Made by a program: the position numbers and the translations under genes
Shown here: one piece after another, positions 1-64,000 of the stretch
Layout: every line of letters begins with the position of its first letter
Position numbering within the stretch: position 1 is the stretch's first letter
Source of the DNA: Nakamurella lactea DSM 19367
GTDB lineage: Bacteria > Actinomycetota > Actinomycetes > Mycobacteriales > Nakamurellaceae
DNA length: 64,000 bases
Reading direction: 5' to 3'
NCBI RefSeq assembly: GCF_000426645.1
Contig: NZ_AUFT01000007.1
Coordinates: forward strand, 186,001-250,000
The notes under the pieces: model-generated
The model's input: the letters and a program-made list of their open reading frames with translations, nothing else
Databases searched by the model: none
What the model was told of the DNA's origin: nothing

Positions 1-1
1 C

Positions 2-508
2 CCGGAGGACATCTCGGTCCACGAGGCGGTGGCCGCGGGGATGTACACGCCGCGGTACGTCGGGATGCTGTCGTCGATCCTGCGGCTGCCGAGGTACTGG
101 CGCACAGTCAGGGCCGACCGGGCCGAAACCACCGCCGTGCTGCGCCTGGTCGGCGTCGACCACCTCGCCGATGCCGAAGCGGCATCACTGCCGCTGGGCA
201 CCCGGCGGCTGCTGGAAGTGGCGCGGGCACTGGTCTGCCGCCCGAAGGTGTTGCTGCTGGACGAGGTCGCCTCCGGACTCGACGAGGACGAGATCGAGCG
301 GTTGGCCGAGCTGATCAGGGCGATCCGGGCGGCCGGGACCACGGTCGTTTTGGTGGAGCACAACTTCAAGCTGGTCCTCGAACTCGCCGACACCATCCGG
401 GTACTCGCCCAGGGCGAGCTGATTGCCTCCGGGACGCCGGCCGAGATCGAGAACCATCCGCGGGTGTTGTCCGACTATCTGGGTGTACGGCAGGAAGGGA
501 TGCAGTGA
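2..508 (+). CDS. LivG-type ABC transporter ATPase, C-terminal part
   Basis: The gene is cut by the window start; codons run in phase from base 2. The visible ~168 residues are the second half of a branched-chain-amino-acid-type (HAAT/Liv family) ABC ATPase. A Walker B-like segment (VLLLDEVASGLD) is followed by the switch His (VEHNF) and the usual LivG tail. The Walker A motif lies outside the window. The signature segment reads LPLGTRRLLEVARAL rather than LSGGQ, and Walker B has DEV where DEP is usual. The stop overlaps the next ATPase start by one base (TGATG), so the two are co-translated. The permeases expected of a LivFGHM system should lie just upstream of the window. It probably energises the uptake system whose binding protein is at 2233. 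Confidence 0.85.
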   Translation, partial: PEDISVHEAVAAGMYTPRYVGMLSSILRLPRYWRTVRADRAETTAVLRLVGVDHLADAEAASLPLGTRRLLEVARALVCRPKVLLLDEVASGLDEDEIERLAELIRAIRAAGTTVVLVEHNFKLVLELADTIRVLAQGELIASGTPAEIENHPRVLSDYLGVRQEGMQ

Positions 509-1245
509 TGAGCACTGCTGAGGTGCTGCTGCAGGTGCGCAACCTGGCCACCGGATACGGCGACATCAGAGCCGTCTGGGACGTCTCACTGACCGTCCGG
601 GCCGGTGAGATGACGGTGCTGCTCGGCCGCAACGGTGCGGGCAAAACCACTACCCTGCGGGCGATCTCGGGACTCAACAAGGCGGACTCCGGGAGCATCG
701 AGTTCGCCGGTGAGGACGTCACCGGGATGCCGCCGCATCGCCGGGTGACCGCGGGGATGGCGTTGGTGCAGGAGGGCAAGCGGATCTTCCGGCGTCGCAC
801 CATCGAGGAGAACCTGCTGCTGGGCGGTTACACCCGCGGGCTCGGCAAACGGGCGCTGGAGCGCGAGGTTTCGGACGTCTACCAGCTGTTCCCCGCGTTG
901 GCCGATCGCAAGCACGTGACCTCGGGGCAACTGTCCGGTGGTCAGCAGCAGATGCTGGCCATCGGCCAGGCGCTGATGTCGAAGCCGAAGTTGCTGATGC
1001 TCGACGAGCCGTCCGGTGGTCTGGCGCCGGCCATCGTTGCCGAGGTGATGGCGACGGTTGCCGGACTGAAGGAGACCGGGATCGGCATTCTGCTGGTGGA
1101 GCAGGCGGTTGCCGCCTCGCTGGCGGTGGCCGATCGGGTGACGGTGCTCGACGTCGGCCGGGTGCTGTTGGACAAGCCGGCCGCCGAGATCACCGATACC
1201 GAGGTGTTGACCGAGGCTTACCTTGGCCGCGGCTCGACGAGCTGA
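508..1245 (+). CDS. LivF-type ABC transporter ATPase
   Basis: A complete second ATPase (245 aa) of a branched-chain-amino-acid-type ABC importer, acting on the inner face of the membrane. It has Walker A (LGRNGAGKTT), an LSGGQQQMLAIGQAL signature, Walker B (LLMLDEPSGGLAP) and the switch region LLVEQ, all canonical for LivF. I chose ATG 508 over GTG 505 because AGGAAGGGA lies just upstream. It follows the partial LivG directly. It ends convergent with the kstR2-like gene, leaving about 130 bases between their 3' ends. Family membership says high-affinity uptake of an organic acid or amino acid. The neighbourhood (KstR2-type repressor, ring-degradation genes) suggests a catabolic substrate rather than an amino acid, which is inference. 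Confidence 0.93.
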   Translation: MSTAEVLLQVRNLATGYGDIRAVWDVSLTVRAGEMTVLLGRNGAGKTTTLRAISGLNKADSGSIEFAGEDVTGMPPHRRVTAGMALVQEGKRIFRRRTIEENLLLGGYTRGLGKRALEREVSDVYQLFPALADRKHVTSGQLSGGQQQMLAIGQALMSKPKLLMLDEPSGGLAPAIVAEVMATVAGLKETGIGILLVEQAVAASLAVADRVTVLDVGRVLLDKPAAEITDTEVLTEAYLGRGSTS

Positions 1246-1378
1246 GTCGTTGGCGCGGTGAGTATCCGGAGGGCGGCGCGTCGCCACCGCACCGAGACGT
1301 CGCCTATGGCGCGGAAACGACCGGTTGGCGCGCCGCAACTGCTCCGAGACGTCGCGAACGGTCCCGGGCACGCCGCAA

Positions 1379-1963
1379 TCAGCGCGGGACGATGCCTTCC
1401 AGGAAGGTGGAGACGAAGTCGTCGGCGAACCGCTTCATCGAATACTGGTGGGTGGGCTTGAACCAGCGCACCGACAGCCACAAGGAATCGCGGATCAGTC
1501 GGTAGAGCACCCGCGGCGGGATGTCGTCCCGGAACGCGCCCGAGGTGACCCCGGCCTCGATCACCTTGATCCAGGTCTTGGAGATGGTGTTCGCCGCGGT
1601 CTTGATGTGGTCGTACCCCTGCAACGAGGTCAGGTACTTGCCGCTGTTCTGATAGATCTCGGTGGCATGCGGATGCGCCTCGATGACGCTGAGCGACGCC
1701 CGCACCAGTTCGGTGAGCTGGGTACGCGGGTCCGAATGCGCCGTCACCACGGCGGTGTACCGGTCGGTGAGATCGGCCAGATAGGACGACACGATCGCGT
1801 CCACCATCTCGTCCTTGGACTTGAAATGGTGGTAGAGGCTGCCCGACAGGATGCCGACGGCGTCGGCGATCTCGCGCACCGTGGTAGCGACGATTCCCTT
1901 GGCGGCGAACAGATCCGCCGCGTGCTCAAGGATGACGGTGCGGCGGTCGTGCGGTTCGGCCAT
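1379..1963 (-). CDS. kstR2: KstR2-like TetR-family repressor
   Basis: A 194-residue TetR regulator. The N-terminal helix-turn-helix (about residues 24-46, TTVREIADAVGILSGSLYHHF region) and the ligand-domain segments IYQ and YRLIRDSLWLSVRWFKP match what I recall of mycobacterial KstR2, the repressor of the HIP (last two steroid rings) regulon that is relieved by HIP-CoA. The start is ATG 1963, preceded by GAGAGG seven bases upstream, not the longer reading from 2023. An operator matching the KstR2 consensus overlaps its own -10 (2019-2032), so autoregulation is likely. It is divergent from the transporter binding-protein gene, which has its own operator. I name it by recalled similarity plus operator match; no alignment was run. 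Confidence 0.85.
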   Translation of the reverse strand: MAEPHDRRTVILEHAADLFAAKGIVATTVREIADAVGILSGSLYHHFKSKDEMVDAIVSSYLADLTDRYTAVVTAHSDPRTQLTELVRASLSVIEAHPHATEIYQNSGKYLTSLQGYDHIKTAANTISKTWIKVIEAGVTSGAFRDDIPPRVLYRLIRDSLWLSVRWFKPTHQYSMKRFADDFVSTFLEGIVPR

Positions 1964-2018
1964 GACGTTCCTCTCGACGCTGAACCCCGAAGACGACCTG
2001 AAGGTCGGCGAGGTACCG

Positions 2019-2032
2019 ATCAAGCGCTTGTT
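2019..2032 (-). promoter_or_regulatory. KstR2-type operator over the kstR2 promoter
   Basis: ATCAAGCGCTTGTT matches the KstR2 consensus AnCAAGnnCTTGnT at every fixed base. On the minus strand a good -10 (TATAAC, 2030-2035) overlaps the operator edge, with no clear -35. The site lies 56 bases before the kstR2 start codon, as expected of an autorepressed promoter. Confidence 0.85.
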
Positions 2033-2152
2033 ATACCACGCAGATCGGACCGGGCGACCGACGCGGATCCCGGAGAACCCGCAGGTTGTGCAGTCGGTGG
2101 CGTCCCTAGATTACGGCTGTGCAACGGACTGCGCAGCTTCAGTGGATTGCCC

Positions 2153-2199
2153 TTGACCAGCGGCGGGACTGGCCATAGCCTACCGACCAAGCGCTTGCT
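2153..2199 (+). promoter_or_regulatory. Promoter with KstR2-type operator upstream of the ABC binding-protein gene
   Basis: A -35-like TTGACC (2153-2158), 17-base spacer and weak -10 TAGCCT (2176-2181) are followed by the operator ACCAAGCGCTTGCT (2186-2199), which sits at the expected transcription start. The operator is identical to the one at 21196, and spacing from promoter to operator is nearly the same at both places. Binding there would block initiation of the binding-protein gene at 2233. Confidence 0.8.
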
Positions 2200-2232
2200 A
2201 CGGAAGCAAGCGGTCGATGAGGAGGGCTTGCC

Positions 2233-3516
2233 GTGAGAAAGCGTTTCGGAGCCGCTATTGCGATGGTCACGGTGGCCGCCCTGGTCACGGCGGCCTGCAG
2301 TCCAGCGCCGGATGAGAGCAGTCAGAGTTCGACGCCGGCCGCTGCCGGCAGCAGCGCCCAGGGATCGGCGGCCGCGTCAGGTGGCGGCAGCAGCTCCGAG
2401 CCGTATCGCATCGTCCAACTCATCGGCCAGAACCAGCCGGGTGCCGGTGCCCTGAACGCCAAGGCGGCGGTGCAGGCGGCAACGGCGGCCGTCGCGGTGC
2501 TCAACGCGAACGGCGGCGTTCTCGGCCACAAGGTCGAGCTGGAAATCATCGACGACGGCGGCGATCCGACCCAGGCGGTGACCAAGCTTCAGCAGCGACT
2601 GTCGTCCGGAGAAAAACCGAACCTGATCCTGCCGGGCAACACCAGCGCCGAGGCGCTGCCGATGGCACCGATCATCACCGAGGCCGGCATCCTTTCGGTC
2701 CAGCAGGCCAGTGCGGACGCCCTGGACGACCCGGCCAAGTACCCGTACTTCTTCAAGACCCCGCCGGTCCCGGCCAGCTGGGCGCAGTCGCTGGCCGAGT
2801 ACGCGAAGAAGAACGGTGCCACCAAGATCGCGATGATCGCCGGCAAGGATGCCTTCGGTCAGGCCACCGCAGAGGCGACCAGGGTCGCGTTGAAGGATGC
2901 CGGTCTGCAATTGGTCGGCGACGAGACGTACGCCGCCGAGGATCTGGACATGACTGCTCAGCTCGAGCGGCTCAAGGCCACCAACCCGGATCTGCTGTTC
3001 ATGCAGGGGGCCGGGTCGCCCATCGGGTACGTGTTGGAGAGCCGGGAGAAGATCGGCTGGACCGATGTCCCGCTGATCGCCGATTCGACCGCTTCGGTCA
3101 CTTCCCTGCTCAATCAACCGGCACCGGACGGCCTCGTCGGCACCGATCAGGCCAAGAACGTGTCTGTCCAGGTGCTGGCTGCTGCCGTTGAAGGGTCACC
3201 GGGTGCGAACCCTGGAGCCATGGAGAAGATGCTGGCCGCGCTGAAGGCCGTCGGTCCGATCAACCTGCCGCTGAACGTCTACTTCGCCTACGACGCCGTG
3301 ATGCTGGCGGCCAAGGCCGCCGAGGAGACCAACACCATCACCGATGCGGCCGCCCAGGCCAAGTGGCTGGAGACGGTGACGCCCGACACCGAGGGTCTGT
3401 GGGCGCTGACGAAGTACACCTTCACCGCCGAGTCGCACGGCCCCGCTGTCGACACGTCGCAGGTCGAGATCATCCCGGCGACCACTCTGGTCGACGGTCA
3501 ATACCCGAAGTCCTGA
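2233..3516 (+). CDS. Substrate-binding lipoprotein of a Liv-type ABC importer
   Basis: A 427-residue extracytoplasmic binding protein of the branched-chain-amino-acid/amide family (type I periplasmic fold). The N-terminus is a lipoprotein signal (MRKRFGAAIAMVTVAALVTAAC, lipobox TAAC), followed by a Ser/Ala/Gly-rich linker to about residue 55 and then the ligand domain. The start is GTG 2233 with GGAGGG upstream. It is separated from the two ATPase genes by the divergent kstR2 gene. Its promoter carries a perfect KstR2-type operator, so its substrate is probably an intermediate or precursor of the ring-degradation pathway. Known steroid degraders import cholesterol through Mce4, so a KstR2-linked Liv-type importer is unusual. 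The ligand cannot be read from the sequence. Confidence 0.9.
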   Translation: MRKRFGAAIAMVTVAALVTAACSPAPDESSQSSTPAAAGSSAQGSAAASGGGSSSEPYRIVQLIGQNQPGAGALNAKAAVQAATAAVAVLNANGGVLGHKVELEIIDDGGDPTQAVTKLQQRLSSGEKPNLILPGNTSAEALPMAPIITEAGILSVQQASADALDDPAKYPYFFKTPPVPASWAQSLAEYAKKNGATKIAMIAGKDAFGQATAEATRVALKDAGLQLVGDETYAAEDLDMTAQLERLKATNPDLLFMQGAGSPIGYVLESREKIGWTDVPLIADSTASVTSLLNQPAPDGLVGTDQAKNVSVQVLAAAVEGSPGANPGAMEKMLAALKAVGPINLPLNVYFAYDAVMLAAKAAEETNTITDAAAQAKWLETVTPDTEGLWALTKYTFTAESHGPAVDTSQVEIIPATTLVDGQYPKS

Positions 3517-3524
3517 CCTGACTG

Positions 3525-3570
3525 CCCGGCCCGTCACTGCTGTTCAGCGGTGGCGGGCCGGGTTTCTTTT
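3525..3570 (+). terminator. Intrinsic terminator after the binding-protein gene
   Basis: A long hairpin with outer arms CCCGGCCCG (3525-3533) and CGGGCCGGG (3554-3562) and an inner stem with one G-T type mismatch is followed by TTTCTTTT. It begins eight bases after the binding-protein stop and should end that transcript or limit read-through into the SDR gene. Confidence 0.85.
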
Positions 3571-3609
3571 CCGCTCCCGCCTCTCGGCGGACACGCCCGG
3601 AAGGCGCTG

Positions 3610-4497
3610 ATGAGTACACCGGCAACACCCCTGACACTGGCCGGACGGGCGGTGGTGATCACCGGCGCCGGACGCGGACTGGGAGCCGCCTATGCCGCCG
3701 CGGTCGCCGCCGCGGGTGCCGCCGTGGTGGTCAACGACATCGATGACGCCGAAGCACGGCGAACGGCGGACGCGATCGTCGCCGACGGTGGCCGGGCGGT
3801 GAGTCACCCGGCCGATATCACCGACTGGGAGCAGGCCGACCGGCTGATCGACCGCTGCGTGCAGGAGTTCGGCGCGATCGACGGCCTGGTCAACAACGCC
3901 GGCTACTTCGCGCTGTCCTTGCCACAGGACCAGCAGCCGGAGCCGTTGCGGCGCACCATCGACGTCAACCTGTTCGGCACCGCGGCCTGCGGCGTGCACG
4001 CCCTGCGCCGAATGGTCGAACAGGGTCGCGGGGTGGTGGTCAACGTCACCTCCGGCGAACAGATGGGCAAGACCGCATCGGCGATCTACGGAGCCACGAA
4101 GGCCGGCGTCGCGACGCTCACCTACTCCTGGGCAGAGGACATGCGCGAGCACGGCATCAGGGTGAACGCCATCTCGCCGAATGCCCACACCAGGATGGCC
4201 ACCATCTACGAGCAGTTCCGCGGCGCCGCCGGCAGTCAGAACATCGGGCTCGCCCCGGAACTGAACGCCCCCCTGGTCGTCTACCTGCTGTCCGACCTGA
4301 GCGCTGCCGTCACCGGACAGGTGGTGCGGCTCAACGGGTCCGAGCTGATGCTCGGCACGCACCCGGCCAACCTGGATCCGGTGCGCAGCTGCGACGACTG
4401 GACGGTCGAGGCGATCGCTGAGGTCTTCGACACCGATTTCGTCCAGCGCCTGCAACCGGCGGGCGTGCGCCGGGTGCGCACCGAAGTCCTGGACTGA
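3610..4497 (+). CDS. SDR-family oxidoreductase
   Basis: A 295-residue classical short-chain dehydrogenase/reductase. It has the Rossmann motif TGAGRGLG near residue 20, NNAG, a catalytic Ser in NVTSGE and YGATK (Tyr-x3-Lys). The start is ATG 3610, preceded by GGAAGG; an in-frame extension to 3550 overlaps the terminator and looks non-coding. A C-terminal extension of about 40 residues beyond the SDR core resembles the fold of multifunctional-enzyme-type hydroxyacyl-CoA dehydrogenases, and the NDIDDAEA segment after beta-2 suggests NAD(H). It probably oxidises a hydroxy intermediate of the same pathway; the substrate is unknown. Confidence 0.85.
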   Translation: MSTPATPLTLAGRAVVITGAGRGLGAAYAAAVAAAGAAVVVNDIDDAEARRTADAIVADGGRAVSHPADITDWEQADRLIDRCVQEFGAIDGLVNNAGYFALSLPQDQQPEPLRRTIDVNLFGTAACGVHALRRMVEQGRGVVVNVTSGEQMGKTASAIYGATKAGVATLTYSWAEDMREHGIRVNAISPNAHTRMATIYEQFRGAAGSQNIGLAPELNAPLVVYLLSDLSAAVTGQVVRLNGSELMLGTHPANLDPVRSCDDWTVEAIAEVFDTDFVQRLQPAGVRRVRTEVLD

Positions 4498-4548
4498 CAC
4501 CGGTTGCCGTGCCAGGCGACCACCGAAAACTTCACCGAACGGGGCATC

Positions 4549-5387
4549 GTGACCAGCGCATCCAACGAACCGGGCGGGCCGACGATCGGCCACCAGAACC
4601 TCACCTGCGTCAGCGGGATGGCGGCGGCAGCCTGGCCGCTGCCTGACGAGCTCGCCATGTATCGACGGATCGACACCGACCTGGCCGGCCTCCCGTCGCA
4701 CAAGACGGCCGCCTTCGGACACGACCGGTCGATCGCCGAGATCGCCCGCAGCGGAGTACAGATCGGATATCTGGTCCATCCGCTCACCGCGGATCCGGCC
4801 GATGACGCGGGTTGGGCCGAGCAGCTCGACGGGCTGCGGGCGGCGGTCGACATCGCCGCCGCGGTCGACGCAGCGCGGGTCTACCTGACCTCCGGGCCGT
4901 CCGGGGGTGCCAGCTGGGAGCAGGCGGCGGAGTTGTTCGTCGGCCGGCTGACGCCGGTGGTCGAGTATGCGGGCGAGCGCGGCATCCGGTTGGCCGTGGA
5001 GAACACCCTGCCGGTGCGCTGCGACCTGAGCTTCACCCACAGTGTGCGGGACGCCATGGCGCTGGCCAGGATGTCCGGCATGGGCCTCTGCCTCGACTTC
5101 TACTGCTGCTGGCAGGAGGGTGGACTGGCCGAGCGGCTACGCGAAGGACTCGATCTGGTCGAACTGGTCCAGGTGAGCGATTTCGTCGTCGGCACGCAGA
5201 CTTTTCCGAACCGCTGGGTGCCCGGTGACGCCGATCTGCCGATCGCCAGGCTGCTGGCGGAGCTGTTGGCCCTGGGTACTCCGGGATCGTCGATCTCGAA
5301 CTGGCCGGACCGGAGATCGAGCGGGAGGGCGCCGAGTCTGCGCTGCGCCGCGGCGTCGGCTGGTTGCGGCGAGAGTTGGCTCGCTGA
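4549..5387 (+). CDS. Xylose-isomerase-like TIM-barrel protein, frameshifted near its 3' end
   Basis: Encodes a sugar-phosphate-isomerase/epimerase-like TIM barrel of about 279 residues. Motifs are RLAVENTLP, LCLDFYCCW and LVQVSDF, typical metal-site strands of the family. The reading frame breaks near 5275-5277: the upstream frame runs on to 5472 with unrelated sequence, while the +1 frame from TAC 5277 continues as YSGIVDLELAGPEIEREG and stops at TGA 5387, which is the expected last strand and helix. One base is missing from a GGN codon. The start is uncertain; GTG 4549 follows ACGGGG, and TTG 4504 is also possible. The role in the island is unknown; relatives include isomerases and inosose dehydratases. 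The break may be a sequencing error, since the amidase at 19197 has the same kind of lesion. Confidence 0.7.
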
Positions 5388-5451
5388 ACCCGATCGGCGC
5401 CCGGACGGCAACTCCGGCGCGGCAAACCCGACACAGATGACGCGCCGCCTC

Positions 5452-5480
5452 TTGACACCAAGCAAGCGCTAGCTTCTAAT
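5452..5480 (+). promoter_or_regulatory. Near-consensus promoter with KstR2-like box in its spacer
   Basis: TTGACA (5452-5457), exactly 17 bases, then TCTAAT (5475-5480) is the best sigma-A-type promoter in the window. Its spacer contains AGCAAGCGCTAGCT (5461-5474), a KstR2-type box with one mismatch. It points rightwards. No plus-strand gene follows until the monooxygenase at 6275, so a transcript would first run antisense through the padR-like gene. Confidence 0.65.
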
Positions 5481-5486
5481 CAAAGG

Positions 5487-5503
5487 TATGCCTATTAGGC
5501 ATA
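5487..5503. promoter_or_regulatory. Perfect 8+1+8 inverted repeat at the predicted start site
   Basis: TATGCCTA-T-TAGGCATA is a perfect 17-base inverted repeat, seven bases after the -10 at 5475. Its AT-richness stands out. It could be an operator for a dimeric regulator such as the adjacent PadR protein, or a 5' hairpin of the transcript. It is the main structured content of the 5388-5600 gap apart from the promoter. Confidence 0.5.
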
Positions 5504-5600
5504 GGGCGTTGGGCGGTGGCGCGCCGGGTCCGACGAGACAGCCGCAACGCAGCGACCAGGGACGGCGGTGAGCGCGATGGCCAGGGCGAAGGACGGTTGG

Positions 5601-6218
5601 CTATGGAGTCGCGGCCGGGTGTCCGGTCTCGTCGATGTCGGCCGTCGCCAGCTCGCGCAGATCCTGCAGCAGCGCATCGGTCAACGCGATCTCCGCCTGG
5701 TAGTAGCGATGCGACCAACGCAGCGCGAGCTCAGGGTAGGCCCAGGTGCCGCGGCGGGCTCCCTGCTCGTGCGCCGCGGATCGTTCGGCGAGCTCGACCA
5801 TTCGGGCCCGGTGGGCCGCCAGCAGTTCTTCCAGCTGCTCGGGTTCGGCCAGGTGACCGAGCCAGACCCGCATCAGCAGCGAGTGTTTCAGCACGGATGG
5901 ATCCAGCGGCGCGCTGGACACCCACTGCTGCACGGCATCCCGGCCGGCCGGAGTGATCGCGTACACCCGGCGGTCGTGCGGTCCGTCGGTGTGCTCGTCG
6001 CGGGAGGTGACGAACCCCAGGGCCGCCAACCGCTTCAGCTGGCTGTAGATCTGGCTGAAACTCGGACTCCAGTAGAAGAACTTGATGCTCTCCTCGGCCC
6101 ACTTCTTCAGGTCGTAGCCGGACAACTCCTCGCCGAAGGCCAGCAGACCCAGTACCGCGTAGCTGGTGGTCGGCAGTGCCGGCGGCTCGACCGCGTGCTC
6201 GCTGGGGTCGGCTGGCAT
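5601..6218 (-). CDS. PadR-family transcriptional regulator
   Basis: A 205-residue PadR regulator. The N-terminal winged helix (about residues 18-95: YAVLGLLAFGEELSGYDLKK, SQIYSQLKRLAALGFV, YAITPAGRDAVQQW) is followed by a C-terminal helical dimerisation domain rich in Glu/Leu/Arg. PadR proteins usually repress a divergent or nearby detoxification or catabolic gene and respond to small aromatic or lipophilic ligands. It is divergent from the Baeyer-Villiger monooxygenase gene with only 56 bases between start codons, so joint control of both is likely. A rightward promoter at 5452 would transcribe its antisense strand. Confidence 0.88.
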   Translation of the reverse strand: MPADPSEHAVEPPALPTTSYAVLGLLAFGEELSGYDLKKWAEESIKFFYWSPSFSQIYSQLKRLAALGFVTSRDEHTDGPHDRRVYAITPAGRDAVQQWVSSAPLDPSVLKHSLLMRVWLGHLAEPEQLEELLAAHRARMVELAERSAAHEQGARRGTWAYPELALRWSHRYYQAEIALTDALLQDLRELATADIDETGHPAATP

Positions 6219-6274
6219 GGGCAGACCCTACCGCGCCGGCCTACGCCGACGATCGAGAAACGAAGGGACATCGG

Positions 6275-7957
6275 ATGACAGCCAGCGACGGGTCGGATAC
6301 CGCCGGTCAGGCGGCACCGGCGCAACGGCAGGTCGAGGCGCTGGTGATCGGTCTCGGCTTCGCCGGACTCTCCGCCGTGCACCAGCTCCGCGAGCGAGGT
6401 GTCGACGTGCATGCGCTCGACGCCGCCGGCGGCCCGGGCGGGATCTGGTACTGGAACCGATACCCGGGGGCGCGCTGCGATGTGCAGAGCCTGTGGTACT
6501 CGTACGGGTTCTCCGACGAACTGCAACAGGAGTGGGAGTGGAGCGAGAAGTACGCAAGGCAGCCGGAGATCCTGCGTTACGCCGAACATGTCACCGACAG
6601 ATTCGACCTACGTCGGGACTGCACGTTCTCCACCAGGGTCACGGCGGCCGAGTTCGACGCCGGGGCCGACCGCTGGGAGGTCGTCACCGACACCGGAACC
6701 CGGATCAGGGCCCGGTTTCTGGTCACCGCAACGGGATGTCTGTCGTCATCCCGGATTCCCGAGCTGACGAACGCCGATGCCTTCCGCGGGCGGACCTTCC
6801 ACACCGGTCAGTGGCCGCACCAGCCGGTCGATTTCACCGGTCGCCGGGTCGGAGTGATCGGCACCGGATCGTCGGGTATCCAGATCATTCCGATGCTGGC
6901 CGCGGTCGCCGACAGGCTGACGGTCTTCCAGCGGACGGCCAATTTCTCGATCCCGGCCCGCAATCGGCCCTACACCCCCGAGGAACAGCGCTCGGTGAAG
7001 GCGGACTATCCCGGGATCCGGGTGGCGCAACGCCGCTCCCATGCCGGCGCACTGCACTCCGGCACCGGCAGGTCGGTACTGGACGTCACCCAGGAGCAGC
7101 TCGCGATCGAGTTGGAAAGCCGCTGGGAGGCAGGCGGAACGGCGTTCATGGGATCGTTCACCGACATCCTGTCCGACGACCGGGCCAACCACCTGGTCGC
7201 CGAGTTCGCCCGGGACAAGATCCGCCGGATCGTCACCGATCCGGAGACCGCGGAGAAGCTCGTTCCGCGCGGGCATCCGATCGGCGCCAAGCGGATCTGC
7301 GTCGACGACCACTACTTCGAGACGTTCAATCGCGACAACGTCGACCTGGTCGACGTCAACGCCGAGGCACTGAGCGGATTCACCGAGAACGGGCTGTGCG
7401 CCGGCAGCCGTGAGATCGCGCTGGACGACGTGGTCTTCGCGACCGGCTACGACGCAATGACCGGTGCACTGACCCGGATGGGTATCCGCGGGAGGGACGG
7501 CTTGAGCCTGGAACAGGCTTGGCGCGCCGGGCCGCGGTCCTATCTCGGCATTGCCGTGCACGGCTTCCCCAATCTGTTCATCGCCGCCGGACCCGGCAGC
7601 CCGTCGGTGATGGTGAACGGCGTCATGGCCGGTGAACAACATGCGGAGTGGATCGCCGACGCGATCGCCTTCCTCGGGGCGAACGGCATCAGCCGGATCG
7701 AGGCCCGGCGCGCCGACCAGGATGCCTGGGTGCAGCACGTCAACGACGTCGCAGCGAAAACCCTGTTCCCGAAGGCGAACTCCTGGTACATGGGCGCCAA
7801 CGTGCCCGGCAAGCCGCGGGTCTTCATGCCGTATACGGGTGGTTTCAACAACTATGTCGACACCTGCGCCAGGGTCGCCGCCGACGGCTACGCCGGCTTC
7901 GACCTGTCCGCCCAGAGCACCGGCGCCGCGGCTGCCAGGTTGCGCGGTTCGCGATGA
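6275..7957 (+). CDS. Type I Baeyer-Villiger monooxygenase
   Basis: A 560-residue flavin enzyme that inserts oxygen next to a ketone, giving an ester or lactone at the expense of NADPH and O2. An FAD-binding GLGFAG (residues 26-31) is followed by GGIWYWNRYPGARCD, the Baeyer-Villiger fingerprint FxGxxxHxxxWP (FRGRTFHTGQWP, residues 170-181) and a NADPH-binding GTGSSG (196-201). Length fits cyclohexanone- and steroid-type enzymes. ATG 6275 follows AAGGGA. It heads a long operon and overlaps the next gene as ATGA. With an esterase-like protein two genes on, it suggests oxygenation and opening of an alicyclic ketone. The substrate is not evident; a steroid D-ring ketone or hydrindanone would suit the context. 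Confidence 0.93.
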   Translation: MTASDGSDTAGQAAPAQRQVEALVIGLGFAGLSAVHQLRERGVDVHALDAAGGPGGIWYWNRYPGARCDVQSLWYSYGFSDELQQEWEWSEKYARQPEILRYAEHVTDRFDLRRDCTFSTRVTAAEFDAGADRWEVVTDTGTRIRARFLVTATGCLSSSRIPELTNADAFRGRTFHTGQWPHQPVDFTGRRVGVIGTGSSGIQIIPMLAAVADRLTVFQRTANFSIPARNRPYTPEEQRSVKADYPGIRVAQRRSHAGALHSGTGRSVLDVTQEQLAIELESRWEAGGTAFMGSFTDILSDDRANHLVAEFARDKIRRIVTDPETAEKLVPRGHPIGAKRICVDDHYFETFNRDNVDLVDVNAEALSGFTENGLCAGSREIALDDVVFATGYDAMTGALTRMGIRGRDGLSLEQAWRAGPRSYLGIAVHGFPNLFIAAGPGSPSVMVNGVMAGEQHAEWIADAIAFLGANGISRIEARRADQDAWVQHVNDVAAKTLFPKANSWYMGANVPGKPRVFMPYTGGFNNYVDTCARVAADGYAGFDLSAQSTGAAAARLRGSR

Positions 7958-9639
7958 CGACTCCTGACCGGCACACGGTGCCCGGCGGCGAGGCCGTGGC
8001 GATCGCGCTCGAGGCGCTCGGCGTCGACACGCTGTTCACGGTCCCGAGCGCGCACAACCTGAGCATCCTGCGCGCGGTGGAGGACCGCCGGGTGATCCGG
8101 GTGGTGTTGTGCCGACACGAACAGGGTGTGCTGCACGCCGCTGACGGATATGCCCGGGCCACCGGGCGGCTCGGCGTCGCGGTCGTCAGCGGAGGACCGG
8201 GCACCGCGAACGCGATGGGCGGGCTCTACGAGGCGCACTTCGCGTCCTCGCCGGTGCTGCTGATCACCAGCCAGGCGGAGACCGCGCTGCTCGGCCGCGG
8301 CCGCGGTTACGTGCACGAGGCCGAGCGGCAGGCCGACCTGCTCCGCACCGCAACGGCCGAGGTCGTCACCGTCGAGGCCGTCGACGAGATCGCCGAGACC
8401 GTCGTGCGTCTCGGCCGCCGGGCCGCTGCCGGGCGGCCCCGGCCGACCGCCGTGGAGATCCCGATCGACCTGCTGGATGCGGCCGTCGAGGTCGACCCGG
8501 TTGCCCTGACCACCGCGGCCCGGCCGGTGCGGCGCCGCGGTCCGGACCCCAGCGCCATAGCGCGGGCCGCTGCTCTGCTGGCGACCGCGGAGCGGCCGGT
8601 CATCTGGGCCGGCGGCGGCGTGATCCGAGCCGGCGCCACCGATGCGCTGCGACGCGTCGCGGAGAAATGGTGTGCCCCGGTGATCACCAGCCGTGAGGGA
8701 CGCGGCGCCATCGACGAGTCCGATCCGCTGAGCATCGGCGGCTACGCCACCTTGCCGCCGGTCGCCGAGTATCTGACCAACTGTGATGTGCTGCTGGCGG
8801 TCGGCACCCGGTTCCAGATGTACCCGACCGCGGAATGGACGCTCGCGCTGCCGCCGACGATCGTGCACCTGGACGTCGATCCAGCGGTGATCGGACGCAG
8901 CTATCCGGTCGCCGAAGCGGTCGTTGCTGACGCCGAGTCCGGCCTGCGTGCCGTGCTCGACGCACTTCCGGAGGTGTCGGTCGACGTCCTGCCGGACCGC
9001 GAGAAGCACGTGGCCGCTGGACAAATCGCCGCCGCGGCGGCTCGCGATCTGGTTGCCCAGATGGCCGGACCAGATCACCTCGCGATCAGCAGGACCGTTT
9101 CGGAGCTACGTCCGTCCGCCGGCGTTCTGGTTTGTGACGCGACGGTCCCGGCGTACGTCTGGGGCGATCGACTGGTGGCAATACACCAGCGGGGGACGTC
9201 GATCCGCAGTACGTCGGCAGCGATCGGGCCCGGCCTCGGACTCGCCATCGGTGCTGCCGTCGGCACCGGCACCCACGCGGTGCTGCTGGCCGGCGACGGA
9301 GGATTCCTGCTCGGTGTCGGTGAACTGGCCACCGCGGTCCAGGCCGCAGCGCCGCTGGTGATCTGCCTGTTCGACGACGCAGGGTACGGGATGCTGCGGC
9401 ATATCGAGGCTGGCATCGGTGACGGGCAGCTGCACCATGTCGACCTGGCCACCCCGGACTTCGCCGCGGTGGCAACCGCTTTCGGCCTGCCATCGTGGAA
9501 GGCGGCCGACCCCGGCCAGTTCGCGGACGCCTTCCGGGCTGCTCTCCAGGTCAACGGGCCCAGCCTGATCCACGTCGACCTCACCGCACTGGCCCCGCTG
9601 CGCCGCAGTGTCCCCGGACCGCAAGGCGAGACGTCGTGA
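7954..9639 (+). CDS. ThDP-dependent enzyme (acetolactate synthase / 2-hydroxyacyl-CoA lyase-like)
   Basis: A 561-residue thiamine-diphosphate enzyme with the three-domain layout of acetolactate synthase, benzoylformate decarboxylase and 2-hydroxyacyl-CoA lyase. The cofactor-activating Glu is E56 in CRHEQGVLHAADGYA. The ThDP/Mg motif begins at GDGGF (447-451) and ends at FDDAGYG, where many relatives have NN. The start overlaps the monooxygenase stop as ATGA. Possible roles here are cleavage of a 2-hydroxyacyl-CoA or hydrolytic cleavage of a cyclic diketone, as done by relatives such as cyclohexane-1,2-dione hydrolase. The sequence does not choose between them. Confidence 0.85.
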   Translation: MTTPDRHTVPGGEAVAIALEALGVDTLFTVPSAHNLSILRAVEDRRVIRVVLCRHEQGVLHAADGYARATGRLGVAVVSGGPGTANAMGGLYEAHFASSPVLLITSQAETALLGRGRGYVHEAERQADLLRTATAEVVTVEAVDEIAETVVRLGRRAAAGRPRPTAVEIPIDLLDAAVEVDPVALTTAARPVRRRGPDPSAIARAAALLATAERPVIWAGGGVIRAGATDALRRVAEKWCAPVITSREGRGAIDESDPLSIGGYATLPPVAEYLTNCDVLLAVGTRFQMYPTAEWTLALPPTIVHLDVDPAVIGRSYPVAEAVVADAESGLRAVLDALPEVSVDVLPDREKHVAAGQIAAAAARDLVAQMAGPDHLAISRTVSELRPSAGVLVCDATVPAYVWGDRLVAIHQRGTSIRSTSAAIGPGLGLAIGAAVGTGTHAVLLAGDGGFLLGVGELATAVQAAAPLVICLFDDAGYGMLRHIEAGIGDGQLHHVDLATPDFAAVATAFGLPSWKAADPGQFADAFRAALQVNGPSLIHVDLTALAPLRRSVPGPQGETS

Positions 9640-10577
9640 CGCTCGACGAGCAGTCGGCGACCCTGATCGCCGCCATCGATCTTCGGTTCCCGAAATTGGG
9701 CACCGAGGTCACCGACGCGACCGAGGCCCGGCGGATCCTGGCCGAGAAGCCCGCCGTTCCCGCGCCGGCTCCCGAGGTCCACCGGGTAGACGAGCAGCAC
9801 GTGCCCGGCCCCGACGGTGCGCCGCCGGTCCGGGTGCGGATCTACCGTCCGGGACCGGATACCGCCGACCGGCCGGCGATCGTCTTCTTCCACGGCGGCG
9901 GCTTCGTGATCTGCAGCCTGGACACGCACGACGCGATCTGCCGGGAGCTGGCCGTCGGTGTCGATGCGGTGGTGATCAACGTCGACTATCGGCTGGCGCC
10001 GGAAACGCGATGGCCGGGCGCCGCGCAGGACTGCTACGCAGCAACGGCCTGGGTGGCCGAGAACGCCGCCGAACTGGGCATCGATCCGGCCCGGATCGTG
10101 GTGGCCGGGGACAGCGCGGGCGGCAACCTGGCGGCCGTCGTCACGCTGTTGGCCAGGGACCTTTGCGGGCCCGAGCTGGCCGGCCAGCTGCTGGTGTATC
10201 CCATGCTGGACACGGACTTCGACACCGAGTCCTATCGAAGGAACGGCCTGGGCTACAACGTCACCGTTGATCACTTGCGCTGGTACTGGCAGCAATACCT
10301 GGGCGACCACGACGGTACCGACCCGGCGGCGGCCCCGTTGCTGGCGCCGGATCTGCGGGATCTGCCCCCCGCGTACATCGTGACGGCCGAGTACTGCCCG
10401 TTGCGCACCGAGAACGAGCAGTACGCCGCCCGCCTGACCGCTGCCGGAGTCCCGGCGACACTGGTCGGCTATCCCGGTGTCGCGCACGGCTTCTTCACCC
10501 TCGGCCACCTGTTGGACACCGGGCGCCGGGCCGTTGTCGAGACGACCACCGCGCTACGGGAGATGTTGCATGGCTGA
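9636..10577 (+). CDS. HSL-family alpha/beta hydrolase with Asp-to-Cys at the acid position
   Basis: A 313-residue hormone-sensitive-lipase-type esterase. It shows the oxyanion HGGGF (residues 86-90), nucleophile GDSAGG with Ser160, and His284 in GVAHGFF. The acidic triad member normally lies in a DPLRDE motif; here the segment is EYCPLRTE with Cys254 in its place. The enzyme may therefore be impaired, use another acid, or catalyse a different reaction. The start is GTG 9636, overlapping the previous stop as GTGA. Next to a Baeyer-Villiger monooxygenase, the expected job is hydrolysis of the resulting ester or lactone. Confidence 0.88.
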   Translation: MTLDEQSATLIAAIDLRFPKLGTEVTDATEARRILAEKPAVPAPAPEVHRVDEQHVPGPDGAPPVRVRIYRPGPDTADRPAIVFFHGGGFVICSLDTHDAICRELAVGVDAVVINVDYRLAPETRWPGAAQDCYAATAWVAENAAELGIDPARIVVAGDSAGGNLAAVVTLLARDLCGPELAGQLLVYPMLDTDFDTESYRRNGLGYNVTVDHLRWYWQQYLGDHDGTDPAAAPLLAPDLRDLPPAYIVTAEYCPLRTENEQYAARLTAAGVPATLVGYPGVAHGFFTLGHLLDTGRRAVVETTTALREMLHG

Positions 10578-11376
10578 ACGGGACGACCAGCAGGTGCCAG
10601 GGCAGGCGTCGGGGCCGAACGGGTCGCGGGGCGAGTCCAGGGTGGCGATCGTGACGGGTGCGGCGTCCGGGATCGGCCGGGCCACCGCGCGGTTGCTGGC
10701 GGCCAGGGGTGACGCCGTGCTCTGCGTCGACCGCGACGCCGCCGGGTTGGCCACGGTGGTCGACGGCGTCCTCGCGGCCGGCGCAGACGCGCTCGGGCTG
10801 GTCGCGGATCTGGCCGAACCGACCGTGGGGGACGACATCGTGGCGGCCGCGGTCCGGCAGTGGGGCCGGCTGGACGTGGTGGCATTGGTGGCCGGGATCG
10901 GCCAGCTCGGGCCGGCGACCTCGATCAGCGTGCAGGAGTGGGACCGCGTGCTGGACATCAACCTGCGCGGACCGTTCCTGCTGGCGAGGGCCGCGCTGCC
11001 GGAGCTGGTGCTGACCAGGGGGGCGATCGTCGCGGTCTCGTCGATCGCGGGGCTGCAGGGATGGCCGTACGCGGCGGCGTACTCGGCCGCCAAGGGCGGA
11101 CTGGTCACGCTGATGAGGTCGCTGGCGATCGAGTACGGGCCGGCCGGCGTACGCATCAACGTGCTGGCGCCGGGATCGGTGGAGACCGGCCTTGCAGCCG
11201 GGATGCGGGCCCCGGACTTCGACTACGACGAGTCGCTGCGCAAGCGCAGCGGCGGGCTGGACGGGCACAAGGCGGATCCGGACGAGATCGCCCCGCTGAT
11301 CGCCTTTCTCGCCTCGGCCGAGGCGTCATTCGTCAGCGGATCGGTACTTCGGGCGGACGGCGGTGCCTTCGCCTGA
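10570..11376 (+). CDS. SDR-family oxidoreductase
   Basis: A 268-residue classical SDR. The cofactor motif is TGAASGIG (near residue 31), the catalytic Ser lies in AVSSIAG and the Tyr/Lys pair in YSAAK; it ends with the usual FVSGSVLRADGG strand. The start ATG 10570 lies eight bases inside the upstream hydrolase gene, showing tight coupling. CVDRD after beta-2 suggests NAD(H). In this operon it probably oxidises the alcohol released after lactone opening to a ketone; this is inferred from order only. Confidence 0.87.
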   Translation: MAERDDQQVPGQASGPNGSRGESRVAIVTGAASGIGRATARLLAARGDAVLCVDRDAAGLATVVDGVLAAGADALGLVADLAEPTVGDDIVAAAVRQWGRLDVVALVAGIGQLGPATSISVQEWDRVLDINLRGPFLLARAALPELVLTRGAIVAVSSIAGLQGWPYAAAYSAAKGGLVTLMRSLAIEYGPAGVRINVLAPGSVETGLAAGMRAPDFDYDESLRKRSGGLDGHKADPDEIAPLIAFLASAEASFVSGSVLRADGGAFA

Positions 11377-11422
11377 CCGTCGCCCGCCGCTCCGAAAACT
11401 ACCCAGGATGATGAGGCACCGG

Positions 11423-12601
11423 ATGGACCTTCGACTCGACGACGACCAGCTCGCCTGGCGCGATGAGGTGCGGGCGTTCCTTGCCGAGCAGATGACCGAC
11501 GCGCTGCGGGCCGAGCTGGCCGAACACCACCTGGATCTGCCGGACGGCGAGGTGGCCGCCTTCCGGCGGGCAATGGGCGAGCGGGGCTGGTTCGGTCTGA
11601 CCTGGCCGGTCGAGCACGGCGGACTCGGCCTGAGCGCGGTGTACCTGCACCTGCTGGTGACCGAGTTCGAGTACGCCGGTGCGCCGGCGCCGGAGCTCAC
11701 TGTGACCTCGGTGGCGCCGATGATCATCCGGCACGGCACCGAGCAGAACAAGCGCGAGTTCCTGCCACCCATCGCCCGCGGTGAGTTGCGTTGCGCTGTT
11801 GGCTATTCGGAGCCGGACGCCGGTACCGACCTGGCGAGTCTGCGGACCAAGGCGGTGCTGGACGGCGACGAATGGGTGATCAACGGTTCGAAGATCTGGA
11901 ACAGCATGGCGCAGCGGTCGACCCACGAATGGCTGTGTGTGCGCACCGACCCGAATGCCCCGAAACACCGGGGCATCTCGGTGATCATGGTGCCGATCGA
12001 TGCGCCCGGCGTGCGGATCCGGCCGATCATCGCCTGGTCCGGGTACCGGACCAACGAGGCGTTCTTCACCGACGTCCGGGTGCCGCGCGGCAACCTCATC
12101 GGCGAGGTGAACCAGGGGTGGCGGTACATCACCGCTGCGCTGGACCTGGAACGCGGCGCCCTGACCAACGTCGGTGACCTGCGACATGCGGTGGACGAGC
12201 TGATCCGCTGCAGTCGCCAGGTACTGCCCGACGGCACCCGACCGGCCGACGATCCGGTGGTGCGCAACCGGATCGCCCGGCTGGACGCCGATGTCGAGGT
12301 GGCCCGGCTGATGGGGTTGCAGGCCGCGGCGATGCTCGATGCCGGCACCATCCCGACGGTGCAGGTGAGCGTGGAGAAGGTCTTCTCCAGCGAGTTGCGG
12401 CAGCGGATCGCCGAGCTGGGCACCGAGATCTTCGGCCTCTCGGGCGTGCTCGCCGGAACCGGCCCGGGTGCCGTTGCCGGGGGCCTGTTCGAACAGCTCT
12501 ACCGGTCGGCGCCGCTGCTGCGGTTCGGTGCCGGCACCAACGAAGTACTCAGGGACGTCATCGCGCAGCGTGGCCATGGGCTACCGAGAGTGGGGCGGTG
12601 A
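11423..12601 (+). CDS. Acyl-CoA dehydrogenase, ChsE2/FadE29-like
   Basis: A 392-residue acyl-CoA dehydrogenase. FAD and substrate motifs include AVGYSEPDAGTDLASLRTKA, VINGSKIWNS and a C-terminal GAGTNEVLRDVIA. The order of motifs and the TDPNA-KH-GIS segment match FadE29 (ChsE2), one half of the alpha2beta2 dehydrogenase that shortens the steroid side chain. Starts at 11408 and 11423 are both possible; 11423 has TGAGG at good spacing. The very next gene is a second, more divergent dehydrogenase, which is how ChsE1/ChsE2-type heterotetramers are encoded. It would desaturate a CoA thioester alpha-beta, passing electrons to ETF. Confidence 0.87.
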   Translation: MDLRLDDDQLAWRDEVRAFLAEQMTDALRAELAEHHLDLPDGEVAAFRRAMGERGWFGLTWPVEHGGLGLSAVYLHLLVTEFEYAGAPAPELTVTSVAPMIIRHGTEQNKREFLPPIARGELRCAVGYSEPDAGTDLASLRTKAVLDGDEWVINGSKIWNSMAQRSTHEWLCVRTDPNAPKHRGISVIMVPIDAPGVRIRPIIAWSGYRTNEAFFTDVRVPRGNLIGEVNQGWRYITAALDLERGALTNVGDLRHAVDELIRCSRQVLPDGTRPADDPVVRNRIARLDADVEVARLMGLQAAAMLDAGTIPTVQVSVEKVFSSELRQRIAELGTEIFGLSGVLAGTGPGAVAGGLFEQLYRSAPLLRFGAGTNEVLRDVIAQRGHGLPRVGR

Positions 12602-12605
12602 TCCC

Positions 12606-13775
12606 GTGCGACCGATGGAAACGACTGAGCAGCACGAACTTCGTGGCATGATCGCCGCGCTGATGCAGGAGAGTTGGTCGACCGCCGACGTCCGGGCGGG
12701 TCGGGTCGGCGGGGTTCCCGGGATCACCGCGACCGCCGATGCCGACCGGTCGGGAGTCCGGCGGCTGTGGCGTGCGCTGGCCGACGCCGGGCTGCTCGGA
12801 CTTGCGCTGCCCGAGGATGTCGGCGGCCAGGGTGCCGGACTCGTCGAGCTGGGCATCCTGTTCACCGAGTGCGGCCGGGCGCTGTGCCCGACCGCGGTGT
12901 ACTCGACGCTGCTGCTCGCGCTGGCGATCGATCGCTGGGCGGGCGGGGACCATCGTCGTGAGTACCTGCCGCGGCTCGCAGCCGGTGAACTCACCGGCTC
13001 CCTGTCGTGTTGGAATCCCTCGGACGCAGCAGATCTGCGGCCGACCCTGGTTGCCGACCGGGTCGGCCGGAGCTGGGTTCTCGACGGCGCGGCACACTTC
13101 GTGCCGGACGCCGATCGTGCCGACCTGACGCTGGTGACGGCGCTGGCCCGGGAGTACGGACGCCCGCGGCGCACCCTCGCCCTGCTGGTACCGGCCGGAA
13201 CCACGGGGGTCAGCACCGAGCCGGTGCAGACCATCGCCGGCGATTCGTTGCACCGGGTTCACTTCGCTGCCGTGGTGGTCGATGACGACGCGGTGCTGCC
13301 CGACCCGCAACCCGACCAGCTGGGCTGGTTCGCCCAGGCCGCGGTGGCGTTGCAGTGCATGGAGATGGTCGGTGGCACCGAGGCGGTGCTGGCACGCACG
13401 GTCGGCTACGTGGCGCAGCGGGAGCAGTTCGGCCGGGCCATCGGATCGTTCCAGGCCGTTCAGCACCAGGTCGCCGATCTGCGGATCGCCCTTGACGGCG
13501 CCCGGCTGGCCGCGGCTGCCGCCGTCGGCTGGCTGGCCGACGGTCGGCCGGCGCCGCGGGAGACCGCAATAGCCAGGCTGCTGTGCAGCCAGGCGTATCA
13601 GCGGGCCTGTCTGACGGCGCATCAGTTGCACGGCGGTATGGGCTACGTGCGGGAGACCGACCTGCACCTGTGGTCGGAGCGGGCCAAGGTGACAGCGGTG
13701 CTCGGTGGCGGCCCCGACGTGGCCGCCCGATGGCTGGCCGACGAGATCGGGCTGACCTGGGTGAGCCGGCGATGA
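12606..13775 (+). CDS. Acyl-CoA dehydrogenase, ChsE1/FadE28-like partner subunit
   Basis: A second acyl-CoA dehydrogenase (about 389 aa). It retains the overall fold (VGYVAQREQFGRAIGSFQAVQHQVADL, QLHGGMGYVRETDLHLW) but lacks the strong TEPxAGSD segment of the first, reading SLSCWNPSDAADLR instead. This asymmetry is typical of heterotetrameric steroid-type dehydrogenases, where each subunit supplies part of the FAD site. The start is probably GTG 12606 (GGGGCGG upstream); ATG 12615 is the alternative. It starts four bases after the previous stop and overlaps the CaiB gene as ATGA. Confidence 0.83.
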   Translation: MRPMETTEQHELRGMIAALMQESWSTADVRAGRVGGVPGITATADADRSGVRRLWRALADAGLLGLALPEDVGGQGAGLVELGILFTECGRALCPTAVYSTLLLALAIDRWAGGDHRREYLPRLAAGELTGSLSCWNPSDAADLRPTLVADRVGRSWVLDGAAHFVPDADRADLTLVTALAREYGRPRRTLALLVPAGTTGVSTEPVQTIAGDSLHRVHFAAVVVDDDAVLPDPQPDQLGWFAQAAVALQCMEMVGGTEAVLARTVGYVAQREQFGRAIGSFQAVQHQVADLRIALDGARLAAAAAVGWLADGRPAPRETAIARLLCSQAYQRACLTAHQLHGGMGYVRETDLHLWSERAKVTAVLGGGPDVAARWLADEIGLTWVSRR

Positions 13776-15016
13776 GCGAACGCCCAGGAGTGCTCGACGG
13801 TGTGCGGGTCCTTGACCTGTCCCGGTGGATCGCCGGCGAGTACGCCACCAAGCTGTTCGGCGACTTCGGTGCTCAGGTGATCAAGGTCGAGAAGCCCGGG
13901 GAGGGCAGTCACACCCGCCGTTGGGGACCGTTTCCCGGTGATCGGCCCGATCCCGAACGCAGCGCGCTGTTCCTTCATCTGAACACCAACAAGCGCTCGA
14001 TCGCCCTCGATCTGACCGACCCCGCCGACCGGGAAGTACTACTGCAGTTGGTATCCGGAGCCGACGCGGTGGTCGAGTCGTTCCGACCGGGAGCGTTGGA
14101 ACGGCTGGATCTCGGGCCTGAGGTGCTACTCCGGCAGAACCCGCGCCTGGTGATCACCAGGATCAGCGCCTTCGGGCAGACCGGCCCGCGGGCCGGGCAC
14201 GAGGCGACCGGGATCGTGCTGCAGGCCACCGGGGGCCCGATGAACGCCACCGGTGGCGCCGGTCGCCCGCCGCAGCGCAAGCCGGGCAACCTGGAGCACT
14301 ACACGATCGGCCGGACCGCCGGCGAAGCGACCATGGCCGGGCTGTTCGCCGCCCGCCGCAACGGATCCGGCTCGGTGATCGACGTCTCCGGCCAGGAGGT
14401 GTTGCTGTCCGGTGCCGACCGGCGGGCCTCGTACCTGATGTCCCACGCGTTCTCCGGTTGGATTCCGCCGCGCGGCGTGCGCAGCGCGCACCGCTTCGGC
14501 ACCACCTTCACCGGCCCGTTCCCGGCGGCGGACGGGTACGTGATGCTGTACGTGACCACCAAAGATTTCTGGAACCGGCTGGTGCGGTTGGTCGGCGGCG
14601 ATGACGAAGCATTCCTGGCCAAGTACCTCGACCGGGAGGCGCTGGGCGAGGATTGGGATGAGTTCGACGCCCACGTGCGCGGCTGGTTCGCCCCTCGAGG
14701 GAAGATCGAGATCATGGAGCGCGGTGAGGCCGCCAGGATTCCGATCACCGCCCTGCTGGAGGTACCGGAAGTGTTGGCGCATCCGCATTTCCGCGAGCGC
14801 GGCGCGTTCGTCCGGGCGGATCATCCGGTGGCCGGGGCACTGGAATACACCGGGGCGCCGTGGCGGATGGCCGGCGGCTTCGCGCTGCTGCGCACCGCGC
14901 CGTTGCTGAACGGCGACGGCGCCGACATCCGGGCCGAACTCGCCGCCGGCTCACCGCCCCCCACCCGGTGGCGCTTATCAACATCGCAGCCGCTTGCCAA
15001 CTGCGACGAAAGGTGA
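13772..15016 (+). CDS. CaiB/BaiF (family III) CoA-transferase-like protein 1
   Basis: A 414-residue family III CoA-transferase fold. The N-terminus is typical (GVLDGVRVLDLSRWIAGEYAT, FGAQVIKVEKP, NTNKRSIALDL). These enzymes move CoA between acids through an Asp anhydride. In the place where that Asp normally precedes the glycine-rich helix, this protein reads YTIGRTAGEATMAGLFAARR with Gly180, so the canonical nucleophile seems missing. It may be a non-catalytic or racemase-type relative, or partner of the next CaiB protein. The last ~20 residues are encoded by the left part of a palindromic repeat (14972-15068), so the native C-terminus may have been altered. Confidence 0.82.
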   Translation: MSERPGVLDGVRVLDLSRWIAGEYATKLFGDFGAQVIKVEKPGEGSHTRRWGPFPGDRPDPERSALFLHLNTNKRSIALDLTDPADREVLLQLVSGADAVVESFRPGALERLDLGPEVLLRQNPRLVITRISAFGQTGPRAGHEATGIVLQATGGPMNATGGAGRPPQRKPGNLEHYTIGRTAGEATMAGLFAARRNGSGSVIDVSGQEVLLSGADRRASYLMSHAFSGWIPPRGVRSAHRFGTTFTGPFPAADGYVMLYVTTKDFWNRLVRLVGGDDEAFLAKYLDREALGEDWDEFDAHVRGWFAPRGKIEIMERGEAARIPITALLEVPEVLAHPHFRERGAFVRADHPVAGALEYTGAPWRMAGGFALLRTAPLLNGDGADIRAELAAGSPPPTRWRLSTSQPLANCDER

Positions 15017-15068
15017 CGGGTGTGACGAAAGTGAACTACTTGGAAAGCGCGCCCGAGCCGCCCCTGAC
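14972..15068. repeat. Degenerate copy (A) of a ~97-bp palindromic element
   Basis: Starts with CGCTTATCAACATCGCAG and shares, at identical spacing, the 29-base arm and an internal GACGGGTGTGAC (15015-15026) with the reverse complement of the copy at 32833-32929. Its right arm is decayed (AAAGCGCGCCCGA remains). The copy spans the end of the first CaiB gene and the start of the second. The family is unrecognised; it looks like a REP- or MITE-like repeat. Confidence 0.6.
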
Positions 15069-16401
15069 GACGAATTCGGTGGGGACCGATCAGCGCCGAC
15101 CGGCGGCGGAGCTGCCGCTGGCGGGGATCAGGGTGGTCGACCTGACAGTGGTCTGGTCCGGTCCCGGTGCCACCGCGCTGCTCGGTGACCTCGGTGCCGA
15201 GGTGATCCGATTGGAGGGCAACAACCGGATGAGTCGTCAGGCCTCCGCCCGCGTCACCCGGGAATCGTTCCGGGCCAGCGGATATCACGGCGGGACCTAT
15301 CCCGACCGCACCCCGGAGCCGCGGCCCTACGACCGGACCGCGCTGTTTGCCTGGCACGCCCGCAACAAGCTGTCCGCCTGCTGCAATCTGGAAACCCCTG
15401 AGGGCCGACAGGCCGCGCTGGACCTGCTGGCCGTCAGCGATGTGCTGGTGGAGAACAACTCCAACGGCACCCTGGAGAAGCTGGGGCTCGGACACGAACT
15501 GCTGCTGCAGCACAACCCGCGGCTGGTGATCGCCAGGATGCCGCCGATGGGAATGACCGGCCCGATGAGCAACTACCTCGGCTACGGACCGAATTTCAAC
15601 TCGCTGGTCGGCATCGCCGCGATGGACGGCTACGAAGGTGAGCCACCGGACTCTGCCGGGGAGAACTACCACATGGACGAGGCTGCGCCGGCCGGACTGG
15701 CCTTCGCCGTCCTCGCCGCCCTGTGGGACCGGGAGAACACCGGCAGTGGCGGACTGATCGAGTTCTCCCAGGCCGAAGCGGTGATGGCCGAGGTCGGGGA
15801 ATTCGTCATCGACGCCCAGCTGAACGATCGGGCGCCGGCCATCCGCGGCAACACCGATCCGCACCTGCTGCAGGACGTCTTCGAGACGGCGCGGGACGAC
15901 CGTTGGGTGGTGCTGTCGATCCGCGACGACCGGGACTGGGCGGCGCTGACCGACGCGATGGCCGGGCTCGGCGAACCGGACCCGGCCGATCGGAGGGTGC
16001 TGACGGACGGGAACAGCGCCGAAGGGCGTCGGCTGCACTCCCGCCGGCTGCGGGACGAGATCGCCCGCTGGGTCCGCACCAGGACGGCAGATCAGGTTGT
16101 CGAGCAGCTGCAGGCTGTCGGAGTGCCGGCCGGCGAGGTGATGGCGGAGGATCGGCTGCTCGCCGACGAGCACCTGGCCGCCCGCGAGTGGTTCGTCAGC
16201 CGTAGTCATCCGGCCGTCGGCCGTCACCGCTTCCCGGGACATCCCTGGCGGGCCGACGGTTTCGACCTGGCATTCGGCCGGCCGTTGCCTTCGTTCGGCG
16301 AGGACAACGACTACGTGTACACCGAGGTGCTCGGCTACCCGGCCGAGCGGTACCAGGATCTGAAACGACGAAAGTTGGTGACCGATGAGCAGTTTGCCTG
16401 A
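15022..16401 (+). CDS. CaiB/BaiF (family III) CoA-transferase 2
   Basis: A second family III CoA-transferase of about 459 residues, with GIRVVDLTVVWSGPGATALLGDLGAEVIRLE at the N-terminus, WHARNKLSACCNL and a DEAAPAGLAFAVLAALWDR helix where an Asp is kept. It is longer than the first copy and belongs to a different subgroup (LGYGPNFNSLVG). It may activate a carboxylic acid of the pathway to its CoA ester, which would fit the absence of fadD3. GTG 15022 has AAGG nine bases upstream, but 15013 and 15031 are also possible; the 5' end lies inside the palindromic repeat. The last 17 bases overlap the next gene. Confidence 0.83.
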   Translation: MTKVNYLESAPEPPLTTNSVGTDQRRPAAELPLAGIRVVDLTVVWSGPGATALLGDLGAEVIRLEGNNRMSRQASARVTRESFRASGYHGGTYPDRTPEPRPYDRTALFAWHARNKLSACCNLETPEGRQAALDLLAVSDVLVENNSNGTLEKLGLGHELLLQHNPRLVIARMPPMGMTGPMSNYLGYGPNFNSLVGIAAMDGYEGEPPDSAGENYHMDEAAPAGLAFAVLAALWDRENTGSGGLIEFSQAEAVMAEVGEFVIDAQLNDRAPAIRGNTDPHLLQDVFETARDDRWVVLSIRDDRDWAALTDAMAGLGEPDPADRRVLTDGNSAEGRRLHSRRLRDEIARWVRTRTADQVVEQLQAVGVPAGEVMAEDRLLADEHLAAREWFVSRSHPAVGRHRFPGHPWRADGFDLAFGRPLPSFGEDNDYVYTEVLGYPAERYQDLKRRKLVTDEQFA

Positions 16402-16918
16402 GCCGAGCGAGGATTCCCGGGACGTCGAGCCACTGATCCCGGCCGAGATGGCCGCCAGGATCGGCGAAGTGGTGGCCAGCCGGACGGCCGTGGTTGAGGT
16501 CAAGGAGTTCCAGCGGTGGGCGGCGTCCGTCAAGGACCGGAACCCGCTGTACTTCGACGCCGAGGTGGCGCGGGCCAACGGCCACCCGGATGTGCCGATG
16601 CCGCCGATGTTCCTGCAGCAGGTGGCGCTCGGCGTCGCCGACCTCGACCAGTTGCGGCCGGACGGCACCGCCGGCACCGGCAACGGGAACCTGTCGTTCC
16701 CGCTCTGCCCGCGCCGGATGGCCGGCGGCGAGAACCACACCTTCCTGCTGTCGGTGTACGGCGGCGACGTCATCACCCAGGAACGCCGGATCGACAGCAT
16801 CGTCGAGAAATCCGGCCGCTCGGGCAGGTTCGTCCTGGTGACCTGGAAGACCACTTACACCAACCAACGCGACGAGTTGGTGGCCGAGTCCACCAGCTCG
16901 ATGATCGCCCGACCCTGA
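16385..16918 (+). CDS. MaoC/FAS1-like dehydratase subunit (ChsH-type)
   Basis: A 177-residue hot-dog protein of the FAS1-dehydratase/MaoC N-terminal group. Conserved features are VKEFQRWAASVKDRNPLYFD, PMPPMFLQQV, and a closing ERRIDSIVEKSGRSGRFVLV strand pair. In steroid side-chain degradation, ChsH1 and ChsH2 form an alpha2beta2 hydratase that adds water to the enoyl-CoA made by ChsE1-ChsE2. Here such a protein stands between CoA-transferase and a second hot-dog subunit ten bases on. The start ATG 16385 overlaps the upstream gene. Confidence 0.8.
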   Translation: MSSLPEPSEDSRDVEPLIPAEMAARIGEVVASRTAVVEVKEFQRWAASVKDRNPLYFDAEVARANGHPDVPMPPMFLQQVALGVADLDQLRPDGTAGTGNGNLSFPLCPRRMAGGENHTFLLSVYGGDVITQERRIDSIVEKSGRSGRFVLVTWKTTYTNQRDELVAESTSSMIARP

Positions 16919-16927
16919 GAGCCGGAC

Positions 16928-17392
16928 ATGACCAGCACACCACCGCAGGTGCACTTCGATGACGTCAACGTCGGCGACGAGATCCCCACCCTGACCGTGA
17001 CCGTCGACCCGACCCAGATGTTCTTCTTCAGCGCGGCCACCTACAACGGGCACCGCATCCACTACGACCGACAGTGGGCGAAGGAGGTCGAGGGTTACCC
17101 CGACATCGTGGTGCAGGGGCCGCTGCAGGCGGCGCTGCTGGCCAGGGCCGTCACCGACTGGATCGGCAGTGCGGGGACCCTGGTCAACTACGCCGTACAG
17201 AACCGGGCCAGCGCCTTCCCGGGTGACGAACTGCGGTTCCGCGGTGTCGTCACCGCGGTCCGAGCCGAAATCGGGGCCGATACCGCCGGCCCCGCAACAG
17301 GTCTGGTCGATCTGGAGATCACCGGGCTCAAGGGTGACGGACAGGTCTTGATGCCGGGTACGGCGACGGTCCGACTGCCGCGTCGAGGCTGA
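16928..17392 (+). CDS. MaoC-like dehydratase subunit (ChsH1-type)
   Basis: A 154-residue hot-dog protein with TYNGHRIHYDRQWAKEVEGYPDIVVQGPLQAALL, the hydratase motif of the mesaconyl-CoA hydratase/HTD2 type, in which the His/Asp segment reads NGHRIHYD. It is presumably the catalytic partner of the subunit at 16385, together hydrating a 2-enoyl-CoA. ATG 16928 follows GAGCCGG. In mycobacteria the ChsH2 partner is fused to a DUF35 domain; here the DUF35 protein is a separate gene at 18680. Confidence 0.82.
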   Translation: MTSTPPQVHFDDVNVGDEIPTLTVTVDPTQMFFFSAATYNGHRIHYDRQWAKEVEGYPDIVVQGPLQAALLARAVTDWIGSAGTLVNYAVQNRASAFPGDELRFRGVVTAVRAEIGADTAGPATGLVDLEITGLKGDGQVLMPGTATVRLPRRG

Positions 17393-17427
17393 CCGGTTCG
17401 CCACCGTTACAGATGTGGAGGAAACCT

Positions 17428-18645
17428 ATGGGACTCAAGGGAGAAGCCGCGATCGTCGGCTTCGTCGAGCTCCCCGCCGAGCGCCGAACCACCCGTCCGC
17501 CGATGACCATGCTGGACCAGTGGGCGAGTCTGGCGGCAGCGGCGATCGCCGATGCGGGCCTGCCCGCCGGCCGGGTGAACGGCTTGGTCGCCTCGGGCCT
17601 GGCCGAGTCCGACAAACTGGTGCCGGCGACCCTGGCCGAATATCTCGGTCTACCGATCAACTTCGGTGAGGTGGTCGATCTCGGCGGGGCGAGTGCGGCC
17701 GGGATGATCTGGCGGGCCGCCGCGGCGATCGAACTGGGTGTCTGTGACGCGGTGCTGGCCGTGCTGCCGGATTCGCAGAACGTGCCCAGATCCGGTCGAG
17801 CGGGCAACGTCGCGAACGGATTCTCGTCCGGTCCCGGCTGGCTCGGCGCCTCCAGCGGCAACTACGGATCACCGCAGGCGGAATTCGAGATCCCTTACGG
17901 GAACGTGGGTCAGAACGGTCCCTATGCGCAGATCGCCCGACGTTACGCGGCGGAGTTCGGCTACGACCCGCGGGCCACCGCGAAGATCGCCGCCGATCAA
18001 CGGCAGAACGCCTGCGCCACCGTTGGCGCGGTCTTCGCCGGTAAGCCGATCACCATCGACGACGTGCTGGCCAGCCCGATGATCGCCGACCCGCTGCACA
18101 TGCTGGAGATGGTGATGCGCTGCCACGGCGGCAACGGGGTACTCATCGCGAACGCCGAGCTGGCCGGCCGGTCGAAGCACCGACCGGTCTGGATCAAGGG
18201 ATTCGGCGAACACGTCGAGTTCAAGACCCCTACCTACGCACCGGATCTGCTGCGCACCCCGATCGCGGCCGCCGCCGATCAGGCGTTCGGAATGGCCGGG
18301 ATCGAGCGGTCCGACATCGACATGGCCTCGATCTACGACTGCTACACCATCACCGTGCTGATGAGCCTGGAGGACGCCGGGTTCTGCGAAAAAGGGACCG
18401 GCATGCGCTGGGTCACCGAGCGCGACCTGACCTACGCCGGCGACTTCCCGGTGAACACCGCCGGCGGCCAACTGTCCTACGGTCAGGTGGGGATGGCCGG
18501 TGGCATGCACCATGTCTGCGACGCCACCCGGCAGATCATGGGCCGGGCCGGCCGTGCCCAGGTGGCCGACTGCGACATCGCCTTCGTCAGCGGCAACGGC
18601 GGAATCATGAGCGAGCAGGTCGCACTCATCCTGCAGGGACAATGA
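17428..18645 (+). CDS. Thiolase-like aldolase, Ltp2/SCP-x family
   Basis: A 405-residue thiolase-fold protein of the lipid-transfer/SCP-x group. The first Cys position of true thiolases is replaced (VDLGGASAAGMIW), as in Ltp2, which is a retro-aldolase rather than a thiolase. Other landmarks are IYDCYTITVLMSLEDAGFC and PVNTAGGQLSYGQVGMAGGMHHVCD. GGAGG lies six bases before ATG 17428. Ltp2 works with the DUF35 domain of ChsH2 to cleave a hydroxyacyl-CoA to a ketone plus a short acyl-CoA. The DUF35 gene is 34 bases downstream, supporting the same partnership. Confidence 0.86.
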   Translation: MGLKGEAAIVGFVELPAERRTTRPPMTMLDQWASLAAAAIADAGLPAGRVNGLVASGLAESDKLVPATLAEYLGLPINFGEVVDLGGASAAGMIWRAAAAIELGVCDAVLAVLPDSQNVPRSGRAGNVANGFSSGPGWLGASSGNYGSPQAEFEIPYGNVGQNGPYAQIARRYAAEFGYDPRATAKIAADQRQNACATVGAVFAGKPITIDDVLASPMIADPLHMLEMVMRCHGGNGVLIANAELAGRSKHRPVWIKGFGEHVEFKTPTYAPDLLRTPIAAAADQAFGMAGIERSDIDMASIYDCYTITVLMSLEDAGFCEKGTGMRWVTERDLTYAGDFPVNTAGGQLSYGQVGMAGGMHHVCDATRQIMGRAGRAQVADCDIAFVSGNGGIMSEQVALILQGQ

Positions 18646-18679
18646 GGAATCATCGGAACGGCCGCAGCGAGGAGTCGCC

Positions 18680-19129
18680 ATGACCGACACCGCAGCGCAC
18701 ACCGCCATCGAGCGCGAGCGCGAGCCCAAGCCGCTGCCGGACCCGACGCCGGTCTCCCGGCCGTTCTGGGACGCCCTTGCCTCCCACCGGATCCGGATCC
18801 AGTACTCGCCCTCCGGCGGCGAGTACGTCTTCTATCCACGACTGCTGGCACCCGGCACGCTGGCCGACGATCTGCAGTGGCGCGAGATCTCCGGCGCCGG
18901 GACGCTCTACACCTACACCGTCGCCGACCGGCCGACTGCGCCGCCGTGGGCCGATGCGGTGCCGCAGCTGCTGGCGATCGTGCAGTGGGACGAGGGGCCG
19001 CGGCTGTCCACCGAACTGGTCGACGTCGACCCGGCGGAGCTGAGCGTCGGGATGCGGGTACGGCCGGTGTTCTGCGACCAGCCTGGGGGCGTCACCTTGC
19101 TGCGCTACCAGCCGGATCCCGGTCGCTGA
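18680..19129 (+). CDS. DUF35 OB-fold protein lacking the zinc-ribbon cysteines
   Basis: A 149-residue DUF35 protein: N-terminal helices (PVSRPFWDALASHRIRIQY), a ribbon region, then the OB fold (GAGTLYTYTVADRPTAPPW, LSVGMRVRPVF). The zinc ribbon normally has two CxxC pairs; here these read SPSG and LAPG, so no zinc site remains. The start ATG 18680 follows GAGGAG. DUF35 partners gate acyl-CoA access to thiolase-like proteins; with the Ltp2-like gene immediately upstream it is probably the aldolase's essential second subunit. Confidence 0.85.
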   Translation: MTDTAAHTAIEREREPKPLPDPTPVSRPFWDALASHRIRIQYSPSGGEYVFYPRLLAPGTLADDLQWREISGAGTLYTYTVADRPTAPPWADAVPQLLAIVQWDEGPRLSTELVDVDPAELSVGMRVRPVFCDQPGGVTLLRYQPDPGR

Positions 19130-19196
19130 CGGTGGTCACGATGGCGAACACCCGCTGGTCCATGGCCGGACTGCGGCGCGCCCGGCTCCCGTCGAC

Positions 19197-20353
19197 ATGA
19201 CCCCCGGCAGCGACGTGTTCACGCGTCGGTACCCGGCTCCGGATGCCGGGCTGCTGGTCGCGGTGAAGGACAACTTCGACATGGCCGGTGAGATCACCGG
19301 CGCCGGCTGCCGGGCCGTGATGGAGTCGGCGGCCCCCGCGCCGGCCGACGCCGCCTGCCTGGCCGGTGTCCGCCGGGCACAGGCATCCGGCACCGCGCAG
19401 ATCATCGGCCGTACCGTCATGGACGAACTGGCTGCCGGTGCGACCGGGATCAATCCCTGGACCGGGACTCCGCAGAATCCTCGGTATCCCGGCCGCATCC
19501 CGGGCGGCTCGTCATCAGGGTCGGCAGTGGCCGTCGCCACCGGGTCGGCCGACATCGGGTTCGGGACCGACACCGGCGGTTCGGTCCGGATACCTGCCGC
19601 CTGCTGCGGGATCGCCGGCCTGAAGACGAGTATCGGTCGGGTCCCCACCGACGGCGTCCATCCGTTGAGCCAGACGTTGGACGTCGTGGGGGTGATGGCG
19701 CGTACGAGCTCCGACCTGGCAGCCGGAATGGCGTTGCTGGAGCCCGGGTTCTCGATCCCGGCCGCGGGCAGCCGTTCTGTTGGCCGGATCCGATTGAGCG
19801 GCAATGATCGCTGGATCGACGCGGCCGTCGACGATGCGCTCGCTGCGTCCGGGATGGTGGTGCGCGACGTCGAGCTCGACGACTGGTCGGCCGCACACGA
19901 GGCGACCTACACCATCCTCATCACCGAGGCATGGCACAACCATCAGCACCTGCTGGCCGCGCACCCGGACGGCGTGAGTCCGCTCCTCACGGCGCAATTG
20001 GTGGCCGGCGGCCGGATTTCGTCATCCGAGGTAGGGCGGGCGCACCGGTTCCGGCGGTACTGGATCGCCCGGCTCAACCGCCTGCTGGAGGAGGTCGACC
20101 TGCTCTGCGTTCCGACCCTGTCCACCGCGCCCGCGTTGCTCGACGATGCGGAGACCATCGACTGGGGCACCTTCGCCCGCACCATGCCGGTCAACCTGGC
20201 GGGTTCCCCGCGCTGGCCATGCCGGTACCCGTGGTCGGCACGGACCTCCCGGCATCGCTACAGCTGATCGGCGGTGCCGGCGCCGAAGGGCTGCTGCTGC
20301 GGACGGCTCAGCAGATCGAAGACGCCACCACCGGGTCGGCCCATCGGGGCTGA
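19197..20353 (+). CDS. Amidase-signature family hydrolase, frameshifted near its 3' end
   Basis: An amidase-signature enzyme with catalytic Lys in VAVKDNFDM, the Gly/Ser-rich signature GGSSSGSAVAVATG, and the cis-Ser/acylated Ser segment GTDTGGSVRIPA. The frame breaks at about 20201-20204: the original frame ends as PRWPCRYPW and stops at 20267, while the +1 frame continues as FPALAMPVPVVGTDLP and ends at TGA 20353, the normal end of the family. One base is missing from a GGN codon. Start 19197 has a poor ribosome site and may be wrong. The repaired end overlaps the convergent enoyl-CoA hydratase by 46 bases. It would hydrolyse an amide, for example a conjugated side chain, but the substrate is unknown. 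Confidence 0.72.
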
Positions 20354-21117
20354 CGCTTCTCCACGAAGGCGGCGGCGCCCTCGGCGGCGTCCGGTCCGGC
20401 CAGCAGTCGCTCGGTGGCCGCCCGGTTCGCCGCCCGTCGCTCGTCGACACCGTCGGTGAGCGAGCGGTACATCAGCTCCTTGGTCGCTGCCACCGCGGCC
20501 GGCGAGTGGCCGGCGATCCGCTCCGCCAGTTCGACGGCGGCCGGCAGCACCTGCTCGGCCGGCAGGACCCGGTTCACCAGGCCCAACTGCAGCGCCCGTT
20601 GGGCGGTCAGCGGTTCGCCGGCCAGGCCGATCTCCAGCGCCACTGCGAGTGGCAGCTGCAGCGGGAGGTCGGTGCCGCCCTCGCTGGCGGCGATGCCGCG
20701 GCTCACCTCCGGCAGCGCGAACACCGCGTGCTCGGCCGCCACCCGCAGGTCGCAGGCCAGCACCAGCTCGAACCCGCCGCCGATCGCGGCGCCGTTCACG
20801 GCCGCGATCACCGGTGTGCCGAACCGGCCGTCCCGCAGCAGATTCACCGGCCTGGTGGCCAGCTCCGGCAGTCCGTCGGTGGCCAGCGCCTTGAGGTCGA
20901 GTCCGGCGCTGAATGCCTTGTCGCCGGTCGCGGTCAGCACGATCGCGCGCACCGACGGGTCGGCGCCGAGCACCGTCAAATGCTCGAACAGCGCATGCAG
21001 GGTGGCGCCGTCGAGGGCGTTACGGACGTGCGGGCGGTCGATCGTCAGCACGGCGACGGCGCCGTGCCGGTCCTCGGTCACCGTCCGTGGCGACGGGGAT
21101 ATCGATTGTTGGGCCAT
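20308..21117 (-). CDS. Enoyl-CoA hydratase/isomerase family protein
   Basis: A 269-residue crotonase-fold protein with the oxyanion segments KAFSAGLDLKAL and NGAAIGGGFELVLACD, the latter followed by FALPEVSRGI with the usual Glu. ATG 21117 follows CGAGGAG; the longer reading to 21162 would run into the promoter region. It is divergent from ipdA and shares the 132-base gap carrying the KstR2-type operator, so it may respond to the same repressor. It is not the EchA20 ring hydrolase, which is at 26702. It probably hydrates or isomerises an unsaturated acyl-CoA. Confidence 0.87.
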   Translation of the reverse strand: MAQQSISPSPRTVTEDRHGAVAVLTIDRPHVRNALDGATLHALFEHLTVLGADPSVRAIVLTATGDKAFSAGLDLKALATDGLPELATRPVNLLRDGRFGTPVIAAVNGAAIGGGFELVLACDLRVAAEHAVFALPEVSRGIAASEGGTDLPLQLPLAVALEIGLAGEPLTAQRALQLGLVNRVLPAEQVLPAAVELAERIAGHSPAAVAATKELMYRSLTDGVDERRAANRAATERLLAGPDAAEGAAAFVEKRQPRWADPVVASSIC

Positions 21118-21163
21118 CGGGACTCCTCGGGTCACGGCGGGGCGATCGTCACACTCGTACACC

Positions 21164-21209
21164 TTGACGCCGCTCCCACGCCTGCTACCGTACCAACCAA
21201 GCGCTTGCT
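21164..21209 (+). promoter_or_regulatory. ipd operon promoter with KstR2-type operator
   Basis: TTGACG (21164-21169), 16-base spacer, weak -10 TACCGT (21186-21191) and the operator ACCAAGCGCTTGCT (21196-21209) at the start-site position. The operator equals that at 2186 base for base and matches the KstR2 consensus fully. It is 41 bases before the ipdA start and may also affect the divergent hydratase at 21117. Confidence 0.85.
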
Positions 21210-21249
21210 ACGTCTGGCAACAAGAGCACGAGAACGGGGAACGTGGATC

Positions 21250-22113
21250 ATGGTCGATAAGACAATCGGCGCCGCTGAGGTGATCTCCCGGCTCGAGTCC
21301 GGGATGACCATCGGCATCGGCGGTTGGGGCTCCCGGCGCAAACCGATGTCGCTGGTACGGGAGATCCTGCGCTCCGATCTCAAGGATCTGACGGTCGTCT
21401 CCTACGGCGGGCCCGACGTCGGACTCCTGTGCGCGGCCGGCAAGGTCAAGAAGGTGGTCTTCGGCTTCGTCTCGCTGGACTCGATCGCCCTCGACCCGCA
21501 CTTCCGGGCCGCTCGGCAGTCCGGGGCCATCGAGGTCGCCGAGTACGACGAGGGCATGCTCCAGTGGGGCCTGTACGCCGCCGGCATCAAACTCCCGTTC
21601 CTGCCGACCCGGGCCGGTCTCGGCTCCGACGTCATGAAGTACAACCCGGACCTGCGGACGGTTGCCGACCCCTATGGTGGCGACACCACCGTCGCGATGC
21701 CGGCGATCCACCTGGACGCGGCGCTGGTGCACATGAACCGGGCCGACCAGCACGGTAACGCCCAGTTCCTCGGACCGGACCCGTACTTCGATGATCTGTA
21801 TTGCATGGCCGCCGACCAGGCGTTCGTCTCGTGCGAGAAGATCGTGCCCACCGCCGAGCTCACCGAGAACCACCATCCGGCGACGCTGCGGATCAACCGG
21901 GTCGTCGTCAGCGGCGTTGTCGAGGCGCCCGGCGGCGCGCACTTCACCTCCTGCGTTCCCGACTACGAGCGGGACGAGCAGTTCCAGCGGGAGTATGTGA
22001 AGGCCGCCGGTGACGCCGAAACGTGGCGGGAGTTCGAGCGGAAGTACCTGGCTGTGCCAGAGTCCGAGTATCAGGCCGCCGTGTCGGCGCGCCATGAGGA
22101 GGTGTCGGCATGA
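21250..22113 (+). CDS. ipdA: IpdA, CoA-transferase-family ring hydrolase alpha subunit
   Basis: A 287-residue family I CoA-transferase alpha subunit. GMTIGIGGWGSRRKPMSLVR, VSYGGPDVGLLCAAGKVK and VEAPGGAHFTSCVPDY match mycobacterial IpdA closely as I recall it. IpdAB is known to act as a beta-ketoacyl-CoA hydrolase that opens the last steroid ring (ring C) of COCHEA-CoA in HIP catabolism. It starts at ATG 21250 after ACGGGGA and overlaps ipdB as ATGA. It is first in the operon behind a perfect KstR2-type operator. Confidence 0.93.
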   Translation: MVDKTIGAAEVISRLESGMTIGIGGWGSRRKPMSLVREILRSDLKDLTVVSYGGPDVGLLCAAGKVKKVVFGFVSLDSIALDPHFRAARQSGAIEVAEYDEGMLQWGLYAAGIKLPFLPTRAGLGSDVMKYNPDLRTVADPYGGDTTVAMPAIHLDAALVHMNRADQHGNAQFLGPDPYFDDLYCMAADQAFVSCEKIVPTAELTENHHPATLRINRVVVSGVVEAPGGAHFTSCVPDYERDEQFQREYVKAAGDAETWREFERKYLAVPESEYQAAVSARHEEVSA

Positions 22114-22904
22114 CCAGCACGACGACGTCCGCGCCGGAATCCACCACCGATGCTCCGGCCACCCGCGCCGAGGTGTGCGTGGCGGCCGCGGCCGATCTGT
22201 TCCGGGACAACGGCGAGATGATCGCCAGCGCCTTCGGCACCATTCCGGCGATCGGCGTCCGGCTGGCCCGCGAGACCTTCTCGCCGGACCTGCTGATCTC
22301 CGACGGGGAGGCCTACATGCTGCGGGGCACCAACCCGGTCGGCAAGAAGCCGCAGGGCGACGTCGAAGCCTGGACGCCGTTCCGCACCATCTTCGACCTG
22401 GTCTGGTACGGCAAGCGGCACGTGGTGATGATCCCGTCGCAGGTCGATGCGTACGCCAACACCAACATCTCCGCGATCGGTGAGTACAGCAAGCCGAAGG
22501 TGCAGCTGCTGGGCGTCCGCGGCGGACCGGGCAACACGGTCAGCCACCCCACCAGCTACTGGGTGCCCAAGCACTCGAGCCGGGTGTTCGTGCCGAACGT
22601 CGACATGGTGTCCGGCGTCGGCAACGATCGGGCGGCCGAGGCCGGCCCGGCGGCCCAGCGTTACCACGACCTGCGGGGGGTGCTGACGAACCTCGCGGTC
22701 CTCGACTTCGCCGATGACGGCCGGCTGCGGCTGGCCTCGGTCCACCCGGGGGTGACGGTGGAGCAGGTGCAGCAGGCCACCGGCTTCGACCTGGTGATCG
22801 ACGGTGACGTCCCCGAGACCCGGCAGCCGACCGCCGAGGAGCTGAGGCTGATCCGCGAGGTGCTGGATCCGAAGGGCTTGCGGGACAAGGAAGTATCCGG
22901 GTGA
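22110..22904 (+). CDS. ipdB: IpdB, CoA-transferase-family ring hydrolase beta subunit
   Basis: A 264-residue beta subunit. TRAEVCVAAAADLFRDNGE, WYGKRHVVMIPSQVDAYAN, VRGGPGNTVSHPTSYWV and the closing EVLDPKGLRDKE correspond to mycobacterial IpdB. It forms the ring-opening hydrolase with IpdA. It overlaps ipdA by four bases and ipdC by four bases (GTGA). A Ser/Thr-rich leader of about 15 residues precedes the conserved start. Confidence 0.93.
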   Translation: MTSTTTSAPESTTDAPATRAEVCVAAAADLFRDNGEMIASAFGTIPAIGVRLARETFSPDLLISDGEAYMLRGTNPVGKKPQGDVEAWTPFRTIFDLVWYGKRHVVMIPSQVDAYANTNISAIGEYSKPKVQLLGVRGGPGNTVSHPTSYWVPKHSSRVFVPNVDMVSGVGNDRAAEAGPAAQRYHDLRGVLTNLAVLDFADDGRLRLASVHPGVTVEQVQQATGFDLVIDGDVPETRQPTAEELRLIREVLDPKGLRDKEVSG

Positions 22905-24013
22905 CCGGGCAGGCGGTGCCGGCGGGCGTTGTCGGCGACCTCCCGGACGCGTTGCGCACCAGGGCGTGTGAGCTCTTCGGTGTGCAATACCCGATCGTGC
23001 AGACCGGCATGGGATACGTCTCCGACGCGGCGCTCACCACGGCCACGGCGAATGCCGGCGGGCTCGGCATCCTGTCGGCCGGGCTGCTGTCCTACGGCGA
23101 GTTGGTGGCGGCGATCGACAAGATCAAGGCCGGCACCGACAAGCCGTTCGGGGTGAACATCCGCGCCGACCAGTCCGATGTCGAGAAGCGGATCGACCTG
23201 CTCATCTCCGCGGAGGTCAAGGTCGCGTCGTTCGCCTTGGCGCCCAAGGAGAAGCTGATCGCCAAGTGCAAGGACGCCGGCCTGGTCGTCGTCCCCTCGA
23301 TCGGTGCCCGGCGGCACGCCGAGAAGGTGGCGGGCTGGGGCGCCGACGCGGTGATCGTGCAGGGCGGCGAGGGCGGCGGGCACACCGGTGGGGTGCCGAC
23401 CAGCCTGCTGCTGCCGCAGGTGGTCGACGCCGTCGACATTCCGGTGATCGGCGCCGGCGGCTTCTTCGACGGGCGCGGCCTGGTGGCCGCGCTGGCCTAC
23501 GGCGCGGCCGGTATCGCGATGGGTACCAGGTTCCTGCTGACCAGCGACTCGCCGGTGGCCGACGCGGTCAAACAGGTCTACCTGTCCAAGACGGTCAACG
23601 ACACAGTGCTGACCGTCGAGGTCGACGGGGTACCGCAGCGGGTGCTGCGGGCCGGCACCGTCGACAAGTTGGAATCCAGCAGCAAACCGGGACGTCTGAT
23701 CAGGGCCGCCCGCAATGCCGTTGCGTTCCACCGGATCTCGGACGTCAGCTGGAAGGGCATGATCTCCGAGGGCCTGGCCATGCGGAAGAACCAGGGCCTG
23801 ACCTGGAGCCAGATGGTGATGGCCGCCAATGCCCCCATGCTCTACCGGTCGGCCCTGCTCGAGGGCCGGACCGACGTCGGGGTGATGGCCACCGGACAGG
23901 TGGTCGGGCTGATCGACGACATCCCGAGCTGCGCCGAACTGATCAATCGCATCATCGCCGAGGCCACCGCCGTGCTCGGACGGCTGACGCCGGCCTCCGG
24001 CGCACACCACTGA
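22901..24013 (+). CDS. ipdC: IpdC, FMN-dependent oxidoreductase of the nitronate monooxygenase fold
   Basis: A 370-residue FMN TIM-barrel protein. YPIVQTGMGYVSDAALTTA, FGVNIRADQSDVEKR, VIVQGGEGGGHTGG and GAGGFFDGRGLVAALAYGA match IpdC of the HIP pathway, where it acts on ring-hydroxylated CoA intermediates. Homology alone would suggest nitronate monooxygenase, but its place directly after ipdAB settles the assignment. It starts at GTG 22901, overlapping ipdB. Confidence 0.92.
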   Translation: MTGQAVPAGVVGDLPDALRTRACELFGVQYPIVQTGMGYVSDAALTTATANAGGLGILSAGLLSYGELVAAIDKIKAGTDKPFGVNIRADQSDVEKRIDLLISAEVKVASFALAPKEKLIAKCKDAGLVVVPSIGARRHAEKVAGWGADAVIVQGGEGGGHTGGVPTSLLLPQVVDAVDIPVIGAGGFFDGRGLVAALAYGAAGIAMGTRFLLTSDSPVADAVKQVYLSKTVNDTVLTVEVDGVPQRVLRAGTVDKLESSSKPGRLIRAARNAVAFHRISDVSWKGMISEGLAMRKNQGLTWSQMVMAANAPMLYRSALLEGRTDVGVMATGQVVGLIDDIPSCAELINRIIAEATAVLGRLTPASGAHH

Positions 24014-24047
24014 CCTGCCGCAGGGCAACGAAACAGGAGGAACCACC

Positions 24048-24923
24048 GTGAGTTCGCTGAACGACAGGGTCGTCGTGGTGACCGGCGCCGGCCGCGGCAT
24101 GGGGCGTGAACACGCCCTACTGGCGGCCGCCGAGGGCGCCGCGGTCGTGGTGAACGACAACGGCTCGGCCGCCGATGGCACCGGCGCCGACCCGAGCCTT
24201 GCCGCAGCGGTGGTCGACGAGATCGTGGCCGCCGGCGGCAAGGCCGTTGCCCACGTCGGTGACGCAGCGGAGACCGGTGTCGCTCACGAGCTGCTCGACC
24301 TCGCGGTCGCCCAGTTCGGCGCCGTGACCGGCCTGGTGAACAACGCCGGCATCTTGCGGGACAAGATGTTCGTGAACATGAGCGAACAGGACTGGGACGC
24401 GGTGATCCGTGGCCAGCTCCGGGCCACGTTCGCCCCGAGTCGGGTGTTCAGCGAATACTGGCGCACCGAGTCGAAGGCCGGCCGGCAGCCGGCCGCCTCG
24501 ATCGTGAACATGCCGTCGACCTCCGGCCTGATCGGCGCGGTCGGTCAGACCAACTACGGCGCCGCCAAGGCGGCGATCGCCTCGCTCACCGTGATTCTCG
24601 CCCAGGAGCTGGGTCGCTACGGGGTGCGGGTCAACGGGGTGACGCCGGTCGCCAGGACCCGGATGACGGAGAACCTGCCCAAGATCGGTGAACTGGTCGC
24701 GGCGCCGGCCGACCCCGACGAGTTCGACGTCTACCACCCGGGCAACGTCTCGCCACTGGTCGCCTGGTTGTTGACGGCCGACTGCCCGGTGACCGGTGAG
24801 GTGTACTACGCCAAGGGCGGCGAAATTCGTCGGTTCGCGCCGTGGAGCTACGACTGGACCATTGACCACGGCCGCCGTTGGACGGTCGCCGAGATCGACG
24901 AGGAGCTGCGAAATCGTGTCTGA
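24048..24923 (+). CDS. SDR of the multifunctional-enzyme (17-beta-HSD4) type
   Basis: A 291-residue SDR with TGAGRGMGREHALLAAAEG, VVNDNG, NNAGILRD and the active-site YGAAK within GQTNYGAAKAAI. The GREHALL and ILRDKMF segments are typical of the peroxisomal multifunctional enzyme type-2 dehydrogenase domain and of the SDRs in the mycobacterial KstR2 regulon. GTG 24048 follows AGGAGG. It likely oxidises a 3-hydroxyacyl-CoA made by one of the hydratases. Its last eight bases overlap ipdF. Confidence 0.86.
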   Translation: MSSLNDRVVVVTGAGRGMGREHALLAAAEGAAVVVNDNGSAADGTGADPSLAAAVVDEIVAAGGKAVAHVGDAAETGVAHELLDLAVAQFGAVTGLVNNAGILRDKMFVNMSEQDWDAVIRGQLRATFAPSRVFSEYWRTESKAGRQPAASIVNMPSTSGLIGAVGQTNYGAAKAAIASLTVILAQELGRYGVRVNGVTPVARTRMTENLPKIGELVAAPADPDEFDVYHPGNVSPLVAWLLTADCPVTGEVYYAKGGEIRRFAPWSYDWTIDHGRRWTVAEIDEELRNRV

Positions 24924-25734
24924 CGCAACCGCCGGCAACCTGCCGGCAGATCCGCGGGTCGCCAGTAAGTGGGCCGGACCGGCACACGGTCTGCTGGTCG
25001 GCCGCACCGTGCTGGTGACCGCCGCCGCCGGCACCGGCATCGGCTACTCGACGGCCCGCCGGTGCGCCGAGGAGGGCGCGACGATCGCGATCAGCGACCG
25101 GCACGAGCGCCGGCTCGGCGAAGCCGCCGACCGGCTGGCCGAGCTGACCGGTACCCGGCCGCTGGCCGTTCCCTGTGACGTGACCGACCAGGGCCAGGTC
25201 GACAACTTGATGGACACCGTCGCCGGTGAGCTCGGCGGGATCGACGTACTGGTGAACAACGCCGGGCTGGGCGGCACCGCCCCGGTCGACGAGATGACCG
25301 ATGAGCAGTGGGACTCGGTGCTGGCGGTGACGCTGACGTCGACGTTCAAGACGACTCGCTCGGTGCTGCGGCACATGATCCCGGCGGGCCGCGGGGTGAT
25401 CATCAACAATGCCTCGGTGATCGGCTGGCGTGCCCAGGCGGGACAGGCCCACTACGCCGCCGCGAAGGCCGGAGTGATGGCGCTGACCCGGTGCACCGCG
25501 CTGGACGTTGCGCCGCACGGGATCCGGGTGAACGCCGTTTCGCCGAGCATCGCCATGCACGCCCACCTGGCCAAGGTGACGACCGACGACCTGCTCGCCG
25601 AACTGTCGGCCAGGGAGGCGTTCGGCCGGCCGGCCGAGCCCTGGGAGATCGCGAACGTGATGGTCTTCCTGGCCAGTGACTACTCGTCGTACATGACCGG
25701 CGAAGTCGTGTCCGTCAGCAGCCAGCACCCGTAA
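24916..25734 (+). CDS. ipdF: IpdF, SDR acting on HIP-derived CoA esters
   Basis: A 272-residue SDR. VTAAAGTGIGYSTARR, VISDRHERRLGE-like ISDRHERRLGEAAD, NNASVIGWRAQAGQAHYAAAK, VNAVSPSIAMHAHL and a C-terminal SDYSSYMTGEVVSVSSQHP correspond to mycobacterial IpdF (Rv3559c) as recalled. IpdF interconverts hydroxyl and keto groups on the HIP ring system. The start is GTG 24916, eight bases before the previous stop. The in-frame extension to 24796 lies inside the upstream SDR and is not coding. Confidence 0.9.
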   Translation: MSDATAGNLPADPRVASKWAGPAHGLLVGRTVLVTAAAGTGIGYSTARRCAEEGATIAISDRHERRLGEAADRLAELTGTRPLAVPCDVTDQGQVDNLMDTVAGELGGIDVLVNNAGLGGTAPVDEMTDEQWDSVLAVTLTSTFKTTRSVLRHMIPAGRGVIINNASVIGWRAQAGQAHYAAAKAGVMALTRCTALDVAPHGIRVNAVSPSIAMHAHLAKVTTDDLLAELSAREAFGRPAEPWEIANVMVFLASDYSSYMTGEVVSVSSQHP

Positions 25735-25762
25735 CCCTGAGGTCAACCCGAAAGGAGGCCTG

Positions 25763-26230
25763 ATGGCCAACCCCGATTCCCTCGGCAACGAGGGCACCGA
25801 CTTCCGGATGGACATCGAACGCGGCAAGATCCGCGAGTTCGCCCGGGCCACCGGGTCGGAGAACCCGGCCTACCTGGGCACCGAGAACCCGGTGAGCCCA
25901 CCGACTTTCCTGACGACAACGTTCTTCTGGCACGATGGCGACTCCAACCCGTGGCCGACGGTGGAACTCGACCAGCAGCGTGGCCTGCACGCCGAGCAGG
26001 AGTACACCTTCTTCGGGCCACCGCCGCGGGCCGGACAGAAGCTGACCTGCCGGTCGCGGATCAGCGACTACTTCACCAAGCAAGGCCGCCGCGGCGGCGA
26101 GATGACCTTCGTGGTGATGACCACCGACTTCCACGACGAGGACGGAAAGCTGGTGGCCCAGGCCAAGATGACCGGCGTCGAGACTGCTCGGCCACCGGCC
26201 GAGGATGCGACCTCAGGGGAGGATTCGTGA
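25763..26230 (+). CDS. MaoC N-terminal-type (FAS1-like) dehydratase subunit
   Basis: A 155-residue hot-dog protein of the non-catalytic FAS1-dehydratase half: IERGKIREFARATGSENPAY, SPPTFLTTTFFW, GLHAEQEYTFFGPPPRAGQ, TDFHDEDGKLVAQAK. It forms pairs with a catalytic MaoC subunit, here the next gene, which it overlaps by four bases. ATG 25763 follows AAAGGAGG. Such (R)-specific hydratase pairs are not part of the mycobacterial KstR2 regulon, so this pair may handle a substrate-specific beta-oxidation step. Confidence 0.84.
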   Translation: MANPDSLGNEGTDFRMDIERGKIREFARATGSENPAYLGTENPVSPPTFLTTTFFWHDGDSNPWPTVELDQQRGLHAEQEYTFFGPPPRAGQKLTCRSRISDYFTKQGRRGGEMTFVVMTTDFHDEDGKLVAQAKMTGVETARPPAEDATSGEDS

Positions 26231-26709
26231 GCGACCAGACCGTGAGCCCTGAGACCGCGGACCCCGCCGCTTCGGCGGAGTTCGCCGTTCCGTCGGCACC
26301 GGCGGCGTGGGTGGTCGGCCCGGCGACCCGCACCGACTTCGTTCGCTACCAGGGCGCCTCGGGCGACATGAACCCGATCCACCACGACGAGGAGTTCGCC
26401 AAGGGCGCCGGCTTCCCGACGCCGTTCGCCGTCGGCATGTGGCAGGCAAGCCTGCTGGGCACGTACGCCACCGACTGGCTCGGCGCCGAGAACGTGCGCA
26501 ACTTCCGGATCCGCTTCCTCGAGCAGGTCTGGCCCGGCGACACCCTCACCTGCAGTGGTGAAGTCACCAAGCAGTACCTGCAGGATGGTGAGCGGCGCGT
26601 CGACGTCGAGCTGACCTGCCTGCGGCAGACCGGCGGCAAGGCCGTCACCGTCTGGGCGACCTTCGTCGTCCCGGAGCCCGGTACCGATCAGGAGAACTCC
26701 CATGGCTGA
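26227..26709 (+). CDS. MaoC-type (R)-enoyl-CoA hydratase catalytic subunit
   Basis: A 160-residue hot-dog protein with the hydratase-2 motif (GDMNPIHHDEEFAKGAGFPTP), including the catalytic Asp-x4-His. GTG 26227 overlaps the partner gene as GTGA, and the end overlaps echA20 by eight bases. It would hydrate a trans-2-enoyl-CoA to the (R)-3-hydroxyacyl-CoA as a heterodimer with the protein at 25763. Confidence 0.86.
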   Translation: MSDQTVSPETADPAASAEFAVPSAPAAWVVGPATRTDFVRYQGASGDMNPIHHDEEFAKGAGFPTPFAVGMWQASLLGTYATDWLGAENVRNFRIRFLEQVWPGDTLTCSGEVTKQYLQDGERRVDVELTCLRQTGGKAVTVWATFVVPEPGTDQENSHG

Positions 26710-27505
26710 TGGCCCCGACATGATCACCACGACTGTGCTTGCGAACGGCGTCGCCGAGATCGTGATGGACAATCCACCGGTCAACGCGCTGCCGGTCGCC
26801 GGTTGGTTCGCGCTGGCGGCGGCGCTGGACGCCGCGGGAGCAAACCCGGATGTCCGCGCGGTGGTGTTGCGCGCCGAGGGCCGCGGATTCAATGCCGGGG
26901 TCGACATCAAGGAGATGCAGCGCACCGACGGGTTCACCGCGCTGCTCGGCGCGAACCACGGCTGCTACGCCGCCTTCAAGGCCGTCTACGAGTGTCCGGT
27001 GCCGGTTGTCGTTGCGGTGAACGGCTTCTGCCTCGGGGGCGGAATCGGCCTGTCCGGTAACGCCGACGTGATCGTCGCCGCCGACGATGCCACCTTCGGG
27101 CTGCCAGAGGTCGAGCGGGGTGCCCTCGGCGCCGCTACCCACCTTTCCCGACTGGTGCCGCAACATCGGATGCGCGCCATGGTCTATACCGCCGCCACCA
27201 TCACCGCCCAGGAACTGCACGCCTACGGCTCGGTGCATTCTGTGGTGCCGCAGGCGGAGCTGCGCGACACCGCGCTGGCGGTGGCCGGCAACATCGCCGA
27301 AAAGGACCCGACGGTGATCCGCGCGGCCAAGGCGTCGCTCAACGGCATCGACCCGGTGGATGTGAATCGCAGCTACCGCTTCGAGCAGGGCTTCACCTTC
27401 GAGCTGAACCTGGCCGGCGTCGCCGACCGGATCCGCGACGAATTCGCCGGCACCAGCAAGGCCGTCACGGGTCAGGCGGACACCGGCGAACAGCCCGACA
27501 ACTGA
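26702..27505 (+). CDS. echA20: EchA20, steroid ring hydrolase of the crotonase fold
   Basis: A 267-residue crotonase-fold enzyme. VVLRAEGRGFNAGVDIKEMQ, FTALLGANHGCYAAFKAVYE, PEVERGALGAATHLSRLVPQH and EQGFTFELNLAGVAD are nearly the sequence I recall for mycobacterial EchA20, which opens ring D of HIEC-CoA by hydrolysis of a C-C bond. The start ATG 26702 overlaps the MaoC gene. The ~20-residue C-terminal tail after the conserved end is extra. Together with ipdAB it marks a pathway for the last two steroid-type rings. Confidence 0.93.
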   Translation: MADGPDMITTTVLANGVAEIVMDNPPVNALPVAGWFALAAALDAAGANPDVRAVVLRAEGRGFNAGVDIKEMQRTDGFTALLGANHGCYAAFKAVYECPVPVVVAVNGFCLGGGIGLSGNADVIVAADDATFGLPEVERGALGAATHLSRLVPQHRMRAMVYTAATITAQELHAYGSVHSVVPQAELRDTALAVAGNIAEKDPTVIRAAKASLNGIDPVDVNRSYRFEQGFTFELNLAGVADRIRDEFAGTSKAVTGQADTGEQPDN

Positions 27506-27518
27506 TGGGCGCAACCCG

Positions 27519-28496
27519 ATGAAAGCCATGCAGTGCCGCACGCTTGGCGGCCCGGAGAACCTGACCGAAACCGTGTTGACCGACCCGGTCGCCGGCGACG
27601 GTGAGGTGGTGGTCGACGTGCAGGCGGCCGGGGTCAATTTCCCGGACGGCCTGATCGTCGCCGGTACCTACCAGACCAGACACGAGCCGCCGTTCGTTCC
27701 CGGTTGCGAGGTCGCCGGCACCGTCCGGACAATCGGAGCGGGGGTCACCGGCCTCACGCCGGGCGACCGGGTCACCGCCTTCTGCGGCCTCGGCGGCTAT
27801 GCCGAGCAGGTCGCGGTCGCCGCGACCAAGGTGCACCGGATCCCCGATGAGCTCGACATCGTCGACGCTGCAACGGTTCCCGTTGTGTACGGCACCTCGT
27901 ACCACGGCCTGGTGGACCGGGCGAACCTGCAGCCGGGCGAGACCCTGCTGGTGCTCGGCGCCTCCGGCGGCGTCGGGCTCACCGCTGTCCAGATCGGTAA
28001 GGCGCTGGGCGCCAGGGTGATCGCCGCCGCCTCGTCGCCGGAGAAGCTGCAATTGGCAGCCGACCACCGCGCCGACGAACTGATCGACTACCGCGCGCAG
28101 GACCTCGCGGCCCGGTTGAGGGAGCTGGCGCCGAAAGGTGTCGACGTGGTGTACGACCCGGTCGGGGGTGACGCAGCGCAGGCCGCGGTGAAGTCGCTGG
28201 CCTGGGGCGGCCGGTTCCTGACCGTCGGCTACGCCTCGGGGGACATCCCCCGGGTGGGTCTCAACCGTTTGTTGCTCAAGGAGGGCGCCGCCCTTGGTGT
28301 GCTCTGGGGGGCGTGGGCCGGGCGCGAACCCGAAGCCAACTCCGCCAACATGTCCCGCCTGTTCGAGCTGTTCACCGCCGGCAGCCTGCGGCCGGTGGTC
28401 AGTCGCAGCTATCCATTGGCCGATGCATCAGCGGCGCTGGCCGCGGTGATGGGCCGTGCGGCTCTCGGCAAGATCGCCCTGCGGATCGAGGAATAG
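27519..28496 (+). CDS. Zinc-independent quinone oxidoreductase-like MDR enzyme
   Basis: A 325-residue medium-chain reductase of the NADPH:quinone oxidoreductase type. Motifs: GVNFPDGLIVAGTYQ, PGCEVAGTV, the cofactor loop LGASGGVGLTAVQIGKALGA and YDPVGGDAAQAAVKSLAWGG. No zinc-ligand cysteines are present. It lies 13 bases after echA20 and its stop overlaps the next start by one base, so it is an operon member. Relatives reduce enones or enoyl-CoAs; in this setting it may reduce a ring double bond. No equivalent is known to me in the mycobacterial HIP cluster. Confidence 0.83.
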   Translation: MKAMQCRTLGGPENLTETVLTDPVAGDGEVVVDVQAAGVNFPDGLIVAGTYQTRHEPPFVPGCEVAGTVRTIGAGVTGLTPGDRVTAFCGLGGYAEQVAVAATKVHRIPDELDIVDAATVPVVYGTSYHGLVDRANLQPGETLLVLGASGGVGLTAVQIGKALGARVIAAASSPEKLQLAADHRADELIDYRAQDLAARLRELAPKGVDVVYDPVGGDAAQAAVKSLAWGGRFLTVGYASGDIPRVGLNRLLLKEGAALGVLWGAWAGREPEANSANMSRLFELFTAGSLRPVVSRSYPLADASAALAAVMGRAALGKIALRIEE

Positions 28497-29752
28497 TGAA
28501 TCAGCAAGCAGCGGGCACGACACCCGACGCAGTGATGGATCTCGGCCCCGGTGAGCGGACCCTGGAGGTTCTCGCCGAGCTCGAGGATTTCATGCAGACG
28601 CATGTCTACCCGGCCGAGCCGGTGTATGCCGAGCAGTTGGAGGCCGCCGGGCCACGCAGCCATGTGCTGCCGCCGGTGGTCGAAGAGCTCAAGGTCGAGG
28701 CCCGACGGCGCGGTCTGTGGAACCTGTTCCTGCCGAGCATCTCGGGTCTGACCAACCTGCAGTACAGCTACATCGCCGAGGTCACCGGTCGCTCGCCGTA
28801 CCTGGCGCCGGAAGCGCTGAATTGCTCGGCGCCGTCCACCGGGAACATGGAGTTGCTGCACCTGTTCGGCACCGACGAGCAGAAGAAGCGCTGGCTGGAA
28901 CCGCTGCTGGACGGCCGTACCCGTTCCGGCTTCTCGATGACCGAACCCGATGTCGCGTCCTCCGACGCCCGCAACATCCGCACCTCGATCGTCCGGGACG
29001 GCGACGAGTATGTGATCAACGGGCGCAAGTGGTGGACCACCGGTTCCGCCGACCCTCGCTGCGAGATCCTCGTGGTGATGGGCAAATCGGATCCGAACGC
29101 CGACACCTACCGGCAGCAGTCGATGATCCTGGTCCCGATCGACACCCCCGGCGTCGAGATCATCCGGTCGCTGCCGATCTTCGGCTACCACGACCAACAG
29201 GGGCACTGCGAGATCAGCTACACCGACGTGCGGGTCCCGGTCGGCAATCTGCTCGGCGGCGAGGGCGAAGGCTTCGCGATCGCCCAGGCCCGGTTGGGCC
29301 CCGGCCGGATCCACCACGCCATGCGCTGCATCGGGATGGCCGAGCGCGGCCTGGAACTGATGGTCAAGCGGGTGATGAGCCGGGAGGCGTTCGGCGGCCC
29401 GATCTCCGATCAGGGTGTGGTCAGGACCTGGATCGCCGAATCCAGGATGGAGATCGAGCAGGCCAGGCTGTTGGTCCTGAAGACCGCCTGGATGATCGAC
29501 CGGGTCGGGCCCAAGGGTGCGGCCACCGAGATCGCCGCGATCAAGGTGGTGGCGCCCAGGGTGGCACGGACGGTCCTTGACCGCTCGATCCAGGCGCACG
29601 GCGGCGGGGGCGTCACCGACGACTTCCCGATCGCCCGGATGTGGGCCAGCGCCAGGATTCTCGGCATCGCCGATGGGCCGGACGAAGTCCACATCCGATC
29701 CGTGGCGCGCGAACAGCTGCGCCGCTACCGGCCGGCCAGGACGGAAGGCTGA
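28496..29752 (+). CDS. Acyl-CoA dehydrogenase, ACAD10/11 (FadE2)-like
   Basis: A 418-residue acyl-CoA dehydrogenase of the ACAD10/ACAD11 type. The N-terminus (LEDFMQTHVYPAEPVYAEQ, EARRRGLWNLFLP) is diagnostic, followed by SMTEPDVASSDARNI, INGRKWWTTGS and the C-terminal IQAHGGGGVTDDFPI. GTG 28496 overlaps the previous stop by one base with GAGGA just before; ATG 28535 is an alternative. It oxidises an acyl-CoA to the enoyl-CoA, feeding ETF. It differs clearly from FadE30, which is absent here. Confidence 0.87.
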   Translation: MNQQAAGTTPDAVMDLGPGERTLEVLAELEDFMQTHVYPAEPVYAEQLEAAGPRSHVLPPVVEELKVEARRRGLWNLFLPSISGLTNLQYSYIAEVTGRSPYLAPEALNCSAPSTGNMELLHLFGTDEQKKRWLEPLLDGRTRSGFSMTEPDVASSDARNIRTSIVRDGDEYVINGRKWWTTGSADPRCEILVVMGKSDPNADTYRQQSMILVPIDTPGVEIIRSLPIFGYHDQQGHCEISYTDVRVPVGNLLGGEGEGFAIAQARLGPGRIHHAMRCIGMAERGLELMVKRVMSREAFGGPISDQGVVRTWIAESRMEIEQARLLVLKTAWMIDRVGPKGAATEIAAIKVVAPRVARTVLDRSIQAHGGGGVTDDFPIARMWASARILGIADGPDEVHIRSVAREQLRRYRPARTEG

Positions 29753-29757
29753 CGCGG

Positions 29758-30897
29758 ATGGACCTGAGCTGGAGCGATTCCGAGCAGGCCTTCAGGGCCG
29801 AAGCCAGGGACTGGCTCGCCGGGCATGTTCCTGCCCGGCCGCTGCCGTCCGGTGACACCGCTGAGGGTTTCGCGGCGCACCTGGAGTGGGAGCGGGCGCT
29901 GCACGCGGACCGCTGGTCGGTGGTGTCGTGGCCGGAGGCCTATGGCGGGCGGGACGCCTCGCTCTGGGAATGGTTGATCTTCGAGGAGGAGTACTACCGG
30001 GCCGGGGCTCCGCAGCGGGTCACCCAGAACGGCATCTTCCTGTTGGCTCCCACCCTCTTCGCCTTCGGCAGCCGGCAGCAGCAGGACACCTTGTTGCCGA
30101 GAATGGCGGCCGCGCAGGACTTGTGGTGCCAGGGCTGGTCGGAGCCGGGTGCCGGCAGCGATCTCGCCGGGATCCGCAGTGCGGCGGTCCGGGACGAGCA
30201 GGCCGGCGGTTGGCGGCTGTCGGGACAGAAGACCTGGACCACTCGCGGCGCGTTCTGCACGCACCTGTTCGGGCTGTTCCGCACCGATCCGCAGGCGCAG
30301 CGCCACCACGGGCTGACGTACTTCCTGGTTCCGTTGGACACCGAGGGCGTCACCGTCCGCGGCTTCGATCGGTTGGACGGCGACGAGGGGTTCGCCGAGG
30401 TCTTCTTCACTGACGCGTTCGTCCCGGACAGCGCGGTGCTCGGCGGGTTGAACGAGGGCTGGAAGGTGGCGATGGCGACTACCGGGTCCGAGCGTGGCCT
30501 GACGCTGCGGTCGCCCGGCCGGTTCCTGCAGGCGGCCGACCGGCTGGTCGAGCTGGCGGCATCGAATCCGGAGTCGAGCACCCCGGTACTGACCGATCGG
30601 GTAGTTCGCAGCTGGATGCAGGCGCAGGCCTACCAGCAGTTCACCCTGGCGCAGGTCACCGACATCGTCGAGGAACGTCCGACCGGTGCGCGTTCCAGTC
30701 TGAACAAGGTCTACTGGTCCGAGCTCGACATCGAGTTGCACGAGACCGCGATGGAGCTGCTCGGACCCGATGCCCAGCTGGACTCAGACTGGTCCCGTGG
30801 CTTCCAGTTCTCGTTGGCCGGGCCGATCTATGCGGGTACCAACGAGATTCAGCGCAATATCATCGCCGAGCGCGTGCTCGGCCTGCCGAGGAAGTAA
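29758..30897 (+). CDS. fadE31: Acyl-CoA dehydrogenase, FadE31-like
   Basis: A 379-residue acyl-CoA dehydrogenase. SWPEAYGGRDASLWEWLIFEEEYYRAGAP broken over its helices, WSEPGAGSDLAGIRS, RTDPQAQRHHGLTYF and GPIYAGTNEIQRNIIAERVLGLPR match recalled FadE31 of the KstR2 regulon. FadE31 forms alpha2beta2 enzymes with the short FadE32 or FadE33. The short dehydrogenase nine bases downstream fits that partner. It starts at ATG 29758, five bases after the previous stop. Confidence 0.82.
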   Translation: MDLSWSDSEQAFRAEARDWLAGHVPARPLPSGDTAEGFAAHLEWERALHADRWSVVSWPEAYGGRDASLWEWLIFEEEYYRAGAPQRVTQNGIFLLAPTLFAFGSRQQQDTLLPRMAAAQDLWCQGWSEPGAGSDLAGIRSAAVRDEQAGGWRLSGQKTWTTRGAFCTHLFGLFRTDPQAQRHHGLTYFLVPLDTEGVTVRGFDRLDGDEGFAEVFFTDAFVPDSAVLGGLNEGWKVAMATTGSERGLTLRSPGRFLQAADRLVELAASNPESSTPVLTDRVVRSWMQAQAYQQFTLAQVTDIVEERPTGARSSLNKVYWSELDIELHETAMELLGPDAQLDSDWSRGFQFSLAGPIYAGTNEIQRNIIAERVLGLPRK

Positions 30898-30906
30898 GCC
30901 AAGGAC

Positions 30907-31917
30907 ATGCGCTTCGCACTGACGACCGAGCAGCAGGAACTGCACCAGGTGGTGGCGCAGTTGCTGGGCGATGCCTGTACCCCCGACGTGGTGCGGGCCG
31001 GAACCGGCTCCCCGCAGGCGGATCGGCTGTATGCCGGGCTGGTCGACCTGGGCGCCACCGGGCTGTTGGTCGACGAGGAGGCCGGTGGCCTCGGGTTGGA
31101 CGAGAACTACCTGGTTCCGGTCCTGGTCGAGATCGGCCGGGCCGCGGCACCGCTACCGTTGGTCGACACCCTTGCGGTGGCACCAGGTCTGCTGTCGGCC
31201 ACCGGTCGGGCCGAGGACGTGCTCGCTGGAACCGTCTGCGTGGCAGCGGATCCGGTCGGCAACGGACTGGTTCGATTCGGCAGCCGGGCCGATCTACTGC
31301 TGCAGGGCGGCTGGGGTGGCTCCGGCGTCATCCGGGTCGTCGACCTGGCCGGCGCGCAACGGGAGCCCCAGGCGGCCGTCGACCCGGCCGCCGATCTGCA
31401 GCGGATCAGCTTCGGCACCATCATCGCCGAGATCGACGACCCCGCCCTGGTGCGGACCGCGTGGTTGCGAGGGGTGCTCGGGTCGGCGGCCGAGCTGGTC
31501 GGGTTGTCCCGCCGGATGCTCGACCTGACGGTCGGATACGTGAAGGAACGTCAGCAGTTCGGGGTGCCGATCGGCAGTTTCCAGGCCGTCAAGCATCACT
31601 TGGCGTCGGCGTTGCTCGCCGTCGAGTTCGCCGCCCCGACGGTGTCCGCGGCCGGCTATGCCCTGGCCACCGGCGACGAGCAGGCATCGGTGGCGGTAGC
31701 AACGGCGAAGGCGCTGGCCTCGGACGCCGCGGTGCAGGTGGCCAGGGCAACGCTGCAATGTCACGGTGCGATCGCCTATACCACCGAGTACGACTGGCAG
31801 CTGTTCGCCAAGCGGGCCTGGGCGGTGGCGGCGCAGTGGGGGACGGCCGCCTGGCATCGTGATGCGGTGGCCAGAGCGCTCGGCCTGCCGGCCAGCGGAA
31901 CATCGCCTGCACACTGA
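30907..31917 (+). CDS. Short acyl-CoA dehydrogenase subunit, FadE32/FadE33-like
   Basis: A 336-residue acyl-CoA dehydrogenase, shorter than the usual 380 residues and with a reduced middle domain. C-terminal motifs VGYVKERQQFGVPIGSFQAVKHHLA and TLQCHGAIAYTTEYDWQLFAKRAW are kept, but the N-terminal TExxAGSD-type substrate loop is not. Shortened partners of this kind (FadE32, FadE33) complete the FadE31 heterotetramer. ATG 30907 follows AAGGAC. Which of the two it equals cannot be told without alignment. Confidence 0.82.
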   Translation: MRFALTTEQQELHQVVAQLLGDACTPDVVRAGTGSPQADRLYAGLVDLGATGLLVDEEAGGLGLDENYLVPVLVEIGRAAAPLPLVDTLAVAPGLLSATGRAEDVLAGTVCVAADPVGNGLVRFGSRADLLLQGGWGGSGVIRVVDLAGAQREPQAAVDPAADLQRISFGTIIAEIDDPALVRTAWLRGVLGSAAELVGLSRRMLDLTVGYVKERQQFGVPIGSFQAVKHHLASALLAVEFAAPTVSAAGYALATGDEQASVAVATAKALASDAAVQVARATLQCHGAIAYTTEYDWQLFAKRAWAVAAQWGTAAWHRDAVARALGLPASGTSPAH

Positions 31918-31971
31918 TTGTCTGCCAGTCATCCAGCCGGCCGTCGTCGAACCAGCAACGAGGAGAACCCG

Positions 31972-32820
31972 ATGAGCGAGACCGAGAACGAGGTCGTCAC
32001 CTACGAAGTGCGTGGCGCGGTTGCGGTGGTCACGATGAACCGGCCCGAGTACCGCAATGCCCAGAATTCCGCGATGACCTATGCCCTCGACGAGGCCTTC
32101 TACCGGGCCAACGCCGACGACGAGGTGAAGGTGATCGTGCTGGCCGGCTCCGGTAAGCACTTCTCCGCCGGGCACGACATCGGTACGCCGGGCCGGGACA
32201 TCGACTCCTCGTTCGAGCGTAAGGCCGGGCTGTGGTGGGACCACGTCGGCAAGGAGGGCGTCGACAGCCGGTTCGCCCGCGAATCGGAGGTGTACCTGGG
32301 GATGTGCCGGCGCTGGCGGGAGATGCCCAAGCCGATGATCGCGATGGTGCAGGGAGCCTGCATCGCCGGCGCGCTGATGCTGGCCTGGTGTTCCGATTTG
32401 ATCGTGGCGTCCGACGATGCGTTCTTCGCCGATCCCGTTGTCCGGATGGGGATCCCGGGCGTCGAGTACTTCGCCCATCCCTGGGTGATGGGTCCGCGGT
32501 TCGCCAAGGAGTTCCTGTTCACCGGCGACCGGATGCCGGCCGATCGGGCGCTGGCGATCGGGATGGTGAACCGGGTGGTCCCGCGTGACGAGCTGGAGTC
32601 CGAGACTTTCGCCCTCGCCGACCGGATCGCGCAGATGCCGCGGTTGGGGTTGGCGCTGACCAAGAAGGCCGTCAATCAGGCCGAGGATCTGATGGGCCTG
32701 CGTACCGGGATGGACTCGGTGTTCGGGCTGCACCACGCCGCGCACGCCCACAACGCCGAGGTCGGTGCCGACTCACTGGCCGGTCAGACCGCCAAATCCA
32801 TGCGCGATTCCGCCACCTGA
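31972..32820 (+). CDS. Enoyl-CoA hydratase family protein
   Basis: A 282-residue crotonase-fold enzyme, last gene of the ipd operon. It has MNRPEYRNAQNSAMTYALDE, SGKHFSAGHDIGTPGR, an atypical long insertion (about residues 75-95) and VQGACIAGALMLAWCSDL. GAGGAG precedes ATG 31972, and the 54-base gap upstream is the widest inside the late part of the operon. The AGALML segment replaces the usual GGGxxL. A hydratase is the safest call; the place after FadE31-type genes suggests it hydrates their product. Confidence 0.85.
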   Translation: MSETENEVVTYEVRGAVAVVTMNRPEYRNAQNSAMTYALDEAFYRANADDEVKVIVLAGSGKHFSAGHDIGTPGRDIDSSFERKAGLWWDHVGKEGVDSRFARESEVYLGMCRRWREMPKPMIAMVQGACIAGALMLAWCSDLIVASDDAFFADPVVRMGIPGVEYFAHPWVMGPRFAKEFLFTGDRMPADRALAIGMVNRVVPRDELESETFALADRIAQMPRLGLALTKKAVNQAEDLMGLRTGMDSVFGLHHAAHAHNAEVGADSLAGQTAKSMRDSAT

Positions 32821-32832
32821 CCCCACCCCGCA

Positions 32833-32929
32833 CGCTTATCAACATCGCAGGCGCTTGCGAAATCGACTACTTCTGTCACACCCGTCCCAGATCGGCCACG
32901 TTCGTAAGCGCCTGCGAAGTTGATAAGCG
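32833..32929. repeat. Intact copy (B) of a ~97-bp palindromic element
   Basis: Left arm 32833-32861 (CGCTTATCAACATCGCAG and on) and right arm 32901-32929 are inverted repeats of 29 bases with two mismatches, around a 39-base centre. It fills the gap between two convergent genes, so it could also act as a bidirectional terminator, though no T-run follows. Each arm contains a small near-palindrome (CGCAGGCGCTTGCG). A degenerate copy lies at 14972. Confidence 0.8.
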
Positions 32930-32943
32930 CCGAGGCGGGGGGT

Positions 32944-33807
32944 TCAGCTGGACCAAGCGGCGTCGGGAAGCAACTCCTTGAGTGCGGTCGCCTGCTCTAC
33001 CCAGTGCTCGACGTTGTCGGCCCGCAGGGCGACATTCAGCACGGTGGCTCCGGCTTCGCGGTGCCGGCCGGCGAGATCGATGGTGCGCTCGGCCTCCCGG
33101 GTCGGGTCCAGAGGCGGCAGCGGCAGGATGACGTCGAAGCCGTCGGGGCTGACGCCTCGTGCCAGCAGCTCGGCCACCCGGTCGGGGCTCAGTCCGAACG
33201 GCGCCCAGCCGGTGGCCAGTTCCCGCGCCCGGCGCAGGGACCGCGGCGTGTAGCCGCCGATCCAGAGCGGCACCTCCGTCCGGGGTGCGTGCGGGTCGAC
33301 GACGAAGTCGTCGAACTCGAAGTGCGGCCCGCGATAACTCGGGGTCTCCCGGCCCCACGAGGCGCGCAGCGCGGCGATCGCATCGTCGGCGATGGCCCCG
33401 CGGTTGGCGAAATCCTTGCCCAGCAAGGCGAATTCGGCGGCTCCGCTGCCGACGCCGAGGCCGAGAATCACCCGGCCGCCGGAGAGTCGGTCGAGCGTGC
33501 CGTAGCTCTTGGCGATGTCCAGTGGGTGGTGGTAGCCCAGCACCAGCACGTGGGTTGCCAGGGCGATCCGCTCGGTCTTCGCGGCCAGAAAACCCAGGGT
33601 TGCCAACGGATCCCAGTAGGTGCCGCCGCCCTTGGCGGCGATCGCGGTCGGCACCGCGGTGTGCTCGCTGCAGGTCAGGTGGTGATAGCCGAGCCGGTCC
33701 GCGGCTTGTGCGATCGTGACGATCTCGGCAGTTCCGGCGCCGACCTCCCATGGGCTGAACTGGCCGGTCGGCCGGAACACGACGGGGGATAGGACGCCGA
33801 TGCGCAT
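32944..33807 (-). CDS. LLM-class (F420/FMN) oxidoreductase under a KstR2-type operator
   Basis: A 287-residue luciferase-like monooxygenase-fold protein. MRIGVLSPVVFRPTGQFSPW at the N-terminus is followed by HLTCSEHTAVP, LATHVLVLGYHHPLDIAKSYGTLDRLS and GVGSGAAEFALLG, typical of F420-dependent LLM oxidoreductases. A perfect KstR2-type operator lies only 12 bases before its start codon, so it belongs to the putative regulon even though transcribed towards the ipd operon. F420 enzymes of this type reduce or oxidise ketones and alcohols; a ring ketone or enone step is possible. Confidence 0.87.
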   Translation of the reverse strand: MRIGVLSPVVFRPTGQFSPWEVGAGTAEIVTIAQAADRLGYHHLTCSEHTAVPTAIAAKGGGTYWDPLATLGFLAAKTERIALATHVLVLGYHHPLDIAKSYGTLDRLSGGRVILGLGVGSGAAEFALLGKDFANRGAIADDAIAALRASWGRETPSYRGPHFEFDDFVVDPHAPRTEVPLWIGGYTPRSLRRARELATGWAPFGLSPDRVAELLARGVSPDGFDVILPLPPLDPTREAERTIDLAGRHREAGATVLNVALRADNVEHWVEQATALKELLPDAAWSS

Positions 33808-33818
33808 CTTCGGAGCCT

Positions 33819-33832
33819 AGCAAGCGCTTGGT
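33819..33832 (-). promoter_or_regulatory. KstR2-type operator upstream of the LLM oxidoreductase gene
   Basis: AGCAAGCGCTTGGT matches AnCAAGnnCTTGnT at all fixed bases. It ends 12 bases upstream of the start codon at 33807, so transcription must begin within or near it. I see no convincing -10 or -35 on this strand. Confidence 0.8.
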
Positions 33833-33984
33833 CGACGCGCATTCATGTGCCATCGCCCGCGCGCTCCGCCACGAGCATGGCCCCGGAAAACACCGACGCG
33901 GCGTGCAGGCCTGCTCGCTCAGCGTTGGCGGTAGGCGCTGCGCGGGGACGGATGTTGCGCACGAGCACGCTGCGCTTCGGACGC

Positions 33985-34926
33985 TCAGCCGACCGGGTGG
34001 TCTGCCAGCGCCGCCAGTCGGGTACCGACGTCCAGATCCGCCGACCAGGCCGTTCCGTTGACCGGATCGACCAGTCGGCCGCAGCCGCCGAGTTCGAGAA
34101 GGGCGAACACCCCGCCGCCGGCGTCGTCGAGCCGGTACGGCGGTGTCGGCGTCCGAAGGAACATCAGCCAGTCGACCGGCGGCACGTCCAGGACGTCATC
34201 GGGTGTGTCGCACCGCAGCGACCCGACCTGCGCGGCGGTCGGCCACCCGGCGGCGACGACGCCGGCCGGCTGCAGGCCGGCGGCGACCAACGGGCCCTCC
34301 TGGTCCGGGGTACCGCGATAGCGGCACACGCTGACCGATCCGGACCCGGGGACCGGCGGCAGCTTCGCCAGCCCCGGGATCGTTTCCGACTGCCAGACGG
34401 CCGGGCTCTTGGCGGTGGCGCCACAGTTGGTGGTGACCTCCAGTTCCGAACGCACTTGGGTGCCACGGGTTTCGGTCGTGATCGAGGTCGCGACGTCGAG
34501 TGCGTCCAGAACCTCGTGGCGTGGATGGCAGCCGTCGCCCGGCACGCCCGGTCGGATCCGCGATCCGTCGGCCAGGGTCAGCACGAATCCGGGCACCATG
34601 ACCAACATCGCGGTGCAGGCATCGGCGGTCCCGGAGGCGTCGGGCAGTCGCAGGGCGGTGACCAGCGCCGGGATCTTCTCGGCCGGCACCGCCCGGACCA
34701 CCGTGAAGTCCCACGAGCCCTTGCCCTTGACGTACTTCTCGGTCGTGCCACAGACAACCGCAGCGGTGACGTCGGCTGTCGGTCCGAGCGGCGTCAGTTC
34801 CGCGGGCTGCGCAACGCCGTCGCAGACGCCCTGCTGTTGGATGTCGGACGGCTGGTAGGCGCCGGGTGCCCGGCTGCACCCGGCAACCAGCACGAGGAGC
34901 AGCGCTGCGATCAGTGAACGCCTCAT
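33985..34926 (-). CDS. Cysteine-rich secreted lipoprotein, function unknown
   Basis: A 313-residue protein with a lipoprotein signal (MRRSLIAALLLVLVAGC, lipobox VAGC). The mature part has about eight cysteines in well-spaced contexts (GVCDG, AVVCG, DACT, DGCH, TNCG, VCRY, LRCD, GGCG), suggesting disulfides outside the cell. GGAGGTGGGC precedes ATG 34926; the in-frame GTG at 34983 is less likely. I recognise no catalytic motif. It is not part of the catabolic island judging by the lack of an operator. Confidence 0.8.
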   Translation of the reverse strand: MRRSLIAALLLVLVAGCSRAPGAYQPSDIQQQGVCDGVAQPAELTPLGPTADVTAAVVCGTTEKYVKGKGSWDFTVVRAVPAEKIPALVTALRLPDASGTADACTAMLVMVPGFVLTLADGSRIRPGVPGDGCHPRHEVLDALDVATSITTETRGTQVRSELEVTTNCGATAKSPAVWQSETIPGLAKLPPVPGSGSVSVCRYRGTPDQEGPLVAAGLQPAGVVAAGWPTAAQVGSLRCDTPDDVLDVPPVDWLMFLRTPTPPYRLDDAGGGVFALLELGGCGRLVDPVNGTAWSADLDVGTRLAALADHPVG

Positions 34927-35027
34927 GCCCACCTCCGGTCCCGGTCGTTCAGATGACGTCATGGTCGCCTCACCGGGTTGCACCGAAATGGTACGGACCG
35001 GAAGGGACCGGGGGGGGCACCAGCAAC

Positions 35028-35065
35028 ACAGCGGCGGCCAGGCCCGAAGGCCTGGCCGCCGCTGT
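35028..35065 (-). terminator. Hairpin terminator with UUCG loop after the protease gene
   Basis: A perfect 17-bp stem (arms 35028-35044 and 35049-35065) closes a four-base loop that reads TTCG on the minus strand, closed by a C-G pair. It lies 17 bases after the protease stop. No T-run follows, as is common in actinobacteria. Confidence 0.75.
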
Positions 35066-35082
35066 GCTTCGTCAGCCGTACC

Positions 35083-38000
35083 TCAGCCGACGTTGATAAA
35101 CGTCCGGCTGGTGGTGCCGCTCGCCGACAGCGCCGCCCAGCCCCAGTACCGCTGGGTCGGGTCCAGCCCGGAGAACGTCACCGGGATGGTGACCGGTGCA
35201 CCCTGGGCGCCGGTCGTCGTTGTCGCCGGGACGGAGGCGTTGCCGACCGGGGTGTTCTGGTCGACGAACCACCAGTTCACGGTGTACGGAGAGGAGTTGC
35301 CGACCGAGGCGGCGAACCCGTAGACCGTGCAGGTGAACGTGTATCCGACCGGCATACCGCTGACCGTGACCGTCTCGTCCGCGGTGCTGCCACCGCTGGA
35401 GGCGAATCCGCAATCCAGGTCGATGTCGTCGGCCGGCAGGCCGTGCGTCTCGAACCGGAAGGTGTACGGGCCGCCGGTGGCCGGCGCCTTCAGCGGGTAG
35501 GCGACGCTGTCCGCGCCGCCGGTGCCGGGCACGGCAACCTCGCCGCTCACCGTCGTCGAACCGACCAGACCCCTGATGGTGCCGGCGATCTGCTGGTTGT
35601 CGGCACCCGGTGTCACGGTGATGCCCACCGTTCCACTGGCGGCCGCGGGAGCCGTCACTCCGGCCGGTGCGGCGAAGGCCACCGGCCGGACCGCGATCGG
35701 GCTGCGGACCGAATGGTGAGAGCTGGACCAGGTCAGGAATCCGGTGGAGAAGATGGCCAGCGGCGCGGTGGTCCGGGCGAAGGTGATGGTGAACTTCGCC
35801 GTGGCGCCCCGCTTCACCTTCAGCACCGACGGCGTCACCGTGACGGTGAATCCGGCGACACCGGAGACGTGCGCCCGGTAGGTCTCGGTGCCGTTCCCGA
35901 CGTTGGTGACGGTACGGGTCACCGTCTGTGTGCCGGCCAGGTCACCGACCGCGATCGACGCCTGGTTGAGATCGCTGGCGTCCAGCGGAGCGCCTGCGGG
36001 ACAACCGTTGCAGCCCTGCCCGCGCAGGAACGCCCACCAGTCGTCGGCCCCGGAGTTGTAGACCAGGCCGGGGTCGCCGGCCCGGTTCGGCTGGGTGTAG
36101 CCGGCGCCCTGGTCGAACGGACTGGTGGTGCCGCCCTTGGTGTCGACCGCGGAGGTCATGATCGCGGACTTCACCATCATCGGCGTCCACTTCGGGTGCA
36201 GATCCAGCAGCAACGCACCGATGCCGGCGATGTGCGGCGAGGCCATCGAGGTGCCGGACAGGTAGTCGTAGCTCCGGCCGAAGTTCACCCCTGGCGCGGA
36301 CGCCGCCAGCACGTCGACCCCGGGGGCGGCGATGTCCGGCTTGATGATGTCGCCGTTACCGCGGAGCGACGGTCCACGGGAGGAGAACTCGATGATCCGC
36401 GGAAAAACCGTTGTGCTGCCGGTGTTCACCCCGGCCTGGATCTCCGCCGTGGCGCCGGCGCTGCGGGCGTAGGCGTGGATGGCGTCGTATTTCGCCTGGT
36501 TGTCGAACTCCAGGTGCACGGTCGGCACGAAGTGGTAATCGCCGTTGGTCCCGGCGTTGGACGGGTTCAGCAGGATCATCCCGACACCGCCGGCCTGCTG
36601 GACCACGTAACTCTTCTCGGTCCTGGCGTTGACGCCACGGTCGCACAGCACGATCTTGCCGGCCACCTTGGCCGGGTCGAGGCTGTCCGGGAAGCACAGG
36701 TTGGCATCCGAGTCGGCGGCGCCGGCGGCCTTGGCGGCCAACGACTCCACCAACGGGGTTGACGGCAAACCTGGCGTGGTCGACGCACCGATGTACTTCT
36801 GGCCGTTGCCCATCACCACGGTCGACTCGTTCACCGTGTAGGTCGCCGCCGCGGTGGTGGTCAGCCACGGGCTCGGATGGTCCAGCGTCGAGGTGCCCGG
36901 TCCGGAGTTGCCGGCCGAGACCGCGACGAAGACGCCGGCCTGCGCCGCGTACATGAAGGCGATCTCGTTGGCGCCGAAGTACGTGCTCTCGGTGGTGGAG
37001 CCGATCGAGTAGTTGATGACGTCGACACCGTCGGCGACGGCCGCCTCGGTGGCGGCGACCGTGTCGATCCCGGAGCAGCCGTCGGCCGCGACGCCGACCT
37101 TGCCGTTCCAGCAGGCCTTGTACATCGCGATGCTGGCGGCCGGCGCGATCCCGGAGACCTTCCCGAGGTCGTTGCCGTCCGGCATCACCGCTTCCGGGCC
37201 GAAGTTACCGGCTGCGGTGGACGAGGTGTGCGATCCGTGCCCGTCACCATCCCGCGGCGAGAGGTAGTCCTCGCCGACCCTGGCCCGGCCGAAACCGTCG
37301 ACGAAGTACTTGGCGCCGATCAGCTTGTCGCTGCACTCGGCGACCGGGAACGAGTTGTCCTCGCCGGCCACGCAGGAGCCCTTCCAGCCCTGGGGCGCGA
37401 CTTGGTCCTTCTTCTTCTTGGCCATCGGATCGAAGGACTCGCTCTCCGGCCAGATGCCGGTGTCGATCACCCCGACGATCACCCCCGAACCGGCCTTCTT
37501 GGAACCGCCCAACTCGTCCCACAGACCGTGCTTGCTCTCCAGCCCCAGCGCCTGGCTGGTCCGCAGTACGTCGGCGCTGCTGCCCTGGCCGCCGCCGTGG
37601 CCGCCGCCCTTGCTGCCGCCCGATCCCTTGCCCCAGCCCTTGCCGTGGTTCGGCTCGGCCGGCAGCGAATCCGGCTTCAGCAGTACGTCTTTGGTGACCT
37701 TGACGATGCCGGGCTGCTGGCTCAGCTGCTGTGCCTGCCGGCCGGTCAGCTGGGCCGCGAATCCCGGATAGACGGTGCTGAACTCGTAGATGGCCTTCGG
37801 ATTACCGACCTTGGCCCGGGCCTGGGCGCCCTTGGCGCGCAAGTAGCCGGCGTACCGCTGCGCGTTGGCCGATTTGGTGTCGACCTTCGCCCCGGCAGCG
37901 GGTTCGGTCTTCGCATACCCGGGGACGTGACCGTCGTAGGCGGCGACCGGCTGGGCGGCCAGCTGCACGATGTAGGTACCGTCGGTGAAGGTCTGAACGC

Positions 38001-38145
38001 TGCCCAGATCGTCCTGTGGTGAGGGATTCGGGGCTGTCTCTGCCGCGGCGGGGGTGACGCCGAGCACGGTCGCGAAGGTCAGTGCCATCGCGGACAGCGC
38101 AGCCAGGGAGCGGGTTCGCCGCCTGGCGCGAGCGGAGTGGGTCAA
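35083..38145 (-). CDS. Secreted subtilisin-like serine protease with PA domain
   Basis: A 1020-residue subtilase. The Arg-rich signal peptide ends near TPAAAE; an inhibitor-I9-type propeptide (YIVQLAAQPVAAYDGH to about residue 155) is followed by a Gly-rich linker and the S8 domain with Asp228 (VIDTGIWPES), His303 (GHGSHTSS) and Ser633 (SGTSMASPH). A PA-type domain is inserted between His and Ser (about residues 430-540). After the catalytic domain come an Fn3-like domain (TRTVTNVGNGTETYRA) and a C-terminal region of about 200 residues with two or three beta-sandwich-like segments that I cannot name. It degrades extracellular protein. Confidence 0.93.
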   Translation of the reverse strand: MTHSARARRRTRSLAALSAMALTFATVLGVTPAAAETAPNPSPQDDLGSVQTFTDGTYIVQLAAQPVAAYDGHVPGYAKTEPAAGAKVDTKSANAQRYAGYLRAKGAQARAKVGNPKAIYEFSTVYPGFAAQLTGRQAQQLSQQPGIVKVTKDVLLKPDSLPAEPNHGKGWGKGSGGSKGGGHGGGQGSSADVLRTSQALGLESKHGLWDELGGSKKAGSGVIVGVIDTGIWPESESFDPMAKKKKDQVAPQGWKGSCVAGEDNSFPVAECSDKLIGAKYFVDGFGRARVGEDYLSPRDGDGHGSHTSSTAAGNFGPEAVMPDGNDLGKVSGIAPAASIAMYKACWNGKVGVAADGCSGIDTVAATEAAVADGVDVINYSIGSTTESTYFGANEIAFMYAAQAGVFVAVSAGNSGPGTSTLDHPSPWLTTTAAATYTVNESTVVMGNGQKYIGASTTPGLPSTPLVESLAAKAAGAADSDANLCFPDSLDPAKVAGKIVLCDRGVNARTEKSYVVQQAGGVGMILLNPSNAGTNGDYHFVPTVHLEFDNQAKYDAIHAYARSAGATAEIQAGVNTGSTTVFPRIIEFSSRGPSLRGNGDIIKPDIAAPGVDVLAASAPGVNFGRSYDYLSGTSMASPHIAGIGALLLDLHPKWTPMMVKSAIMTSAVDTKGGTTSPFDQGAGYTQPNRAGDPGLVYNSGADDWWAFLRGQGCNGCPAGAPLDASDLNQASIAVGDLAGTQTVTRTVTNVGNGTETYRAHVSGVAGFTVTVTPSVLKVKRGATAKFTITFARTTAPLAIFSTGFLTWSSSHHSVRSPIAVRPVAFAAPAGVTAPAAASGTVGITVTPGADNQQIAGTIRGLVGSTTVSGEVAVPGTGGADSVAYPLKAPATGGPYTFRFETHGLPADDIDLDCGFASSGGSTADETVTVSGMPVGYTFTCTVYGFAASVGNSSPYTVNWWFVDQNTPVGNASVPATTTTGAQGAPVTIPVTFSGLDPTQRYWGWAALSASGTTSRTFINVG

Positions 38146-38515
38146 GTGCTACTCCTTGGGCCGGGCCGGACGCCTCGTTGCGTCCAGCTGGGAAGTGCGA
38201 ACAACCGGGACTGTGCGAGCGAGCACAGCTGTGCACACCCAAACCGAGCAGGTGCCCGGTCGTCAACGGTCGTGCCCCACTCGGTCTAGTCACGACCCCG
38301 GTACTGCTGCTTTCAGTGGCTGAATCGCCTGGCCGTCACCCCCGCCCGGAGTTCTGGTCAACCGTTAGGGAACAGGCAAGCGTTCGCTGCCCGTAATGTC
38401 GCGATCCACTCTGCTACTATTTGTCGAGTAGTACTAAAGGTTGCATAGTAGATATCGATCAGACCGGCGTCGCCGATGGCCGTCGGTCGCGAGTGAACTC
38501 AGTAGGGGTGGTCCG
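38146..38515. other. 370-base non-coding region between protease and PAP2 genes
   Basis: No convincing gene on either strand. It holds the promoters of the two divergent genes and an AT-rich block near 38411-38458 that contrasts with the GC-rich surroundings and carries the inverted repeat listed separately. Confidence 0.7.
38414..38451. promoter_or_regulatory. AT-rich inverted repeat upstream of the PAP2 gene
   Basis: CTACTAT (38414-38420) and ATAGTAG (38445-38451) are exact inverted repeats, with GAGTAGTAC between them. The block lies 65 bases before the PAP2 start and could contain its promoter and an operator; no regulator is identified. Confidence 0.4.
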
Positions 38516-39067
38516 GTGATCGGCTGGTTGGCGCAGTACCTGCTGTACGCCATGGTGATCGCCTTCGCGGCGATCTGGCTGTTCGCCGAGGACCGGGCGG
38601 GCAGGGTCCAGCTGGCCGGGTCGGCGCTGATCGGTCTGCTGCTGGTCTGGGTGCTGATCACGGTGGCCGCTGCGGTGCACGACGATCCGCGGCCGTTCGT
38701 GCAGAACCCTGCGCTGCAGCCGTTGATCGCGCATGCCGCCGACAACGGCTTCCCGTCCGATCATTCGGCGGCGGCGGGACTGATCGCGGTACTGATCTGG
38801 CTGCGCCACCGCTGGTACGGAACTCTGCTCGGCGTCGTCGCGCTAGTGCTCGGCGCCGCCAGGGTGGCGGCCCACGTCCATCACGTGCAGGACATCGTGG
38901 CCGGCCTGTTGATCGGCGGTGTCGCCGCCTGGCTCGGCAGCCTGGCGGCGGCTGCGTTGATCGGTCGGCTCGCGAGAAGCAGGGCTGACGGCACCCGCGG
39001 CCGGCTGGCGACCCTGCTCCACGGCAGCCGACTCAATGGCGGCCGGCCGACCGCGCAGCCGCGCTAG
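38516..39067 (+). CDS. PAP2-family membrane phosphatase
   Basis: A 183-residue integral membrane protein with about five hydrophobic segments. The PAP2 signature is split as usual: DDPRPF in the first motif, FPSDHSAAA in the second (PSDH for PSGH) and ARVAAHVHHVQD in the third. It probably dephosphorylates undecaprenyl pyrophosphate or a phosphatidic-acid-like lipid. GTG 38516 follows TAGGGGTGG; the longer reading from 38441 starts in the AT-rich block. Confidence 0.85.
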   Translation: MIGWLAQYLLYAMVIAFAAIWLFAEDRAGRVQLAGSALIGLLLVWVLITVAAAVHDDPRPFVQNPALQPLIAHAADNGFPSDHSAAAGLIAVLIWLRHRWYGTLLGVVALVLGAARVAAHVHHVQDIVAGLLIGGVAAWLGSLAAAALIGRLARSRADGTRGRLATLLHGSRLNGGRPTAQPR

Positions 39068-39144
39068 GCCCGCAAACCGCTAGGCCCGCAAACCGCTAGG
39101 CCCGCAAACCGCACTAGGCCCGCAAACCACCGGGCCCGCGAACC
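39063..39144. repeat. Tandem 16-bp repeat, five units
   Basis: CTAGGCCCGCAAACCG occurs three times exactly (39063, 39079, 39095), then with two extra bases as CTAGGCCCGCAAACCA (39113) and as a degenerate unit to 39144. It begins at the PAP2 stop codon and ends 35 bases before the DedA start. It is a slippage-type repeat, not a CRISPR array, since there are no spacers. Confidence 0.85.
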
Positions 39145-39179
39145 GCCAGGGCCCCAGAACTCGGACGAGGACGACCGTC

Positions 39180-39797
39180 ATGCAGCATTTCATCATCAGC
39201 TACGGGTATCTCGCGGTGTTCCTGCTCATGCTGGCCGAGTCGGCCTGCATCCCGATTCCGTCGGAAGTCACCATGCTGTTCGCCGGCGCGATCGCGGGCG
39301 GCGCTGTCGCCGGGGCGCAGCTGAGCCTGGTCGCGGTCACTGCGGCCGGAGTGCTCGGGAACGTCGTCGGCAGCTATCTCGCCTGGGGCGTCGGACGCTA
39401 CGGCGGCCCGGCGGCCTGGCGAAAGTGGGGTCGCTACGTCGGTGTGCGCGACCACGACATGGAGGTCGCGCAGCGCTGGTTCGACCGGCACGGCAGCGCC
39501 GCCGTCTGCTACGGCCGGCTGCTGCCGGTGGTCCGGACGTTCATCTCGTTGCCGGCCGGGTTCGCCGGGATGCGGCCGGTGCGGTTCGGCCTGTACACGC
39601 TGGCCGGCTGCATCCCGTGGACCCTGGCGCTGGCCTGGATCGGCGCCGCCGTCGGCAGCAACTGGCAGCGGATCGCCGATGGATTCCACGGACCCACCCT
39701 GGTGATCGGCGCGGTAATCGTGGCCGCGGGCGTGATCGGTCTGGTGGTCCACCTCCGTCGCCGTCGGCGCCGGCCGGCGGCCGCCCGGCCGCGCTAG
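39180..39797 (+). CDS. DedA-family membrane protein
   Basis: A 205-residue protein with the DedA/SNARE-associated fold. The family features are AESACIPIPSEVTMLFAG, GRYGGPAAWRKWGRY and the reentrant segment CYGRLLPVVRTFISLPAGFAGM with the conserved Arg residues. Four to five membrane segments are visible, ending in an Arg-rich tail. Members flip polyprenyl or phospholipid carriers and keep membrane potential. It follows a PAP2 phosphatase, an association seen often, which supports a shared role in lipid-carrier recycling. Confidence 0.9.
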   Translation: MQHFIISYGYLAVFLLMLAESACIPIPSEVTMLFAGAIAGGAVAGAQLSLVAVTAAGVLGNVVGSYLAWGVGRYGGPAAWRKWGRYVGVRDHDMEVAQRWFDRHGSAAVCYGRLLPVVRTFISLPAGFAGMRPVRFGLYTLAGCIPWTLALAWIGAAVGSNWQRIADGFHGPTLVIGAVIVAAGVIGLVVHLRRRRRRPAAARPR

Positions 39798-42412
39798 ATC
39801 GTGTTCCGTCCGGAATTGGCAGACGGCAGTCGCGGTGTCGATGGCACTTCCGGTGCGGACGGTAGGTCCGGTGCGGATGGTAGGTCCGGTGCTGAGGGCT
39901 GATCCGGCCCGACCTGCATCGGCTGCATTTCCGCCAGCAGGCCGCGAACCTGTTGCTGGAAGACCGGATCGAGCCAGAATCCGGAGTGCCGGCCGGCCGT
40001 GGGATAGACCACGTCGCCGGGAGCCCGGTCGAAGACCGGGTCGACGCACCGGACCTGTCGCGGACCGTCGACCGGCTGGCCGGTGGTGCCGGTGCCGGTG
40101 CCGGTGCCGGTGGCGAACGGATACGGCACGGCGCCGCCGAGATAGTCGGTGCGCCGCCACAGGTTCGTCCACCGGGTCGGTCCACCGTCGGTGCTCAGCA
40201 GCGACGCCGCCAGCCGGTACACCTCGGGAGAGAAATAGCGCGGATAGAACCGCGAGTAGAGCCGGTCCAGCACGCAGCCGAAGGTCATCAACGACAGCCG
40301 CTCACGAACCTCCGGCGGCTGGATCAGCACCGCGGCCAGGCTGATCACCGTGCCCTGGCTGTGTCCGGCCAGCACCACCCGGCCACGCGGCGGCGCCAGG
40401 TCGGGGGCCTCCGCGGATCCGACGACACCGCCGACGTAGTAGGCGATCCGGGTCCGCACCTCGGGCATGATCCGTTCGTTGTAGCAGGGCGGCGCGAACG
40501 GATGGGCATCCCGTGGCCAGAAGCAGGCAAGATCCCACAGCACTCCGACGCCGCGGCGGATGGCGGCCGTGCGGTAGGCCAGAACGCCCAGCGCGAGCAG
40601 ACCGACCAGGAGGGCCCCGGTCAGGTACACCCCCCAGGCGATCAGCTGGGCGCCGCCGCTGCCGGTTCCCAGGGTGAAGCGCCAGAACGAGTTCACGGCG
40701 TTCGCCGTCCCGGTGGAGAGCATCAGCGCGGCCCCCTGCATCACCAGGACGACCGTCACCACCAGACAGAACACCACCATCCCCCGCGGCACCCGGTCGA
40801 CCCGGCGAGCCGTCCACAGCATGAATCCGATGCCACCGGCCCGGGCGGCAACGTCCGGATCGGTGAAGTCGCGCGGTTTCCCGTCGGAATCGAGCCGGTA
40901 GTCGGCGCGAACGGCGCTCCGATCGACCGTGGCGCCACCGTTGCGAGAGGCGAGCCAGGCCCTGCCGCCCAGCTGAACCGCGAGGACCAGCAGCGCGGCC
41001 AGACCGACCAGCATGCCGAAACCCGAACTCCGGGTGGTGTCACCGAACCAGGTCGAATGCACTTGCAGCACTTCGGTGATCCGCCCCGGGGTGAAGGCGA
41101 ATCCGTCGACTCCCAACCAGGCCGGCACCATGATCAGCACCGAGGCCGCCATCATGCTGCCCAGCAGCCAGCCGAGGAAGGCGATGAAGAAGCCGGCGTA
41201 ACCGGCCATGAACATCGAGCGGCCGCGACCGGCTCCCCGACTCAGCGCGATGGTGAGCACCACCGCGACCAGCAGCAGCAGTGCGGCCTGGATCCCGAAC
41301 AGCCAGCGCACCACCGCGTCTGCCTGCCGCACCAGCCGGTCCGGGTCCAGCCCGGCGGCGGTCGCGCCGACCGTGTCGCCGGCGATCACCAGGGCGGCAT
41401 CAAGGCCGCCGGACCCGAGCACCCCGACCCAGAGCAACGGCAACGAACGGGGCAACCTGGTGGTCGCCGGCTCACCCCAGCCGGCCGGAAGTCGCAAACC
41501 GGAGAGCACGACGGCGCCGCCGAGCGTTGCCCCGCACACGATCAAAGCGGCGGTGCGCAGGCCGGACGGCGGGAACAGCACTGCCAGCAGGCCGAGAATC
41601 GTCAGCACCGCGATCTGGACGTGCAGGGCCCGCAACCGTCGGCCGGCGACTCCGCCGTTCCACAGGTCAGGTCGCAGTAGTGGCGTCGCCTCGTCGTCCG
41701 GGCGCCCCGGAAGATACGGCGCCGCAGCCGATCTGGTGGCGTACCGACGTGCGGACGACCGGCTCAACAGCCCGAGCAGCAGCACCAGGACCGCCGGCAT
41801 GATCGTCATCAGCGCGAGCTGACCCGAGGGCGGGAGCGCCGAGAGCAGGTTGATCAGGAACTGCGGCAGGCCGTGACAGACAGAAACCGTTCCGTCCGCC
41901 GACCCGCCGGGTACCGGGCAGCGGCGCGCGACGGTGGTCAGCATCGGCGCGGCGACCCCGAGCACGAAGGTGACGGTCAGGGTCGCCGCCAGTACCCGGA
42001 TCAGCGCCGCGGTCAGCAGCCGCAGACCCGATCGGGGTGCGGCGGAACGGGTTTGCGGGTCGGGTGGCAGCATCCGCGGGGCCACGTTCAGCAGGGCGAA
42101 CGGGGCCAGCATCAGCCACAGCGCGCGGGTCTTCGCGCCGGACGTCCAGCCGCCCCAGGAATAGCCCTCCAACCATGGGCCTTCGGTGGCGGCCGGCGTC
42201 CCCGGTCTGGTGCCCACCGGTACGTCGTGCTGCAACTCGGTGACGGCCGGGCGGTAGAAGCCGGCGATCCGGTCGCCGGACACCCGTTCCGTGGTCGCCC
42301 GGTCGAGCAGCTCCTCCGGCGGAGTGCCGGACACGCCGTGCACCCTGATCTCGACGTCGCCCCGGTAGGGCACGCCGGTACGAACCATCTCGGTCGGCGC
42401 GTTTCGCAGCAT
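39794..42412 (-). CDS. Large polytopic membrane protein with C-terminal serine-hydrolase motif
   Basis: An 872-residue protein. The N-terminal ~90 residues (VEIRVHGVSGTPPEELLDR) look like the start of an alpha/beta-hydrolase fold. About ten hydrophobic helices follow (residues 100-620). The cytosolic-like C-terminal part has VVLAGHSQGTVISLA with Ser685 and FGCVLDRLYSRF. The hydrolase fold may thus be split by the membrane region. The tail carries GT repeats and a run of SAPDLP-type repeats. I do not know a characterised relative. The stop overlaps the DedA stop by four bases. Confidence 0.75.
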   Translation of the reverse strand: MLRNAPTEMVRTGVPYRGDVEIRVHGVSGTPPEELLDRATTERVSGDRIAGFYRPAVTELQHDVPVGTRPGTPAATEGPWLEGYSWGGWTSGAKTRALWLMLAPFALLNVAPRMLPPDPQTRSAAPRSGLRLLTAALIRVLAATLTVTFVLGVAAPMLTTVARRCPVPGGSADGTVSVCHGLPQFLINLLSALPPSGQLALMTIMPAVLVLLLGLLSRSSARRYATRSAAAPYLPGRPDDEATPLLRPDLWNGGVAGRRLRALHVQIAVLTILGLLAVLFPPSGLRTAALIVCGATLGGAVVLSGLRLPAGWGEPATTRLPRSLPLLWVGVLGSGGLDAALVIAGDTVGATAAGLDPDRLVRQADAVVRWLFGIQAALLLLVAVVLTIALSRGAGRGRSMFMAGYAGFFIAFLGWLLGSMMAASVLIMVPAWLGVDGFAFTPGRITEVLQVHSTWFGDTTRSSGFGMLVGLAALLVLAVQLGGRAWLASRNGGATVDRSAVRADYRLDSDGKPRDFTDPDVAARAGGIGFMLWTARRVDRVPRGMVVFCLVVTVVLVMQGAALMLSTGTANAVNSFWRFTLGTGSGGAQLIAWGVYLTGALLVGLLALGVLAYRTAAIRRGVGVLWDLACFWPRDAHPFAPPCYNERIMPEVRTRIAYYVGGVVGSAEAPDLAPPRGRVVLAGHSQGTVISLAAVLIQPPEVRERLSLMTFGCVLDRLYSRFYPRYFSPEVYRLAASLLSTDGGPTRWTNLWRRTDYLGGAVPYPFATGTGTGTGTTGQPVDGPRQVRCVDPVFDRAPGDVVYPTAGRHSGFWLDPVFQQQVRGLLAEMQPMQVGPDQPSAPDLPSAPDLPSAPEVPSTPRLPSANSGRNTI

Positions 42413-42516
42413 GATCGGTCACCGCCCTACTGATCGGCGTGCGGGGGTGCTCGATCAGTATGAGCGCGCGGACCGACCTGCGGATACCTGGAGAACCCTG
42501 GGCCGCGCGGCCCGTG

Positions 42517-43110
42517 TCAGTACCCGCCGCCGCCGGCCGCTGCCGCCGTCACCTTGCTGCCGTCGGCGGCGACCGCCCACCACACCCCGCCGACTCCCTG
42601 ACCGGTCACATCGCCGGCCTTGGCGTCATTCGCGTAGTAGTACAGCGGCCATCCGTTCAACGTCACCTGGGTCTTTCCGTCCACCCCGGTGATGGTGCCG
42701 ACCTGGCCGGTCACGCCGTCGACCGTCGGGCTCATCGAGTCGGTGTTCACTGCCGGCCAGGCGGTGGCACAGGCCCCCGAACACGAGCTCTTGCCCGAGT
42801 TCTGGGTGTCCTTGTCGTACACGTAGACCGTCATCTTCTTGCCGTCGACGACGATCTGGCCCAACGACGAGTCCGCCACGCCGAGCACCGGGCCCGATCC
42901 GGCGGCGGCAGATCCGTCAGCCCCGGCAGACCCGGAAGCGGAACCGCCGGCTGCCGATCCGGTAGCGGCGGCACTCGCGGCCGCGGTACTCGCCGCCGCC
43001 GCGGAGGTCGAGGGTGAGGTGCTGGCCGGGGTATTGCCGGCGCAGCCGGCCAGCGCCAGGCCGCCGAGGGCGGCGACGGCGACCATCCGGGCGAGGATTC
43101 GTGTGGTCAT
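42517..43110 (-). CDS. Lipoprotein of the COG4315 (Yx(F/W/Y)xxD repeat) family
   Basis: A 197-residue lipoprotein (signal ending in LALAGC) with a Ser/Ala/Gly-rich linker of about 50 residues and two copies of the family's secreted repeat: MTVYVYDKDTQNSGKSSCSG with CATAWPAV, then WPLYYYANDAKAGDVTGQGV. The two cysteines of the first repeat could form a disulfide. The function is unknown; relatives are surface-exposed and often lie by electron-transfer or sigma-factor genes, as here. Confidence 0.85.
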   Translation of the reverse strand: MTTRILARMVAVAALGGLALAGCAGNTPASTSPSTSAAAASTAAASAAATGSAAGGSASGSAGADGSAAAGSGPVLGVADSSLGQIVVDGKKMTVYVYDKDTQNSGKSSCSGACATAWPAVNTDSMSPTVDGVTGQVGTITGVDGKTQVTLNGWPLYYYANDAKAGDVTGQGVGGVWWAVAADGSKVTAAAAGGGGY

Positions 43111-43212
43111 GATGGAACGCGCTCCTTCGGTGGCAGATCCGCTGAACGCGGACGCAGATCCGCGGGGCCGCGGACATCCACAGCACGAGTTGGCGCGGGG
43201 ATTGGTTCATCG

Positions 43213-43953
43213 TCAGCCGAGATCGGCGCTCAGCAATACCTTTCCGGTGTCGATCGAGCGGATCTGCACCGCATCGATCGCGGACACGTCGAGGTTGGTG
43301 CTGCCGGTGGCGTGCACGATGTCCCCGCGATGGGCGATCCAGCTGGACACCATGGTGGGCCGCCCGGCCGAGTCGATCAGGTACAGCCCGTAGGTCCAGG
43401 CGCCCGCGGGTTGCTTGTACTGCCAGCTGCCGTCGGTGGCGTAACCACAGGTCACCGTCAGCCTGGTGCCCCACTGCTCGCTGAACAGCTGCACGTCGGC
43501 GGTCAGCGGGTTGTCCGAGGTCTTGGTCAGCACCGCGGACGCCGTCGGGTGCTCGCCACCGGACAGGCTGATCGGCACGATCACTGCCGCTGCCGCCAAT
43601 ACCGCTGCTGCCACCAGGATCGTCAGCCGGCGCCGAATCCTCTTCGACCGCGCGCGGTCGTCGGCCCTGGTGATCCGGGCGAGAAGGTCGGCCGGCGGCC
43701 CCGGCTCCGGCAGATCGGCCGGCTCCGGCGTCAGCAGGGCTTCGACATCCGCCGGATCGACCTTGCCGAGCAGACCGGGCAGGCCGGCCAGTTCGGTCAC
43801 TGCGGCGGTGCAGCTGCGGCAGGCGCGCAGGTGTCGCTCGAACTCGGCGCGGTCGGCGGCCGACAACGCACCGAGCACATAGGCGGCGTCCCAGTCGGCG
43901 TACCGCGCGTGCGGATCGCCGATCGACGTCGGATCGGCCGGATCGTTCGTCAT
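43213..43953 (-). CDS. Anti-sigma factor with zinc-binding N-terminus
   Basis: A 246-residue anti-sigma factor. The cytoplasmic ZAS motif is HLRACRSC (His-x3-Cys-x2-Cys) within DAAYVLGALSAADRAEFERH. One membrane helix (LTILVAAAVLAAAAVIVPIS, about residue 120) precedes an extracytoplasmic RskA-like domain. ATG 43953 overlaps the sigma gene as ATGA, the normal arrangement for an ECF sigma and its cognate inhibitor. Confidence 0.92.
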   Translation of the reverse strand: MTNDPADPTSIGDPHARYADWDAAYVLGALSAADRAEFERHLRACRSCTAAVTELAGLPGLLGKVDPADVEALLTPEPADLPEPGPPADLLARITRADDRARSKRIRRRLTILVAAAVLAAAAVIVPISLSGGEHPTASAVLTKTSDNPLTADVQLFSEQWGTRLTVTCGYATDGSWQYKQPAGAWTYGLYLIDSAGRPTMVSSWIAHRGDIVHATGSTNLDVSAIDAVQIRSIDTGKVLLSADLG

Positions 43954-44453
43954 CGGGTCACGCCCCTCTCCTGCAGTTCCAGTCGCAACGCTCGAAGTCC
44001 ATAGTGCAGACGGGATTTCACCGTGCCCGATGGAATCCCGAGATCGTCGGCGATCTCGGCCACCGTCTGCCTGGCGAAGTACGCCCTGGCGACCACCGTC
44101 CGATGGTCCGCGCTGAGCGTGTGCAGCGCCTCGGTCACCAGCATCGAATCGAACAGGGCATCGGTCCGGTCGGCGACCGCCTGCTCGGGCATCGTGTCGG
44201 TGTTCACCTCGTGCCGGCGGCGGGCGCTGCGGTGGTCGTCGATCACCAGGTTCCGGGCGACGGTGAACAGCCACGCGCGAACCGATCCGGTGCCGTCGTC
44301 GGCGAGATCGGTACGCCAGGCACGCAGCAACGTCTCCTGCACGATGTCCTCCGAGCGGGCTCGGTCGTGCGTCAACCGGAACACGTAGTGCCACAGCGCC
44401 CCGGCGTGCTCGTCGTGCAGCACCCGCAGGGTGTCCGCGTCGCGGCCGCCCAT
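43950..44453 (-). CDS. ECF sigma factor
   Basis: A 167-residue sigma-70-family ECF factor. Region 2 is LHDEHAGALWHYVFRLTHD with RSEDIVQETLLRAWR; region 4 is SADHRTVVARAYFARQTVAEIADDLGIPSGTVKSRLHYGL. GGAGGTGGGCG precedes ATG 44453; upstream in-frame codons run into the neighbouring gene region. It resembles the SigK/SigL group with RskA-type anti-sigma factors. Its regulon is unknown; the lipoprotein at 42517 is a candidate. Confidence 0.92.
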   Translation of the reverse strand: MGGRDADTLRVLHDEHAGALWHYVFRLTHDRARSEDIVQETLLRAWRTDLADDGTGSVRAWLFTVARNLVIDDHRSARRRHEVNTDTMPEQAVADRTDALFDSMLVTEALHTLSADHRTVVARAYFARQTVAEIADDLGIPSGTVKSRLHYGLRALRLELQERGVTR

Positions 44454-44547
44454 CGCCCACCTCCTGCCGACAGTACGAAGTACCCGGCGGTCCGGTTCAA
44501 TCCTGCGCCCGGCTGAACCGTACGGGCCGTTGTCGCGTGAATCGGGT

Positions 44548-45042
44548 ATGACGACCCTCGCGATCACCGCGGCCTCGTGGCACATCGGTGGCCTGCCGCT
44601 GCATCCGTTGCTGGTGCACGGCGTGGTCGTGCTGCTGCCGCTGGCCGGAGTTGCCGCCATCCTGCATGCCGCCTGGCCGGCCGCCCGCCGCCGGCTGGGC
44701 ATCGTCACCCCTGGGTTGGCCACGGTCGCCCTGATCCTGGTCCCGATCACCGTCCGGGCCGGCGAGGCGTTGGCCGCGGCGATCGGTACGAATCCGAAGA
44801 TCGCCAGGCACCAGCAGCTGGGCCAGACCCTGCTGCCGTGGGTGATCGGGCTGTTCGTGGTGGCCGGCGCGCTGTGGGTCTGGTATCGCTACTTCGAACC
44901 GCGGCAGCAGAACCCGCGGACCAGGTTGTGGGTGAACAGCGGCCTGCTGGTGCTCGCGATGGTTGCCGGCATCGGCTCGATCGTCGATGTGGTGCTGATC
45001 GGTGACGCCGGCGCCAGGGCCGTCTGGGAGGGCGTCGGCTGA
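44548..45042 (+). CDS. DUF2231-family membrane protein
   Basis: A 164-residue protein with four hydrophobic segments. ASWHIGGLPLHPLLVHGVVVLLPLAG is the characteristic N-terminal part of DUF2231 proteins, with His residues that may bind haem or metal. ATG 44548 was chosen over an upstream reading that overlaps the sigma gene. Function unknown; it is divergent from the sigma factor. Confidence 0.8.
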   Translation: MTTLAITAASWHIGGLPLHPLLVHGVVVLLPLAGVAAILHAAWPAARRRLGIVTPGLATVALILVPITVRAGEALAAAIGTNPKIARHQQLGQTLLPWVIGLFVVAGALWVWYRYFEPRQQNPRTRLWVNSGLLVLAMVAGIGSIVDVVLIGDAGARAVWEGVG

Positions 45043-45244
45043 CAGCGTCGCCGGACCGATGGCCACCTGGCGCGTCGGCGGACGCCGTCAGCCCTGCAGG
45101 CTGAGCACCTGGCATCCAGTGGCGGGACGCGGTCACGGACAGTTGCCGGCGGCGCCGGATCGGGGCGCCGAACCACCTGTTTGACGACCCTCGCCGGCAA
45201 GGCCGTCCAGCAGGATGAGGGGCACAGCTCGAAAGGGAGGCGTG

Positions 45245-46006
45245 ATGACGAACCTGCTGACCCGCGACCCGCGGCATCCGCGACGTCGCCCGACCGGCCT
45301 GGCCGCGGCCAGGATCGTCGGCTCGGCGCTGCTCGTCCTGCTGTCCATGGTGATCGGGCCGGCCCTGCAGGCGTCGGCGGCGGTGGCGAGCCCGGTCGTC
45401 GCCATGCCGCTGATCCGGCCGGCCATCACGGTGCCGTCGACCGCCCGGCAGGTGGTGGCGGTCGGCGCCACCTCGCCCGGCGCGACCACCGCGAAGCTCT
45501 CGCTGTGGCAGAAGGGTACGAACGGACGTTGGACCAGGACGGTCGGTCCGGTGCCGGCGCGGGTCGGCTCCCGCGGTATCGGGCCGGCCCACGAGGGTTC
45601 GCGGTACACCCCGGCCGGCACCTTCGCCCTGGACCAGGCGTTCGGCAGGCTGAACAACCCGGGCACCAAGTTGCGCTATTTCAAGACCGACCCGCTCGAC
45701 TGGTGGAACGAGAATCCGTTGTCCCGCACGTACAACAAGCACATCCGGCGGGTGAACAGTCCCGGTGGTGCGAGTGAGAACCTCTACTACTCCGGCACCG
45801 CCTACAACCTGGCGGTGAACATCGCCTACAACCCGACGAACATTCCCTACAAGGGTTCGGCGTTCTTCCTGCACGTCGGCACCGGCCACTCAACGGCAGG
45901 GTGTGTCTCGATCGCCCAGTCCACCCTCACCACGATCATGCGCAAACTCGATCCCGCCCAGCACCCGGTGATCGCGATCCGCAACGGCACCCCCTGGGTG
46001 CCGTGA
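45245..46006 (+). CDS. Secreted L,D-transpeptidase (YkuD-like) protein
   Basis: A 253-residue protein with a signal/anchor segment (residues 25-48) and a catalytic domain ending in FFLHVGTGHSTAGCVSI, the His-x6-8-STxGC motif of L,D-transpeptidase-type enzymes, with nucleophile Cys220. RYTPAGTF and the RxxxxPxG-like region also fit. It would cross-link or trim peptidoglycan. GGGAGG precedes ATG 45245. The 200 bases upstream contain a small stem (TCAGCC/GGCTGA near 45089) but no gene. Confidence 0.85.
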   Translation: MTNLLTRDPRHPRRRPTGLAAARIVGSALLVLLSMVIGPALQASAAVASPVVAMPLIRPAITVPSTARQVVAVGATSPGATTAKLSLWQKGTNGRWTRTVGPVPARVGSRGIGPAHEGSRYTPAGTFALDQAFGRLNNPGTKLRYFKTDPLDWWNENPLSRTYNKHIRRVNSPGGASENLYYSGTAYNLAVNIAYNPTNIPYKGSAFFLHVGTGHSTAGCVSIAQSTLTTIMRKLDPAQHPVIAIRNGTPWVP

Positions 46007-46052
46007 TCGTCCGGCGCTTGCCCGTCGGCTCGCCAGGGTCTTGCATGAACAA

Positions 46053-46652
46053 ATGCAGAACGGGAATGACGAGGAAGGCGCCCCGTCGGCGGCCGTCTTC
46101 GCCGAGACGAAGCGACTGACGCTGCGCCGCATCACCACCGACGACGTTGACAACCTGGTCGAGCTGGACGCCGATCCGGACGTGATGTTCTGGATCACCG
46201 GCGGCCGGCCGACTCCCCGGGAGGAGGTCGTCGACGACATTCTGCCCGCCTTTCTCGACTACTACCGCCGGTACCCCGGCTACGGGTTCTGGGCGGTGAT
46301 CGAGAAGTCGACCGGCGGGTTCCTCGGCTGGGTGCACTTCCGGCCGGCGGAGGGCGACCCGGCCGACGACGCCGAACTCGGCTACCGGCTGAAGAAGTCG
46401 GCCTGGGGCAAGGGTTATGCCACCGAGGCCTCCCGTGCGGTGCTCGACCGCGGGTTCGCCGATTTCGGGGTGCGGCGGGTGCATGCCGAGACGATGGTGG
46501 TGAACACCGCATCGCGCCGGGTGATGGAGAAGTGCGGGCTGAGCCTGGTCCGGATCTTCCACCAGGACTGGCCCGACCACATCCCGGGTGATGAGCACGG
46601 TGACGTCGAGTACGCGATCACCCGGGAAGAATGGGACGCGGCGACCGGTTGA
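46053..46652 (+). CDS. GNAT-family N-acetyltransferase (RimJ/RimL type)
   Basis: A 199-residue GNAT of the Acetyltransf_3 group: TKRLTLRRITTDDVDNLVEL at the N-terminus, then GFLGWVHFRP, ELGYRLKKSAWGKGYATEASRAVLDRGF (acetyl-CoA loop) and NTASRRVMEKCGL. Starts at TTG 46041 and ATG 46053 are both possible and neither has a strong ribosome site. It may acetylate a ribosomal protein or a small molecule; the target is unknown. Confidence 0.85.
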   Translation: MQNGNDEEGAPSAAVFAETKRLTLRRITTDDVDNLVELDADPDVMFWITGGRPTPREEVVDDILPAFLDYYRRYPGYGFWAVIEKSTGGFLGWVHFRPAEGDPADDAELGYRLKKSAWGKGYATEASRAVLDRGFADFGVRRVHAETMVVNTASRRVMEKCGLSLVRIFHQDWPDHIPGDEHGDVEYAITREEWDAATG

Positions 46653-46720
46653 CGTTGAGGTGCGGGAGCGGTCGAACCGGCTCGCGTCCTGCGGAATCCC
46701 TCTGACGAAGGAGCAACACT

Positions 46721-47125
46721 GTGCCGACCACGCCCATTCCCGACGACCTACGGGCCATGCTGTCCAAGCCGAACCCGGCGGTGATCGCCACGCTGAACAG
46801 CAGCGGTCAGCCGATCACCGTCGCCACCTGGTACCTACTGGACGGCGACCGGATCCTGGTGAACATGGACAACACCCGCAAGCGGGTCGAGCACATGCGC
46901 AACGACGGGCGGGTGGCGCTGACGGTGCTGGACGACGACTGGTCAACCCACGTCAGCGTGATCGGACACGTCGCCGAGTGGAAGGACGACGAGGCGCTGG
47001 CCGACATCGACCGGATCTCGACCCACTACACCGGACACCGGTACCCGAACCGCACCGATCCGCGGGTCAGCGCCTGGATCGAGATCGACCGCTGGCACGG
47101 CTGGGGCAAAGCCAAGCAGGGCTAA
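46721..47125 (+). CDS. PPOX-class (likely F420-dependent) split-barrel protein
   Basis: A 134-residue split beta-barrel protein: AVIATLNSSGQPITVATWYLLDGDRILVN broken over strands, NTRKRVEHMRNDGRVAL, and a C-terminal HGWGK. This is typical of F420H2-dependent FDOR-B or FMN-binding PPOX proteins. AAGGAG lies eight bases before GTG 46721. Cofactor choice is not certain from sequence, though F420 use is common in this organism's neighbourhood. Confidence 0.85.
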   Translation: MPTTPIPDDLRAMLSKPNPAVIATLNSSGQPITVATWYLLDGDRILVNMDNTRKRVEHMRNDGRVALTVLDDDWSTHVSVIGHVAEWKDDEALADIDRISTHYTGHRYPNRTDPRVSAWIEIDRWHGWGKAKQG

Positions 47126-47205
47126 CGCTTCCGCCGCTTCGCCAGTGACTCAGAGCCGAGGGCGGGTGGCGCGGTCACAGTTGCGGTGCGGTCACAGCGG
47201 CGCGG

Positions 47206-47604
47206 TCAGACTTCATAGTCGAACACCATCCGATGGATCCCGTCCGGATCGACCTGCATCGTCACCGAGCCGCGAATGCCGCTGAGCTCGCCGGTGCCGC
47301 TGCTCGGCACGATCAGCCCGTATTCGTTGGCCCGGTCAGTGCCACTCGTGCTGGCAGCATGCACCAGATTGAACGTGCCATGGCGGCCGTCAACGGTGCC
47401 CTCGAACGACTCCATCGCGACGTAGGTGCCGACGCCGGTCTGCTGATCGAAGGCCGAGGTGAACTGGGTGATGCTCCGCCCGGATATGCCGCCCTCGAAG
47501 TGCTTGATCATCCGTAGGTGCCCGGTGGTCAGCCCAGTGGTGATGTCGGGGACGAAATCGGTCGGTTCGAAATCGGAGGTGGTGAAGGTGGCATTGCTGA
47601 TCAT
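47206..47604 (-). CDS. DUF3224 family protein
   Basis: A 132-residue allene-oxide-cyclase-like beta-barrel protein with GHLRMIKHFEGGISGRS, YVAMESFEGTVDGRHGTFNLVH and a C-terminal SGIRGSVTMQVDPDG, the DUF3224 pattern. Function unknown. It is convergent with the PPOX gene. Confidence 0.87.
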   Translation of the reverse strand: MISNATFTTSDFEPTDFVPDITTGLTTGHLRMIKHFEGGISGRSITQFTSAFDQQTGVGTYVAMESFEGTVDGRHGTFNLVHAASTSGTDRANEYGLIVPSSGTGELSGIRGSVTMQVDPDGIHRMVFDYEV

Positions 47605-47651
47605 CTGATCATTCTAGGGAGCGGGCGGCCGTGCGTCCTTGGACAAACGCG

Positions 47652-47679
47652 GCAGGGCGGTCGCCGGCGACCGCCCTGC
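47652..47679 (-). terminator. Palindromic terminator after the acyl-CoA ligase gene
   Basis: GCAGGGCGGTCGCC and its exact reverse complement form a 28-base perfect palindrome, two bases after the ligase stop. It should fold to a strong hairpin; no T-run follows. Confidence 0.65.
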
Positions 47680-47681
47680 GT

Positions 47682-49199
47682 TCAGAGTTGATCGCGCAGC
47701 ACTCGTTTCAGCAACTTGCCGCTCTGGTTGCGCGGCAGCTCGTCCACGAAGTGGACGCGCTTTGGCACCTTGAAGCCGGCCAGACTCAGCTTGGCGTGGG
47801 CGATCAGCTCGGCCTCATCGACCGTGGCGCCCGCCTGCAGGACGACAACCGCTGTCACGGCCTCGATCCAGCGGTCGTCGGGGGTGGCGATCACCGCGAC
47901 CTCGGCGACCGCCGGGTGCGTGTAGATCACGTCCTCAACTTCCCGGGAGGCGACCAGTACCCCACCGGTGTTGATCACGTCCTTGATCCGGTCGACGACG
48001 GTGACGAACCCCTGCTCGTCCTGGACCACCAGATCGCCGGAGTGGAACCAGCCGCCGTTGAAGGCGGCTGCCGTCTCCTCGGGCTTGTCCCAGTAGCCGG
48101 TGCACAGCTGCGGTGAGCGGTAGAGCACCTCACCGGATGTGCCGGGTGCGACGTCGGCGCCGGTCTCGTCGACGACCCTGGTCTCGACGAACAGCACCGG
48201 CCGGCCGCAGGACTCGGGTCGCTCGGCATGCTCTTCGGGCCGCAGTACGCAGGCCAGCGGGCCGATCTCGGACTGGCCGAAACAGTTGTAGAAGGCCAAC
48301 TCCGGCAGGCGCTGCCGCAGTCGCTGCAGAATCGGGCCGGGCATGATCGACGCGCCGTAGTAGGCCTTGCGGAGCGACGAGAGGTCGGCATCGGCGAGGG
48401 CCGGATGGTTGGCCAGCGGTACCCAGACGGTCGGCGCCAGGAACAGCGATCCGATCCGGTCGGCCTCGATCCGGCGCAGGATCTCGGCGACGTCGGGGCG
48501 GGTCATCAGATGCACGGTGGCGCCGATCGCCAGGTACGGCAACAGGAACACGTGCATCCCGGCCGAATGGTAGAGCGGCATGCAGATCAGCGGGTTGTCG
48601 TCGGGGGCGAGGTCGAGCGCCAGCAGGCAGGAGAGGTATTCGTGCACCAGAGCGCGGTGCGTCATCATTGCGCCCTTGGGCTGGGAGGTGGTCCCCGAGG
48701 TGTAGAGCAGCTGGACGAGATCGGTGTCCCGGACGCGGCTGTCGAGCTCGGGAACGTCGCCGGTCTGCCACAACGGCAGAACGGCGTCCTCGCTGCCGTG
48801 CAGTACCAGCACCTGCTCGACCGCGCTGTCCGCGGCGGCAGCTCTCACCTGGTCCCGTAACGCCGCGTCGACCAGCGCGACCCGGCTACCGGACTGGCGC
48901 AGCAGGTATCCGAGTTCGCCACCGGTGAGGGCGTAGTTGATCGGCACATGGATCAGCCCGGCGCGGGCACATCCGAGGTAGGCCAACAGGTATGCATCGG
49001 AGTTGGCGCCGACGGTAGCGACCCGGTCGCCGGGTTGCAGTCCCATTCCGAGCAGCCGGGCGGCCGCTCGGGAGGTGGCGGCGTCCAGATCGGCGTAGGT
49101 CCAGCGGCGATCGTCGTACTGCAGGGCGATCCGATCCGGATATCGGCCGGCGCTGCGGCGGACGACGTCGTCGACGGTGCTGGAGCGCGGGTTGCGCAT
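47682..49199 (-). CDS. Long-chain/aryl acyl-CoA ligase (FadD-like)
   Basis: A 505-residue ANL-family ligase. The P-loop is LLYTSGTTSQPKGAMMTH; FGQSEIG, GWFHSGDLVVQDEQG and the hinge/catalytic Lys region RNQSGKLLKRVLRDQL follow. It makes acyl-CoA from a carboxylate, ATP and CoA. It is not the FadD3 of the HIP pathway as far as recalled sequence tells, and it lies 15 kb from the island without a KstR2-type operator. It could still supply CoA activation for that pathway. The 262-base gap to the next gene shows no gene. Confidence 0.88.
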   Translation of the reverse strand: MRNPRSSTVDDVVRRSAGRYPDRIALQYDDRRWTYADLDAATSRAAARLLGMGLQPGDRVATVGANSDAYLLAYLGCARAGLIHVPINYALTGGELGYLLRQSGSRVALVDAALRDQVRAAAADSAVEQVLVLHGSEDAVLPLWQTGDVPELDSRVRDTDLVQLLYTSGTTSQPKGAMMTHRALVHEYLSCLLALDLAPDDNPLICMPLYHSAGMHVFLLPYLAIGATVHLMTRPDVAEILRRIEADRIGSLFLAPTVWVPLANHPALADADLSSLRKAYYGASIMPGPILQRLRQRLPELAFYNCFGQSEIGPLACVLRPEEHAERPESCGRPVLFVETRVVDETGADVAPGTSGEVLYRSPQLCTGYWDKPEETAAAFNGGWFHSGDLVVQDEQGFVTVVDRIKDVINTGGVLVASREVEDVIYTHPAVAEVAVIATPDDRWIEAVTAVVVLQAGATVDEAELIAHAKLSLAGFKVPKRVHFVDELPRNQSGKLLKRVLRDQL

Positions 49200-49461
49200 C
49201 TCGGTCTCCCTGGTGAACGGTGGCGGTCGGCTGCGGTCGGTACGGCGATGATCGAGTGCCTGCAGTCAACCACTCGGCCGACGAGAGGATCACCCGGCCG
49301 GTGCGGAGTTCACCCGGGTGCGCGGATTGCCGCTGACGAGTGTTCGGCGCGTTGGCACCGACCGGAGCAGGGGATTGATTCGAATCCTGGCGATGGCCCG
49401 ATCAGTTCCTTGCGCCCCCTTGTGCCGCATGCTTCGCTGACATCGAATACGGGAGACTCAC

Positions 49462-52455
49462 ATGTCGATACACTCGCGCTCGAACGGATCCAGATCCGTT
49501 GCGGCCGAGCATCGCCGGATCGAACCTGCTGACGAGGTAGCCGGGAACTCGGTGCGATCGTCGGCCTCGATCCGGTCGGCCGGCTGGCCGCGGCCGGTTG
49601 CCGGACGGGTGCAGCCGGTTGCCGAACGGGCGCATGGCGCGCTGATCCAGGCGAAGTTACGGGTCGGACCTGCGTCAGACCCGGCCGAGGTCGAGGCAGA
49701 ACGGGTGGCGGAGGCGGTACTGGCCCGGCTCCGCGCCCCCGCCCGTCAGCCCGGCGATGCGGTGCCGTCGACCGCCATCGGATCGATCGCGGACCAGGGA
49801 TTGCTGGTCTCCCGGTTGCGGTCTGCCGCCGGCGGCGAGGCCGGCGGCGAGCTCGATGTGAGTACCGAGGCCGCCGTCGGCCGCCTGACCGGCGGCGGAA
49901 GACCCCTGCCGGTCGCCATCCGTAGGAGCATGGAGGACGCCTTCGGCGCCGACCTCTCGGCGGTCCGACTGCATGTCGGTCCGCAGCCCCGCGAGCTGAA
50001 CGACCGGATCGGTGCGCAGGCCTTCACCGTCGGCGACCATGTGGCATTCCGGGACGGCGTGCCCGACGTCAGTTCCGACGCCGGAGCCCGGCTCATGGCT
50101 CACGAGCTGACCCACGTGGTGCAGCAGCGTGGCGGCGTGCGTCGCCGGACGGTGGTCGGCGCACCGCGAGCGGCGGTCATTCGTCGCAGGACGGGTCTGA
50201 CGACCAAGGATGTCGTCTCGATCATCAGTAGTGTCCCGCAGCTGAAATCGCGCCTGGCCACCGTGTTGCAGGACGAGCGGATGAAGGCGTTGCAACCCGA
50301 CAAGGGCGTGTCGGTGCAGACCCGGATCGAGACCACCTTGCGCAGCTACAAGGAGCACATGGCGAAGAAGAAGCCCGGCGAGGACGTCGATCTGCGGGAC
50401 GCGATGATGCTGTCCACCGCACTCGGCGGGATCGCCAGGGTCTTCGCCGAAGAGCTGAACGACCCGTCGGTCACCACCCAACTGCTGCCGTTGCTGCTGC
50501 AGACCTTCGAGGACGAGGTCGGGCAGAAGCTGAAGAAGAAGCGGCGGAGCGGGAACAAGGCCTCAAGGGACTCGGTGATGCAGCTGACCAAGGCGCTGTC
50601 CGGCGGCGATCCGGTCACCCAGTACATGCATCGCGAGATCCGCAAAGAGATTGCTGCCGAACAGATCGCCGCGATGGCGGCGGCCGCCGGACTCACCCCG
50701 TTGAAGATCCTCGAGTTGATGACCGAGCGGTGGCAGGCGGCCATGTCCAGCTACCGGGCCGATCAACAACAAGCTGTCGTCAAGGACAAGGCCGGCAGCT
50801 TCAACCGGGCCGAGGCGCACGGTGAGTACTCGCCGTACTTCTTCGAGCGGACCTTCGGTAGTGCGACGCCGGACTGGGAGGCCGGCGGCGCCGGTGGCGC
50901 CGACAAGCTCAAGCTGACCGCGGATGCCGACCAGAAACTCGCCGAGCTCAAGGCCGAGGTGACCGCCCCGTCACCGGTGACAGCGGTCAACCCGCGGGCC
51001 GGCGTCACCGAGCGGCAGGAACGGCATCTCGCCGAGGTCGAGCGGGCGGAGGCGGCGGCGCCTTCGGTCGACGCGAGTCTGCTGGCCCTGTTGGCCGACC
51101 GGTACCTGCTGCTCCCGGGCGCGGCGCAGACCCTGTTGGCCGACATCAAGCAGTTCCTGCGACACGACATGAAGCTCACCGTCACCGTGAACCTCGAAGG
51201 TTGGTTCGGCACCGACGCCGAGCCGAAGAAGCCCAGTCCCAAGTTCGCACCGGCCAATGCCGCGCGGGCGACGACCGAACTGAAGACGCTGTTCGGCAAA
51301 CCCGCGGCCGCCGGATCGATCACCCACCTGCCGACCTGGGACGACAAGTTCGATCCGACCGCTGCCCGTGGCGCCAGTTACCTGCGATTCCGGCACTGGA
51401 AGGACCAGTTGATGACCGGGCTGCAGGACATGTCCGGCGCCGAGATGGCGAGTTTCGGCGGTGGCAATATCAACTGGGAGACGGTCAAGGGCACCGACAA
51501 CCGCGACAACTTCGGCGCGAACTATTACGGGAACCTGCACTTCGTACTGGATCGAACGAAGTTCGCCAGCCGCATCGTGTACACCGCGGGTGACCACGGA
51601 GAACCTCACCGCGACCCGCTTCTCGCGCTCTATGACCTGTGCACCGACGGCAAGGGGCGCACCTGGCTCAAGGACGTCAAGAACATCGCGGTGCTGGACA
51701 ACGTGGTGAACGCGGTGCGGACCAAGGCGCCGCTGTACGGCATGGGGATGAAGTTGGAGTTCCAGGTCTTCGGCGGCATCAATATGAAGAAGGACGTGGA
51801 AGAGGCGGTGCTTGCACCGCAACTCGGCGACGAGGCGCTCAAGCGGGTGAAGAGGTTCTACCGAGGCACATCTGTGGCGGTGCGGCGGCTGAAGGACGCC
51901 CCGCTCGGCGGGCTCACTGGCGGTGACGGCGGCGAGTTCGGTGACGTGCCCGAGTTCGTCCGGGTCTATCTCGCGCACGGCGACGATCTCGACCGCAAGC
52001 AGCAGAAGACGGTGGCTGACGTCCGCGCCGAGGCAAAGCTGAACACGTTCAACCAGAACCTGCTGGTCGGGGCGTTCACCTTGGCGGCCACCACGAAGAA
52101 CACGGCGATCTCACTGAACGGACGGTTGGGCGCGGACGACATCAAGACGCTGAAGGGGGCGCTGGCGAAGGCGCGGAAGATGCTGGGTGCGGTGGACAAG
52201 TCGACCGTCGACGACGAGCTCAGCGGCCGGGTCGCCGACGAGGTCGCGGCGGCCGCGAAGGCGCTGGTGCAGGCCATGGTTCCGCGGCTGGTGATTCCGG
52301 CTCGCCGGCCGGTTCCGGCGCCGGATCAGCAACCACCCGATCAACCGCCCGGGCGCCGGCAGCCCCGTCGTCCGGCGCCGAAGCCGCCGGGGTCCCGGGA
52401 CCGGGTGGCGAACGACGTCGGTGACGATCGTCAGCCCGCCGAGGTCGGTAGCTGA
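49462..52455 (+). CDS. DUF4157 (eCIS-core) metalloprotease-like protein with unknown C-terminal region
   Basis: A 997-residue protein without signal peptide or membrane helix. Residues ~150-220 are the DUF4157 domain: RRSMEDAFGADLSAVRLHVG, QAFTVGDHVAFRDG and the zinc motif HELTH (214-218) in LMAHELTHVVQQ. DUF4157 is the marker of cargo and toxins linked to extracellular contractile injection systems, where it may help loading or release. The long remainder contains a Lys-rich helical region (260-460) and a second unit (about 560-800; INWETVKGTDNRDNFGANYY, LHFVLDRTKFASRIVYTAGD, MGMKLEFQVFGG) that I cannot assign. The tail is Pro/Arg-rich. No contractile-system genes are near. Confidence 0.82.
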   Translation: MSIHSRSNGSRSVAAEHRRIEPADEVAGNSVRSSASIRSAGWPRPVAGRVQPVAERAHGALIQAKLRVGPASDPAEVEAERVAEAVLARLRAPARQPGDAVPSTAIGSIADQGLLVSRLRSAAGGEAGGELDVSTEAAVGRLTGGGRPLPVAIRRSMEDAFGADLSAVRLHVGPQPRELNDRIGAQAFTVGDHVAFRDGVPDVSSDAGARLMAHELTHVVQQRGGVRRRTVVGAPRAAVIRRRTGLTTKDVVSIISSVPQLKSRLATVLQDERMKALQPDKGVSVQTRIETTLRSYKEHMAKKKPGEDVDLRDAMMLSTALGGIARVFAEELNDPSVTTQLLPLLLQTFEDEVGQKLKKKRRSGNKASRDSVMQLTKALSGGDPVTQYMHREIRKEIAAEQIAAMAAAAGLTPLKILELMTERWQAAMSSYRADQQQAVVKDKAGSFNRAEAHGEYSPYFFERTFGSATPDWEAGGAGGADKLKLTADADQKLAELKAEVTAPSPVTAVNPRAGVTERQERHLAEVERAEAAAPSVDASLLALLADRYLLLPGAAQTLLADIKQFLRHDMKLTVTVNLEGWFGTDAEPKKPSPKFAPANAARATTELKTLFGKPAAAGSITHLPTWDDKFDPTAARGASYLRFRHWKDQLMTGLQDMSGAEMASFGGGNINWETVKGTDNRDNFGANYYGNLHFVLDRTKFASRIVYTAGDHGEPHRDPLLALYDLCTDGKGRTWLKDVKNIAVLDNVVNAVRTKAPLYGMGMKLEFQVFGGINMKKDVEEAVLAPQLGDEALKRVKRFYRGTSVAVRRLKDAPLGGLTGGDGGEFGDVPEFVRVYLAHGDDLDRKQQKTVADVRAEAKLNTFNQNLLVGAFTLAATTKNTAISLNGRLGADDIKTLKGALAKARKMLGAVDKSTVDDELSGRVADEVAAAAKALVQAMVPRLVIPARRPVPAPDQQPPDQPPGRRQPRRPAPKPPGSRDRVANDVGDDRQPAEVGS

Positions 52456-52517
52456 CTGCGAGGTGGCGTAGGCCGATTCGCAGGTGGCTCACTCTTCCAT
52501 CCCGCGATCACCGGAGT

Positions 52518-54278
52518 TCAGCCGCGCACGCGCGCCAGCACCGTCTCGACGGCGTCGTCAACCGCGATCTCCTCGGATGAATTCGATGCCCGGTCCCGCA
52601 GCTCGAGGGTCCCGTCAGCCAACCCGCGACCGACCACCACGGCGGTGGGCACACCGAGGATCTCGGCGTCGGCGAACTTCACCCCGGGGGAGGCCTTGCG
52701 ATCGTCCAGCAGGACGTCCAGCCCGGCGGCGGACAGGAACGAGGCCAGCTCGGTCGCGGTGGACAGCATCTCCGGCGCCTTGCCGGCCACCAGCACCAGC
52801 ACGTCGTACGGGGAGATCTCCCGCGGCCAGCTCAGCCCGCGGTCGTCGCAGGTGGCCTCGGCGACCGCCGCGACCGCCCGGGACACCCCGACGCCGTAGG
52901 AGCCCATGGTCACTGTCACCAGCTTGCCGTTCTGGTCAAGAACCTTGAGCCCCAATGCTTCCGCGTATTTGCGGCCGAGCTGGAAGATGTGCCCCATCTC
53001 GATGCCGCGGGCCAGCTCCAGCGGGCCGGAGCCGTCCGGCGCCGGGTCGCCGGGTCGCACATCCGCGGCCTGGATCACCCCGTCGGGCTGAAAGTCCCTG
53101 CCGCACACCAGGTCGAACACGTGCCGGCCCGGCTGGTCGGCACCCGTCACCCAGCGGGTGCCGGAGACCACCCGCGGGTCGACCAGGTAACGCACCTTGC
53201 TCGCAGACTCCAGCCCCAGTGCACCCGGCCCGATGTACCCCTTGACCAGCTCGGGATGCGCAGCGAAGTCGTCGTCACCGAAGGGCTCGAAGGCGACCCC
53301 CTCGCCGAGCTGCGCCTCCAGGCGTTTCTCGTCGACCTCGCGATCGCCGGGCAACCCGACGGCCAGCGCCTCGGTGCTGCCGTCCTGTCGGGTGATCCGG
53401 AAGAGCACGTTCTTCAGCGTGTCGCCGGCCACCCAGGCCCGGTCCGGCCGGGGATGTGCCGAATTCGCCACCGCCACCAGCGTCTCGATGGTCGGCGTCC
53501 CGGGGGTCTCCTCGACGTGCGCGGCGGGGGCGTCGTCGAACGGAATCGGTTCCGGTGCCGGCACTTCCACCGCCTCGACGTTGGCGGTGTAGCCACCGGG
53601 GGAGCGGACGTAGGTGTCCTCGCCGTTGGCTGCGACGGCCAGGAACTCCTCGGAAGCGGACCCGCCCATCGCCCCGGACATTGCCTTGACGATCACGTAC
53701 GGGAAGCCGAGCCGGTCGAAGATCCGGATGTAGGCGGCCCGGTGCGCGGCATAGGAGGCGTCCAGTCCGGCGTCGTCCACGTCGAAGGAGTACGAGTCCT
53801 TCATGATGAACTCCCGGCCGCGCAGGATCCCGGCCCGTGGCCGCGCTTCGTCCCGGTACTTGGTCTGGATCTGGTACAGCGACAGCGGCAGGTCCTTGTA
53901 GCTGGAATAGAGGTCCTTCACCAGCAGGGTGAACATCTCTTCGTGCGTCGGACCGAGCAGGTAATCGCCGCCCTTGCGGTCCTTGAGCCGGAACAGCCCG
54001 GCGCCGTACTCGGTCCACCGGCCGGTCGCCTCGTAGGGCTCGCGGGGCAGCAGCGCGGGGAAGCTCACCTCCTGCGCACCGATGGCGGCCATCTCGTCGC
54101 GGACGATCGCCTCCACCTTGCGCAGCACCTTCAGTCCGAGTGGCAGCCAGCTGTAGATCCCGGGGGCGGCCCGGCGGATGTAACCCGCCCTGACCAGCCA
54201 GCGGTGGCTCGGGACCTCGGCGTCCGCCGGATCCTCGCGCAGGGTCCGTACGAACAGCTCAGACATCCGGGTGATCAC
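52518..54278 (-). CDS. proS: Prolyl-tRNA synthetase
   Basis: A 586-residue class II synthetase of the bacterial type. [21 protein letters not shown] matches the mycobacterial N-terminus, supporting the GTG 54278 start over ATG 54266. Motif 2 is [19 protein letters not shown]; an INS/YbaK editing domain occupies about residues 230-385, and motif 3 is [16 protein letters not shown]. The C-terminal anticodon domain ends in DRASNSSEE. Essential housekeeping enzyme, and a sign that this part is core chromosome. Confidence 0.97.
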
Positions 54279-54340
54279 GCGGTGGCCTTCCTCGGGGTGT
54301 TCGGGACGAATCGCCGCCGACCCGTGGGCCGGCGGCGGTC

Positions 54341-55807
54341 TCAGACTACCGATCCGGCGGGTTCCGACTCACGGTCGAGCGCGCGGTCCTGTGTAAGGGA
54401 GCTACGGGCGGCGTCGGTCGGGCCATCGTGGCCCATCCGCAGCGCCACCGCCGCCGCGACGATCAGCACCACCGCGGCGTCCACCGCGATGGCGGTGCGC
54501 AGCGCCGCCAGCGAGTGCAGGGTGCCGACTGCGGTGGCCACGGCGCTCAGGATCGGCACGCCCATCGCGATGCCGACCTGCTGGGTCATGGTGGCCAGCC
54601 CGGTGGCCAGGCCCTGTTCGTGGTCCGGCAGCCCCGAGGTAGCCGCGACCATGAACCCGACGATCACCGACACATGCCCGACGGCGCCGATGAAGGTGAC
54701 CACCAGCAGCGGCAGCACCCAGCCGGTCGAACTGCCCAGCGCTACCAGGGTCGCGGTGAAGACCGCCTGGATGACGAGCCCGCCGACCAGGGTGCGTCGC
54801 ACCCCGACGGCCGCGATCACCCGCGGTCCGGCGAACCCCCCGATGATCGCGCCGGCGCCCATCGCGCCCAGCGTCGCGCCGGTCTCCAGCGGGTTGAAGT
54901 CGAGCACGTGCTGCAGGTACATGGTGAGCAGAAAGACCAGTGCGGTCTCCATCGCGAAGGTGGTGAACCCGGCGATGTTGCCCCACTTGATCGACCGCCG
55001 GCGCAGGATCGATGTGGGCACCAACGGGGCCGGATGACGGCTCTCCACCCGCCAAAATATGACCAACAGCGCCACCGCGGCCGCCAGTGAGCCCAGTGCG
55101 ATCGGGTCGGTGACACCGTCTTCGCCGGCGCGGGTGGCGCCGAACACCAGCGCGAGCAGCCCGGCCGTCACCAGAGTGGACCCGGGCACGTCGAGCCGGG
55201 TGCGGACCCTGGCCGCGGGGTCGGTCAGCAGCATCGGGGCCAGCACGACGACCAGCGCGGCGACCGGAACGTTGACCAGGAAGGCGAATCGCCAGCTGAG
55301 CAGATCGGTCAGCACGCCGCCGAGGATGGCGCCGGCGGTGAAGCCGGTCGACATCATCACGCTGTTCAGCCCGAGTGCCTTGGCCCGCAGCGGTCCTTCG
55401 GCGAAGGCAGTGGTGAGCAGTGACAAGGCCGCGGGGGTGACGGCCGCCGTGGCCAGCCCCTGCGCGACCCTGGCGGTCAGCAGCATGGCCGGGCTGGTGG
55501 CCAGCCCGCCGACCAGCGACGCGACACCGAGCGCCGACATGCCGATCAGGAACAACCGGCGGCGGCCGATGTAGTCGCCGATCCGGCCGAGCAACAGGGT
55601 GAAGCCGGCCGCGCAGAGCGCGAACGAGGTGGCGATCCACTGCAGGTCGGCATCGGCGAAACCGAGCCCTGCACCCACGGTGGGCAGCGCGACGTTGAGG
55701 ATGGAGAAGTCGACGGCGAGCATGAACTGCGAGGCCAGTAACAGGACGAGGATCAGCCGCTGTCGCCGCGACATCGTCGCCGGCCCGGTGGTGGTGAGCG
55801 TTGTCAT
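54341..55807 (-). CDS. MFS drug/metabolite exporter (EmrB/QacA-type)
   Basis: A 488-residue major facilitator with about 14 membrane helices. The DHA2 markers are [20 protein letters not shown] near the N-terminus, [16 protein letters not shown], and [19 protein letters not shown]. It exports small hydrophobic compounds by proton antiport. It is divergent from an XRE/MmyB-type regulator with a palindrome between them, so inducible expression is likely. Confidence 0.92.
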
Positions 55808-55832
55808 GAGTCTCTCTTCGCGCAGATGGTCC

Positions 55833-55848
55833 CGGCACGGTCGTGCCG
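55833..55848. promoter_or_regulatory. Palindrome between MFS and regulator genes
   Basis: CGGCACG-GT-CGTGCCG is a 7+2+7 perfect inverted repeat, 26 bases before the MFS start. It is a candidate operator for the divergent regulator at 55966. Confidence 0.45.
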
Positions 55849-55965
55849 AGAACCAACCTGCGCCGGTCTGATCGCCCCAGCCAGGTCCCTGCGCTGCCGT
55901 CCCACCGGCTGGGTAGCACCGGCAGGGTCACCCTGGGCCGGGCCGACCCGGGAATACTGGGGACC

Positions 55966-56796
55966 ATGGCCACAACAGAGTTGGGTGAATTCCTCCGCAC
56001 CAGGCGCGCGGCGATCAGCCCCGAGGACGTCGGTCTGGTCTCCTACGGCGCGCGCCGGGTGCCAGGGCTCCGGCGGGAGGAGATCGCGCAGCTGGCCGGC
56101 GTCAGCCTCACCTACTACACCCGGCTGGAGCAGTCGGCGAACCACAACGCGTCCGACGGCGTGATCGAGGCGCTGGGGAAGGCGCTGGCACTCTCTTCGG
56201 ACGAACTGGACTACCTGCGGCGGCTGGCCAAACCGGTCCGGCGGCGACAGCGCAAGCTCGCCGCGCCCGAGCAGCCGCGGGCCGGCACCATCTCGTTGAT
56301 CGTGTCGATGAACAACCCGGCGGTGGTCATCGACCACTGCAACAACGTGCTGGCGTGGAACGCCGTGGGACACAAGCTGTTGGGGTCGCCGCACGCGTTC
56401 GACCAGCCGGCGGACCTGGACGACCGGCCGAACCTCGCCGTCGATTTCTTCCTCGACCCGCACGGCCGCGAGCTGTACGTGGACGCCGATCAGATCGCCC
56501 ACGACATGACGGCGTTCCTGCGGTTCTCCTCGGCCCGCCATCCCGACGACTGCCGGCTGACGGCGTTGATCGGGGAGCTGAGTCAGCACAGCGACGAGTT
56601 CGCCACGCTCTGGGCCCAGCACCTGGTGCAGGACTGCGGCTTCGGGGTCAAGCGGTTCCGGCACCCGTTCGTCGGTCGGATGGATCTCACCTACGAGGTG
56701 ATGGAGCTGGCCGAGAGTTCGCAGCGGATGGCGATCTATCACGCCGAGCCCGGATCGGCCTCGGCCGATGCGCTGGAGTTGTTGGCGCACAGTTGA
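55966..56796 (+). CDS. XRE-family regulator with MmyB-type ligand domain
   Basis: A 276-residue regulator. The N-terminal helix-turn-helix (LGEFLRTRRAAISPEDVGL, RRVPGLRREEIAQLAGVSLTYYTRLEQ) is joined to a MmyB-like PAS-type domain (NNPAVVIDHCNNVLAWN, YEVMELAESSQRMAIYHAEPGS). MmyB domains bind fatty-acid-like ligands. It is divergent from the MFS exporter and is its most likely regulator. ATG 55966 was chosen because the HTH begins right after it. Confidence 0.9.
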   Translation: MATTELGEFLRTRRAAISPEDVGLVSYGARRVPGLRREEIAQLAGVSLTYYTRLEQSANHNASDGVIEALGKALALSSDELDYLRRLAKPVRRRQRKLAAPEQPRAGTISLIVSMNNPAVVIDHCNNVLAWNAVGHKLLGSPHAFDQPADLDDRPNLAVDFFLDPHGRELYVDADQIAHDMTAFLRFSSARHPDDCRLTALIGELSQHSDEFATLWAQHLVQDCGFGVKRFRHPFVGRMDLTYEVMELAESSQRMAIYHAEPGSASADALELLAHS

Positions 56797-56850
56797 TTCC
56801 GTCGGCCGCAGAACAGTCCGGCGCACCCGGCCCGTGGCGTCCGATCACCG

Positions 56851-57516
56851 TCAGGTGGTCGCCCCCTCCGGGCCCGCGGGTAGTCCGCTTCCGGCCCCGA
56901 AGAGTCCGCGGCCGGCGACCACATAGCGGGCGCCCGCGTCCAGCCAGCGACCGAGATTGTCGGCGCTCACGCCGCCGTCCACTCCGACGGCGTGATGGTG
57001 GGCCAGCCGCCGGACGCTGCCGGTTCGCCCCGGGGCGGCCGGATCGGAACTGCCGGGCCGGATCAGCATCACCAGAATCCCGTCGAAGTCGGCGGCCACA
57101 CCTGCGGCCAGCTCGTCGTCCGAGTCGGGCCCGGCCGCCAGCCACGGCGACACCCCGGCTGCCCGAAGACGATGGGCGGTGCCGGCCGGGTCGTCGAGCC
57201 GCTCGAGGTGGATGGTGACCCGGTCCGGCCTGGCGGCCAGCACCGCCGTCAGCAGCGCCTCCGGATTCTCGACCATGAGATGGACGTCCGACCGGCCGGC
57301 CGCCCTGGTCAGCTCGCCGAGCGCCGTCGGCGGGATCCCGGTGCGGCCGGCGAAGGGCACGTCCATCACGTCCAGATGGGTCCACAGGTGGCGATCGGCC
57401 AGCGAACGGGCGGCGGCGGGCTGAGAGCGCCGGGGGAGACCGGTCAGGCTGCCGGCCCCGGTGACGCCCGGTGGCAGCGCGTCGAACAGCGGGCCGGGCA
57501 CCGGCGCAGTGCTCAA
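56851..57516 (-). CDS. Ribulose-phosphate 3-epimerase-like protein, divergent
   Basis: A 221-residue TIM-barrel protein. THLDVMDVPFAG, DVHLMVENPEALL and VDGGVSADNLGRWLDAGARYVVAG recall the metal- and phosphate-binding loops of ribulose-phosphate 3-epimerase, but the N-terminal third is unusual, with a Pro-rich stretch and no clear first strand. The start GTG 57516 overlaps the upstream aldolase/epimerase gene as GTGA. In this operon it could convert D-xylulose-5-P to D-ribulose-5-P or act on a related sugar phosphate. Confidence 0.75.
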   Translation of the reverse strand: MSTAPVPGPLFDALPPGVTGAGSLTGLPRRSQPAAARSLADRHLWTHLDVMDVPFAGRTGIPPTALGELTRAAGRSDVHLMVENPEALLTAVLAARPDRVTIHLERLDDPAGTAHRLRAAGVSPWLAAGPDSDDELAAGVAADFDGILVMLIRPGSSDPAAPGRTGSVRRLAHHHAVGVDGGVSADNLGRWLDAGARYVVAGRGLFGAGSGLPAGPEGATT

Positions 57517-58160
57517 CCCTGGCCGCCGGCCACCAGCGAGAACCGGTACTGGCGTTGCACTTCGTCGGCCGGCAGCTCGATCGGAGTGCCGACGATCTTC
57601 GCCATGATCATGGTCTTGGCGACTTCTTCCACCATGATGGCGGCGCGCAGCGTTGCCTTCAGTGTCGGCGCCGCGCAGAACACTCCGTGGTTCTGCATCA
57701 GCACGGCCGGCGAGTGCCCACGTACCCGCAGTACCTCGCGGGCGGTGTGGTCGCCACCGATCTCCACGTAGTCGCCGCAGGGCACCGGACCGTTGAAGTT
57801 GTCGGCGATCGAAGTCAGACAGGGCGGGATCGGCGTTCCGGTTGCCGCCCAGGCCGTTGCGTAGACGGAGTGGGTGTGGATCACCGCACCGATGTCCGGA
57901 TCCTGCCGGTACAGATGCAGGTGGGTCTCGGTGTCCACGGACGGCCGGAGGTCACCGCGCAGCACCGTGCCGTCCAGGTCGAGGATGACGATCGATTCCA
58001 CCGTCAGCTCGTCGTAGAGCACCCCGCTCGGCTTGATCGCGACCGCCCCGGACGCCCGGTCGATCGCGCTGGCGTTCCCACTCGTCCAGGCCACCAGGTC
58101 GTTCCGCGGCAGCGCGATGTTCGCGGCGAACACCTGCTCGGCGAGTTCGTCGTAGGTCAC
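57513..58160 (-). CDS. araD: L-ribulose-5-phosphate 4-epimerase / class II aldolase (AraD family)
   Basis: A 215-residue class II aldolase-family protein. WTSGNASAIDRASG, IKPSGVLYDELT, zinc His residues in IHTHSVYATAWA and a third in MQNHGVF are as in AraD. It is adjacent to a ribulokinase, which favours L-ribulose-5-phosphate 4-epimerase over fuculose aldolase. It starts at GTG 58160 and overlaps both neighbours by four bases. Confidence 0.85.
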   Translation of the reverse strand: MTYDELAEQVFAANIALPRNDLVAWTSGNASAIDRASGAVAIKPSGVLYDELTVESIVILDLDGTVLRGDLRPSVDTETHLHLYRQDPDIGAVIHTHSVYATAWAATGTPIPPCLTSIADNFNGPVPCGDYVEIGGDHTAREVLRVRGHSPAVLMQNHGVFCAAPTLKATLRAAIMVEEVAKTMIMAKIVGTPIELPADEVQRQYRFSLVAGGQG

Positions 58161-59872
58161 GGTCGGTTCCTCTCGGTGGGGCCGTTGGCGGTTGCCACGG
58201 CATCGTTGCGTCGGCGTTTGAGTCGTCGCATCACGTCATCCCCGCCGCGGCCGAAGTAGTCGTGCAGCGCGACGTAGTCGTGGTAGATCTCTTGGTATCC
58301 AAGGCTTCCGGCCGGATCGGGGCGGTAGGTGGTGTGCAGCGGCGATGCCAGTGTGGCCGTCGCCTCGGCGATCGAGGCATGGCCGCCCTGCTCCGGTCCG
58401 GCGGCCACCGACGCGTGCAGGGCCGCGCCCCGCGCAGGAATCTGCCGGCTGTCGACCACGGCAACTTCCAGTCCGGTGATGTCCGCGCAGAGCTGCATCA
58501 GCAGCGGGCTCTTGCGTGGCAGCCCACCACAGGCCACCAGTCGATCAATCACCACCCCGGCATCGGTGAAGGCTTCGACGATCCGGCGGGTGCCGAAGGC
58601 GGTGCTCTCCAGCAGTGCGCGGTAGATGTCCTCGGGTGCGGTGCCCAACGTCAAGCCGATCACCAGGCCGGACAGGCCGGTATCGACCAACACCGACCGG
58701 TTGCCGCTCCACCAGTCGAGTGCCAGCAGGCCATGTTCGCCCGGAACCTGTTGCCCGGCCAACGATTCGAGATGCTCGAACACCGAGACCCCGTCCTGCT
58801 GCGCCTCCCGGGTGAGCCGCTCGGGCAACACCTCCCGGACGAACCAGCCGAACATGTCGCCGACCGCGTTCTGACCTGCCTCGAACGCCCAGAGCCCTGG
58901 TGTCACCACGTCGCGGGCGGCGCCGCAGCTGCCCTCGACCGGCACGAAGTCCGGCCCCAGCACGAAATCGCAGGTGGAGGTGCCCATCACCATCACCATC
59001 GCCCCCGGCTCGGCCACCCCGCAGGCGCTGACCGAGACGACGGCGTCCATGTTCGGCGCGGCGACCGCGATGCCGGTCGCAAGGCCCAGTTGCTGTGCCA
59101 TCGCCCCGGTGAGGTCGCCGACCCGGTCGCCGGGGACGCAGAAGTCCCGGCCCAGCTTGGTGTCCGCCACATCGGCGAATGCCGGGTCCAGCTGCCCGAA
59201 GAATTCGCGTGCTGGGTAGCCGCCGGCGTCCGGGAGATAGGTCGCCTTGTACGCGGCGCCGGCGATGCTCCGTACCTCGGATCCGATCAGTTGCCAGACG
59301 ATCCAGTCCTGCGCCTCGATCAGCCGATCCGCTGCTCGGTAGATGTGCGGCGCCTCCTCGAGGATCTCCAGACTCTTCGGGATCAACCATTCCGAGGAGA
59401 TCCGGCCGCCGAATCGCTGCAGGAACGACTCGCCCCGCTCGACCGCGAGCGCGTTGACGCGGTCCGCCTGATCCTGTGCCGCATGGTGTTTCCACAGTTT
59501 GGGCCAGGCGTGTGGCTCGGCCGCGAACTGCGGCAGCCGGCACAGCGGAGTGCCGTCGGCAGTCACCGGCAGCATCGTGCAGGAGGTGAAGTCGATCCCG
59601 ATGCCGATCACCGCGTCGGGCGTCACGCCGGACTCGGCGATCACCTTTCGGACCGTCGTCGCCAGCGTCGTCAGGTAGTCCTGCGGGTCCTGCAGCGCGT
59701 ACTCCGGCGGCAGTCGCAGGTCGGTTCCCGGCAGTCGATCGGTGATGACCCCGTGCGGGTACGCCATCTCCGCGATGCCGATCTCCCGCCCGTTGCCGAC
59801 GTCCAGTAGCAGGGCTCTGGCAGACTCGCTGCCGAAGTCCACGCCGATGGTGAACGGGCCCGACACGGTCAC
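58157..59872 (-). CDS. araB: Ribulokinase (FGGY family)
   Basis: A 571-residue FGGY sugar kinase. The first phosphate loop is GVDFGSESARALLLDV; AVIGIGIDFTSCTMLP, VMGTSTCDFVLGPDF and ACGGLPRKSPLLMQLCADI are typical of AraB-type ribulokinases, as is the length. It phosphorylates ribulose (D or L) or a similar ketose. GTG 59872 overlaps the LLM gene stop by four bases; GTG 59866 is also possible. Next gene: araD. Confidence 0.88.
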   Translation of the reverse strand: MTVSGPFTIGVDFGSESARALLLDVGNGREIGIAEMAYPHGVITDRLPGTDLRLPPEYALQDPQDYLTTLATTVRKVIAESGVTPDAVIGIGIDFTSCTMLPVTADGTPLCRLPQFAAEPHAWPKLWKHHAAQDQADRVNALAVERGESFLQRFGGRISSEWLIPKSLEILEEAPHIYRAADRLIEAQDWIVWQLIGSEVRSIAGAAYKATYLPDAGGYPAREFFGQLDPAFADVADTKLGRDFCVPGDRVGDLTGAMAQQLGLATGIAVAAPNMDAVVSVSACGVAEPGAMVMVMGTSTCDFVLGPDFVPVEGSCGAARDVVTPGLWAFEAGQNAVGDMFGWFVREVLPERLTREAQQDGVSVFEHLESLAGQQVPGEHGLLALDWWSGNRSVLVDTGLSGLVIGLTLGTAPEDIYRALLESTAFGTRRIVEAFTDAGVVIDRLVACGGLPRKSPLLMQLCADITGLEVAVVDSRQIPARGAALHASVAAGPEQGGHASIAEATATLASPLHTTYRPDPAGSLGYQEIYHDYVALHDYFGRGGDDVMRRLKRRRNDAVATANGPTERNRP

Positions 59873-60864
59873 GACTTCGCGATGGCCGGCATGACCACTT
59901 GCGCAACGTGCTCGATCACGTCGAGATCGTCGCCGGGGGCCAGCATCAGCATCGTGTGATCGATCCCGACTGCCGCGTACTGCCGCAGCCGATCGATCAG
60001 GTCGTCGGTGGTGCCCACCGTCCAGGATTCCCGGTTCGTCTCCCGCCACCCGTCGACGTCGTCCAGGCCGAGGAACTCGCCGGCCTGACGCAGCCGGCTG
60101 TCGACCGCGGCAGGGCTCTCCGCGACGACGGCACCGACCAGGATGGAGCGACCGATCTCGCCCGGATCGCGCCCGATCGCGGCACATGCCTTGTCCACGT
60201 TGCGGTTCAACCGTCCGGTCTCCTCGGGCGAGAGCCAGTCGACGTTGTACTCGTCGGCGTAGCGCGCCGCGATCCTCGGTGTCCGGCGCGGGCCGTGCCC
60301 GCCGAGGATCATCCGCGGGTGCGGGCGCTGTACCGATGCCGGCGCGATGGTCAGGTCATCGACCCGATAGTGCGCACCTTCGAACCCACCGCCGGCCGCG
60401 GCACCCTCGACCCGGTCGGCGTCCGCCCCGAACGGGGCGACGCCCCAGAGCGAAAGGAGAACCTGCAGGTACTCCTCCATCTCGTCGAACCGCTGCTTGA
60501 TCTCGTTGAACGGCAGTCCGAGCCGAAGATGTTCCGGCGCATACCAACCGGTGCCGACGGACAGGTCGACCCGACCGTCGCTCATCTCGTCGACCGTGTT
60601 GAGGATCTTGGCGTACAGCGAGGGGTGGCGGAATCCGATCGGCGTCACCAACGTGCCCAGCCGGATGGTGCTGGTCTCCCTGGCCAGCCCGGCCAGCGTG
60701 CTCCACGCCTCGGTAGCGGCCCGCTCGAAGTGATCGGCGGTGGAGGTCAGATGATCCGACCGGTACATCCCGTGATATCCACAACTCTCGGCCGTCAGCG
60801 TAGCGTCACGCAGCGTCCGGTAGCTCATCCCCTCTTGGGGGTCGAGGAACAGTGAGAGCTTCAT
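59869..60864 (-). CDS. LLM-class (F420/FMN) oxidoreductase in a sugar operon
   Basis: A 331-residue luciferase-like fold protein: MKLSLFLDPQEG, GYHGMYRSDHL, RLGTLVTPIGFRHPSLYAKILNTVDEMSDGR split over strands, VGTGWYAPEHLRLGLP and HPRMILGGHGPRRTPRIAARYADEYN. It belongs to F420-dependent LLM oxidoreductases. AGGAAGG lies before ATG 60864. It sits between a sugar-binding protein and a ribulokinase, overlapping the kinase as GTGA, so it probably acts on the imported sugar or polyol. F420-dependent glucose-6-phosphate dehydrogenase is a known LLM sugar enzyme, but I do not see proof that this one is alike. Confidence 0.88.
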   Translation of the reverse strand: MKLSLFLDPQEGMSYRTLRDATLTAESCGYHGMYRSDHLTSTADHFERAATEAWSTLAGLARETSTIRLGTLVTPIGFRHPSLYAKILNTVDEMSDGRVDLSVGTGWYAPEHLRLGLPFNEIKQRFDEMEEYLQVLLSLWGVAPFGADADRVEGAAAGGGFEGAHYRVDDLTIAPASVQRPHPRMILGGHGPRRTPRIAARYADEYNVDWLSPEETGRLNRNVDKACAAIGRDPGEIGRSILVGAVVAESPAAVDSRLRQAGEFLGLDDVDGWRETNRESWTVGTTDDLIDRLRQYAAVGIDHTMLMLAPGDDLDVIEHVAQVVMPAIAKS

Positions 60865-60911
60865 GTGAGTGCCTTCCTGTGGCTGATGAACCGTGGTCTA
60901 TCCGCGGGCGA

Positions 60912-62030
60912 TCAGAAGTCGAAGTCGTCGATGTTGTCCGGCGTGAAGACGAGGGGCTTCTTGTAGACGATCTCGCCATCCTTGCCAACCGTGAACTTCC
61001 CGGCGCTGCCGGCCTCGAAGGTGGCGCCTTCCTCACCGGTCAGATCGCCGGTGATCAGGTGATGAGCAGCGTAGACGGCGATGTAGCCGAGCTCCTGCGG
61101 ATCCCACATCATGCTGGCCTTCATGCTGCCGTCCTTCATGAACTCCTTGACCGAGTTCGGCAGCGTCTGGCCGGTCGCGTACACCTTGCCCTTGCGTCCA
61201 CTGGCCACAATCGCCCTCGCGGCGGCCGGCACGCTGACCGAGGACGGCGAAATGATGAACTTCAGATCGGGGTGCGCCTGCATCAGGTTGACCGCGACGT
61301 TGTAGCTGGTGGCGTCGTCGTCGTTGGCGTACTGGACGTCGTCGATCGCGGTGAGCTTGGCGTATTTCGGGTCGTTCTCGATGTGCTCGCGCATGTACTT
61401 GATGATCGCGGTGTGATTCGGCGCGGTCGGCGACGCGGCCACGAAGGCGACCTTGCCACCGTCCGGGTCGTTCAGCAGCGCGCAGTCCAGCTCGGTGGTG
61501 GCGATCAGTTCGTAGCCGACCGGGTTGCAGAACACGTCGCGCGCGTCGACCGCCGCGTCACCCTCGAACGACACCACCTTGATGCCCTGCTGGCGCGCCT
61601 TCTTCAGCACCGGGGCAATGGCGTCACCGTCGATAGCGGCGACCAGGATGGCCGACGGTCGTTGGGTCAGGAAGTTCTGCAGGGTCTCGGTCTGCAGGCT
61701 GGAGTCCGGGTGGTCCGCGCCGGCGTAGGTGAAGGAGTCGGCGAGTTCCTTGGCCGCCTTCTCGCCACCGATGCGGGCCTGTTCGAAGTACGGAAATCCC
61801 GTCCACTTGGGCGTTTCCAACAGGGTGAAGCCGGAGGTGGGCGCGCTGCCGGACCCCGCGGCGCCGCTGGATCCGGCGGCAGCGGCGCCGGCCGAGCCGG
61901 CGCCGTCCTTGCTGGAGACGCCGCAGGCGGCAAGGCCGAGCCCGGCGACGCCGCCGAGCGCGACCGCGCCGAACCGACGGCGGCTGAACTGGTTGGTGGG
62001 AACTGCGTCGGACGGAGTGCGAGGGGACAT
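60912..62030 (-). CDS. Sugar ABC transporter substrate-binding lipoprotein
   Basis: A 372-residue periplasmic-binding-protein type I (Peripla_BP_4, LsrB/rhamnose-like). The signal carries a twin-arginine-like SRRRFGA and lipobox LAAC. The linker is Gly/Ser/Ala-rich. Ligand-domain marks: GFPYFEQARIGGEKAAKELAD split, ILVAAIDGDAIAPVLKKARQQGIKVVSFEGD split, VYATGQTLPNSVKEFMKDG. GAAAGGA precedes ATG 62030. It serves the two permeases upstream in the same operon. No ATPase gene is visible in the window; it should lie beyond 64000. Confidence 0.9.
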   Translation of the reverse strand: MSPRTPSDAVPTNQFSRRRFGAVALGGVAGLGLAACGVSSKDGAGSAGAAAAGSSGAAGSGSAPTSGFTLLETPKWTGFPYFEQARIGGEKAAKELADSFTYAGADHPDSSLQTETLQNFLTQRPSAILVAAIDGDAIAPVLKKARQQGIKVVSFEGDAAVDARDVFCNPVGYELIATTELDCALLNDPDGGKVAFVAASPTAPNHTAIIKYMREHIENDPKYAKLTAIDDVQYANDDDATSYNVAVNLMQAHPDLKFIISPSSVSVPAAARAIVASGRKGKVYATGQTLPNSVKEFMKDGSMKASMMWDPQELGYIAVYAAHHLITGDLTGEEGATFEAGSAGKFTVGKDGEIVYKKPLVFTPDNIDDFDF

Positions 62031-62129
62031 GGGATCGGTCCTTTCGGGACTGTGGGGGAAGACCCGATCACCGGACCGGATCGGGGAAGTGCGGGCGGTG
62101 CTGGGCCTGGTGGCTCGACAACTTCGAGG

Positions 62130-63197
62130 TCAGGGCCGCGCCGGCTCGGCCGCGGGGTCCTTCGACAGCGAGCCGGCGGGGTCGGTGTCGGACCTGCGGC
62201 GCCCTGGATCGCCGCTGCCGGACACCTGCGGTGTGCCCTGACCACCGCCGAATCGCTGACGGGCCATGGCGTACAACCGTGGACCGGCGACACTGACCAC
62301 CAGCAGGGTGCCGAGGATCAGTGTCTGGGTGGGACCGGCCACATTGGCCAGGCCGAGGCCGTTGGACAGGGTGCCGAGCAGGAACAGCGACAGCACCACC
62401 CCGAGCACGGTGCCCTTGCCCCCGTTGATGCTCACTCCGCCGAGCACCACCGCCGTCACCACGAACAGGATTCCGCCGTCGGCGTTGTCGGCTCTGGCCG
62501 AGGCGTACTGGCCGATCCAGATCAACGCGCCGAGCCCGGCCAGTGCTCCGGCGAGGGTGTAGGCGACGATCTTGCTGCGGCGGACGGGGACCCCGCCGAA
62601 GGCAGCGGCCGTAGCGCCGGCGCCGATGGCGTAGCTGAACCGCCCGAACACCGTGCTGCGCAGCGTTACCGCCGCAGTCACCGCCACCAGGCAGAACACG
62701 ATCAGCGAGACCGGGACGATCCCGAGATCGCTGCCGCCGAGCCAGGTGAAGCTGTCCGGGAAGGCCGAGTAGCCCTGCTCGCCGCCGATCACGTATGCCA
62801 ATCCGCTGTAGGCGCCCATGGTGCCGAGGGTCACCGCGAGCGATGGTAATCCGTAGCCGGCAACCAGAATGCCGTTGACGGCGCCCAACAGCGCGCACAC
62901 CACGATGATGGCGACGAAGGTCGGGACCAACCCCCAACCGGCCGCCTGCAGCGTGGCAGCCAGGGTGGTGCCGACCGCGAGCGTCGAGGTGAGGGAGATG
63001 TCGATCTCGCCCTGGATCACCACCATCATCAGCCCGAGGGCCATCAACCCCGGGATGATGAAGAACCTGGTCGAGCCGAGGATCTGGTCGAGATAGAAGT
63101 AGTAGGGCGACAGCGTTGCCGACCAGGCCATCGCGGCGACGATGAGGACCACCAGCAGAGTTTCCCAGCGCACCAGGACCGACCGCATTGTCGTCAT
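62130..63197 (-). CDS. RbsC-type sugar ABC permease 2
   Basis: A 355-residue permease of the ribose/autoinducer-2 family with about ten helices. MVVIQGEIDISLTSTLAVG, LPSLAVTLGTMGAYSGLAYV and AVVLGGVSINGGKGTVLGVVL are the usual motifs. The start ATG 63197 overlaps permease 1 as ATGA. A hydrophilic Asp/Gly/Pro-rich tail of about 35 residues follows the last helix. Confidence 0.92.
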   Translation of the reverse strand: MTTMRSVLVRWETLLVVLIVAAMAWSATLSPYYFYLDQILGSTRFFIIPGLMALGLMMVVIQGEIDISLTSTLAVGTTLAATLQAAGWGLVPTFVAIIVVCALLGAVNGILVAGYGLPSLAVTLGTMGAYSGLAYVIGGEQGYSAFPDSFTWLGGSDLGIVPVSLIVFCLVAVTAAVTLRSTVFGRFSYAIGAGATAAAFGGVPVRRSKIVAYTLAGALAGLGALIWIGQYASARADNADGGILFVVTAVVLGGVSINGGKGTVLGVVLSLFLLGTLSNGLGLANVAGPTQTLILGTLLVVSVAGPRLYAMARQRFGGGQGTPQVSGSGDPGRRRSDTDPAGSLSKDPAAEPARP

Positions 63198-64000
63198 GCC
63201 GTCACCGCCACCCGGCGCCGGGTCCGGTTCATCGCGACTTCGCGGCGGCTCACCGTCGCGTCGACGGCCACCGCCAAGGCGATGGCGACGCCCTGGATCA
63301 GCAGCTGCCAATAGGCCTGGACGTGCAACAGGATCAGCCCGTTCTGAATGGTTGCCAGCACCACGGCACCGAGGGCGACCCCGATCACGCTGCCGGATCC
63401 GCCCCAGATGCTGACGCCGCCGATCACCGCCGCCGCGAGTACCTGCAGCTCCCAGCCGTCGGCCAGCACCACCGTCACCGTGCCGACCTGGGCCGCGTAG
63501 AGGAAGCCGGCCAGCCCGGCGATCGCACCGCCGGCCACATAGGCGAGCCAGACGACCCTGGTCGACGGCAGCCCGAAGAACCTGGCAGCCTCGATGTTCG
63601 AGCCGACGGCATACAGCATCCGGCCCGCGACGGTATGCCGGAGCACCAGTGCCACCACCGCCACCACCGCCGCGGCGGCCAGTACCAGATTGGGGATGCC
63701 CAGCACCGCGCCGGCGGCCAGCCGGCCGAACCAGGACGGCACCTCGTTGGAGGTGATCTGCTGGCCGTCCGCGTACACATAGGTGAGGCCGCGGTAGATC
63801 GACATGGTGCCGAGCGTCGCGACGATCGAAGGGATCTTCAGCCAGGCGACCAGCAGGCCGTTGAGCGCCCCCAACGCCGCGCCGATCAACACGGCCAGCG
63901 CGACCAACCCGACATTCAGGCCCGGCAGGCCGATCGACACGTCGGCGGTGATGTAGGCCGCGAGTCCCATCGTCGAGCCGACGGACAGATCGAGGTTGCC
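63194..64000 (-). CDS. RbsC-type sugar ABC permease 1, N-terminus beyond the window
   Basis: Partial gene, reading in from the window end. The visible 268 residues contain GNLDLSVGSTMGLAAYITAD at the edge, the loop that follows the second helix in RbsC, then IPSIVATLGTMSIYRGLTYV and AAVIGGVSIWGGSGSVIGVAL. An apparent ATG at 63970 is internal. It forms the membrane channel with permease 2. Confidence 0.92.
   Translation of the reverse strand, partial: GNLDLSVGSTMGLAAYITADVSIGLPGLNVGLVALAVLIGAALGALNGLLVAWLKIPSIVATLGTMSIYRGLTYVYADGQQITSNEVPSWFGRLAAGAVLGIPNLVLAAAAVVAVVALVLRHTVAGRMLYAVGSNIEAARFFGLPSTRVVWLAYVAGGAIAGLAGFLYAAQVGTVTVVLADGWELQVLAAAVIGGVSIWGGSGSVIGVALGAVVLATIQNGLILLHVQAYWQLLIQGVAIALAVAVDATVSRREVAMNRTRRRVAVTA

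Follow-up and report, generated by a model that had tools for sequence, protein, structure and literature searches.

The genome of Nakamurella lactea carries a well-supported KstR2-type regulon, predicted from sequence, whose operator-like boxes mark a 105-kb island (C5:114283-219832). The window, by which we mean the whole 64,000-nucleotide stretch of DNA analysed, covers only the right third of this boxed island, which extends 72 kb beyond the left edge of the window. We assign a probability of roughly 0.6 to the reading that KstR2 acts here as the master repressor of genes for taking up and degrading steroid C/D-ring acids, which are probably the leftovers of other bacteria. That the regulon is wider than the mycobacterial one, as the initial annotation claimed, is well supported by operator identity, clustering, promoter position, cross-genus conservation and the presence of the HIP genes.

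Predicted operator sites in the window and across genomes

A scan of the window with AnCAAGnnCTTGnT recovered all five sites reported earlier, four of them exact and one with a single mismatch:

2019–2032, exact KstR2 box, 55 bp upstream of the repressor gene; counterpart with one change in the congener G016
2186–2199, exact KstR2 box, 63 bp before the gene for a Liv-type binding protein
5461–5474, one-mismatch copy, overlapping the stop codon of g092 (4504–5472), with convergent genes on either side
21196–21209, exact KstR2 box in the gap separating g107 from the ipdA operon, 40 bp ahead of ipdA
33819–33832, exact KstR2 box, 11 bp upstream of the LLM gene; counterpart in G016

Matches with at most one mismatch number seven in the window against 0.32 expected, a count reached by none of 100 shuffles. 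The copy at 5461 had been listed among the operators and was rejected as a promoter operator because of its stop-codon overlap and convergent neighbours; further one-mismatch matches at 13988 and 47974, both inside called genes, were also rejected. The boxes at 2186 and 21196 are, as previously described, identical and placed after a TTGAC-type -35 and a weak -10 (TAnnnT; spacers of 17 and 16 nt, respectively). In both putative promoters TAnnnT ends 4 nt ahead of the box, which would make box and transcription start overlap. The box at 2019 is the predicted autoregulation site of the repressor gene, and the one at 33819 forms the right edge of the boxed island.

Across the source genome (G000), 13 of the 14 exact boxes fall within 105.5 kb of one contig (binomial P 3e-22). 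Boxes of equal quality are thus not scattered genome-wide, and of the proposed 32-kb regulon the clustering stands, with the extent enlarged to the 105-kb island. All 13 island boxes are intergenic in a stretch that is 95.5% coding (P 3e-18) and lie near gene starts, and ten of them, including that at 2186, are identical to the 14-mer M. tuberculosis KstR2 operator proven by gel shift (EMSA; excerpt of PMC3068626). Nine island boxes have counterparts in G016, with 95% identity versus 36% in the flanks, and the box at 21196 is conserved there at 14 of 14 positions. Boxes upstream of counterpart genes were also identified in G061, Enemella (G085), Dactylosporangium (G083) and others, the first three having one upstream of ipdA; the cross-genome box table omits one-mismatch boxes without AAGCGCTT, including four in G061 and one in G016 at C204:126585. 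Box-headed operons contain 36 to 79 of the 102 island genes, according to the gap rule chosen.

The repressor

1379–1963, minus strand, g089, KstR2-family TetR repressor of 194 aa, from structure matches and a tree

The nearest solved relatives of g089 are KstR2 structures (2ibd, E 7e-45; 4w97/4w1u, E 4e-41), the next match (6e-20) being weaker by some 20 orders of magnitude; 2ibd, whose record reads "possible transcriptional regulator", is taken by us to be KstR2. The next TetR of the source genome scores 44 bits. In phylogenetic analysis g089 groups with KstR2 rather than with non-steroid TetR proteins, though it falls into a separate subclade comprising 23 rows (support 88/88, not starred), and placement within the mycobacterial/rhodococcal KstR2 clade was rejected (AU p 0.0025). 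The tree groups were named after a first tree had been inspected, a second tree was built without seven rows (four own TetR, KstR, g052 and L042), and four of 26 KstR2 matches were excluded from the counts as weaker (G044, G045, G054 and G062). From these comparisons g089 is assigned to the KstR2 family, as a distinct subclade. When plasmids were searched, the repressor alone had relatives of at most 42.5% identity among the matches listed (10 records), and IpdA alone had relatives in 32 records.

HIP genes and further predicted members of the regulon

Right of the box-free cassette described below, the window encodes the following:

20308–21081, minus strand, enoyl-CoA hydratase g107 (NCBIfam EchA19-like, 226 bits, cut-off 400)
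21250–22113, plus strand, IpdA (PDB IpdA 6con, E 6e-102)
22110–22904, plus strand, IpdB (PDB 6co6_B, E 4e-79)
22901–24013, plus strand, IpdC (62%, reciprocal best to OTB74 IpdC; FabK/nitronate monooxygenase family)
24048–24923, plus strand, Rv3548c-like SDR g111, not a reciprocal best match
24916–25734, plus strand, IpdF (NF005880, 422 over a cut-off of 336; 60%, reciprocal best)
25763–26709, plus strand, MaoC-type pair g113 and g114 (Pfam FAS1_DH_region, MaoC)
26702–27505, plus strand, EchA20 (NF005925, 422 over a cut-off of 260; 67%, reciprocal best)
27519–28496, plus strand, MDR quinone-reductase-like g116 (TIGR02824, 241 bits, cut-off 297; G016 counterpart 68%)
28535–31917, plus strand, three acyl-CoA dehydrogenases: g117, FadE31-like g118 and FadE32-like g119
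31972–32820, plus strand, enoyl-CoA hydratase g120 (NF006140, 464 over a cut-off of 280)
32944–33807, minus strand, F420-type LLM oxidoreductase g121 (TIGR03619, 227 over a cut-off of 166.9)

The gene for g107 is divergent from ipdA and starts 114 bp from the box at 21196. The earlier identification of ipdA and ipdB was confirmed against the solved structures, and that of ipdC, ipdF, echA20 and fadE31 by reciprocal best matches to a stretch of Mycobacterium sp. OTB74, the gene names of which we assigned on the assumption of the M. tuberculosis gene order. All 14 HIP-regulon genes in Table 1 of PMC5380842 (excerpt) have counterparts in the island, 13 of them identified by reciprocal best match in the compared stretches and FadD3 by family model (641 bits, slightly under the cut-off of 657). 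The HIP genes stand downstream of the boxes at C5:162987, 178901, 188019 and 207196. IpdAB is distinguished by a Gly where CoA transferases carry the catalytic Glu of the beta subunit (excerpt of PMC5380842), and this replacement is present in IpdB (g109), in which G66 aligns with Gly57 of 6co6_B and a Glu of 1poi_B (counted by hand).

These results bear on whether g089 is a KstR2 paralog sensing another CoA ester, in which case the island would serve an alicyclic acid that is not a steroid, and the ipd genes would have been recruited to this use. The position of g089 outside the canonical KstR2 clade would fit, as would the three of 12 named subclade members without a close HIP gene in the DNA examined and the many island genes without a counterpart in the OTB74 steroid stretch. 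We nevertheless consider such a paralog improbable given the conserved operator letters, the counterparts of the 14 HIP-regulon genes and the conserved IpdB active-site Gly.

Among the extra members proposed, the Liv-type binding protein (2263), the LLM enzyme (32944), the MaoC pair (25763/26227) and the MDR reductase (27519) are in box-headed operons. A second MaoC pair (16385/16949) is not supported as a member, its operon (6.3–20.3 kb) having no head box:

5601–20267, cassette g093–g106, no KstR2 box at its head

The cassette encodes a PadR regulator, a flavin monooxygenase, a TPP enzyme, an esterase, acyl-CoA dehydrogenases, CaiB transferases, the MaoC pair, a thiolase and an amidase. The window scan found no box at the head of the operon at 6275–20267, and the cassette is absent at this locus in G016, where the counterparts of g092 and g107 adjoin. 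Regulon membership of the 6.3–20.3 kb operon is not supported.

Candidate importers

The left end of the window encodes components of putative transporters and nearby enzymes:

1–508, plus strand, 3' part of the fused LivM-LivG gene g087 (whole gene C5:184676-186508; NCBIfam LivG-like)
508–1245, plus strand, LivF-type ABC ATPase g088 (NCBIfam UrtE/LivF-like, below cut-offs)
2263–3516, plus strand, Liv-type substrate-binding protein g090 (NCBIfam PRK15404, 63 bits, below cut-off)
3652–4497, plus strand, SDR oxidoreductase g091, 135 bp after g090 (G016 counterpart 68%)
4504–5472, plus strand, xylose-isomerase-like TIM barrel protein g092 (Pfam PF01261)

Two Liv-type ABC importers of the island carry predicted KstR2 operators. 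The g087 operon is headed by the box at C5:183745, which has counterparts in G016 and G061, and relatives of g090 (34–36%) have a head box in Amycolatopsis rhizosphaerae and Streptomyces antnestii. Six genomes from five genera thus have exact boxes ahead of Liv-type ABC genes: G000, G016, G061 (another family), Enemella dayhoffiae, A. rhizosphaerae and S. antnestii. The Enemella box lies 195 bp from the transporter gene; in the excerpt of Kendall 2010, a gene 285 bp from a KstR2 site was not regulated. Because G061 and S. antnestii are KshA carriers, the Liv-box link is not specific to feeding on leftovers.

Steroid uptake systems were described in 2016 as unidentified outside Mce4-bearing mycolic acid bacteria (excerpt of PMC4810484), and the box-headed Liv-type importers are concrete candidates for this role outside Mce4 taxa. 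CamABCD/CamM of R. jostii RHA1 serve the re-uptake of excreted bile acid metabolites, including perhydroindanes (excerpt of PMC8399759); we propose a likeness to the island importers in role, and the latter, unlike CamABCD/CamM, carry KstR2 boxes. Neither HIP-only degraders nor KstR2-controlled importers were seen in the literature searched, which is no proof of their absence.

Upper-ring markers and the probable substrate

Markers of ring A/B opening were sought with family models and E-value limits, which define the absences given here. For KshA, the best PF19298 match in G000 scores 77 bits versus 276–320 in 17 of 24 genomes, and G016 has no match genome-wide. NF009479, which we take to be the KstD model, has no match in G000 or G016 at E 1e-40 (best scores of 287–1068 bits in the 17 carriers). 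TIGR03213, a dihydroxybiphenyl dioxygenase model that we presume can stand in for HsaC, has none in either genome at E 1e-20 (257–394 bits in the 15 carriers; Enemella 120). All three markers were also not found in Dactylosporangium aurantiacum under the limits used.

The source assembly is a draft (27 contigs, 98.27% complete) and has the weak KshA-family match of 77 bits, so the island could belong to a full steroid degrader, with an ordinary KstR2 regulon and with KshA, KstD and HsaC missing from the assembly or too diverged to be recognised. This is very improbable, since none of the three markers turned up in either of two congeners (98 and 100 in completeness), nor in D. aurantiacum, and the KshA-like protein of G000 is 26% identical to OTB74 KshA. 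This KshA-like protein, a Rieske protein rejected as KshA, lies in a second cluster (C7, 160–210 kb) with an IpdAB-like pair, its own TetR, and FadE and Liv genes, content that makes another upper route possible.

Such a route would allow the degradation of a whole steroid or another polycyclic isoprenoid, rings A/B being opened by enzymes unlike KshA, KstD and HsaC and the product entering the HIP pathway. The C7 cluster would suit it, as would the flavin monooxygenase, TPP, CaiB, LLM and retro-aldol-type enzymes of the island and, for the side chain, the CasG/CasI-like ligases and FadA5-like thiolase. We regard this reading, in which the ring A/B enzymes would be encoded in the 6.3–20.3 kb cassette, the left island part or the C7 cluster, as unlikely: G016 retains the HIP genes and boxes yet has neither the cassette nor the g026–g060 block at that locus, it lacks a PF19298 match and, at E 1e-20, a second IpdA, and G000 has no KstD or HsaC-type candidate under the limits used.

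A hidden KstR regulon was rejected. With TnnAACnnGTTnnA, which we take to be the KstR motif, 29 scattered boxes were found in G000 versus 15 in a reversed control, and the nearest KstR-like protein is g052 (35% identical, 109 bits). A kin genome in the same order encodes a KstR that shares 90% identity with the KstR of OTB74. The side-chain block of the island (CasG-, CasI-, FadA5- and FadE34-like) and the KstR-like g052 suggest that the substrates include molecules larger than HIP.

Under the preferred reading, the g089 repressor would bind 13 near-identical palindromes over the 105-kb island, at or near transcription starts, and silence up to 19 operons. A HIP-type acid, the two-ring C/D steroid remnant, may enter via the Liv-type ABC importers and be converted by the FadD3-like ligase to its CoA ester, presumably HIP-CoA, which would free the repressor from the boxes; importers, IpdABCF, EchA20, FadE30-33, FadA6 and accessory enzymes would then be produced. 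As the searches for KshA, KstD and HsaC came up empty, we take the most likely substrate to be a C/D-ring acid from other bacteria, partly with a side chain of the bile-acid type, and not an intact steroid. A broader proposal, to which we give somewhat less than even odds, is that the island marks a class of actinobacteria unable to open rings A/B and feeding on the C/D-ring acids of others, with KstR2 as sole master regulator, Liv-type ABC systems as HIP importers and an igr-type side-chain operon under KstR2 boxes. If true, steroid breakdown would be split between species, and the HIP pathway would be a trait of its own and not just the end stage of the 9,10-seco pathway.

Relation to known systems

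In mycobacteria the igr operon is under KstR. The same set (ChsE1E2, ChsH1H2, Ltp2) is present in g033–g038 (Ltp2 65%, FadE29 51%), headed by a CasI-like ligase, as known from the cholate side-chain genes CasG/CasI, and the igr-type operon is headed by a KstR2 box in G000 and Enemella. The KstR2 (HIP) regulon of M. tuberculosis, M. smegmatis and R. jostii (excerpts of PMC3068626 and PMC5380842) has the same repressor family, 14-bp palindrome, autoregulation and 14 common genes, including IpdABCF, EchA20, FadE30-33, FadA6 and FadD3. That regulon comprises three boxes and 15 genes, versus 13 boxes and 36 to 79 genes in the island, which adds ABC importers, LLM/SnoaL/SDR modules and the side-chain operon; unlike in those species, KstR and the 9,10-seco markers were not found in the G000 genome. 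A wide KstR2 regulon as such is not new, since KstR2 sites are predicted in 29 operons of Nocardioides simplex VKM Ac-2033D, which, unlike G000, has KstR and full steroid degradation clusters (excerpts of PMC7807495 and PMC7593942). The SnoaL proteins of the island were considered as bile-acid dehydratases; two of them match LinA, scytalone dehydratase and BaiE at weak E-values (3e-5 to 0.08).

The KstR2 operator island

The 14-bp KstR2-type palindrome AnCAAGnnCTTGnT (hereafter the box) is present in the window as four exact and three one-mismatch matches (7 observed vs 0.32 expected from shuffles), the exact ones as reported in the initial annotation. A search of the whole Nakamurella lactea genome (5.82 Mb, 27 contigs) resulted in 14 exact boxes, compared with 5 for the reversed control pattern, and 13 of the 14 are located between C5:114283 and C5:219832, where C5 is the contig containing the window (probability by chance, 3e-22). 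The boxes are therefore concentrated in one island as first proposed, but its extent is 105 kb rather than 32 kb; the window (C5:186001-250000) takes in only the right third of it. The sole exact box beyond the island (C20:11828, L009) is followed after 61 bp by an ABC operon encoding a sugar-type binding protein, an ATPase, a permease, and an SMP-30-like protein.

Genes were called with a codon-usage script, and gene starts are therefore approximate. Each of the 13 island boxes falls between genes in a stretch that is 95.5% coding (P 3e-18), and 17 gene starts lie no more than 120 bp from an exact copy. Two weaker operon heads, g029 (nearby box with one mismatch) and g085 (box 189 bp away), bring the heads to 19. 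If gaps of 30 to 150 bp are allowed inside an operon, the 17 heads are followed by 36 to 72 of the 102 island genes, and the 19 heads by 43 to 79. Counting either strand, 10 of the 13 boxes are the Rv3557c/Rv3558 operator 14-mer, which is bound by purified M. tuberculosis KstR2 according to Kendall 2010 (PMC3068626). On average, the 19 heads scored higher as promoters than in any of 200 shuffles. At six heads (g030, g033, g055, g064, g090, and g108), a TTGAC is followed after 16-17 nt by a TAnnnT element that ends 2-7 nt upstream of the box, suggesting that repression there may occur through covering of the start site; the other 13 heads have no comparably clear pair.

The following window features are referred to below.

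1-508 and upstream: LivM-LivG fusion protein
1379..1963 (-): repressor, g089
5461: one-mismatch box
5601-20267: 14-gene cassette encoding a PadR regulator, flavin monooxygenase, TPP enzyme, LipP1-type esterase, acyl-CoA dehydrogenases, CaiB, MaoC pair, thiolase, and amidase

The expectation of a wider gene set than the known HIP regulon (HIP being the C/D-ring steroid remnant) is supported by the 36 to 79 genes behind heads, but does not extend to the cassette, which has no box at its head. In the congener G016 the cassette is absent from that place and its flanking genes are adjacent; it probably has regulation of its own. Likewise, g048-g052 and g070-g073 have no box. The 5461 copy, initially counted as a regulon site, was rejected as an operator because it spans a stop codon between convergent genes.

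The repressor

The nearest solved proteins to the repressor (194 aa) are KstR2 (E 7e-45 and 4e-41; next, 6e-20), in line with its initial designation, and the genome encodes no close paralog (next protein, 44 bits). Trees of 70 and 63 rows confirmed the family but placed the repressor outside the clade of Mycobacterium, Gordonia, and most Rhodococcus rows, in a separate subclade with Dactylosporangium, Virgisporangium, Sphaerimonospora, Enemella, and others (support 88/88, not strong). Constraining it into the former clade was rejected (AU p 0.0025, with groups defined after the first tree). In the DNA stretch around each locus, at least one close HIP gene was found near 48 of 80 named KstR2-type loci, and near 9 of 12 named members of this subclade. 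One genome of another family, G061, has three KstR2-type repressors inside 16 kb (C1:3540532-3556095; L025, L046, L049), and Amycolatopsis rhizosphaerae (L143) likewise has three genes with KstR2 as nearest match.

HIP genes

The island was compared with 80 kb of sequence from Mycobacterium sp. OTB74, whose genes we named presumptively after the M. tuberculosis gene order; reciprocal best matches apply only among the stretches compared. For 13 of the 14 HIP genes in Table 1 of PMC5380842, the island contains a reciprocal best match, including the initially recognized ipdA, ipdB, ipdC, ipdF, echA20, and fadE31.

Table. Island HIP proteins and identity to OTB74
Rv3548c (g066), 58%
Rv3549c (g080), 46%
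EchA20, 67%
IpdA (g108), 58%
IpdB (g109), 49%
IpdC, 62%
FadA6 (g081), 62%
KstR2, 40%
IpdF, 60%
FadE30 (g067), 60%
FadE31, 51%
FadE32, 37%
FadE33 (g068), 36%

FadD3 was not found in the OTB74 stretch; g082 matches the FadD3 family at 641 bits, slightly below the cut-off of 657. Solved structures match IpdA and IpdB, and the latter has the Gly marking the hydrolase. All 14 genes are contained in box-headed operons.

Conservation

Among 17 genomes of the genus, the repressor was detected at E 1e-20 in N. lactea and G016 only, and IpdA in four: close proteins in these two alone (100% and 83%) and relatives of 30-32% in G011 and G014. In G016, nine of the 13 boxes recur next to counterpart genes, with 95% identity in the boxes and 36% in ungapped flanks. 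Three of the remaining four are within a block absent from that place in G016; a one-mismatch box (C204:126585) precedes the G016 counterpart of g064. A table of 40 boxes from nine further genomes or contig sets shows 38 clear of any called gene; the two that lie inside one are G083:206945 and G024:137999. Island-gene counterparts follow boxes in G061, Enemella dayhoffiae, Dactylosporangium aurantiacum, and four genomes of a third family.

Liv-type importers

Boxes also accompany the importer g086-g088 in G016 and G061. In Streptomyces antnestii, its relatives (binding protein, LivH, LivMG fusion, LivF) begin 60 bp downstream of an exact box; in A. rhizosphaerae (binding protein, LivH, then the end of the contig piece) the distance from an exact box is 28 bp. 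For the second set, g074-g078, a box is also present in G016; the Enemella counterpart has one 195 bp off, common to ipdA, and that of Sphaerimonospora thailandensis a one-mismatch box only. Exact boxes at Liv-type importers were found in six genomes of five genera, a recurrence that is the best evidence sequence can offer for their being regulon members. No report of such importers under KstR2 control was found in the literature text available. The LivM-LivG fusion protein is 610 aa long; the same fusion occurs in S. antnestii (616 aa) and apparently in G061.

Upper-pathway markers and candidate substrates

KshA, KstD, and HsaC were used as markers of the 9,10-seco route, which opens rings A/B. 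Of 24 genomes, 17 had a best KshA_C (PF19298) score of 276-320 bits; N. lactea reached 77 bits, and there was no match in six (G016, two Dactylosporangium, Enemella, Nonomuraea sp. G32, and Planotetraspora). Of 22 genomes of the order that carry a KstR2-type repressor (E up to 3e-39, leaving out four lower-scoring matches), three lack KshA: N. lactea, G016, and G072, the last searched for KshA alone. KstD (NF009479, E 1e-40) was detected in 17 of 21 genomes (287-1068 bits) but not in N. lactea, G016, D. aurantiacum, or Enemella. The HsaC stand-in TIGR03213 (E 1e-20) was detected in 16 of the 21 (257-394 bits in 15; Enemella at best 120) but not in N. lactea, G016, D. aurantiacum, Nonomuraea, or Planotetraspora. 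Thus, all three are absent from 3 of 21 genomes: N. lactea, G016, and D. aurantiacum. KstR boxes are scattered in N. lactea, with no KstR above 109 bits (true copies, 165-426).

The simplest reading is that the organism is a scavenger of C/D-ring acids, in which an imported acid would be activated to its CoA form, KstR2 released, and the ring opened. PMC8399759 describes R. jostii excreting perhydroindane cholate metabolites and then taking them up again, and cross-feeding among bile acid degraders. A less likely rival, kept in view because a cluster on contig C7 encodes KshA-like and IpdAB-like proteins, is the opening of rings A/B by enzymes unlike KshA, KstD, and HsaC; however, G016 retains the regulon, yet has no PF19298 match and no second IpdA at E 1e-20. 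This second catabolic cluster (C7:160000-210000; L185-L188) has its own TetR and no exact KstR2 boxes, and encodes a KshA-like Rieske protein (26%), an IpdAB-like pair (35/32% to g108/g109), an acyl-CoA dehydrogenase pair, and Liv-type ABC genes. A wide KstR2 regulon as such was already predicted in N. simplex (29 operons), according to PMC7807495; in the literature text available, no report was found in which KstR2 acts as master regulator in a genome that lacks the 9,10-seco enzymes.

A bile-acid-type side chain may remain on some substrates of the scavenging route, as suggested by the block g030-g051, much of which has counterparts in Enemella. It encodes a CasG-like ligase (647 bits, cut-off 750), CasI-like ligases (629 and 652, cut-off 900), a FadA5-family thiolase (589, above 515), and a lipid-transfer protein (679, above 469), and includes an igr-like operon with a KstR2 box at its head. 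The island protein g052 (C5:150640-151170; L004:8640-9170), encoded next to a FadE34-like gene and the side-chain block, is a divergent KstR-like repressor (35% identical) and perhaps a KstR3-type regulator.
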